Source: a virus. Taken from it: a stretch of 31,306 nucleotides of DNA. Where the stretch lies: positions 1 to 31,306 of IMG/VR virus record IMGVR_UViG_3300032215_000714, one strand, 5' to 3'. The position numbers were made by a program, and so were the translations under genes. Every line of letters begins with the position of its first letter. The first letter of the stretch is position 1. Positions 1 through 31,306 of this stretch are shown here, one piece after another. Below the pieces are notes generated by a model. It made no database searches. It was not told the origin of the DNA and was given only the letters and a program-made list of their open reading frames with translations.

Positions 1-123
1 GAGCAAGCCGCCAGTGCGCTTGTTCAGGCCGCACGCACCGAGGCGGTGAATGGTCGGCCCGAGCTGCTTGCAATTGCGACCAATGCGGCCAGGACCCCGA
101 GCGTCTTGGTGCGGGCGGTTGCC
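1..123. repeat. Terminal redundancy, left copy (circular join)
   Basis: These 123 bases are identical to bases 31184-31306. The reading frame of the gene that runs off the right end continues without a break into this copy, so the repeat is best read as assembly overlap of a circular molecule rather than as two biological repeats. An exact terminal repeat of a linear genome cannot be excluded from sequence alone. Confidence 0.95.
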
Positions 124-261
124 GGGAGGTACACCACGGACCCGAATTACGGTGCCGTCGTCACGCATATCCTGACCACGCCGGGATACCTGGACACCCT
201 GTTACGGACAATTCGAAACGTGCTTGAAGCTCCGCCGCATCATGGTGCCGGGGCATTTTGA
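1..261 (+). CDS. First late-operon gene, 3' part (split by the circular join)
   Basis: C-terminal 86 codons of the 280-residue protein that begins at 30602. Frame 1 is open from base 1 to the TGA at 259-261 and matches the frame entering the right-hand copy of the repeat. This part is mostly Ala-rich helix and ends in a short charged and His-containing tail (PPHHGAGAF). An ATG at 46 would start an ORF in the same frame, but it lies inside the gene and has no clear ribosome site. No function recognised. Confidence 0.8.
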   Translation, partial: EQAASALVQAARTEAVNGRPELLAIATNAARTPSVLVRAVAGRYTTDPNYGAVVTHILTTPGYLDTLLRTIRNVLEAPPHHGAGAF

Positions 262-348
262 AGCCGTGATCTGTAATCCGTGAATGCGGTAACCGTCACG
301 GTTTGCCATTGCAACCCCACCTGATGCCCCTCTATTGTCGTCCCATTC

Positions 349-369
349 CCCCGGTCCTTGATACCGGGG
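349..369 (+). promoter_or_regulatory. Hairpin in the leader of the gene at 383
   Basis: CCCCGGT (349-355) pairs with ACCGGGG (363-369) around a 7-base loop. It ends one base before the GGGAGG ribosome site at 371-376 and has no T-run, so it is not a classic terminator. It could protect the mRNA end or tune translation of the gene at 383. The rest of the 262-382 gap shows only a weak CCGTGA/TCACGG inverted repeat. Confidence 0.5.
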
Positions 370-382
370 CGGGAGGCATGGA

Positions 383-904
383 TTGGCTTATTACCGACGT
401 AACCCCGACGTTCTCGGTCTCGACCTCACCCGAGGCGTGGCCGCTGCAAGCGGTGTCTACCTCGCCAAAAACGTAGGAGCATTGCTAACCTCGTTTTTGC
501 CTGGGGTCGCCGCGATGGTCGACAACATCCGGCCCGGCCTTAGTACCGGCGCAATGGAAACGATAGGTGCCGCGGCAATTGCCGGCTTTGTCGCGCCGAT
601 GTTGCCGATTTCGCCCCAGCACCGGGGTGACCTTGTTCTGGGATCGACGGCAATCGCGACATCCGACGTGATTGCAAGTCTCATCGGACAGGTGAACCTG
701 CTCCAGGGCATGCCCAACTTCTCCGGCCGCGTTGGCGGAGTGATGGGTATGGGTAACGCGAAGATGAATGCGAAGTCCGCACCCGCGGCCTTGCCTGCGC
801 CCACCGGCGGGTTTGCCAACAGTGCGACCCAGGGCTCGGGTCAGGTGGCACAAGCGCAAATGAGTACGTCCCAGCTACTGGGCGTGGGAACGATGGGATT
901 CTAA
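383..904 (+). CDS. Hydrophobic RNP-box protein next to the capsid gene
   Basis: 173 residues, function unknown. TTG start at 383 is chosen because GGGAGG (371-376) sits 6 bases upstream; the ATG at 378 is in another frame. The protein opens with MAYYRRNP, so the RRNP box is at residues 5-8, followed by two hydrophobic, Ala/Gly-rich segments (about 18-46 and 60-76), then a Gly/Ala/Gln-rich, probably flexible tail. It lies 1 base upstream of the capsid gene and shares its RNP box with many small proteins further down the operon. In internal-membrane phages the genes flanking the capsid gene often encode membrane or vertex proteins, so a virion membrane protein is the best guess (inference). Confidence 0.8.
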   Translation: MAYYRRNPDVLGLDLTRGVAAASGVYLAKNVGALLTSFLPGVAAMVDNIRPGLSTGAMETIGAAAIAGFVAPMLPISPQHRGDLVLGSTAIATSDVIASLIGQVNLLQGMPNFSGRVGGVMGMGNAKMNAKSAPAALPAPTGGFANSATQGSGQVAQAQMSTSQLLGVGTMGF

Positions 905-905
905 G

Positions 906-2015
906 ATGGCTAAGCGGCAGACTTTGCGTCATCCGGTCAGCATTGCATTTTCAAGCAGTGGCAGTTTCTCGCTCGACCTGAGCAACAAGCCACAGACGAT
1001 TACGGGGATGTGGATCGTTGTACGACCCACGTCGATCACGTCGACGACCACCGGCTCGTACAACGACCCTTGGGACAGAATCATTCAGTCGATGACATTG
1101 TCTGGAGCCGGACACACGTACTTCCAGGCTCTCGACATGCGTAATTTCTATTTCCATCAGAGGCATTTTCTCCAGTGGTTGTCGCCAAAGCGGCCCGCTC
1201 GTCCGGCTGATAGCCTGACCACCGCCGCCGGGCCACAGTTTGGCTATTACGTCCATTTTGGAGTGTCGCCGCTTGTGTTCAACGGCGCGACCGGCCGATT
1301 GGACGAAAATCGGTGGGATTTGTCCGCCGGTATTGCCCCTTCAACGGGGGGCAATCTGACCCTTACGGGCAACTTCAACAGCGGGACGAATGTGATGGGA
1401 TCGGGCGTCACGCTGAACGCCGCTAGCATTGACGTGTACCTTGATTGTGTGTTGCCAGAAGCGGGCGATCCTCTCGAAGCGTATTTGCCTCGGGCGCTAC
1501 CCGCGTGGTTGCAGACTCAGCCGTCACTGTCGTCAACATCCGGCGCGTTCGGTACGTTCGAGAACGTCCCGGTTGGCTCCTTGTTGCACTCAGTCACTGC
1601 AATGACGACGGCGGGGAGCAATGCACCGCGCAGCTCCACCGTCCTTAACAGTCTGCGACTCCAGGACGTTTTGGGGTCAAACACCGTTTTTGAATACGGT
1701 CAGGGTTCAGCCGCCGCTGACTCAATCAGCGCCGAGATAATCACCCAGCAGGGCGACGGTTTTCCCCTTGTCGACGACCCGGCTGCTATCGGGACGTTCA
1801 CCGTTGGTACTCAGAGTGACTCCGGCATGATCCACCTTGACGTAGCGCAGTACGCGGTTCGCGGCGATCCGATTTTCGGCCTCGACCTCCGACGCGTTGG
1901 AACCGGCGCGGTGCAAATCCAGTACGGCGTCGCAACCACCACCAACGCCGCCCTTCAGTTTTTTTACCGAAGGTACGATTACAACATGGCGCACCCATCC
2001 AACGCCGGGCGGTAA
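906..2015 (+). CDS. Probable double-jelly-roll major capsid protein
   Basis: 369 residues, almost all predicted beta-strand with no hydrophobic helix. After a first strand pair, residues about 48-80 have the pattern seen early in the first jelly roll of DJR capsid proteins: a Ser/Thr-rich strand, then NDPWDRIIQSMTLSG, a 'polar-DP-hydrophobic-I-x-x-hydrophobic' block followed by an aromatic helix (ALDMRNFYFHQRHFLQW). A second block with similar strand spacing fills the C-terminal half, ending in FFYRRYDYN. Length fits the family (roughly 250-400). It is the second of two genes ahead of a terminator-like hairpin, as expected for a highly expressed capsid gene. A packaging ATPase of the A32 type is in the same operon, while HK97-type head genes are absent. 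The assignment rests on pattern, not on a search; a spike or other beta-protein is the alternative. Confidence 0.68.
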   Translation: MAKRQTLRHPVSIAFSSSGSFSLDLSNKPQTITGMWIVVRPTSITSTTTGSYNDPWDRIIQSMTLSGAGHTYFQALDMRNFYFHQRHFLQWLSPKRPARPADSLTTAAGPQFGYYVHFGVSPLVFNGATGRLDENRWDLSAGIAPSTGGNLTLTGNFNSGTNVMGSGVTLNAASIDVYLDCVLPEAGDPLEAYLPRALPAWLQTQPSLSSTSGAFGTFENVPVGSLLHSVTAMTTAGSNAPRSSTVLNSLRLQDVLGSNTVFEYGQGSAAADSISAEIITQQGDGFPLVDDPAAIGTFTVGTQSDSGMIHLDVAQYAVRGDPIFGLDLRRVGTGAVQIQYGVATTTNAALQFFYRRYDYNMAHPSNAGR

Positions 2016-2029
2016 GGTGTGGCACGGCC

Positions 2030-2070
2030 GGGGGGTGCGGATGAATAGTCCGCGCCCCCCGTTTGTGTTA
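2030..2070 (+). terminator. Strong hairpin with T-rich tail after the capsid gene
   Basis: A 12-bp stem pairs 2030-2041 (GGGGGGTGCGGA) with 2049-2060 (TCCGCGCCCCCC), with one G-T wobble and a 7-base loop, followed by GTTTGTGTTA. It starts 14 bases after the capsid stop codon. This looks like a Rho-independent terminator or attenuator. As the downstream genes have no obvious promoter of their own in the 78-base gap, partial read-through would give high capsid and lower spike expression (inference). Confidence 0.75.
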
Positions 2071-2093
2071 TCAATGCGAGGGAGGGCCGACCA

Positions 2094-3083
2094 TTGGCAC
2101 CATCAGATATAACGCCTCTTGCATTGCAATACAAGGGGCGTCCGGTTCAGGCGTTCCAGGTTCCTACCAGCGTGGCGTCGACCTCCACGAACCTCGTAGA
2201 TGTTCAGGCGTACAACGCGCTTCACATAGACGCGTACGTTCTTGCCAACGCGTGCAGCTTTGATCTGATCATCGAAGGCTCTAATAGCGCGAGCGGCGTC
2301 TACATGACGGTCGCCGACACAAGCGCGACCAAGGCCGGCATTACGGCAAACACGACCTACAACGTTCTTGTGGGCGCTGCATTTGCCCGCGCCCGAGTAG
2401 CCAACATATCAGGCACGTTTGCGCCCGGCCAGGGCATACAGGTCTATTTGACGCCGTATATTGCCGGTGGTACCAACACCATCAACACGGTGAATTACGC
2501 CAATGAAAACCTCGTATCTGTCAACGGTTCTACAATTAGCCTGGGGCAAACGGTTGCTGCGTCATCTTTGCCAGTCACGATAGCCTCGAATCAGGGCACA
2601 GTGCCGGTCAACCTTGGTCAGGTCGGCGCGGCCTCCATTGCACTCGGGTCGGCAATTGCAGCTAATTCGGTTCCGGTCGTCATTGCCAGCAACCAAAACG
2701 CGGTACCTGTCACGGTGCCCGTTGGTCAGGCGATGATGGCTTCCAGCACGCCGGTCGTGATTGCATCCAACCAAACAGCGGTGCCGGTTTACACGAGTAC
2801 CACAACGTCCGCGACCTCAAGCGTTGCAGTGGCGCAGGCGTCCACCCAATTGCTGGCCGCAAACGCGAACAGACGCGGCGCCACGATCTACAACGATGCG
2901 ACGGCGCACGCGCATATCAAGTTAGGGGCTACCGCGACGCTGTCGGATTTCACGGTCGTCCTTCAGAACATCGTCAATAATGTGGGCGGGTACTACGAAG
3001 TGCCCGCGGGATATACGGGCATAGTGTCGGCTTATCTCGGCACGGCCGGTACCGGCAATTGGCGCATAACGGAGCTGACGTAA
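2094..3083 (+). CDS. Virion spike-like protein with IASNQ repeats
   Basis: 329 residues. TTG start at 2094 follows GAGGGAGGG with an 8-base gap. The N-terminal half is beta-rich. Residues about 155-235 hold three copies of a roughly 25-residue repeat with the core SxPVxIASNQxxVPV, a repeat type I know from environmental phage virion proteins, where it forms a stalk-like region. The C-terminal 90 residues (from about 240) look like a compact beta-sandwich (NRRGATIYND, then GATATLSDFTVVL, ending GNWRITEL). It is the first of a run of spike-type genes and overlaps the next start by one base (TAATG), so translation is coupled. Role in attachment is inferred from composition and context. Confidence 0.7.
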   Translation: MAPSDITPLALQYKGRPVQAFQVPTSVASTSTNLVDVQAYNALHIDAYVLANACSFDLIIEGSNSASGVYMTVADTSATKAGITANTTYNVLVGAAFARARVANISGTFAPGQGIQVYLTPYIAGGTNTINTVNYANENLVSVNGSTISLGQTVAASSLPVTIASNQGTVPVNLGQVGAASIALGSAIAANSVPVVIASNQNAVPVTVPVGQAMMASSTPVVIASNQTAVPVYTSTTTSATSSVAVAQASTQLLAANANRRGATIYNDATAHAHIKLGATATLSDFTVVLQNIVNNVGGYYEVPAGYTGIVSAYLGTAGTGNWRITELT

Positions 3084-3637
3084 TGCCGATCTACAACCCA
3101 GTACGGGTTGGGGGGCGTACCCCCACGTTGATCAGCACGGTGACGGTATCCACGGCTGTTGCAAACGTCACGTTTTCGTCACTATCGGCGGCCTATCTCG
3201 ATTTATACGTACGGTTCAATGTTGCCGGTAGCGACGCCGCTACCCAGTATTTTCGGATGCAATTCAACGGCGACACGGGTACTACCTACGGTTCCACCGA
3301 ACTGAGCTGGGGATCGCTGAACAACGCGAACCACTACAACGGCCTCACGTACATCATTTGCGGAAAGCAGACGCCTTCGGCCGTCTCATGGTCTAGGTCG
3401 TCCGGCGATCTGTGGATTTACGACTACACATCAACCACCTACGACAAGATTGTTCAAGGCTCCATGTACCTGCAACCGTTTACCGCTCCAACACGGACAA
3501 ACGACGGCGAGCGTTGGCTCATCTCCGGCAAATGGGGACCAAGTACGCCCGCGGCTATCACGTCGGTCGTGTTCACACCAACGACCGGCAATTTTGTTGC
3601 CGGTACCGTTGTGTCTCTGTATGGAGTGTCCGCGTAA
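3083..3637 (+). CDS. Receptor-binding head domain protein
   Basis: 184 residues from ATG 3083 in a TAATG overlap with the previous stop; an upstream in-frame ATG at 3059 lies inside the previous gene and is rejected. Nearly the whole protein is one beta-sandwich of a type common at the C-terminus of phage tail fibres: TLISTVTV at the start, YLDLYVRF, then MQFNGDTGTTYG, and VAGTVVSLYG at the end. The C-terminal 160 residues of the next protein (3637-5748) have the same layout (TVTVATNGTN, YLDLRV, YMRVTMLFGG, WATLWG), so the two heads are probably related. Likely a receptor-binding subunit (inference from family and position). Confidence 0.7.
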   Translation: MPIYNPVRVGGRTPTLISTVTVSTAVANVTFSSLSAAYLDLYVRFNVAGSDAATQYFRMQFNGDTGTTYGSTELSWGSLNNANHYNGLTYIICGKQTPSAVSWSRSSGDLWIYDYTSTTYDKIVQGSMYLQPFTAPTRTNDGERWLISGKWGPSTPAAITSVVFTPTTGNFVAGTVVSLYGVSA

Positions 3638-5748
3638 TGCCTGCACCGAACATCACTGATTACGTGCCGAGCTGGTACCACGTCCTTGATTACGGAGCGT
3701 CCGGCAAAGGCAATTACGACGACCGACCCGGCATTCAGAAGGCGATGCAGCAGGCTTCTGACGGGGGCGGCGGGTTGGTGGTTGTCCCGGCGGGAACGTA
3801 CCGCCTCGATGCTTCGCTTTCCTGGACGGGCCTAACCAACGTCTGCATCTGGTTAAGTGTGGGTAGCAGCCTCACCGGGAGCGGGTCGCTTCCATCCGCA
3901 ACTGGCCTGAATAATTCGATTTTTGACTTTCGCAGTGGCACGCCGTCGGGAGGCACGGTATCGGCCGCTTTCCCGTTGGCAACAGATGCACTACCCAACC
4001 CGACAATCAGCCTGCCGCCGGCCAACGCAATCACGCAGAGCAATACGGTGACCGGCACGGCGATCATTGCGTCCGGGTTGCTTGGGGCACGAGCTGGCGG
4101 CCGGTACGTAGGGACAACAGAAAACGGGGCGCCTACGGTAGGGGATTTCCTGACGGGCGATTACGTGATTGATCAGACTGGTTCGCTCTGGGTCTGTACG
4201 TTGGGAGGTACTCAAGGAACATGGGTGCAACTCGCAGCCAATCAATACCCAGGACCCGCGGTTACCGGCGTCTCGGCCAGCACGCAACTGCTATCGACCG
4301 GCGGTACGACTCCTGACATATCACTCGACTCGACAGCCGCAATTGTCCAAACGAACCAAATCGGCGGGACCAATATCACCATCACCGGCCTGCCTGGGGC
4401 GACGGCTGGAGCGCGGCTGATCGGCGCGACTGTCAACGGTGCGCCCGTCTCGGGCACATGGCTGAAGGGTGACCTCAACATAGATCAAAGTGGGTCGCTG
4501 TGGATATGTACGCTGGCCGGCACCGCCCCCTCCGCAACATGGATACAACTCGCGGCGAACACCATTGTCGGATCTCCGGTAACCGGCGTATCGGCTAGTG
4601 CGCCGTTGACCTCGACGGGTGGCACAACTCCGGTTATTGCGTTGCCAACCAACGGCGTGATAGCGCAGACCGTACCCATCACTGCGACGGCGTTGTCAGC
4701 TTCAGGGCTAACCGGTAGCACCGCCGGTGGAAGGTTTGTAGGCGCGACGACCAACGGCGCCCCTACATCAGGTACGTACCTTGCCGGGGATTATGTTGTT
4801 GCCAAGACAGGGTCGTTCTGGATTTGCACTGTTGCGGGGACTCCGGGCACATGGGTGCAGATGCAAGGCAACACAATCGTCGGAAGCCCAGTCACGGGAG
4901 TGGCGGGAGTCACTCCAATTGTTTCTTCCGGCGGTGTGACCCCATCCATATCGTGGGATTCAACCTACGCGATTAATCAAAGCAACTCGATTACGGGTAC
5001 GTGGCTAAAACCCTCGGGCGTCGGCTCCGCAACAGCAGCAACAAGGTTTGTTGGTGGGACGGCATCAGTAGCTCCTACATCAGGCACGTTTCAGGTCGGG
5101 GATTACGTCGTCACGCAGAACGCAAAGATTTTTGTTTGCATCACGGCCGGGACTCCAGGCACATGGTCGCAGATCGTAGGCGCTGCGGCGCCCACTACGG
5201 CTACGTGGGTACGCATCGCGACCGTGACGGTCGCCACGAACGGAACGAATTCGTTGGCCTTTGGCGGCGACGGAACTCTCTATAACTACCTCGACTTGCG
5301 AGTCACAGGGTTGCTACAAACGGTGGCAACCCAACCAAACCCACAATACATGAGAGTCACGATGTTGTTCGGAGGCGCCTATCACCTAAACGACAATTGG
5401 GTGCATTGCCACTACCAAAGCGGCACAACTTTGTATGAGAACAACACGAATAGCTCATCAGGGTCACAGTTTCCCAACGTGGCATTTTTTGGCCCAGCTT
5501 CGCAGACGCGATACATGGCATTTGAGTTGATCATTCCCAACACCAATGCCCGAACTGGCCCATACATGGCGATTTGCAACTTTGGCTCGCACTCGGGCAA
5601 TAACACCGGCCCGCAGTACACCGGGAGGTCGGTGGCATATGGCGCAACCGCAACATCTCCCTATTTGTCAACGGTGACGCTTGGCATGACCGACGCCAAC
5701 GGATACGCTGCCGGATCGTGGGCAACGCTATGGGGACAGAGAGCATGA
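3637..5748 (+). CDS. Large modular spike with pectate-lyase-like base
   Basis: 703 residues from ATG 3637 (TAATG overlap); the longer open frame back to 3412 is an artefact. Residues about 12-70 match the N-terminal part of the pectate-lyase/'Pectate_lyase_3' beta-helix family (VLDYGASGKGNYDDRPGI, then GGGGLVVVPAGTYRLD). Residues about 130-520 hold four tandem copies of a roughly 105-residue unit with GxPVTGVSA, STGGTTP, NGAPTSGTxLxGDYV and SGSLWICTxAGTPGTW landmarks. The last 160 residues form a beta-sandwich head like that of the protein encoded just upstream. No catalytic set of a polysaccharide lyase is evident, so the base may serve as anchor. Its stop overlaps the next start as ATGA. 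Confidence 0.75.
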   Translation: MPAPNITDYVPSWYHVLDYGASGKGNYDDRPGIQKAMQQASDGGGGLVVVPAGTYRLDASLSWTGLTNVCIWLSVGSSLTGSGSLPSATGLNNSIFDFRSGTPSGGTVSAAFPLATDALPNPTISLPPANAITQSNTVTGTAIIASGLLGARAGGRYVGTTENGAPTVGDFLTGDYVIDQTGSLWVCTLGGTQGTWVQLAANQYPGPAVTGVSASTQLLSTGGTTPDISLDSTAAIVQTNQIGGTNITITGLPGATAGARLIGATVNGAPVSGTWLKGDLNIDQSGSLWICTLAGTAPSATWIQLAANTIVGSPVTGVSASAPLTSTGGTTPVIALPTNGVIAQTVPITATALSASGLTGSTAGGRFVGATTNGAPTSGTYLAGDYVVAKTGSFWICTVAGTPGTWVQMQGNTIVGSPVTGVAGVTPIVSSGGVTPSISWDSTYAINQSNSITGTWLKPSGVGSATAATRFVGGTASVAPTSGTFQVGDYVVTQNAKIFVCITAGTPGTWSQIVGAAAPTTATWVRIATVTVATNGTNSLAFGGDGTLYNYLDLRVTGLLQTVATQPNPQYMRVTMLFGGAYHLNDNWVHCHYQSGTTLYENNTNSSSGSQFPNVAFFGPASQTRYMAFELIIPNTNARTGPYMAICNFGSHSGNNTGPQYTGRSVAYGATATSPYLSTVTLGMTDANGYAAGSWATLWGQRA

Positions 5749-5990
5749 CAGACATAACAGAAGACCGACCGATTCTGTACGTTGCCGAGGCGGATGCCAA
5801 CACGGGCGAAACTATCACACGCCCGTACACCGCAGAGGAAGCCGCGCAATATTGGAGAGAGCGCGAGCTTGAGGCTGCGAATCCTCCAATCAGTGCCACA
5901 CATGACCCGTTGGAGGAGTTACGCGCACAAATTAATGAGCTGCAAGCGCTCGTAGCTTCGTTGACAAAAGGGGTGCAGACGGCACCATGA
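5745..5990 (+). CDS. Small acidic coiled-coil protein after the spike
   Basis: 81 residues from ATG 5745, in an ATGA overlap with the spike stop; the ATG at 5718 lies inside the spike gene. Residues 1-45 form a short polar domain (DRPILYVAEADANTGE, then PYTAEEAAQYWRERE). Residues 55-76 have heptad-like Leu spacing (DPLEELRAQINELQALVASL), a probable short coiled coil. Similar small proteins with a C-terminal coiled coil follow tail-fibre genes in many phages and help assembly or trimer formation. That role is by analogy only. The stop overlaps the transglycosylase start (ATGA). Confidence 0.65.
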   Translation: MTDITEDRPILYVAEADANTGETITRPYTAEEAAQYWRERELEAANPPISATHDPLEELRAQINELQALVASLTKGVQTAP

Positions 5991-6565
5991 CCGCCGACCG
6001 ACGCAGGTGGGAACCGATAGCGGTACAAGCTGCAAACAGTGCGGGCGTCGATCCTGCGCTATTTGTCGCAATGATCGAAGTAGAAAGCGGCTTCGACCCA
6101 GACGCGCAGAGTGGCGCGGGAGCCATCGGGATAGCGCAAATTGTCCCCAGATGGCACCCTGGAGTCGATGTTCGCGACCCATACGCGAGCCTGCAATACG
6201 CGGCCCGGCTGCTGTCGTCCCATTTGCAAACGTTTGGAAGCGAGCGCCTCGCGTTGGCCGCTTACAACGCAGGTGCCGGGGCGGTTCATTCCGTTGGTGA
6301 CCAGGTTCCTGACAACGGCGAAACCCCCAGGTATGTGGAAAAGATCCTGAGTCTCCGCGGTAATACGTCAGCACTGGCGCAACCGGCCACCGAACCCGCG
6401 ACGCCGGCAAGAGGTGAAGCCGGGCCTCGAATTGTGATGCCTAACCCGGCCGTTGCAGTCGTAGCGGCCTTGAGCAACCCGGACCCGCAGAACAGGCGGA
6501 ATATCGCGCTCATAGCGGCCGCGTTGGTGGGCCTGCTTGTCGTTACGGTTGTGATCGACCAATGA
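5987..6565 (+). CDS. Membrane-anchored lytic transglycosylase (SLT family)
   Basis: 192 residues. The N-terminal 115 residues are an SLT-type lytic transglycosylase domain, which cleaves the glycan strands of peptidoglycan. Visible motifs are the catalytic Glu in IEVESGFDP (E33-S34), GAIGIAQIVP, and LALAAYNAG. A linker rich in Pro/Ala leads to a C-terminal helix (about 170-189, IALIAAALVGLLVVTVVI). There is no N-terminal signal peptide. A transglycosylase with a tail anchor fits a virion enzyme held in an internal membrane and used to open the wall during entry, like PRD1 P7 in principle. It sits in the spike cluster with ATGA overlaps on both sides, supporting a role in entry and not in lysis. 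Confidence 0.88.
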   Translation: MTADRRRWEPIAVQAANSAGVDPALFVAMIEVESGFDPDAQSGAGAIGIAQIVPRWHPGVDVRDPYASLQYAARLLSSHLQTFGSERLALAAYNAGAGAVHSVGDQVPDNGETPRYVEKILSLRGNTSALAQPATEPATPARGEAGPRIVMPNPAVAVVAALSNPDPQNRRNIALIAAALVGLLVVTVVIDQ

Positions 6566-6741
6566 ACCGTCATCCAGTCCTGACAGCAGCAGCCGTGTTT
6601 GTGGCGTTGGTTATCGCCTCGCGTTTGTTCTCCAAACCTGCCGGGAGCAGTGCGCTTAGTGCCGCGTTGGGCAACCCGTCCGGCAGTGTGCCGTACGCAA
6701 TTGGTGCGCGTGCGATGGGGCCGGTCGGAGGAATGTTCTGA
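6562..6741 (+). CDS. Small membrane protein, 59 residues
   Basis: ATG 6562 overlaps the transglycosylase stop (ATGA), and its TGA overlaps the next ATG (TGATG), so it is tightly packed between two genes. Residues 5-22 form a hydrophobic helix (PVLTAAAVFVALVIASRLF), followed by a Gly/Ser/Ala-rich tail that ends in MGPVGGMF, recalling the ending of the protein at 383 (VGTMGF). No known family recognised. Position beside the transglycosylase and spikes suggests a minor virion membrane peptide. Confidence 0.72.
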   Translation: MNRHPVLTAAAVFVALVIASRLFSKPAGSSALSAALGNPSGSVPYAIGARAMGPVGGMF

Positions 6742-7445
6742 TGGCAAACGGAATAGCCGACCTTATTCCGGGGTGGCGAATCCTGACCGATTACGGTGCT
6801 GACGCAACCGGCAATAGCGACGCTGCACCCGCGTTCTCGGCTGCAATTGCCAGCGTGCCGAACGGGGGCACAATTGTAATCCCGACCGGGACATTCCGGC
6901 TGGATACCGCGCCCGATTGGACGACAGCTACGAATGTCCTCGTGTGGGTGGCCGGGGGGGCGATCCTCGCCGGCCAGTTTCAGGGACTAGCCTTGACCGG
7001 TGCTGGTAATCGCGTTGTGAGGTGGAACGGCACCGCCACACCGTTGTCAACCGACAATGTGGGTACGGTCCTGGGAAGCGTGTTTCCCAACCCAGTGAGC
7101 AGCTACGCAGACGGTAGTCGGGTTGTGTTCCCCTTGTTTAGCGGTCAAGCCAGAATAAGCGCGAGGTACAACGCCGCGGACGTATCGGTAATCGTCAACG
7201 GCCTGACCTTGGAACCATACGTAGCACAAGTCGCGTTGCCCTGGATGAGTGTTGTCGATCAAGCCGGACAATTTCGGACCGTGGCCCCAATGGGGGAAAC
7301 GCAACCGCAGGCGTCGGTGCTGCTGTACCGCCCGCCGGCCAGCGGGTCACGCATCGCGGTCCGACTGCCCAATAGCTCGACGATGACTACCGCCTCAACG
7401 CAAAAATATCCCTACACTTCACAAACGATCACACTCGGAGATTAA
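6741..7445 (+). CDS. Short spike with pectate-lyase-like base
   Basis: 234 residues, ATG 6741 in a TGATG overlap. The first 80 residues are clearly homologous to the base of the larger spike at 3637: both have a W-x-x-L-x-DYGA start, a GN-x-D-x-x-P stretch, GGxxVxPxGTxRLD, and a TNVxxWxxxG block. After that the two diverge: here a beta-rich domain of about 140 residues with no tandem repeats ends the protein. This is the pattern expected when different distal domains share one capsid-docking base. Two bases separate it from the giant spike gene that follows, and they may act together. Confidence 0.75.
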   Translation: MANGIADLIPGWRILTDYGADATGNSDAAPAFSAAIASVPNGGTIVIPTGTFRLDTAPDWTTATNVLVWVAGGAILAGQFQGLALTGAGNRVVRWNGTATPLSTDNVGTVLGSVFPNPVSSYADGSRVVFPLFSGQARISARYNAADVSVIVNGLTLEPYVAQVALPWMSVVDQAGQFRTVAPMGETQPQASVLLYRPPASGSRIAVRLPNSSTMTTASTQKYPYTSQTITLGD

Positions 7446-7446
7446 A

Positions 7447-10400
7447 GTGGCAAAGCATGTAATTCTGGAGGCGTACACCTTTACCCCTGCGACAAACACG
7501 GTGGTAGTGACCGGAAAGGCGATCAGACCGGAGCAATTGCTACTGATTACCAATGTGACGCGGGGAACGGTCCTGTTTAACTTCAGCGACGCTAGCCTCG
7601 GGGCAACCGTGACTCGCGCCAGTGTGGCCGGTAATGAGACGACCACGATTGTCCTGACGGGATACAGCACGTCCGCGATGCTGGCAACCGACAAGCTTGC
7701 GATCCTGGTCGAGGAAACGTACCAAGAGGTGACGCCCGCCGAATCGTTTTTCGATCCTGTCGGCAAAGAGCGCACATCGCAACCGCAGGCGCTCATAGAC
7801 ACCGATTTTGAATACGGCACGCAACCCACCAAGTGGGAATCCTTGTCGTTGCTGGCAAACCGCCCGAGCGCGTACTACGACGCGACCCAGCCGATAAACG
7901 GCTCGCTCTCAGGTATCACGCTTAATACGATGAGCTTCACGACGGCAAACAGTCAGACGACTGTGACGCTCGTATTTTCGGCCACCGTTGCCTCGTTGTT
8001 GTCGGTCGGTCAGCCGTTTTTCGTGATTGGGTCGTTGGACCCGGCCTGTGACGGGTGGCAATTGGTGGACACTGTTTCCACAACGACCGTCACATACAAA
8101 CTGGTCGGGTCGCCAACGGTCGCTAGTCCGGTGCTTGATGCGGCAAAAACGTACGTATTTGCAGGATCGTGGTATTCCGGCGCCGCTTTGCCGCTTGCCA
8201 GTTCGGGCGCTGTCGCGGCACTTACAACGTCAACCATGCAGGTTTACACTGCGCAGGTGCACGGACTGGTCGTCGGAGATCACGTATTTATAACCGGGAC
8301 AAGCGGCGCGACTGGCACTACGTGCAACGGCCCTTGGGTTGTGTCGAGCATCGAAAGTAGCAGCCAAATACGCATCACAACAAACGGCGCGGGAACAGTG
8401 CTGACGGCCGGTACTGCAACGCTAACCGGCCTTGGGGTGACGCTCTATCCTCGGAATCCAGGGTATGTCACTCATCGCGCGTTTGATGGCGGCGTGCAAT
8501 TCACCAACCAAATCCCCGCGCACGGTTACCAGACCATCCGACAAACCCGCCGGTATTTTCGGTACCAATCTGGCAAGGGCGTTCAATGGTCAACCGGGTC
8601 TATTCTTAAGCCCGCCCTGAACGTTGACACGATAACGGCCGGAGGCACGACGGTCGGATCAACAATCACAATCGCGTGCAAATACCCCCACGGGTTGGCG
8701 CCTGGCTCAGCGTCGCAGATCGTCATCAGCGGCGTGAACGAAGCTGGATACAACGGGACGTATGCGGTCGCGACAACCCCAAGCATCACAAGCCTGACCG
8801 TTCTTGCAACACAGACGCTTGCTAGCACGACGGCAACCGCCAACGCGGTAACCGGGTCGTTCCAAGTGTCCCCCGGCAATTGGTACGGATCAAAGAACCG
8901 CCTGGGAATGTTCGACAGTCAAAATGGTTTCTACTTTGAACACGACGGACAAGCGTTGTACGCCGTAAAGCGGTCTAGTACCTCGCAGTTGAGTGGCACG
9001 GGGGCCGTCGATGTGTCGGCAAATCCCAGCCAAATCAATGGGACCACGACGCAATTCGCCGCCCAACTGGTGCCCGGTGATTACGTGGTCATTAGAGGCA
9101 CGTCGTATCTGGTCACACAAATCCTGTCCAATACGGCGATGATTGTCTCGCCAAATTACCGGGGCGCGACCATCTCCAACGTCGCCAGTAATCTTGTGAT
9201 ATCCAAGACGGTGGATACCAAATACGCTCAATCGGCGTGGAATATTGACCGATGCGACGGTACCGGCGCGTCCGGCCTGAACATCGACCTAGCCAAAATG
9301 CAGATGTTTTACGCTGACTACAGCTGGTACGGCGCCGGAGCAATTCGGTTCGGATTCCGCAACAATCGCGGTGAAATCATTTACGCCCACAGGATCGCAA
9401 ATAACAACGTCAACACCGAGGCGTACATGCGGTCGGGGAATCTCCCCGCGCGGTACGAAACATCGACGCAAGCGCCGTATACGACGCTTGTATCAACGTT
9501 GGCAAGTAGCGCGGTGGGAGGTGCAACGTTCACCCTTGCGGACGGTTCGCAGTTCCCTTCCTCCGGTACCGTCCTAGTGTCATCCAGTGCGGGAGGCAGT
9601 GGCGGAGCAAATGCGTCGGTCGAGTACATCAGCTATTCGGCAAAAACAAGTACCGCGCCTTGGGTGTTCACGATTAACGCACGCAATACCATCGGTGTGT
9701 CAACGAGCGCCCAAACTTGGACGTATTCTGCGACCGCGCCGATTAGCGTGGCTTTGCACTCGCCGTCCCAGGCCAGCACGATCTCGCATTGGGGTAGCTC
9801 CGTCATCATGGACGGCCGGTACGACGACGACAAAAGTCTCGTATTCAATACCGGCCTTACATCCGCCGCCAATTGGATCACGACGGCAACCCGTAGGCCG
9901 CTGTTGTCCTTGCGTATCGCTCCATCGGTGGACAACGGATTTACCGGGTCGACGTTGGGCGCTCGCGAAGTGGTCAATCGGATGCAGTTGGTCCTGCGCC
10001 AAATGGATGGGTACACGTCGGGGTCAGCGTTCAAGATTGACCTCATTTTGAACGGTTTGGTAAGCGCGGGCACATGGGTGAACGTTGGCGGATCAAGCCT
10101 CGCGCAGTACGTCCTGCACACCACCGGGAACGAAACAATCAGCGGCGGAGAAAACGTATTTACGTTTTTCACCAATCTCGGGGGCGTCACCCAGCAAGAG
10201 CTACAGCTCGTGCGGGACTTGGGTAATTGCATCCTCGGGGGCGGGTCTACCGCTGTCGGGGTGCGGTATCCCGATGGCCCGGACATCATCACGATGTGCG
10301 CCACGCCGGTCACGTACACCTACCTGAACAGCACTGGAAACGGCACGTTCACGCAGACCACCAACGTGGTGACGTTTTCCAACACGATCCTGACCCAGGC

Positions 10401-10593
10401 GATGGTCGGCTCCACGATCCTGTTGGGTACACCAGCATCCACTACTGGAAGCGCCGGAATCATCCAAGCTGTGCAATCGTCAACCGTTGCAACGGTGTCG
10501 GTTTCCCAAACCCTGGGAAGTCAAAGCAACTGGTACATCTCCAATCTCGCCTCCGTGATTGGGCGCATATCTTGGACCGAGGCACAAGCCTAA
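7447..10593 (+). CDS. Giant beta-rich spike protein, 1048 residues
   Basis: GTG start at 7447, two bases after the previous stop. The largest gene of the genome. Residues 1-85 form a beta-sandwich like the end of small capping domains. From about 150 onward several units repeat a 'VHGLVVGDHVFITG ... CNGPWVVSS' pattern (again at PHGL-x-PG ... YNGTYAV), a layout I know from phage and phage-like adhesins. The middle contains RQTRRYFRYQSGKG and a long region with aromatic- and Asn-rich strands, the end more Ser/Thr-rich strands. No enzyme motif, signal peptide or membrane segment seen. Probably the main receptor-binding spike; function inferred from size, composition and place. Confidence 0.72.
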   Translation: MAKHVILEAYTFTPATNTVVVTGKAIRPEQLLLITNVTRGTVLFNFSDASLGATVTRASVAGNETTTIVLTGYSTSAMLATDKLAILVEETYQEVTPAESFFDPVGKERTSQPQALIDTDFEYGTQPTKWESLSLLANRPSAYYDATQPINGSLSGITLNTMSFTTANSQTTVTLVFSATVASLLSVGQPFFVIGSLDPACDGWQLVDTVSTTTVTYKLVGSPTVASPVLDAAKTYVFAGSWYSGAALPLASSGAVAALTTSTMQVYTAQVHGLVVGDHVFITGTSGATGTTCNGPWVVSSIESSSQIRITTNGAGTVLTAGTATLTGLGVTLYPRNPGYVTHRAFDGGVQFTNQIPAHGYQTIRQTRRYFRYQSGKGVQWSTGSILKPALNVDTITAGGTTVGSTITIACKYPHGLAPGSASQIVISGVNEAGYNGTYAVATTPSITSLTVLATQTLASTTATANAVTGSFQVSPGNWYGSKNRLGMFDSQNGFYFEHDGQALYAVKRSSTSQLSGTGAVDVSANPSQINGTTTQFAAQLVPGDYVVIRGTSYLVTQILSNTAMIVSPNYRGATISNVASNLVISKTVDTKYAQSAWNIDRCDGTGASGLNIDLAKMQMFYADYSWYGAGAIRFGFRNNRGEIIYAHRIANNNVNTEAYMRSGNLPARYETSTQAPYTTLVSTLASSAVGGATFTLADGSQFPSSGTVLVSSSAGGSGGANASVEYISYSAKTSTAPWVFTINARNTIGVSTSAQTWTYSATAPISVALHSPSQASTISHWGSSVIMDGRYDDDKSLVFNTGLTSAANWITTATRRPLLSLRIAPSVDNGFTGSTLGAREVVNRMQLVLRQMDGYTSGSAFKIDLILNGLVSAGTWVNVGGSSLAQYVLHTTGNETISGGENVFTFFTNLGGVTQQELQLVRDLGNCILGGGSTAVGVRYPDGPDIITMCATPVTYTYLNSTGNGTFTQTTNVVTFSNTILTQAMVGSTILLGTPASTTGSAGIIQAVQSSTVATVSVSQTLGSQSNWYISNLASVIGRISWTEAQA

Positions 10594-10706
10594 TGGCACG
10601 GAATAATCAGGTGTGGCTGTCAGTAGTCGCGGGGGTTGTCGTGTGGTTGTGGTCGCCTTACGGCACGCCCACGCGACACCGACTCCTGGCCTCCATCAAT
10701 CGGTAG
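10593..10706 (+). CDS. Tiny membrane peptide, 37 residues
   Basis: ATG 10593 in a TAATG overlap with the giant spike stop; ends at TAG 10704-10706. Residues 6-22 form a hydrophobic, Trp-rich helix (QVWLSVVAGVVVWLWSPYG) with a basic tail (TRHRLLASINR). Too short for most gene finders, but the coupled start and the membrane segment support it. Probably one of the many minor membrane components of the particle. Confidence 0.6.
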   Translation: MARNNQVWLSVVAGVVVWLWSPYGTPTRHRLLASINR

Positions 10707-10717
10707 GGTAATTGATA

Positions 10718-11629
10718 ATGGCTCAATATAAAGTGCCTTTGCCCGTACAGGTCGCAGGCCTTGCAGCACTCTACTATTATTGGGATCGCCCGGGGTTCGA
10801 CTCGGCCATGAGAGGGATTGGATCATTGTTTTCCCCTAACCGGGGAAAGCCAATAGGCGCCGATGGAAAAATTTCCAATCCCAGCTTGAGTACCGGCGCC
10901 ACGGTTCCCGGCCTTGTGCCGCTCGGGCCAGGTGCTGGACGGTACCAACCGGCCACTGATTACTCGTGGTTATCCAACCCGGCCGCGTACGGTCCGTATG
11001 GGTACCCACCATACAACGGCGTCCCGACAGGCGCCCCGAACGTGCCCCCAGCGGCCCGACGACCAGCTCCCCCATCGAGCCGCGTCGGCACCGACCCGGC
11101 TACCGGACAACCCGCGAGCGGTACGCCACGGTCTCCCGTTGCCCCTCCGATTGCCGGGTTGCCGCCGGCAAACATCCGCGATCCTTATCTCGAACAGTTT
11201 CCTCGCGTCACTAATGATCAGTACGGCGGGTCGTACAACCCGTGGGCCGGGTCAGCCACCCAATATCTGAACGAAAATCAGCAACCCACCAATAATTACG
11301 ACTTCGCGTCCACTCTGCCATCCGGGTCTGCGACGCAATACGTGACCGAGCAGTACCAGCCGATTGTGCAGGAAACGTCATCGCCTCCGTCACAATCGAG
11401 TTACTCGGGCGGTGATGGATACGCTAGCAATAACCAATCTGTCAGTTACGACTACACGCCCCCGGAATACACGCCGCCAGAGGCTCCGGCATATGAACCC
11501 GTTGCTCCTCCGGCGGAGGATTACGGGGGCGGGTACAACCCATACGACCAAGGACAACCCGCCGAGGACTACGGTGGCGGCGACAACCCCTATCTAAACG
11601 AAAACATTTACAGCAACCGAGGGGAATGA
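10718..11629 (+). CDS. Anchored, disordered Pro/Tyr/Gly-rich protein
   Basis: 303 residues from ATG 10718; a TTG at 10712 is too close to the AGGG site. Residues 10-22 form a short hydrophobic helix (VQVAGLAALYYYW). The rest is low-complexity: Pro/Ala/Arg-rich to about residue 150, then Asn/Gln/Tyr/Pro-rich with imperfect repeats (GSATQYLNENQQP/GSATQYVTEQYQP; PAEDYGGG twice near the end, each followed by N-P-Y). No globular domain is apparent. It could be a flexible tether from membrane to capsid or spike, or a condensate-forming scaffold. No family recognised. Confidence 0.75.
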   Translation: MAQYKVPLPVQVAGLAALYYYWDRPGFDSAMRGIGSLFSPNRGKPIGADGKISNPSLSTGATVPGLVPLGPGAGRYQPATDYSWLSNPAAYGPYGYPPYNGVPTGAPNVPPAARRPAPPSSRVGTDPATGQPASGTPRSPVAPPIAGLPPANIRDPYLEQFPRVTNDQYGGSYNPWAGSATQYLNENQQPTNNYDFASTLPSGSATQYVTEQYQPIVQETSSPPSQSSYSGGDGYASNNQSVSYDYTPPEYTPPEAPAYEPVAPPAEDYGGGYNPYDQGQPAEDYGGGDNPYLNENIYSNRGE

Positions 11630-11630
11630 C

Positions 11631-11870
11631 GTGGCACTAACCGCGCAACAACTACGCGAGTTACTCGCCCAAAATCCACAAGCGGACGGGATAGACCCGG
11701 ACACCGGCACGGTGGTATTTGCGTCGCAATTGGTCGGAGACCATTACGTCCCAGGTGTGGGCGCCCGCGCCCGTATCGGGGCGCAAAACGCAAGGACCGC
11801 ACCAGGAGCTATACACCGTAGCCACATTGCGAAACGGTGGCACCTCGGCCTGCCGTCGATGGGAGTCTAG
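11631..11870 (+). CDS. Hypothetical protein, 79 residues
   Basis: GTG start one base after the previous stop codon. Starts with a helix (TAQQLRELLAQNP), continues with a short beta-type segment (GTVVFASQLVGDHYVPG) and a basic C-terminal part (RTAPGAIHRSHIAKRWH). No membrane segment and no RNP box. I do not recognise it. The next gene starts two bases after its stop, using a ribosome site inside its last codons. Confidence 0.65.
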   Translation: MALTAQQLRELLAQNPQADGIDPDTGTVVFASQLVGDHYVPGVGARARIGAQNARTAPGAIHRSHIAKRWHLGLPSMGV

Positions 11871-11872
11871 CG

Positions 11873-12106
11873 GTGCCAATCTGGGAAAAAATCAGCGAAA
11901 GCACGAGCCTGACCGATGTGCCGACCCTGCCGGAGATGGAAGTGGGCCGCGCGTACAAGATGGTGATCGAACTGGTTGCCGGCTGTCCCGATTGGGTCTA
12001 TTCCGCGCTGATCAGCGGAATGTCATCAGTGTTGTGGCCGTTACCGTATCGCACATCGGTAACACGCGAAAACAACAGCATTGCAATCATTGTGATCGGA
12101 AAATAA
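11873..12106 (+). CDS. Hypothetical protein, 77 residues
   Basis: GTG 11873 is chosen because GGGAG lies 7 bases upstream and it begins two bases after the previous stop; the frame stays open further up only inside the previous gene. Sequence features: an acidic N-terminus, then beta-type hydrophobic segments (AYKMVIELVAGCP and NNSIAIIVIG). Predicted to be a small beta or alpha/beta domain. It carries one of few Cys residues in the late proteins. No family recognised. Confidence 0.65.
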   Translation: MPIWEKISESTSLTDVPTLPEMEVGRAYKMVIELVAGCPDWVYSALISGMSSVLWPLPYRTSVTRENNSIAIIVIGK

Positions 12107-12110
12107 ACGG

Positions 12111-12332
12111 ATGCCGGTCCTGTACGTGATTGCATTGGGAATCCTGGGAGTGTTCACGGCACTCGGATTAGGGCTATATTTTGTCAAAGTGGCCTGGTAC
12201 GCAGACGGCGAAACTGTCGCCAAGGCAATCGGCGCAGCTCCTGCAAGTAGTGCCACGGGTGGCCTCACAGGCGGCGCATTGTTGCTAATCGGCGCCGTAG
12301 CCCTTGCGGCCGTCGTGCTATCAGAGGATTAA
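12111..12332 (+). CDS. Two-helix membrane protein, 73 residues
   Basis: ATG 12111, four bases after the previous stop. Two membrane helices: residues 3-25 (VLYVIALGILGVFTALGLGL) and 50-69 (GGLTGGALLLIGAVALAAVV), joined by a short polar loop, with both ends on the same side. It could be a holin-like or a virion membrane protein. The late position, far from the endolysin, favours the virion role. No RNP box. Confidence 0.7.
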   Translation: MPVLYVIALGILGVFTALGLGLYFVKVAWYADGETVAKAIGAAPASSATGGLTGGALLLIGAVALAAVVLSED

Positions 12333-12335
12333 CTT

Positions 12336-12809
12336 GTGAATTATCGACCGTACAAAACCCGCCGTAACCCGATTACTAACTCGATTCCAATTAAACCGAT
12401 CTTGTACGTCGGTGGGGCATGGGTGCTATTCAAAATGGCCCAGGGTGGCGCGTTTGGGTTGCCGTTGCAATCGCTTACGCAAGGACTCGGCGCGGCCGGA
12501 GGATTGGTATCGAAAGCAACCACCGACACGCTCGGCGCCGTTTATAACCCGCGTCCGGTAATTACTACGCCGGGAGGCATCCCGGCGGGACCGGCATCAG
12601 GCGGTGCAACGGCAACAGGCGCCGGGCGCTTGTCACCGCCCCCGGCGGGTACGTCGGTGGACCTGGCCGCTTACGATCCAGCCGCGGGTGGGTTTGCGTG
12701 GGACGGTGACAAGGTGTACACGATTGCAGAGCATATGGTGATTGCAAACGCCAAAACGCCCGTAGAAGCGGCGGCGGCGGCCAAACTCTGGTACGCCAAC
12801 AACGGATAA
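12336..12809 (+). CDS. RNP-box membrane protein, 157 residues
   Basis: GTG 12336, three bases after the previous stop. RRNP box at residues 9-12 inside a basic N-terminus (YRPYKTRRNP), then a membrane helix (19-34, IKPILYVGGAWVLFKM), a Gly/Ala/Pro/Thr-rich linker and a C-terminal helical domain (about 105-157) with FAWDGDKVYTIAEHM and an Ala-rich end. The C-terminal part resembles that of the Gly-repeat protein at 13120 in layout: both have a short W/Y-containing domain with 'D-x-VY-x-I' (DKVYTIAEHM here, DNLVYNIDGAV there). Function unknown. Confidence 0.75.
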   Translation: MNYRPYKTRRNPITNSIPIKPILYVGGAWVLFKMAQGGAFGLPLQSLTQGLGAAGGLVSKATTDTLGAVYNPRPVITTPGGIPAGPASGGATATGAGRLSPPPAGTSVDLAAYDPAAGGFAWDGDKVYTIAEHMVIANAKTPVEAAAAAKLWYANNG

Positions 12810-12814
12810 CAACA

Positions 12815-13120
12815 ATGCGACGCGACTACGATCCTGATGTGGTGTGGTTAACGTCCATCCTGCGACGCAATCCGACAAACGAACACGCCGAGGCCGCGGT
12901 AAATGGCTTGATTGCCAGGCACGGCCGGAATCACGTGCATCGGTTGCTAGCGATTGAGTACGAGAGGGCGGACGGCACACGTTGGCGACACGAGGCAGGT
13001 GATCGAGGGGAAGGCGTCGCCCCGGAAAAGCGCCCCGAGTGGGTTGTGGTGGAGGATGGAGCGGCGCCAACGTTTCACGGCCCGATGCGATGGGAAGAAG
13101 GCAGGGGATTAGTCGGCTGA
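12815..13120 (+). CDS. Soluble RNP-box protein, 101 residues
   Basis: ATG 12815. RRNP box at residues 17-20 (ILRRNPTNEHAE). No membrane segment. The first 50 residues are helical with basic and His residues (GLIARHGRNHVHRLLAIEYERADG), the rest acidic and basic patches with Trp. It overlaps the next ATG in TGATG. One of the few box proteins without a membrane helix, so the box cannot be just a membrane-flanking charge cluster. Confidence 0.7.
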   Translation: MRRDYDPDVVWLTSILRRNPTNEHAEAAVNGLIARHGRNHVHRLLAIEYERADGTRWRHEAGDRGEGVAPEKRPEWVVVEDGAAPTFHGPMRWEEGRGLVG

Positions 13121-13692
13121 TGGCACGCGGTGGAGCTTCGACGTTAATTTTGCTGGCCGCCCTGGGAGGCGGTGGGTTGTGGGCGTACACCAAATACGGC
13201 GCGTCCTTGGGTCTGACAGGCCCAGCCGACCCTACCAAACCGCCCGGTTCAGCGGGTGGCCCGGCCGGTCCTCCTCGCCCGCCCGGTGGTTCGCCCCGTG
13301 CGTCGGGCGGTGCTGGCGGTGCTGGCGGTGCTGGCGGTGCGTCGGGTGGGTCTGGCGGTGCTGGCGGTGGGTCTGGCGGTGCTGGCGGTGCGTCGGGTGG
13401 GTCTGGCGGTACGTCGGGTGGGTCGTACGGTTCTCCGTCTGACCCGGACTACGACCCAGCTCTCGACCCGACCAGAAACCGCCTCCCGACCGGCGCGGAC
13501 CTAACATCCGCGTGGGTTGACCTCGGAGTCGGTGGCGTCGCGCCGGGACTTGCATGGAGCAGCGCCGATAACCTGGTTTACAACATCGACGGCGCGGTAA
13601 TGATAGGTGGGCCGTTTTCCACGGTTTGGGAAGCTCAATCATTTGGCCGGTCGTGGCTGGGCTTGGGCGATTGGTCGCCGGGAGTTGAGTGA
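13120..13692 (+). CDS. Membrane-anchored Gly-rich repeat protein
   Basis: 190 residues from ATG 13120 (TGATG overlap); the upstream start at 13039 lies in the previous gene. Residues 6-24 are a membrane helix (STLILLAALGGGGLWAY). Residues about 45-105 are Pro/Gly and then nearly pure GGA/GGS repeat, giving a flexible or glycine-rich stalk. The last 75 residues form a small folded domain (LTSAWVDLGVGGVAPG, then NLVYNIDGAVMIGG) that may be related to the end of the protein at 12336. No RNP box. A membrane-to-surface tether is plausible but not shown. Confidence 0.75.
   Translation: MARGGASTLILLAALGGGGLWAYTKYGASLGLTGPADPTKPPGSAGGPAGPPRPPGGSPRASGGAGGAGGAGGASGGSGGAGGGSGGAGGASGGSGGTSGGSYGSPSDPDYDPALDPTRNRLPTGADLTSAWVDLGVGGVAPGLAWSSADNLVYNIDGAVMIGGPFSTVWEAQSFGRSWLGLGDWSPGVE
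13299..13428 (+). repeat. In-frame tandem repeat coding a Gly/Ala/Ser stalk
   Basis: Short units such as GGTGCTGGCGGT and GGTGGGTCTGGCGGT alternate and are themselves arranged in a longer imperfect repeat (GCGTCGGGTGGGTCTGGCGGT appears twice). Lengths are multiples of three, so the frame is kept. Such a tract is prone to slippage and copy-number change, and to assembly error. Confidence 0.85.
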
Positions 13693-14009
13693 TGAACAAT
13701 CAGACATGGAAACAGTTTTCCACAAACGTCCTGCGCTCATTGCCAAAAAATGCCAGTTTTGCCGACCGAGGGCGCGCGCTGCGAGCGGCGTCGAAGATGT
13801 GGCACATGGATCACGCTAGCCGACACTCGCGCGTAAAGGTACGACGCAATCCAATCGGTTACGGTAATTGGCGCGAGCCATCCGCCTCACCGGGCGGTAT
13901 CAGTCAGTCGACTTTGCTGTACGCCTTGGGCGCAGTGGCAGTGTATTTCTTAGTGGTTCGTGGCACCGCGCATACGTGGATGCCGAGCGCGTTGCAAGGA
14001 CAGAAGTAG
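13692..14009 (+). CDS. RNP-box membrane protein, 105 residues
   Basis: ATG 13692 in a TGATG overlap. The N-terminal 45 residues are basic and helical (WKQFSTNVLRSLPKN, RGRALRAASKMWHMDH). The RRNP box is at 51-54 within HSRVKVRRNPIGYG, followed by a membrane helix at 73-90 (STLLYALGAVAVYFLVVR) and a short tail. Here the box is in the middle of the protein but again precedes the helix on its basic side. No family recognised. Confidence 0.75.
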   Translation: MNNQTWKQFSTNVLRSLPKNASFADRGRALRAASKMWHMDHASRHSRVKVRRNPIGYGNWREPSASPGGISQSTLLYALGAVAVYFLVVRGTAHTWMPSALQGQK

Positions 14010-14012
14010 GCT

Positions 14013-14309
14013 ATGGCCCGGCGCACCCGCTATCGACGCAATCCAGGGCAATCTTCCAGCAAGATGCTGTGGGGCGCTCTCGCGGCCGTTGCCGCTGTGA
14101 GCTATCTGCAAAAACACAACCGCAACCAACGACTCGCCAAGGCACAACCGGCGTACACGACCCCTACCGTCACGCCGGGACCGCAGGTACCCCCGACGCC
14201 ACCCGTTGAGATGGTTGCGCGGTGGACACAAGCACAAGCGCCCGGTTATGCCGGTGTGCCCTACGGGTCACCCGTGTGGAACGGTCAGAACTGGGAACAG
14301 CCTGAATGA
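14013..14309 (+). CDS. RNP-box membrane protein, 98 residues
   Basis: ATG 14013. RRNP box at residues 8-11 in a very basic start (MARRTRYRRNP), membrane helix at 18-32 (MLWGALAAVAAVSYL), a basic post-helix segment (QKHNRNQRLAK), then a Pro/Thr-rich tail with Trp and Tyr (PYGSPVWNGQNW). Its stop overlaps the packaging ATPase start as ATGA. Presumably a minor membrane protein of the particle; the link to the ATPase could mean a vertex component (inference). Confidence 0.72.
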   Translation: MARRTRYRRNPGQSSSKMLWGALAAVAAVSYLQKHNRNQRLAKAQPAYTTPTVTPGPQVPPTPPVEMVARWTQAQAPGYAGVPYGSPVWNGQNWEQPE

Positions 14310-15298
14310 GCGGGTCGCTCGCGCATTTGTCGAGATTGCTGGCCGCGGCCCAAATGGCACCCGCGGCCCTTGCAGCGACATCGGGCAACCGACTGGCCGC
14401 TGATCGCCTCGTGCGCGAACTCGGACCCCAGGCCGCTTCCATTTTGTTGGGCGCCGAGGGGGCGACTCTGTTTAATAGTGCCGTCAGCTTCGCCGACGCA
14501 CGCGGATGGACCAATCCACAGCAGCCGCAGGGACACGGTCACGCCATCGCGCACGCGGGAGGATGTACCGCGTGCGCCTCGTGGTACGACCCTGCCGGAG
14601 AGCGCCGTGTGGTGCGGGATATCACCGGGTTAGATGGTGGTCTCGTGTTTGTCCTTGGCCTTCGCAAAACGGGTAAAACCGCATTAGCCGCCCGATTGTG
14701 CGAGTTGTGGGACCGACGCACGTATGCCTGGGGAATCAGTCAGGACAAACTCCCGGATCATTGGCGCGAGTTGCGGGTGCCAGTCGAGCAAAAGCCGACG
14801 CGCACCAAACGACGCGAGGTAATCGACCACGACGACACCGACGCGGACGACGACACCGACGACCTTGACAGCCGCCCCCGCGATTGGTTGGAACAGGCGC
14901 TACCTCAACGGTCGTCATTGATTGTTGATGACGCCGGCATAGTCCTGGACTCGGCATCATCAGGCGGTGGCGCAGTGAAGGCGTTCAAGCATCTTGTTCA
15001 AATAATCCGCCACCTCAACATCAACGCCGTGGTAAACGTCCAATATGCAGCGGCCGTAACCAAGTACGCGCTGGACGCTGATGCGATTTTCCTCAAACCG
15101 CCGCCGATGATGTACGAGGCGATTGAGAGGCCCGAAATGCTCCCCTTCATAGCGGAAGCAGGCCCGTTGTGGGCCGCGTTGAGTGACGCGCAAAGGAAAA
15201 CGCACGCGTGGGTGATCAGCAGCGAGTACCGCGGCCCCGTGCATATTAGTCTGCCCAGTTTCTGGACTGACGATCTGTCCTACAACAAGCGAAGGTAG
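14306..15298 (+). CDS. Genome-packaging ATPase (A32/FtsK-HerA type, probable)
   Basis: 330 residues. A Walker A loop, GLRKTGKT (118-125), and Walker B, SSLIVDD (203-209), frame a P-loop NTPase core. Downstream are the segments expected for FtsK/HerA-like packaging ATPases of DJR viruses: a helix with HLVQIIRHLNIN followed by AVVNVQY (about 229-247, beta-strand with a polar residue where a sensor sits), then LDADAIFLKPPP. The first 110 residues are Ala-rich helix plus GGCTACASWYDP, an uncommon N-terminal addition. An acidic insert (about 173-190, Asp-rich) lies between the Walker motifs. It would drive DNA into a preformed capsid. The operon context (capsid, membrane proteins) supports this; a transfer-type ATPase is the alternative. 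Confidence 0.75.
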   Translation: MSGSLAHLSRLLAAAQMAPAALAATSGNRLAADRLVRELGPQAASILLGAEGATLFNSAVSFADARGWTNPQQPQGHGHAIAHAGGCTACASWYDPAGERRVVRDITGLDGGLVFVLGLRKTGKTALAARLCELWDRRTYAWGISQDKLPDHWRELRVPVEQKPTRTKRREVIDHDDTDADDDTDDLDSRPRDWLEQALPQRSSLIVDDAGIVLDSASSGGGAVKAFKHLVQIIRHLNINAVVNVQYAAAVTKYALDADAIFLKPPPMMYEAIERPEMLPFIAEAGPLWAALSDAQRKTHAWVISSEYRGPVHISLPSFWTDDLSYNKRR

Positions 15299-15305
15299 CA
15301 ACGCA

Positions 15306-15788
15306 ATGATCCGACGCGAAAATAACCTGACGGCTTGGACCGTCCTTGCAGTGACCGGGACCGCCCAGGCGTTTTCGGGTCTCGGCGCATCCTTGCCTAT
15401 GATTAGGGCCGAAGCCCAGGACCCGGCTGGATGCGAGCGGATGCGGGCCGGGTACCGGCCGGCGGCCGCGTTGGCATTTGGCGCGGCTGGCGCCCTGTCA
15501 TACCTGTCCGGTTCGTGGGTACCGCTTCTCGCCAGTGTCGCGACTGGATACGCGTTCATGACTGTTTCGGAGCGTGCGATGCCGAGCCACATGCAACGCG
15601 AGCCGGTGATTACGTTATTGGGTGGCCGAAGCCTGACATCGGACATTGCTGACCTTGGGTTAACCCGGCCCTATCAAGCGGCACCGACTCCGACGCTCGA
15701 AGCCGCGCCACGGTACGCGTCTCCCAAACCCGTCGGCGGTGGTACGTCAATCCAGTTTTCCGGTAGCGGCCAGATGCAGGTGTTTTGA
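15306..15788 (+). CDS. Multi-pass membrane protein after the ATPase
   Basis: 160 residues from ATG 15306, with GAAGG about 10 bases upstream. Three hydrophobic segments: about 10-30 (AWTVLAVTGTAQAFSGLGA), 50-68 (RPAAALAFGAAGALSYL) and 70-86 (GSWVPLLASVATGYAFM). The C-terminal 60 residues are soluble and Pro/Gly-rich. In internal-membrane phages, small membrane proteins next to the ATPase gene help form the packaging vertex; that would fit but is only inference. Its stop overlaps the next ATG (TGATG). Confidence 0.7.
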   Translation: MIRRENNLTAWTVLAVTGTAQAFSGLGASLPMIRAEAQDPAGCERMRAGYRPAAALAFGAAGALSYLSGSWVPLLASVATGYAFMTVSERAMPSHMQREPVITLLGGRSLTSDIADLGLTRPYQAAPTPTLEAAPRYASPKPVGGGTSIQFSGSGQMQVF

Positions 15789-16585
15789 TGGATAACAAAC
15801 TAGTCGCACTAGCGGCTCTCGGAGGAGCCTACTGGTGGATGACACGCAAACGACGCAACCCGCGCCCAATGCGACGTAATCCGGTGGACAAGGACGAGGT
15901 ATCGTACCTGCGCCAAAGCCTAGCCAGCCACATTAAATTGATGGAACGGGCAAGGAAAGAAAATAATGTAACTCAACTCCATTTTCTTGAGTCTTGGAAA
16001 CCATACTGGGAGGCTCAACTAGCACAAGCGTTGCAACGTAATCCGGTCGTTCGCGCCAAAAACCTGGACAAGGCGGAAGAGAAGGTTCGCAAGCTGGCCG
16101 ACGCTGCGCGTGGCTCGATGGCATCCCCGCAATCGAAAGCGGCGTACCGTCGGGCGCTCGACGAGCTGATGCAAACAAGGATCGACGCCGGCACACAAGG
16201 GACGCTGTTTGATATCGCGCCGCGACAAACGACCCAGCGCGGTTTGCCGGGACTGTTTGACAACCCGATGACCGCAGACCCAGAGCGCCAGTACCGTGAC
16301 GCGGCGCGGTACAGCAGTCCGAAGGAATTACTGACCGGAAGCCTTGACGAGGAGTCACGGTTAAAGCTGTATGCATCCGCACCGCCCGAAGTATCGGAAA
16401 AACTGATGCAGGTGCATGCAATCAGCAAGAGACGGTACCAATTGCAGGCCGAGTTTGAGCGCATACGAGGTGATCCACGACGCCAGGCGGCCGTCAAACG
16501 AGACATACAGGCGCTCAATAAAGAGGCTAAGAAGTACCCGCGCCTCGAAGACCTCTACCAGCAATGGGACGTATTGACACGGTGA
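15788..16585 (+). CDS. GGAYWW-anchor RNP-box protein with helical domain
   Basis: 265 residues from ATG 15788 (TGATG overlap). Residues 5-18 are a membrane helix (LVALAALGGAYWWM), followed by TRKRRNPRPMRRNP, so there are two RRNP boxes (22-25 and 29-32); a third RNP occurs at 84-86 (ALQRNPVVR). The rest is charged helix with likely coiled coil (40-135 and 175-265). At 137-141 the sequence QGTLF fits the pentapeptide consensus for binding a bacterial beta clamp, and QRGLPGLF follows at 150-157. The clamp-like protein is encoded two genes downstream. The anchor is almost the same as those at 19972 and 20244. Function unknown. Confidence 0.78.
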   Translation: MDNKLVALAALGGAYWWMTRKRRNPRPMRRNPVDKDEVSYLRQSLASHIKLMERARKENNVTQLHFLESWKPYWEAQLAQALQRNPVVRAKNLDKAEEKVRKLADAARGSMASPQSKAAYRRALDELMQTRIDAGTQGTLFDIAPRQTTQRGLPGLFDNPMTADPERQYRDAARYSSPKELLTGSLDEESRLKLYASAPPEVSEKLMQVHAISKRRYQLQAEFERIRGDPRRQAAVKRDIQALNKEAKKYPRLEDLYQQWDVLTR

Positions 16586-17631
16586 ACCCTTTCGGACTGG
16601 CCGTCCTGGGCGGTGCGTTGTGGTGGTTGTCCCGTTTGAACCGTAATCCCTACGGTGACGACGGCGGGTACATCGGTGGTATCGACGGCAAAAGCAGCGC
16701 GGTGATGCGCAGACTTGCAAACATGGCCGGGTACACACGTTCGGTGCAGGCGTCGATCAGACGCGAGGCGAAAGCCAAGGCGGACGCAGCCGCCCGTGAA
16801 ATTGATGAGCGGGAAAACTATCAGCCTGTTGGCCTAGAACCAATTGAATGGAAGCCGAACGACTTCATGATGGTGCCGGCCGGCGGGAACAAGTTTCGGC
16901 GCATACCGCTACGCGGGTCTGAGACTCCCCAGGACGACGGACGTGAACGGTACGGCCTTGGAGACGGCCGGTATCAGGACGCACGCACGCGAGACTATCA
17001 GCGCGATGTGGCGGTGACGCGTACCGAAGCGAACGCATTGCGGGCAAAGGAGCGTGAACTAAAAGCCGCCGCCCGGGGCATCGGCCAGGACTCGCGCCGT
17101 TTGTACCTCGACAATTTGGAATACACCGTGAAGGAACTGGGCGGCAACCGCGATAAAGTGGCAGCGTTCCTACCGCCCGACCGGCGCAAGTGGGTTGAAC
17201 AAACGATAGAGATTACTGGTGAGTACCTGGGCGATGATGCCGACGGGATGCCAGTATTCAGTGACAGCCGCATCAAACGGCAGAAACGCGCGGTAACTTA
17301 CGATCCTCGTACCGGGGTGCCGGTCGGGTTGCACACGGGGGTATGGGGCGCTGCGTTCGATAGATACCTCGACGCTCAACGATCACGGTGGGCGCGCGTC
17401 CTGCAAAACGATCCTAGCCGCAAAGATGAGGCCACATACTATCTGGACGTGATCAAACATCACGAAACCGTGAAACGTTCGGCACGCGCCGGGACAAGTG
17501 AGGAAGAAAAAATCCTTCGCGGAATTGTCAAACGTCGTGCCGACCTTGACGCCAAAGCGGCGAAACTTACATCCGAATTGCAAGCCGCTCGGAGACCGAG
17601 ACGCCAAGCGGCCAAGGAACGACGGAAATGA
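16582..17631 (+). CDS. Anchored RNP-box protein, charged helical, 349 residues
   Basis: GTG 16582 is preferred to ATG 16564: it forms a GTGA overlap with the previous stop and gives an N-terminus (MNPFGLAVLGGALWWLSRLNRNP) that lines up with the other anchors in this family. RNP box at 21-23. The body is rich in Arg/Lys/Glu/Ala helix: about 55-75, 150-200 and 270-349 are likely coiled coil, ending in a very basic tail (RRPRRQAAKERRK) that could bind DNA. A middle part (about 190-260) has a more globular look (DRRKWVEQTIEITGEYLGDD). Not recognised. Its stop overlaps the clamp-like gene (ATGA). Confidence 0.78.
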   Translation: MNPFGLAVLGGALWWLSRLNRNPYGDDGGYIGGIDGKSSAVMRRLANMAGYTRSVQASIRREAKAKADAAAREIDERENYQPVGLEPIEWKPNDFMMVPAGGNKFRRIPLRGSETPQDDGRERYGLGDGRYQDARTRDYQRDVAVTRTEANALRAKERELKAAARGIGQDSRRLYLDNLEYTVKELGGNRDKVAAFLPPDRRKWVEQTIEITGEYLGDDADGMPVFSDSRIKRQKRAVTYDPRTGVPVGLHTGVWGAAFDRYLDAQRSRWARVLQNDPSRKDEATYYLDVIKHHETVKRSARAGTSEEEKILRGIVKRRADLDAKAAKLTSELQAARRPRRQAAKERRK

Positions 17632-19634
17632 TTGCCGCGCCGGCACTCATACTTGCAGCGGCGTGGTACTGGCTATCGCGGCCGGGCCGTAATCCAAAGG
17701 GTGCTGGATTCAGGGACAAGTCTGGCAAGTTTCATCCCATTCGTAACTCCGAATACTACCAGCCGTCGCTACTCGACGAACCAGAAGAACCGCGACCCGC
17801 TGCACCTACCGGCCCCGCTGCACCTGCGCCGGCGAAGCCGCGTATTGTCGAGGGACCATCACCGATTGCCGTGGAACCGCCAAAGAGTGGCCCGGAACCG
17901 TCCGGCTTATATTGGCCGTTTGCAAAGTTTGACAGGGCACGGCAGGAATGGCGTTTGGTGTTCCCCAAGGCCGCACGCTTGCAATCCAGGATAGATTTGC
18001 TGAATGCGGTTGAGCAGGTGGAAAAGTTTCAAGCGCAAGTGGAGGAAGGCCAGGCCGACCTAAATCAAGATCAGTGGCGGGCATATACGCACCTTCGCAA
18101 ACTGTTTAGCAAAATGTCTGAGTTTATCTACGAGCGTGACAAGGCGCTGGAGATTCTGCGAGCAATCGACATTGACACCGAGGGCGACGATAAAGGCATG
18201 GGGCCGCGTGCGCAGCAAGCTATCTATGAGCGCACCCAAGAGATGAGTCGTATTGCGGCGCTGATCGGAGCGCCCGCCGGCACGGTGCCGATACGTAGCG
18301 ACATCACCAACGAAGAGCAAGAACGCGACTCGTGGCAGGTTTGGGGCGACAATCAAGCCACAACCATCCGAACGAAAAAGCGCCAACTTGACGACATGAT
18401 CAAGGAAAGGGTGCAGAGGCAGTTTATCGAGGCATCACGATTGCGTCAGGAACAGCAGAGGGCCGAGCTAGCCGCGATAAAAGCAGCGAACGAAGCACGC
18501 ATGCACGCACAGCGGGCGATGGCGGCCGAGTTGGGCCTCGATGAGCGTTTATCGGAGATTGCGGACGCCCTCCACCCAAGCCTTGACGCTGACGCCAAGA
18601 AACTATCTGCCGCGCTGCTAGCGGCTGATGCGGCTGGTGACGAAACCGCCGCCTACCATCTTATAAACACTGACGCGCTAAAACTGGTGAAACGATCAGT
18701 AGCGGCGTGGAAGAAGGACGGGATCACTGATATGTCCCGCACCGGCCAAGCCGAGCTAGCGAAGGCAGTTGCCAAATTGGAAGTGTCTGCACAAGTCTCC
18801 CTGAGCGGTGCGGATTTTCTGGCCGCTGTAGATCGCGGCAGCCGAAACGGGCTTCAGGGTTTGAACTTCTACGCAACTGCGCGAGTGTTTACCGCCGGCA
18901 ACAAAATCAATGTCGAATCGACTGACGGTATCGCGTTGTCGCGTGGTAGCGCGATTGCCGCGATTATCCATGCGTTGGACGTGATCGTACCGGGCAAGCA
19001 GCTTGCCGTTGTCGCGCGTGCGATGGGTAAGGTTCCAGTCATCGGTTTGTCCGTCGCCAAAATCGGCACAAAGGACTCGCTGATTCTGACCGATTCCAAC
19101 GGACGCCGCGAGGTAATCACGGCGGAGGATATCGTTTTCCCATCCAAAGCACTCGATACCGTGATTAAACAATCGACGGACTGGCGTTCGTCGGTGGATA
19201 GCGACGCCCTTGGTAAAGCGATCAAAAAGTGGGCGCCCATTTTCAAGGATGCAGGACGCGATACCGCCGCGATTGCTTTAACTCCTACGAATGGTGGCGT
19301 GCGCGTGGTACCGCTCAAGAAGGTGCTGGTGCAGTCGGCAGTCTATGGCCGGTTTGGCACTCTGGAAACGCCGGCGCGATTTACTTTAGCGCCCGTGCGC
19401 GACCAGGCGGAGGTGTTTGCAGCCTCTACTACGGGTACCGGAAGCACGATGACTTTCAGCGTTGCTAGAGTGCTTGACGCGATAAAAGGGATTCGCGGGA
19501 AGCTGAAAATATCTGCCGGAAAAAGTAACGAGGCTCCCCTGAAGTTTGAAAGTGTGGACGGCAATTCCGTTACGGTGCTGATGCCGATGTTCGGTACCCC
19601 GGACGACTATTACGAGCCTAAAGGATCAGGGTAA
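17628..19634 (+). CDS. Anchored stalk protein ending in a beta-clamp-like module
   Basis: 668 residues. Order: membrane helix (3-17, AAPALILAAAWYWLS), GRNP box (20-23), Pro-rich linker, long helical region (about 100-370), then two domains (about 385-515 and 520-660) that follow domains II and III of the DNA polymerase III beta subunit (DnaN). Landmarks in the right order: SLSGADFLAAV, VESTDGIALSRG (family: ATDGHRLA), DVIVPGKQL (family: VIVPRK), EDIVFP before a helix, DALGKAIKKWAPI, TFSVARVLDAIKGI, and VTVLMPM close to the C-terminus (family: VVMPM). A domain I is not seen. A clamp holds a polymerase on DNA; with two domains it might form a trimer as PCNA does. Why it is tied to a membrane anchor in a structural operon is unknown. 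Confidence 0.72.
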   Translation: MIAAPALILAAAWYWLSRPGRNPKGAGFRDKSGKFHPIRNSEYYQPSLLDEPEEPRPAAPTGPAAPAPAKPRIVEGPSPIAVEPPKSGPEPSGLYWPFAKFDRARQEWRLVFPKAARLQSRIDLLNAVEQVEKFQAQVEEGQADLNQDQWRAYTHLRKLFSKMSEFIYERDKALEILRAIDIDTEGDDKGMGPRAQQAIYERTQEMSRIAALIGAPAGTVPIRSDITNEEQERDSWQVWGDNQATTIRTKKRQLDDMIKERVQRQFIEASRLRQEQQRAELAAIKAANEARMHAQRAMAAELGLDERLSEIADALHPSLDADAKKLSAALLAADAAGDETAAYHLINTDALKLVKRSVAAWKKDGITDMSRTGQAELAKAVAKLEVSAQVSLSGADFLAAVDRGSRNGLQGLNFYATARVFTAGNKINVESTDGIALSRGSAIAAIIHALDVIVPGKQLAVVARAMGKVPVIGLSVAKIGTKDSLILTDSNGRREVITAEDIVFPSKALDTVIKQSTDWRSSVDSDALGKAIKKWAPIFKDAGRDTAAIALTPTNGGVRVVPLKKVLVQSAVYGRFGTLETPARFTLAPVRDQAEVFAASTTGTGSTMTFSVARVLDAIKGIRGKLKISAGKSNEAPLKFESVDGNSVTVLMPMFGTPDDYYEPKGSG

Positions 19635-19939
19635 TGGGACTACCCAAACGATCACGAGTAACCGGGCGGTTTCTGAAGAGCGCGCGGCCCAGGCGTAATC
19701 CCACGCCCTACGCTGAGATGCCCCCCCTGGAGCGCGAGAAGGACGACCTGCGGCTTTACAGACTTCGGCTGAAGGACGTTGAAGCCGAACGCAAAACCTT
19801 TACAGGTAAAAAAGCGCTAAGTTCCGAGGACAAATACCGGCGCGATCTTCTGGACTACGAGATCAAAGACTTAAAGGCCAAGATTGGACGAAGTGAGCGC
19901 AGAATTAAATCCTGGTTTTCTGGGGATGTGTGCGGCTGA
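19634..19939 (+). CDS. Basic RNP-box coiled-coil protein, 101 residues
   Basis: ATG 19634 in a TAATG overlap. N-terminus MGLPKRSRVTGRFLKSARPRRNP-type: the RRNP box is at 20-23, the same distance from the start as in the anchored proteins, but the membrane helix is replaced by a basic stretch. Residues 30-95 are one long charged helix (PLEREKDDLRLYRLRLKDVE, DLKAKIGRSERRIKSW), a likely coiled coil. Probably cytoplasmic or inside the particle, perhaps bound to DNA or to an anchored partner. Confidence 0.72.
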   Translation: MGLPKRSRVTGRFLKSARPRRNPTPYAEMPPLEREKDDLRLYRLRLKDVEAERKTFTGKKALSSEDKYRRDLLDYEIKDLKAKIGRSERRIKSWFSGDVCG

Positions 19940-19971
19940 TTGAAGATGAAAACCATTTGGAGGACACGACT

Positions 19972-20241
19972 ATGAACAGTCCGATTTTGGCAATTGCCCT
20001 GCTTGGGGGTGCGTACTGGTGGATGTCTCGCAAACGACGCAACCCAGCCGGATCACGCGGACCGACGAAAGCAACGCAGATCAAGCGGATCAAGCGCGAA
20101 CTAGACGGGTGGCGCGACAAGCTGATTAGCCAGGAGAGCTATTCACAGACGCACTACGGACACAAGGACGCAGGGAACTCATTCATCCATAAAACCATCG
20201 CTATGTATGAGCGACAATTAGCAGAACTGGAAGGACGCTAG
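19972..20241 (+). CDS. GGAYWW-anchor RNP-box protein, 89 residues
   Basis: ATG 19972 with GGAGG 8 bases upstream; the ATG at 19930 is inside the previous gene. Residues 4-18 (PILAIALLGGAYWWM) are a membrane helix, then SRKRRNP puts the box at 22-25. The remaining 60 residues are charged helix (TQIKRIKRELDGWRDKL, KTIAMYERQLAELEG). At DNA level the anchor shares 17 identical bases (CGCAAACGACGCAACCC) with the gene at 15788, so the two arose by duplication. Function unknown. Confidence 0.78.
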   Translation: MNSPILAIALLGGAYWWMSRKRRNPAGSRGPTKATQIKRIKRELDGWRDKLISQESYSQTHYGHKDAGNSFIHKTIAMYERQLAELEGR

Positions 20242-20243
20242 CA

Positions 20244-20603
20244 GTGGATAGCAAACTCCTCGCACTCGCAGCGGTGGGTGGCGCGTACTGGTACCTCAAG
20301 GGGCGCAAGCAACGCAATCCTAAGCCAATGAGGCGCCAGTACCCCGTTAGCAAGCGGGCGCCGACCTTGATGCAGGCCCGACTCTCTGAAGGTGCGAACC
20401 GCATCAAGGAAGACCGGGTACTGGCCGAATGGGAGCGGGCCGAACGCAATTACGGGTCATCATCACCACAGGCCCAGCGACTCCGGGACCGGTGGTACCA
20501 GCTACAAAAACTGGACTATGACAAAAACAGCGCCACCATCACCGCACATCAGGCGTATCGTAAGCGTTACGGCAAATACCCCCAGTCGATGCCCTACCCA
20601 TGA
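20244..20603 (+). CDS. GGAYWY-anchor RNP-box protein, 119 residues
   Basis: GTG 20244, two bases after the previous stop. Anchor at 5-19 (LLALAAVGGAYWYLK), then GRKQRNPKPMRRQYP: box at 24-26 followed by a second PMRR motif that matches the PMRRNP of the protein at 15788, with the second box changed to RQYP. The remaining 85 residues are helical and basic. Overlaps the next ATG (ATGA). Third copy of the anchor module with a different body. Confidence 0.77.
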   Translation: MDSKLLALAAVGGAYWYLKGRKQRNPKPMRRQYPVSKRAPTLMQARLSEGANRIKEDRVLAEWERAERNYGSSSPQAQRLRDRWYQLQKLDYDKNSATITAHQAYRKRYGKYPQSMPYP

Positions 20604-20845
20604 GTGATCAGAGTTCGGCGCTCAGCGAACTGGCAGGGTTTCGCACAACCCCCCAACCCGTCCTACTGGCCGGCGGCGCTTTCATCGCTTACATGGCCTA
20701 CGACAGCTATCGCGACTCGAAAAGCACGCGATTCACAAAGCTGGCACGGGCGGACGACCGGCGCGACGCGTACATGCTGGGAGCTGGAGCGATGTACGTC
20801 CTTGCCCTATGGGCGTACCGGGGGCAACAGGCTCGCCAGTCGTGA
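20600..20845 (+). CDS. Two-helix membrane protein, 81 residues
   Basis: ATG 20600 overlapping the previous stop (ATGA). Two membrane helices at about 19-36 (PQPVLLAGGAFIAYMAYD) and 57-75 (AYMLGAGAMYVLALWAYRG) with a charged 20-residue loop between them (YRDSKSTRFTKLARADDRRD). No RNP box. Small virion membrane protein or holin-like protein; context favours the former. Confidence 0.7.
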   Translation: MSDQSSALSELAGFRTTPQPVLLAGGAFIAYMAYDSYRDSKSTRFTKLARADDRRDAYMLGAGAMYVLALWAYRGQQARQS

Positions 20846-21162
20846 TAGCACCGCCCTGGTTACGACGTAATGCGGCGCGAGGATTGTCGTGGCTTGCGTC
20901 CGGGTACGGCGGGTCCGGTTTGCAACCGCAAACGATCAGGGAGGCGCACAGTATGGTGCAGGGCACGGTGACGCGCGAAAAAGCAGCGCGAATGGTTGCA
21001 TGGTTTGCCAGACACCGTATCGACCTTGACGCACCAGCAGCGCGAGCCGGGTCGCCTGGATACCCATCGCCGGGGGTGGTGGCTCATGCCCTCTGGGGAG
21101 GTGGGTCCCGGTCGAAGTCGGCGCAGGCTCAACGGTGGGCGTCGCAAGTATTAAAACGTTAA
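20842..21162 (+). CDS. Small phage-type conserved domain protein, 106 residues
   Basis: GTG 20842, in a GTGA overlap with the previous stop; an open frame back to 20809 has no site. The sequence has a dense, globular signature: PPWLRRNAARGLSW, SGLQPQTIREAHSMVQG, REKAARMVAWFARHRID, then PSPGVVAHALWGGG and QRWASQVLKR. I recall a domain of this type (N-x-x-RGL, ARxM-x-x-G-x-V/L-S/T, K-x-x-RM-x-x-WFxRH, G-x-VAxxLWGG, A-x-xWA) from many phage genomes, where its role is not established. No membrane helix or RNP box (RRNA in place of RRNP). Confidence 0.75.
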   Translation: MIAPPWLRRNAARGLSWLASGYGGSGLQPQTIREAHSMVQGTVTREKAARMVAWFARHRIDLDAPAARAGSPGYPSPGVVAHALWGGGSRSKSAQAQRWASQVLKR

Positions 21163-21174
21163 GGCTGTAAACAG

Positions 21175-21432
21175 ATGCACTACCCCGGATGTACACGAGC
21201 GCACAAACACGGAGCGGCCGGTAATTTTGTGGGTAGCCGACCCCGTCGCAACCCCTCAGATGCCGACATTGAGCGACTGATCGCCCATCACCGTCGTCTA
21301 TCTCGCGACGCCGAAGCAGCAGCCCAGCGACTGGTGGGAAAACCTGGCACGAGGGACCGCGTACACCGGCTCCTTCTCAAGGCGGCGGATCACAGCATCA
21401 AGGTGCAAAAACTAGCCCGGCAACTGGGATAG
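21175..21432 (+). CDS. Soluble RNP-box protein, 85 residues
   Basis: ATG 21175. RRNP box at residues 24-27 (SRPRRNPSDAD), preceded by a Cys/His-containing N-terminus (MHYPGCTRAHKHGAAGNF) with C6, H10 and H12, which might bind a metal ion, though too few ligands are present for a standard zinc finger. The rest is helical (DIERLIAHHRRLSRDAEAAA, RVHRLLLKAADHSIKV). No membrane helix. Unknown function. Confidence 0.72.
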   Translation: MHYPGCTRAHKHGAAGNFVGSRPRRNPSDADIERLIAHHRRLSRDAEAAAQRLVGKPGTRDRVHRLLLKAADHSIKVQKLARQLG

Positions 21433-21439
21433 GACGGTT

Positions 21440-22093
21440 GTGACCGTACCCCCTTCGAGTTTCCCCCTGCCCGAACGCCAACGGGTGACCGGACATTGGG
21501 ACCTGGCCCGAGCGGTGGATTTTCCCACGGCGCTCGGCACCCCCTGGCTTGCCGTGTTCGATGGCACAACCCGACCCTACTACAGCGCGACGGCGGGCAA
21601 TGCGCTGTACCTGCTATCGACGGATGGCACCACTACCGCGTATTACGGACACGGTCAGGCGGACCCTGACACGCGGGTGATCGGTACGGTTACGGCTGGG
21701 CAAACAATCGGGAACGTCGGCATGACCGGCCTAACCTCGGGTCCGCATCTGCATTTTGCGATCACAAACGACCGCGTTGTTACGTATCAAGGTGGAGGCA
21801 CAATCGACCCTGCGGATTATTTTTCCGGCGCGGTGAGCGCACCAGCCGCAGCCGAGACTGCCGCAGACGTGGCTGGAGTTTCTGCGGCCGCCCCTGATCC
21901 AATTCCGGCACCGGCCAGGACTCCGCCCAATTCCGCAGACGCGGCGCCAACAATCGCACCGGCACCGGCGACTGCATTAGAAAACGCCCTTTCGACGGTC
22001 ACGCAGACTCTGCCGGTACCGGTGCGTCCCTATGCTCCCCTGATCGGTTTGGGAGTGGCGGCGTTGGTGCTGGTGGCACTGTTGGATGAGTGA
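21440..22093 (+). CDS. Tail-anchored M23 peptidase
   Basis: 217 residues from GTG 21440. Residues 15-115 are an M23 (LytM/lysostaphin-type) zinc peptidase that cuts peptide cross-links in peptidoglycan. The set of likely zinc and catalytic residues is complete: H19 and D27 (HWDLARAVDF), H71 (YYGHG) and the HxH pair H103/H105 (GPHLHFAI). A Pro/Ala-rich linker leads to a C-terminal membrane helix (about 195-215, YAPLIGLGVAALVLVALLDE), the same topology as the transglycosylase at 5987. No signal peptide. It is most likely a particle-bound entry enzyme; a role in host lysis is less likely because the lysis-type genes are on the other strand. Confidence 0.87.
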   Translation: MTVPPSSFPLPERQRVTGHWDLARAVDFPTALGTPWLAVFDGTTRPYYSATAGNALYLLSTDGTTTAYYGHGQADPDTRVIGTVTAGQTIGNVGMTGLTSGPHLHFAITNDRVVTYQGGGTIDPADYFSGAVSAPAAAETAADVAGVSAAAPDPIPAPARTPPNSADAAPTIAPAPATALENALSTVTQTLPVPVRPYAPLIGLGVAALVLVALLDE

Positions 22094-22880
22094 CATGATG
22101 CAGCGCGTCAAGCAGTCCCGCCTTACCGTGGTAACGTCCCAGTATCCACATTCTGAGACGTACCAACACAACAGGGAAACGGGGGCTACGGTGAACGCGA
22201 TCACATCGACGAACCAACTGCAAGCATCCAACGTCCCCGTACACGTAATCGGGGCACCCCCCAGCGCGTTGACCGTAGCCGCTCGAGCGGCTGGAACCGG
22301 ATCGCCGCCGGCATACGTCACGCGGGACAACGTGCGGGCGATGGTCGCCTCGTGCGAGACCACACGGGACCGCCTCCTGCTGCAAACGTTGTGGGAGTCG
22401 GGTGGTCGTGTTTCGGAGGTGTGCAGCCTGCGCGTCTGCGATATCGACCGCGACCAGGCTGCGCTGATCCTTACGAACCTGAAGCAGCGAGGCAAACGAC
22501 GCGCCACGAAACTGGTGTACATATCGCGCGATCTAATCGGCGCCCTTGTTGCGTTTGTCCGGGATTCTCGCCTGCCCCACGAGGGGTACCTTTGGCGCAG
22601 TCGGGTTAGCGGGACACGGCCGATGAATCGCCGGGAGATTCACCGCATCGTTACCGCCGCCTCGACCAGGGCGGAGGTAATGATCGTGGGGCGCATGGGG
22701 CCACGACCGGCTACCGGGTTGGATTTTCGGCACGGTTCGGCCGTCCACCTACTACGCGCCGGACACCCGATCACTGAAGTGCAACGACATCTAGGCCACG
22801 CACGCATTGACACGACCACCATCTACCTACGCCTGACCGACCCCGAACGCCGGTCACTCGCTGATAGGATCAACTGGTAA
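22086..22880 (+). CDS. Tyrosine recombinase (integrase/Xer type)
   Basis: 264 residues; ATG 22086 overlaps the previous stop by 8 bases (ATG 22095 is an alternative). The C-terminal 180 residues are the catalytic domain: first Arg in SGGRVSEV, Lys-rich beta hairpin (LKQRGKRRATK), box II as LDFRHGSAVHLL, LGHARIDTT and the Tyr nucleophile in TTTIYLRL. In most family members box II reads HxLRH; here the first His is Leu. The N-terminal 80 residues are shorter and partly disordered. It could integrate the genome or resolve multimers of the circle. It is the last gene of the late unit and overlaps the convergent unit's last gene by 27 bp. No att site was identified. Confidence 0.85.
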   Translation: MSDMMQRVKQSRLTVVTSQYPHSETYQHNRETGATVNAITSTNQLQASNVPVHVIGAPPSALTVAARAAGTGSPPAYVTRDNVRAMVASCETTRDRLLLQTLWESGGRVSEVCSLRVCDIDRDQAALILTNLKQRGKRRATKLVYISRDLIGALVAFVRDSRLPHEGYLWRSRVSGTRPMNRREIHRIVTAASTRAEVMIVGRMGPRPATGLDFRHGSAVHLLRAGHPITEVQRHLGHARIDTTTIYLRLTDPERRSLADRINW

Positions 22881-23489
22881 CGGCAAGGCCATCTGTGCGT
22901 CGAGCCGATGTAGCCACGAGTTTAGTGTGACGAGTGATGCAGTCGGCGAGTACGCCAAATGGGTACCGTCGACAGTGTCGGCACCAGCTCGAAGCGAAAA
23001 CAGCAACCCCCGCCATGTATTAACCCGCCCCACGTGAACGTGTTTGCCCAGCCGCTTCGCTCGTTGCAGGATTGGCACGGCTTTCGGTCGCCAGGCATCG
23101 CTTCCACCAAGGAAAACCGCGTCAATTTCGTCCCATGGCACTTCGTCGGTCGTAGCACCGTCCTGCAACACAATGGCTACAGGGACTCCGGTTTCAACGA
23201 TGCGCGATCTGCCGCCGGTACGCCAGAGTTGCAGGGTCGCCGGCCAATTACCCCACACGTCCGGCGCAGGTAAGAACAGGCAACCCGGAACGCTTTGGAG
23301 CCTTCGCACGAACGCCTGCCATCGGCGGCTATCACGTTCTGGCATCGCACGAGTAAAACACCCATTATCGGCCGCCCAAGCACGGTTAGGGGGGGGACTG
23401 TTCCCCCCCCACGGTGTGATCAAAAATCCGACATTCCTGTGGGCGCGTCGGTCTATCTCCTTGCTGATTGCGCCCGACAAATAGATCAC
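22854..23489 (-). CDS. TGT/DpdA-like protein
   Basis: 211 residues from GTG 23489. The sequence has the look of phage proteins related to tRNA-guanine transglycosylase, which include DpdA, the enzyme that puts 7-deazaguanine bases into DNA: GFLITPWGGN, WAADNGCFT, APDVWGNWPATL, PVAIVLQDG, IDAVFLGGSDAW, GKHVHVGRVN, and ADTVDGT near the end. It is much shorter than tRNA TGTs. None of the preQ0 synthesis genes (folE, queD, queE, queC) is in the window, so the host would have to supply the precursor. It is the last gene of the early unit with three methyltransferase or modification-type genes, consistent with DNA protection. The alternative is a related protein of other activity. Confidence 0.6.
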   Translation of the reverse strand: MIYLSGAISKEIDRRAHRNVGFLITPWGGNSPPPNRAWAADNGCFTRAMPERDSRRWQAFVRRLQSVPGCLFLPAPDVWGNWPATLQLWRTGGRSRIVETGVPVAIVLQDGATTDEVPWDEIDAVFLGGSDAWRPKAVPILQRAKRLGKHVHVGRVNTWRGLLFSLRAGADTVDGTHLAYSPTASLVTLNSWLHRLDAQMALPLPVDPISE

Positions 23490-23493
23490 AAGG

Positions 23494-23916
23494 TCATTCG
23501 CTTCTGGTCTCGACGCAGTCCTCCATCGTCCTCATCAGCGACTCAAACCAATCTTCTAGCTCGATTGGCTGCGCCCCCCGTATCGCCCAATAACTCCACG
23601 TGTCCCATCCCATTTGATTAGCCAGCTTAGACCGATGAAAATCGCCCAGCATCATTTGGAACGCGACACATAAACTGTCATGCGCCTCGACCGCCTCGGC
23701 TTCGCTTGCGAGCGTTTGGGGTGCCACATATCGCGGTAGGTGTTTCTTCAATGACGGCATCCACAACCGTGATGGGCTTGTTTCGTGCGTTAACTCACGG
23801 CTCCACGTGCGGCTAGCAAGGAACCAGTGCAGAGCGCACTGGGCTAACTCGTCGAAGGTACTGAACCGAATACGTCCATCCTGGATTGTGTTTAGCGGCG
23901 TAGTGAACCCTTCCAT
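23494..23916 (-). CDS. Early protein, paralogue B of the 24254 gene
   Basis: 140 residues from ATG 23916; an in-frame ATG at 23985 lies inside the upstream gene. The later start is supported because it makes the first 31 residues line up without gaps with paralogue A (both have an acidic 'L-x-x-A-L-x-W-F' end of that block: CALHWFLASRTWSREL here). A second shared block is WDTWSYWAIRGAQPIELEDWFE near the C-terminus. The central part is shorter by about 58 residues. Trp-rich and acidic; no enzyme motif. Function unknown. Four bases separate it from the upstream stop. Confidence 0.72.
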   Translation of the reverse strand: MEGFTTPLNTIQDGRIRFSTFDELAQCALHWFLASRTWSRELTHETSPSRLWMPSLKKHLPRYVAPQTLASEAEAVEAHDSLCVAFQMMLGDFHRSKLANQMGWDTWSYWAIRGAQPIELEDWFESLMRTMEDCVETRSE

Positions 23917-23920
23917 TTCT

Positions 23921-24226
23921 TCACCGACCCTTACCAGCACTGGCAACTGCGGTGGGTTTTCTGTTGCCAGTGTTGCCAATGTCATAGGGAAGCATCGTCA
24001 CGTCATACGACCAGCGGGTGCCATTCCACTGCGACTGCGATATGGGCGTTTGTTTGCTTCGGCGCAACCATTGCAACGCCGACCCGACCGCATCCTCGAT
24101 GTCAGGATGGCCCGTGCTTAGGCCGGAATCAATGACCCACGCATACAACCCGTCCGCCTTGTAAAAGGACACCAGACGATTCCCGACCTTTAGGGTGTGA
24201 ACTTTTGTCCAAGCCACTGGATTCAC
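23921..24226 (-). CDS. Small early protein, 101 residues
   Basis: GTG 24226 with GGGAGGAG 6 bases upstream. Begins with beta-type segments (WTKVHTLKVGNRLVSFYKADGLYAWVID), then a helix (IEDAVGSALQWLRRSK) and a Trp/Thr region, ending in a basic tail. It lies between the two paralogues A and B and is part of the same leftward unit. No family recognised. Confidence 0.68.
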   Translation of the reverse strand: MNPVAWTKVHTLKVGNRLVSFYKADGLYAWVIDSGLSTGHPDIEDAVGSALQWLRRSKQTPISQSQWNGTRWSYDVTMLPYDIGNTGNRKPTAVASAGKGR

Positions 24227-24253
24227 GAGACTCTCCTCCCATGGTGTGAGTTT

Positions 24254-24850
24254 TCAGATTGCCGGCGGGTCTGTCTGATCCTCCTCTGCGAGGTGAACAC
24301 TCGCGTCGGGATATTCCTTCTCGTACCAATCGTCCCAGGACGCTTCGACGAACTCGAAAAAATTACGCAACTGGGCGCCTGTTTTCCCCTCCAGATACCA
24401 CGCTCCCCAATAGGCCCACTCAGAATTATTGTCCTTGAGACATTCGCGCACGAAATACCGGACCATGTCCACCATTTCCTGCCACTTGGCCGATCTGCGC
24501 CATACCAGGGCAGGCCAAATGGGGCGAGACCCTGCCGGTTCCCGCCACTCAGGCCGTTCGGGAAGCCCTGCTACCTCCTTCCAGATGACGCCACCCACAA
24601 CCTCTACACATTCCTGTGAGTTGCCATCAATGTCGGTATAAATGTCTCCGCGCTCACAGGCCGGCGGTAGACCGGTCGCCGCTTTGCCTTTAGGTGCGAG
24701 ATGCCACAGGGTTTCAGTGGCGAATACGTCACGGTCCCACCGTTTGCTTTCAATGAACCAATCAAGCGCAAACTCCTGCAATTCACGCAAGTCTCGAATA
24801 CGACTCCGCTGATCCTTGCCAGTCTCTAGCGTTAGCTCTGGTACTACCAT
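24254..24850 (-). CDS. Early protein, paralogue A
   Basis: 198 residues from ATG 24850, with GGGGAGGG about 5 bases upstream. Start block RDLRELQEFALDWFIESKRWDRD and end block WAYWGAWYLEGKTGAQLRNFFEFVE match paralogue B (23494-23916). The middle, absent in B, has Trp- and acid-rich sequence (GVIWKEVAG, WPALVWRRSAKWQEM). The C-terminal tail is acidic (HLAEEDQTDPPAI). Overall acidic, which is common in phage proteins that mimic DNA or bind host enzymes, but nothing specific is seen. Overlaps the upstream methyltransferase by 7 bases. Confidence 0.72.
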   Translation of the reverse strand: MVVPELTLETGKDQRSRIRDLRELQEFALDWFIESKRWDRDVFATETLWHLAPKGKAATGLPPACERGDIYTDIDGNSQECVEVVGGVIWKEVAGLPERPEWREPAGSRPIWPALVWRRSAKWQEMVDMVRYFVRECLKDNNSEWAYWGAWYLEGKTGAQLRNFFEFVEASWDDWYEKEYPDASVHLAEEDQTDPPAI

Positions 24851-25815
24851 GACACCCTCCCCTTAGTGAGTTCGAAATAATCCGTGTCAATCTCGATCGT
24901 AATCGACGATCGTTGTTCCTGACTGGCGACGATAGCCGTCGTGCCAACACCGCCAAACGGGTCGAGCACGACGCCGCCAGGCGGACATGACATACGAACA
25001 ATCGGACGGATAAGCTCCATCGGAAACGTAGCGTAGTGCGACCCATAGCCCTTTCGTACCGGAACCGTCCAAACGCTTCGCTTGTTTCGCACACCGTTGG
25101 TCAGGTACCCATCGACCAGACCGGAGTGCACCGGACCCTTCACCAGCACTGACTCGGCGCTGCGATTGCGGTTATAGCCTGTTACCTGCGTGCCGTGTTT
25201 TGTTACCGCTGGCTCCTGGGCTTCCGAGTAATCCCAAAAATAGATCCCAGATTGCGAGAAGTGGAAAATATATTCATGCGCTCGCGTGCACCGATCCCGC
25301 ACTGATTCCGGCATTGGATTGGGTTTTGACCAGATGATGTCCTCACGTAGAACCCACCCCGCATCAATCATTGCCAACGCAAAACGCCACGGCATACCCA
25401 TCAGTGATTTTTTTGGGATGTTTGCCTTGCGTGGAACGCGCCCCGGCGATTGTGGTCCAGAACGCGATGCCCTGGGACCCACGGCCGATCCTTGGAACGA
25501 CGGTTCTGAATTGTACGTATCCCCAAGATTGACCCAAACGCTGCCCGTTTTTTTGAGCACGCGCCGTATTTCTCCCATGACTTCGACTAGGTGAAACACG
25601 TAGTGCGTGGGCTGGGATTCCTGCCCAAGCTGGATGTTGCACCCATCGGCCCAGATTGGCACGGGTCCGGGGTAATGTCGCTGTCCCCAATATGGGGGTG
25701 AGGTAATCACTAGGTCCACCGATTGCGCCGGCAACTGTTGCAGCTCGGTTACCGCATGGCCGAGTAAGTGCGTTCGAGTGACTTCGACATTGACGGCGTC
25801 GCTATTGGTGTTCAT
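24844..25815 (-). CDS. N4-cytosine-type DNA methyltransferase
   Basis: 323 residues from ATG 25815, which overlaps the upstream stop as ATGA; the longer frame to 25986 is rejected. Motif IV is TSPPYW (38-43), near the N-terminus, and the S-adenosylmethionine loop is LDPFGGVGTT (285-293) near the C-terminus, so the order is catalytic motif, recognition region, SAM motif (beta-type). SPPYW is typical of enzymes that methylate the exocyclic N4 of cytosine; N6-adenine enzymes usually have DPPY. The middle (100-260) would read the DNA site. No cognate endonuclease is next to it, so it is an orphan that probably protects the genome from host restriction or changes regulation. Confidence 0.88.
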   Translation of the reverse strand: MNTNSDAVNVEVTRTHLLGHAVTELQQLPAQSVDLVITSPPYWGQRHYPGPVPIWADGCNIQLGQESQPTHYVFHLVEVMGEIRRVLKKTGSVWVNLGDTYNSEPSFQGSAVGPRASRSGPQSPGRVPRKANIPKKSLMGMPWRFALAMIDAGWVLREDIIWSKPNPMPESVRDRCTRAHEYIFHFSQSGIYFWDYSEAQEPAVTKHGTQVTGYNRNRSAESVLVKGPVHSGLVDGYLTNGVRNKRSVWTVPVRKGYGSHYATFPMELIRPIVRMSCPPGGVVLDPFGGVGTTAIVASQEQRSSITIEIDTDYFELTKGRVSW

Positions 25816-26342
25816 CGGCAGTCCTCTTCCATCACGTGCCCCAGCGTCAACCGAGCACCTAAACCGGCCCCGACTGGACCGCGGTGCGGGAATGTTTCGG
25901 TTTGCAATTCCGCGTCGAGCTGGGCGGTGGTCGGGTTTTTTACCCCTTGAGTGATCAGCCTCCCACGTGCCGTACCCCTGTCCCATAGCCCCTTGGCAAT
26001 CGCGTCGCGCAAGCTGGAGGGCGCATCGGTAACTGATTTGATTGTCGCCAGCAATTTAGACGCATCCACCCAGTTGGTGTCACCCTCGTCATCGTCTGGC
26101 CTGTAATCCGCGCAATAATCGAGAAACTCGGCCGGCGTCGGCAACCATCGCGATTTGGTGATTACCGTCTCGGCGATTTTCATCATTACTTCAACTGTCA
26201 ACCACGGCCGTAGTTCGATGACTCTCCAATAAGCGCGCAGTAGAGCCGCTTGATCCTCCGGTACCCCTGCCCGAGGTGGAAAGATCGCCAGCCAGTAGCT
26301 CAGTAAATCGGCTACGTCCTGGTGTTCTGGTCTGGTCCCCAT
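25812..26342 (-). CDS. Helicase-loader-like replication protein
   Basis: 176 residues from ATG 26342, fixed by GGGAGG 7 bases upstream even though this makes the gene overlap the initiator gene by 152 bp. The N-terminal 85 residues have the layout of the G39P-type phage helicase loader or inhibitor domain: DLLSYWLAIFPPRAG, ALLRAYWRVIELRPWLTVEVMMKIAETV, then a SRWLPTPAEFLDYC ending. The C-terminal part is variable and probably disordered. Likely role: bring the host replicative helicase to the origin opened by the initiator. Position between initiator and methyltransferase supports this. Confidence is limited as the motif set is short. Confidence 0.62.
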   Translation of the reverse strand: MGTRPEHQDVADLLSYWLAIFPPRAGVPEDQAALLRAYWRVIELRPWLTVEVMMKIAETVITKSRWLPTPAEFLDYCADYRPDDDEGDTNWVDASKLLATIKSVTDAPSSLRDAIAKGLWDRGTARGRLITQGVKNPTTAQLDAELQTETFPHRGPVGAGLGARLTLGHVMEEDCR

Positions 26343-27105
26343 TGTTCTGCCTCCCGGCTAGGGCGCTCCCGATTGCCCGCATGTTCGACGCCGCGCTAGT
26401 ACGCTCACCGGAGGGACGGGTCGCACTCCGAGACTCCGGTATTCCGCCCACATACCACTCCAGGACCCCAGCTAGATTTTTCCGACTGTACCCCCGCAGT
26501 TTCCACGCTTCTGCGACCCGCCGTAATTCGGCCAGATCGTTGATCGTTGGGTCTGGAAGCGCGTTTGCAATGGCACGGCGGGCGTCGGCGTCCGGGTTGC
26601 CGATTGCCAGCACCTCGCGGAGTACACGCACAGCAGCAGCCCCGGTTTCGTCCAGCGCCCCGATGGTCTCGGGCACCTTGGGGGCCGTTATCGTCTCCGT
26701 GGCTGGTGTGGCCGTTGGCGCGGTACGTTGTCGCCACTCGCGCGAACGGGCGGCCTTCGCGTTCATGCGTGTCACGCCCAACCCTGAATGGTCCGCCCAA
26801 TCGTGTACGGCTAATTGTCCGTCGACATCGTCCAACCAACCGAAAGCGATTAGTGCCCGCACCAACGCGCCCGGGTCTCCTCCCCAACGCATCCGCCGCT
26901 CCAACGTTTCAGCGGTGAAGCGCGACAGGTCGCCCTGCTCCTGGGACTCGTTCGTGGCATTTGCCGCGAACCACCACAACAGATGAAGGTGTCCGATCAC
27001 TTGCACGTATGGCACGGCAAGCGCCGCGGCCACCTCCTCGACCTTCCAACTATCGCTAAGCTCCGTCGACGACTGCACGTACCGCACCCGATTAGCGGGG
27101 GGCAT
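26191..27105 (-). CDS. DnaD-like phage replication initiator
   Basis: 304 residues; ATG 27105 is preferred to ATG 27114 because AAGG lies 9 bases upstream of it. The N-terminal 115 residues form a winged-helix-like domain typical of phage replisome organisers: AAALAVPYVQVIGHLHLLWWFAA, ERRMRWGGDPGALVRALIAFGWLDD, and GQLAVHDWADHSG. A Thr/Pro-rich linker leads to a helical DnaD-type block (about 150-210: NDLAELRRVAEAWKLRGYSRKNLAGVLEWYVG). The C-terminal 60 residues are low-complexity and lie in the overlap with the loader gene. It should bind the origin, which in this family is often inside the initiator gene itself. Confidence 0.75.
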   Translation of the reverse strand: MPPANRVRYVQSSTELSDSWKVEEVAAALAVPYVQVIGHLHLLWWFAANATNESQEQGDLSRFTAETLERRMRWGGDPGALVRALIAFGWLDDVDGQLAVHDWADHSGLGVTRMNAKAARSREWRQRTAPTATPATETITAPKVPETIGALDETGAAAVRVLREVLAIGNPDADARRAIANALPDPTINDLAELRRVAEAWKLRGYSRKNLAGVLEWYVGGIPESRSATRPSGERTSAASNMRAIGSALAGRQNNGDQTRTPGRSRFTELLAGDLSTSGRGTGGSSGSTARLLESHRTTAVVDS

Positions 27106-27319
27106 CTTCGGCATCCTTGGGCGCCAGGCTCACACGCAGAGCCTCCTCTAACGCCCGTACCGTGCCGAATTGCGGACTTTCGGCGCCGTTTTCAATCCTG
27201 AGAATCGTCCTCCAAGATATCCCGCTGATGGCCTGTAACCCGGATTGTGAGAGTCGGGCCTTCATCCTTGCCCGCTTCAGTGCCTGGCCGTCAACCGTGC
27301 GGTACCGCTCAGCGCCCAT
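27092..27319 (-). CDS. Small XRE-type regulator
   Basis: 75 residues from ATG 27319 (GGGGAGGG 4-5 bases upstream); an upstream ATG in frame at 27436 lies within the previous gene. A helix-turn-helix of the XRE/Cro family covers residues 12-60: LKRARMKARLSQSGLQAIS, then GISWRTILRIENGAESP as recognition helix and turn. It sits between the methyltransferase-like gene and the initiator, overlapping both ends, so it may limit transcription of the early unit as Cro does (inference). Confidence 0.8.
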   Translation of the reverse strand: MGAERYRTVDGQALKRARMKARLSQSGLQAISGISWRTILRIENGAESPQFGTVRALEEALRVSLAPKDAEDAPR

Positions 27320-27917
27320 CAAACCCTCCCCACTGGCACGCCATTGCATCCGCCAGACCCTGGAACGTGCGTGAGCGGACGACCTTTCGGGTCTTGTGTG
27401 GCGCATCACTGATCCACAGCGGATGATGTGAACCATTCGGCATCAGCCGCAGAGCGCCACGACCGACGATCTTGGTCGGCAGGAGCGGGGGCAACCCACG
27501 CACCCACAAGCAGGTGGTTTTGGTCGCCTCATCGCCAAATTGCCACGGCTGAACGATCTGATCCGGCCTACGCCACACCGTTGACATGATTCCCACGGGA
27601 TTCTCGATTGCGACGCGCGGTACTTCGGCGTGCGCCAAGAACAGGAACAAATCTATTCCCTGTTGCTGTCGACCGTCAGCGATTTTCTCCGGGAACCACC
27701 GCGCCCCCGATACGGCTAGGTGATCACACGGCGGGAAGCCTATGAGCATGTCCCACGGGGCGCCCTCACCGATGATCTCGCGAACGTCCCCCTGCTTGTG
27801 CCACTCGGGGCGGCCTCCACTGGCCGGCAACAGATCGCACGAATACGCCTCATGTCCCACCGCCCTGAACGCCTTCGTAACTACCTGGGACTCTTCACAC
27901 GCTACAAGAACACGCAC
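27309..27917 (-). CDS. C5-methyltransferase-like phage protein
   Basis: 202 residues from GTG 27917. MRVLVACEESQ at the start is the SAM-binding strand-loop of a Rossmann fold; FPPCDHL (61-67) carries the Pro-Cys pair that in C5-cytosine methyltransferases is the nucleophile; IENPVG (105-110) replaces the ENV motif. C-terminal WQFGDEATKTTCLWVRGLPPL is characteristic of this compact phage group, usually annotated as DNA (cytosine) methyltransferase. The family lacks the large recognition domain, so activity and target are uncertain. Second of three DNA-modification-type genes in the early unit. Start GTG shares one base with the upstream stop. Confidence 0.75.
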   Translation of the reverse strand: MRVLVACEESQVVTKAFRAVGHEAYSCDLLPASGGRPEWHKQGDVREIIGEGAPWDMLIGFPPCDHLAVSGARWFPEKIADGRQQQGIDLFLFLAHAEVPRVAIENPVGIMSTVWRRPDQIVQPWQFGDEATKTTCLWVRGLPPLLPTKIVGRGALRLMPNGSHHPLWISDAPHKTRKVVRSRTFQGLADAMACQWGGFDGR

Positions 27918-28180
27918 TACCGGCCCCCAATCAGATGATCACGCCAAACCCTGGCGGAGACGAGGCACGCACCCGAGACGTGCCGCTGGTTGCCGTCCAC
28001 GCGGACCTCGTACCAATCCAGCCGCCCGAGGTGCCAGATTTCCACGGTGTGCCCGGAGACTGTGGTGCTTTCGACGACGCGATCCTCGGGGAAACACGGT
28101 AGCGCCATGCGCCTCCCGGTCAACCCCCACCGCGCATCAGGAAGTGACGCCTGTACGATGCTGGTAGCCTGCTTTGCCAT
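27917..28180 (-). CDS. Small early protein, 87 residues
   Basis: ATG 28180 with AAGGGG 7 bases upstream. Beta-rich: ARWGLTGRRMALPCFPEDRV, VEIWHLGRLDWYEVRVDGNQRHVSG. No known family. It overlaps the next gene start by one base. A hairpin with a GAGA loop lies in its leader. Confidence 0.7.
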   Translation of the reverse strand: MAKQATSIVQASLPDARWGLTGRRMALPCFPEDRVVESTTVSGHTVEIWHLGRLDWYEVRVDGNQRHVSGACLVSARVWRDHLIGGR

Positions 28181-28214
28181 GTTCGGACCCCTTTGCCCCC
28201 GGTTGTGTAGTTTT

Positions 28215-28232
28215 GGCCGGGTCTCCCCGGCC
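28215..28232 (-). promoter_or_regulatory. Perfect hairpin with GNRA-type loop in the early mRNA
   Basis: GGCCGGG (28215-28221) and CCCGGCC (28226-28232) form a 7-bp stem. On the leftward transcript the 4-base loop reads GAGA, a GNRA tetraloop. It lies between the first two early genes, upstream of the ribosome site of the second, followed by AAAAC and not by a U-run, so mRNA stabilisation or processing is likelier than termination. Confidence 0.5.
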
Positions 28233-28240
28233 CGAAGTGT

Positions 28241-28489
28241 TTAGCCTCTCGCGCGGGTATACGCGTTAATACGGTCGACTCGCGCCTGCCGGTATTCACT
28301 CTGCAACCCTTCAGCAGCGACGAGCCTCGCCAGCTCGGTGTAGGCCTTGATCGCATCGCGGTACGCCCTAAACCCTTCGAGGGTCGCTAGCGGATGCGCC
28401 GATGCGGTCCATGCTGCATTGGCCGCATCCATCGCCCACTCCGCGTCCAAGCACTTGGTAACGGTTGCGTTGTCTCTGCCGTCGTCCAT
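28241..28489 (-). CDS. First early gene, 82 residues
   Basis: ATG 28489 with GGAGG 7 bases upstream. All-helical, Ala-rich: KCLDAEWAMDAANAAWTASA, GFRAYRDAIKAYTELARLVAAEGLQSEYRQARVDRI. No enzymatic motif. It is the first gene after the terminator and promoter region at 28508-28605, so it is probably among the first proteins made. Function unknown. Confidence 0.72.
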   Translation of the reverse strand: MDDGRDNATVTKCLDAEWAMDAANAAWTASAHPLATLEGFRAYRDAIKAYTELARLVAAEGLQSEYRQARVDRINAYTRARG

Positions 28490-28507
28490 GTCTGAACCTC
28501 CGCCGAC

Positions 28508-28560
28508 ATGGTGCCATCACTGACAGTCCGGTGTCAACTGGCACCGCGCGAACGTTGCAA
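28508..28560 (-). promoter_or_regulatory. Early promoter with nested inverted repeats
   Basis: On the minus strand a perfect TTGACA -35 (28537-28532) is followed after 18 bases by CACCAT (28513-28508), a weak -10. Two inverted repeats are nested around it: GGTGCCA/TGGCACC (28510-28516 and 28539-28545) and TGACA/TGTCA (28521-28525 and 28532-28536). A GTTGCAA motif at 28554-28560 lies upstream of the -35 and resembles the palindrome beside the XRE gene. The layout suggests a repressible promoter for the early unit (28489 to 22854). Confidence 0.5.
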
Positions 28561-28605
28561 ACACAAAAAGAACCACCCGCACAAGTAACAACCTGTACGG
28601 GTGGT
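28561..28605 (-). terminator. Rho-independent terminator of the lysis unit
   Basis: On the minus strand ACCACCCG (from 28605) pairs with CGGGTGGT (to 28572), with a further 3-bp ACA/TGT extension beyond a mismatch, followed by TCTTTTTGTGT. It lies 45 bases after the stop of the last lysis-type gene and separates that unit from the early promoter. Confidence 0.8.
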
Positions 28606-28649
28606 CTAGGGGGTGTGGTACGCCGGTCGGGTCCACGTCCGACGCATTG

Positions 28650-28907
28650 CTATAACGGTCTAGGTTCTGGTTCGGGTATCGGCGTTGGCGTCAGGCCGAT
28701 CATCTCCATCGCCGGATGGGTTACCCACGCGTCGAACCACGCTTCGAACGGGGCTACCACGTCCCCCCAACCTAGAGCGTTGGCGACGGCGTCGATTGTG
28801 CCAACGGCACCGGCGAGCCGAATAAGGACCACAGCAATGCGGATGCCAGCCAAGCCCACCGCCGCCCACCCGAGTACGGTACGGGCGTGCCCTATCGCAC
28901 GCTTCAC
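28650..28907 (-). CDS. Small membrane protein in lysis cassette, 85 residues
   Basis: GTG 28907, GTGA overlap with the upstream stop. One hydrophobic region, about residues 10-40 (TVLGWAAVGLAGIRIAVVLIRLAGAVGTI), then an amphipathic part with several Trp and a Pro/Glu-rich tail (TPTPIPEPEPRPL). Last gene before the terminator. Could be a second holin or a holin regulator. Assigned by size, membrane segment and position only. Confidence 0.62.
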   Translation of the reverse strand: MKRAIGHARTVLGWAAVGLAGIRIAVVLIRLAGAVGTIDAVANALGWGDVVAPFEAWFDAWVTHPAMEMIGLTPTPIPEPEPRPL

Positions 28908-29110
28908 GGTCTGGGGGGCTTTGGCGGGCCGGTACCGTTTTGGCGCGTCTGAAAATACGTGCCGGCGGCCGCCCCGGCGATTGCAACCAACGACGTTTGA
29001 GCCGCTGGGTTGCCGCTGATCGCAAGGGTGCCAATCAACCCGACCGCGAGCAGAGATATCAACGCGGCGACGATTTCGCCCAGGGTCGGGTCATCGTGCA
29101 ACTGAAACAC
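28904..29110 (-). CDS. Holin-like protein, 68 residues
   Basis: GTG 29110 with AAGG 8 bases upstream. Two hydrophobic segments (about 10-32, GEIVAALISLLAVGLIGTLAI, and 37-52, QTSLVAIAGAAAGTYF) with a short Asn/Pro turn, then a polar, Pro-rich basic tail (QTRQNGTGPPKPPRP). This is the usual form of a class II holin, which makes the pores or depolarises the membrane so that the endolysin can act. It follows the endolysin gene directly. Confidence 0.7.
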   Translation of the reverse strand: MFQLHDDPTLGEIVAALISLLAVGLIGTLAISGNPAAQTSLVAIAGAAAGTYFQTRQNGTGPPKPPRP

Positions 29111-29111
29111 G

Positions 29112-29849
29112 TCAGGCCTTCGGGTCGTCGGCGTGATCGTCCACCCGAGCCTCCAGCTCGGCGACCCGCGCCTTCAGGGCGCCAATTTCGGTAATCCATG
29201 CGGCGAGTGACTCGGCGTTGCTACCCCACACCGCGCAGGCCGCAATGAGCGCCGGCACCTCCCCGGCAGGGTAGTCGGACGCTATCAGCGCATCCTGGAT
29301 AGCCTGTAGTTCTGGTGTCACGTCCATCGTCTCCGTTGCAATGGGCGAACCACTCTCGGCCCATGCGGTGTAATCATCGCAAACTCTAACCGGGTCTAGG
29401 GTGGCCGCAAGGATCGCCTCACGCGGCACTCCGGGCGCCCCGTACCACGACCAGGATTGTGGCCGCGTCCGCGTCACAACGGCGTGCAAGTGTGGCAGTG
29501 TGGTGCCCGTGTGGCCGCAGCGACCGATCACATCGCCACGCTCGGCGATTGTCCCCTCATCCTCGTGGGCGAATCCTTGAGCGTGCGCGTAATGGATGTG
29601 TGCGCCAACCCACGGCCCGTCCAACAGTTCCCACCACTGATGTATTCCAAAACCGCGGGTACCTGTCCCGTGATATCTCAAGGCCTGGCGACCTATCGCT
29701 AGCAGTCCCAGTCCCTCATCGGCCCAACCAGACGGACCGGAATTGAAGTCACAGCCTTCGTGGTACCCCTGCTGGAAGCTGGAGTATTCCCCGTAGGAAT
29801 AGCCACCGTTTAGTGGATCGTGTGCGTTGACGCCCTCCAATAGATACAT
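29112..29849 (-). CDS. M23 peptidase endolysin
   Basis: 245 residues from ATG 29849, with AAGGGG 6 bases upstream; a frame open to 29888 is rejected. M23 zinc peptidase motif set: H30 and D34 (GYHEGCDF), HIHYAHAQG (84-92) and HLH at 120-122 (LPHLHAVVT). After the peptidase domain (to about 150) comes a region with helical propensity, an Asp/Pro loop and a coiled-coil C-terminus (about 220-240, IGALKARVAELEARVDDHADD). No signal peptide and no anchor, in contrast to the M23 enzyme at 21440. Flanked by small membrane proteins, so it is most likely the lysis enzyme. Confidence 0.85.
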   Translation of the reverse strand: MYLLEGVNAHDPLNGGYSYGEYSSFQQGYHEGCDFNSGPSGWADEGLGLLAIGRQALRYHGTGTRGFGIHQWWELLDGPWVGAHIHYAHAQGFAHEDEGTIAERGDVIGRCGHTGTTLPHLHAVVTRTRPQSWSWYGAPGVPREAILAATLDPVRVCDDYTAWAESGSPIATETMDVTPELQAIQDALIASDYPAGEVPALIAACAVWGSNAESLAAWITEIGALKARVAELEARVDDHADDPKA

Positions 29850-29850
29850 C

Positions 29851-30198
29851 CTAAGCCCCTTCCAATTGATAGACGACCGCAAGAACAAACGCGATTATCG
29901 CAATGAGTGCCAGCCACAGGACCAGAGGAGCAACGCCCCGACGCGGCGACCGGTCGCTTACCGGCCCGGTGCCGCTTGTCCCTTGCGGGGAAGACTCGCG
30001 TACGTCACTGTCGGGGTTGTGCCCGTCTCGCGTCGGGCCGCGACCCGTTCCACGTCGCCCGGTTGTAGTCGGGGCAATACGTGCGCGGACGGGTTGCGTG
30101 CCGGACGTTGCAGCGCCTCCACTACCTCCGGGGCGCGTAGGGCGGCGTCTAGGCTTAGCCTCGCCAATTTGCTGGGTTGCGATGATCCTGCCTCCCAT
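29851..30198 (-). CDS. Tail-anchored membrane protein overlapping the XRE gene
   Basis: Open frame of up to 115 residues whose stop TAG is one base before the endolysin ATG. The last 27 residues are a clear membrane helix (GVAPLVLWLALIAIIAFVLAVVYQL); the part before is polar, Gly/Thr/Arg/Pro-rich and probably disordered. The ATG at 30198 has no ribosome site ahead of it, and residues up to about 80 lie opposite another frame of the XRE gene (29958-30302). The true start may be a later GTG, so the N-terminal boundary is uncertain. The close coupling with the endolysin and the helix support a real gene, possibly a holin or spanin-like factor. Confidence 0.55.
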   Translation of the reverse strand: MGGRIIATQQIGEAKPRRRPTRPGGSGGAATSGTQPVRARIAPTTTGRRGTGRGPTRDGHNPDSDVRESSPQGTSGTGPVSDRSPRRGVAPLVLWLALIAIIAFVLAVVYQLEGA

Positions 30199-30302
30199 TT
30201 TCGTACTGTATCGCCACTCACGCCAACCATACGACCAAACGAGGCCTGCGTTAATCGCAAGCGCGTCCTCGTCCTGCGGAGGTTTGTGGGGCTATAAGTC
30301 AC
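29958..30302 (-). CDS. XRE-family repressor, first leftward gene
   Basis: 114 residues from GTG 30302. Helix-turn-helix at residues 7-55: RRTRTRLRLTQASFGRMVGVS and GDTVRKWEAGSSQPSKLARL, a typical XRE layout. The C-terminal half is Pro/Arg-rich with no recognised domain. A GGAGGT is 15 bases upstream, too far for a standard site, while TATAGAT ends 6-7 bases before the GTG, so the message may be leaderless. It is divergent from the late unit and next to palindromes at 30337-30350 and 30405-30479. Likely the switch protein for one or both directions. Confidence 0.8.
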   Translation of the reverse strand: MTYSPTNLRRTRTRLRLTQASFGRMVGVSGDTVRKWEAGSSQPSKLARLSLDAALRAPEVVEALQRPARNPSAHVLPRLQPGDVERVAARRETGTTPTVTYASLPRKGQAAPGR

Positions 30303-30336
30303 GAAACAATCTATAGCACCTCCATGGTGTGGTGCA

Positions 30337-30350
30337 ACGGTTGCAACCGT
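30337..30350. promoter_or_regulatory. 14-bp palindrome, likely operator
   Basis: ACGGTTGCAACCGT is a perfect palindrome upstream of the XRE gene, placed where a -35 box would lie if TATAGAT is the -10. GTTGCAA appears again at 28554-28560 near the early promoter and TTGCAG/CTGCAA at 30510-30536 near the late promoter. These may be operators for one repressor. Confidence 0.55.
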
Positions 30351-30404
30351 CCCCCGTAGGGGTATTTATCATTCTTTCTCTATCTATATCTCTTACGGCG
30401 CACG

Positions 30405-30479
30405 GTGATATCACGCAAACGCACGCACGCATCACCGTGATATCACCGTGATATCACGGTGGCGTCACGGTGATATCAC
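30405..30479. repeat. Four phased GTGATATCAC palindromes
   Basis: The 10-bp palindrome GTGATATCAC occurs at 30405, 30437, 30448 and 30470. The start-to-start steps are 32, 11 and 22 bases, close to 3, 1 and 2 helical turns, so all sites face one side of the DNA. The third lies in an 18-bp perfect palindrome (30444-30461, CACCGTGATATCACGGTG). CGGT or CCGT flanks most copies. Next to an AT-rich stretch, this could be an origin of replication or an operator array. Confidence 0.8.
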
Positions 30480-30503
30480 GCAATGAATTAGACGGACGAT
30501 CTA

Positions 30504-30536
30504 TTAGCGTTGCAGAACCATGCTGCTACACTGCAA
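30504..30536 (+). promoter_or_regulatory. Candidate late promoter with inverted repeat
   Basis: TACACT (30527-30532) with TG two bases ahead (30524-30525) forms an extended -10; TTAGCG (30504-30509) is a poor -35 at 17 bases. TTGCAG (30510-30515) and CTGCAA (30531-30536) flank it as an inverted repeat, so a bound dimer would block the -10. Transcription would lead into the first late gene at 30602. Confidence 0.4.
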
Positions 30537-30601
30537 ACACGCACCAATCACTGACCAACAGCCGCCGGCCAAATACGGGCGTGCGCGTAGGGGGGTAAAC
30601 C

Positions 30602-31306
30602 GTGGGAGTTCTAGACTGGCTGTTTGGGTCTTCACCAGCACCGGCAACCGATACCGTCGGCACTAAACGGGGCAGGCGTGGTCTGACGGTGGCGGAGCGT
30701 CGGCAGTCTCGACAGAGACAGCTATCGGATTTGCAGGAGAGGATCGCGCTGGAAGAAGCGCGGGCCAAGGTGAGAGCGATCAAGGCGCGAGGACGTGGCA
30801 AACAGGCCCGTACCGCGTCTCCAATCGCATCGGTGCGGGAAACAATCGAAGAGGCGTTCGACCTGGCCGACAGCCTGCGAGGGGGTGGTCGGCGTGATTA
30901 CGAGCCGCCGGCACCGGCCCCGGATGCGCCCGGATGGGAACGGCTGCTAAACAGTCCGGCAGGGTTGAGACTTGCCGAAGCGGTTGCCCCTGCCCTCGCG
31001 CCGATGCTGGCCGGGATCATGACGACGGCCGCCGGCACCGGCACAACGTACCCAGCGGCCGTAAACGAACCGGCCTCAGTACCGCGACACCTGACCGGTC
31101 CCGAACCCGTGCCAACAGAGGCGGAGGAACAAACAGCGGTGAACCTGATCGCGTCCGTCGTGCAATTTGCCCACTTGCCACCCGAGCAAGCCGCCAGTGC
31201 GCTTGTTCAGGCCGCACGCACCGAGGCGGTGAATGGTCGGCCCGAGCTGCTTGCAATTGCGACCAATGCGGCCAGGACCCCGAGCGTCTTGGTGCGGGCG
31301 GTTGCC
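30602..31306 (+). CDS. First late-operon gene, 5' part (split by the circular join)
   Basis: I do not recognise this protein. The gene starts at GTG 30602, preceded by AGGGGGG with a 6-base gap. Joined across the circle to 1-261 it encodes 280 residues. The N-terminus reads MGVLDWLFGS. Residues about 35-70 are very basic and helix-forming (QLSDLQERIALEEARAKV and a KARGRGK patch), then come an Ala/Pro-rich linker, a hydrophobic stretch (LAEAVAPALAPMLAGIM) and a C-terminal Ala-rich helical region. It is the first gene of the rightward unit, just ahead of a membrane protein and the capsid gene, so a structural or assembly role is likely (inference). It is truncated here only because the circle was cut inside it. 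Confidence 0.8.
   Translation, partial: MGVLDWLFGSSPAPATDTVGTKRGRRGLTVAERRQSRQRQLSDLQERIALEEARAKVRAIKARGRGKQARTASPIASVRETIEEAFDLADSLRGGGRRDYEPPAPAPDAPGWERLLNSPAGLRLAEAVAPALAPMLAGIMTTAAGTGTTYPAAVNEPASVPRHLTGPEPVPTEAEEQTAVNLIASVVQFAHLPPEQAASALVQAARTEAVNGRPELLAIATNAARTPSVLVRAVA
31184..31306. repeat. Terminal redundancy, right copy (circular join)
   Basis: Exact copy of bases 1-123. Removing one copy leaves a circle of 31,183 bp in which the 280-codon gene starting at 30602 is intact. Confidence 0.95.

Follow-up and report, generated by a model that had tools for sequence, protein, structure and literature searches.

An RNP box at the exchange joint between leaders and bodies of late proteins in an unclassified phage group

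Why should a dozen phage proteins that otherwise differ in sequence carry the same three residues, Arg-Asn-Pro, mostly near their N-termini? The question is raised by an IMG/VR virus record of 31,306 bases (the window, that is the whole stretch of DNA analysed). One gene (30602 to 261) spans both of its ends, so that the genome is probably circular or permuted. The proteins concerned are called late on the basis of strand, their genes lying on the plus strand like those for the capsid, the ATPase and the fibre. Of the 33 late-strand proteins, 12 have RNP within their first 60 residues, with 13 copies between them; none of the 16 early-strand proteins has it there. All twelve are found where a preliminary description had placed them, with two of the genes starting at 13689 and 15785, and its observation that the early proteins lack an N-terminal RNP is borne out. 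That description had also allowed that RNP might prove equally common in early proteins once composition is considered. This is not the case: from shuffles of the first 60 residues, 0.39 RNPs would be expected in the late proteins, which have 13, a number reached in none of 2000 shuffles. RRNP is present 10 times where 0.03 are expected, and the early proteins have no RNP where 0.13 are expected. Thirteen late proteins carry RNP and no tripeptide is present in more; the remaining five permutations of these letters occur in 0-2 proteins each in the window. The residue preceding RNP is mostly Arg, and as it varies (Asn in 16582, Gly in 17628, Gln in 20244) the invariant core is RNP itself. Two more RNPs are internal, at residue 336 of the fibre protein (7447) and residue 69 of a minus-strand HTH protein (29958), and the N-termini of the capsid candidate, the ATPase, the fibre and the lysis proteins are without the box. 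The RNP box is real, conserved and well above chance (Table 1).

Table 1. Late proteins of the window with an RNP box. Genes are named by their first coordinate; the Arg column gives the residue number of the box arginine.
Gene	Coordinates	Strand	Length (aa)	Box (nt)	Arg	Kind and features
383	383..904	+	173	398-406	6	core; RRNP box precedes hydrophobic stretch
12336	12336..12809	+	157	12363-12371	10	core; box precedes hydrophobic stretch
12815	12815..13120	+	101	12866-12874	18	core; without membrane helix
13689	13689..14009	+	106	13845-13853	53	core; mid-protein box precedes hydrophobic stretch
14013	14013..14309	+	98	14037-14045	9	core
15785	15785..16585	+		15854-15862, 15875-15883, 16037-16045	24, 31, 85	array; hydrophobic leader, three boxes
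16582	16582..17631	+	349	16642-16650	21	array; hydrophobic leader MNPFGLAVLGGALWWLSRLN-RNP
17628	17628..19634	+	668	17688-17696	21	array; hydrophobic leader
19634	19634..19939	+		19694-19702	21	array; basic leader LPKRSRVTGRFLKSARPR-RNP
19972	19972..20241	+		20038-20046	23	array; hydrophobic leader
20244	20244..20603	+		20313-20321	24	array; hydrophobic leader
21175	21175..21432	+		21247-21255	25	array; His/Cys leader MHYPGCTRAHKHGAAGNFVGSRPR-RNP

The phage group that carries the box is unclassified. Its presumed capsid protein (906-2015) had no match in sequence searches, and the matches that Foldseek listed for its poor AlphaFold model (pLDDT 37) are viral jelly rolls, PRD1 P3 included, none of them at E <= 0.001. 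The candidate ATPase (14306) shows, by eye, a Walker A motif (GLRKTGKT) and a Walker B-like stretch (SLIVDD), with AAA matches below threshold only. Given the jelly-roll matches of this poor model and the Walker-like motifs of the ATPase candidate, the virus is likely, though unproved, to be a tailless membrane phage. The fibre protein is approximately 40% identical to virion proteins of marine Synechococcus phages, a match that reflects a common fibre and not kinship between whole phages. A tyrosine recombinase gene (22086) adjoins the array of box proteins. The only proteases recognised in the window with Pfam and PHROGs, which may miss divergent ones, are two M23 peptidases of the peptidoglycan type.

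Searches with the presumed capsid protein yielded four relatives, the IMG/VR contigs G001 to G004, whose capsid proteins are 78-83% identical to that of the window. More sensitive searches of viral contigs with alignments of the capsid, the ATPase and 16582 returned the same four only, and no relatives were found among bacterial and archaeal genome contigs, among phage records queried with the capsid, the ATPase and 16582, or among plasmids queried with the capsid. Together the five genomes hold 54 box proteins with 60 boxes. RNP is enriched in every relative, whereas its other letter orders are not enriched and are rare in all of them.

The preliminary description had asked whether related genomes keep the box in the same proteins, and for most they do. 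Five core proteins are conserved in place across the genomes, and RNP is kept wherever the gene was found in all orthologues of 12336, 12815, 13689, 14013 and 16582 as well as 17628. In the 12336 family the box is present in all five genomes between wholly different flanks (KTRRNPIT, GVRRNPDF, RMRRNPGG and MYYRNPSM), and in 13689 it is present in all relatives behind R, K or E. Orthologues of 12815 share an invariant L16 R17 R18 N19 P20, those of 16582 an invariant R21 N22 P23 Y24 behind variable residues 19-20, and the G002 orthologue of 14013, the one detected among the four relatives, reads KRNP. The exceptions are 383 and 15785. The former has orthologues in all four relatives but keeps the box in G003 only, with GHNP in its place in G001 and G004 and the box gone in G002; the G004 relative of the latter has a hydrophobic leader from which the box is absent. 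The internal RNP of the fibre is also conserved, with no sign of a joint there.

Three unrelated kinds of leader, mostly 18-28 residues long and with only RNP in common, precede the box: a short hydrophobic membrane helix (e.g. MNPLGLAALGGALWWLSRLN-RNP), a His/Cys-rich leader and a basic leader. Searches of IMG/VR found no such leaders outside the group; the His/Cys leader returned relatives only, a DNA pattern search for the WW leader returned relatives plus six unrelated chance matches, and the basic leader returned one chance match. The 54 box proteins sort into few leader kinds and many bodies. The hydrophobic leaders are clearly related to each other. The His/Cys leader is found ahead of at least four different bodies. 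The His/Cys leader of 21175 also stands on other bodies in G001, G002 and G004, with homology ending at +8 nucleotides, and a leader similar to that of 19634 stands on two other bodies in G002. The body of 20244 (KPMRRQYPVSKRAPTLMQ...) in turn has a hydrophobic leader in the window and a His/Cys leader in G001 (6694), and the 82% identity between these bodies starts at the first residue past the box, with the nucleotide change point at +0. Between G001 6694 and G004 22368, identity is 95% as far as the box and drops to 34% past it. For G001 7502 and the second half of G004 22804 it is the other way round, with 31% identity ahead of the box and 93% from there onwards. Where the change point is best resolved, its distance from the Arg codon is -1, 0, +8, +8, +8 and +10 nucleotides; others are less sharp and fall between -12 and +29 with broad ranges, and in four pairs the sequences were too similar or too dissimilar for one to be located. 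These pairs were aligned in register at the box and picked for contrast, and they indicate where joints lie, not how often they occur.

Inner boxes behave likewise: homology to other bodies starts at box three of 15785 and at box two of G004 22804. In 15785 it is homology to G001 and G002 bodies that begins near the third box, which is probably an older joint. G001 and G004 are otherwise close strains, about 88-96% identical over most of their aligned blocks, but the stretches replaced between them include the box arrays. These comparisons show the box to be an exchange joint, at which leaders and bodies have been recombined between genomes, and the array is best read as a set of late proteins that is modular and hypervariable. 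The exchange joint is the main feature that the preliminary description had missed, and since it belongs to a modular gene array the finding is more interesting than first described. The array protein 17628 has a second shared module GAGFRDKSGKFHPIRNSEYYQPSLLD and matches phrog_947 (E 3.4e-6), and its C-terminal part bears a weak likeness to DNA sliding clamps (Pfam DNA_pol3_beta_2, E 0.2, below the cut-off). Apart from this weak match, Pfam, PHROGs and PADLOC gave no convincing known anti-defence or other domain in the bodies of the box proteins.

A joint of this kind could be kept as DNA or as protein. Among the 60 boxes RNP is encoded by 20 different nine-base sequences, and outside CGNAAYCC nothing is strongly conserved in the DNA at the boxes. 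The box Asn codon is AAT in 67% of cases against a background of 32%, and other Asn-Pro pairs show the same bias (AAT:AAC of 32:21 against 282:494 elsewhere). Because the codings vary and the AAT bias is general to the Asn-Pro context, the motif is kept as protein, with selection on the box acting at the protein level; a DNA-level site was rejected on these two grounds. The earlier suggestion of a functional tag gains support at the protein level, as the box is retained while flanks diverge and codons vary. A rival reading takes the box for a site of DNA recombination, or for a remnant of short homology, where RNP codons would persist through leader/body crossovers, perhaps with the participation of the tyrosine recombinase 22086. 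The sharpest change points do fall within about 10 bases of the box, the recombinase gene adjoins the array and AAT is in excess at the box. However, there are 20 nine-base versions with conservation confined to CGNAAYCC, the AAT excess extends to other Asn-Pro pairs, and core proteins that stay in place hold the box despite diverged flanks; we regard this explanation as very improbable.

It is proposed instead that the RNP box may act as a linear motif at the protein level, forming the end of an N-terminal sorting leader on late proteins that are modular and rapidly exchanged, a reading to which we give about an even chance of being correct. The leader would place the protein in the forming particle, either in the membrane or in a soluble inner layer, the box would be read by a common partner, perhaps the inner face of the capsid or a core protein, and the body would be a changeable cargo carried in the virion. 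Sorting leader, common reader and cargo would therefore together act like the capsid-targeting sequence of the T4 internal proteins, and by this analogy the box proteins would be targeted to the particle. Among the roles put forward in the preliminary description (docking to the capsid shell, maturation by a protease, inclusion in the particle or its membrane), inclusion seems to fit best; a maturation site is possible, but only the two M23 peptidases were recognised. Sorting has to accommodate that three of the four relatives of 383 and one of 15785, in G004, have lost the box, that a sliding-clamp-like body could serve replication inside the cell, and that three residues are little for a self-sufficient binding signal. 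A positive-inside test with the box masked, which asked whether the box always faces the cytoplasm, gave 13 cases inside, 9 outside and 1 ambiguous and so no consistent topology, though the test is crude and its helix finder missed many leaders.

Asn-Pro bonds can break spontaneously, and the box might be a processing site, at which leaders or inserted domains are cut off by such breakage or by a host or phage protease to free the body. This would suit the homology joints at the box, the two or three boxes that lie between domains in some proteins, and the position of the inner boxes of 15785 and G004 22804, themselves at old joints. In CdiA the toxin-bearing CdiA-CT is delineated, exchanged and cut at the VENN peptide (PMC9424206), and since VENN is both exchange joint and cutting site, processing remains a serious rival. 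On the other hand, M23 peptidases alone were recognised, the residues either side of the box vary freely, those ahead of the box in 12815 are conserved as part of one small protein, and the conserved internal RNP of the fibre lacks any sign of a joint. Processing at the box is judged unlikely. The array could also consist of duplicates of one membrane-anchored ancestor, in which RNP has no special function beyond that of a charge cluster at the membrane interface and a helix-starting turn (Asn as cap, Pro first), spread by descent and gene exchange. The clear relationship of the hydrophobic leaders agrees with such an origin, as does the helix predicted, with low confidence, to follow the box in 12815, where the box falls in a loop that separates two predicted helices. 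Yet RNP also closes two unrelated non-membrane leaders, stands ahead of a helix or without one in the core proteins, is invariant where flanks vary and is not accompanied by enrichment of the other letter orders, which leaves a structural by-product quite improbable.

Returning to the sorting leader, a broader and more doubtful version may be ventured. This probably tailless, membrane-bearing lineage could possess a virion-loading code, in which exchangeable leaders, each ending in RNP, would bring a changing cargo of small proteins, possibly anti-defence proteins, to separate layers of the particle, while cargo and address alike would be exchanged by recombination at the box; we consider this possible but rather less than probable. 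An anti-defence role is a guess, because the bodies lack a convincing domain except for the weak sliding-clamp match of 17628. Should the box prove to be a loading tag, it would offer a portable means of directing proteins into phage particles and would single out the variable genes as candidates for roles in host takeover or anti-defence. Whatever its function, it provides a clear example from nature of front ends and bodies swapped at a joint of three residues.

To our knowledge, no such loading or sorting tag is known in this kind of virus; no use of the phrase 'RRNP motif' was found in the papers searched, and the annotated proteins of PRD1 and PM2 have no N-terminal RNP. The window resembles the tailless double-jelly-roll phages (PRD1, PM2 and the groups of PMC5894146) in having a P-loop ATPase candidate near many small proteins with a single hydrophobic stretch and, as far as its poor capsid model goes, in matching viral jelly rolls including PRD1 P3, though the reported genomes of these phages are about 7-18 kb (PMC5894146) against 31.3 kb here. 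The VENN peptide of CdiA marks the joint where toxin bodies are swapped and is also a cutting site (PMC9424206). Like the RNP box it is a short conserved peptide at the exchange joint of variable bodies. CdiA, however, is a single large protein that is secreted and comes with toxins and immunity genes, whereas here there are many small phage proteins whose front ends are exchanged as well, and Pfam, PHROGs and PADLOC found no CdiA scaffold, toxin bodies or immunity genes among the box proteins. In phage P1, N-terminal residues of DarB send cargo into the capsid (PMC9024508). Unlike the box proteins, the P1 Dar proteins have no N-terminal consensus by BLAST (PMC9024508) and form no modular array. 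In T4 a common short N-terminal targeting peptide brings the non-conserved bodies of IPI, IPII, IPIII and Alt into the head (PMC9026906). T4 differs in being tailed, with a scaffold core and the gp21 protease, while the window has three kinds of leader that all end in RNP, far more genes of this type and no prohead protease that could be recognised. The T4 signal is 10-19 residues long and is removed (PMC9026906), the leaders here mostly having 18-28 residues. What the two systems share is a short N-terminal signal on proteins that otherwise differ in sequence, the T4 bodies being poorly conserved from one related phage to another, where different bodies with a similar signal take their place.

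The box arrays, runs of genes in which exchangeable leaders and bodies meet at an RNP (Arg-Asn-Pro) motif, are replaced between G001 (L017/L018) and G004 (L023/L024), two related virus contigs that represent close strains from different metagenomes. This pair offers a natural comparison for the turnover of cargo, the bodies of the box proteins in the reading of the box as a sorting tag. Towards its C-terminus, box protein 17628-19634 is similar to a DNA sliding clamp: it matches phrog_947 (594-654, E 3.4e-6) and, weakly, Pfam DNA_pol3_beta_2 (405-468). The clamp-like part is preceded by a hydrophobic leader, and the protein is possibly a membrane-tied clamp.

The late proteins 3640-5748 and 6741-7445 have an N-terminal module in common. 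G001, G003 and G004 also contain this module, joined there to other remainders, a case of modular exchange away from the RNP box. At 7813-12897 of L022 (G003), three genes encode the same hydrophobic leader followed by DWITT.GKHRP, a second module that they have in common downstream of the box, and then by differing bodies. The mid-array protein 20809-21162 is devoid of RNP, matches phrog_2859 (E 1.9e-10) and is conserved in all four relatives (G001-G004).

Three enzymes of the cell wall, namely an SLT transglycosylase and a pair of M23-type peptidases
Enzyme	Position	Remark
First	5987-6565	
Second	21440-22093	
Third	29112-29888	match under the Pfam cut-off

The fibre-like protein 7447-10593 is matched over 90% of its length by virion structural proteins of Synechococcus myoviruses with about 40% identity; it is a fibre common to unrelated phage types.
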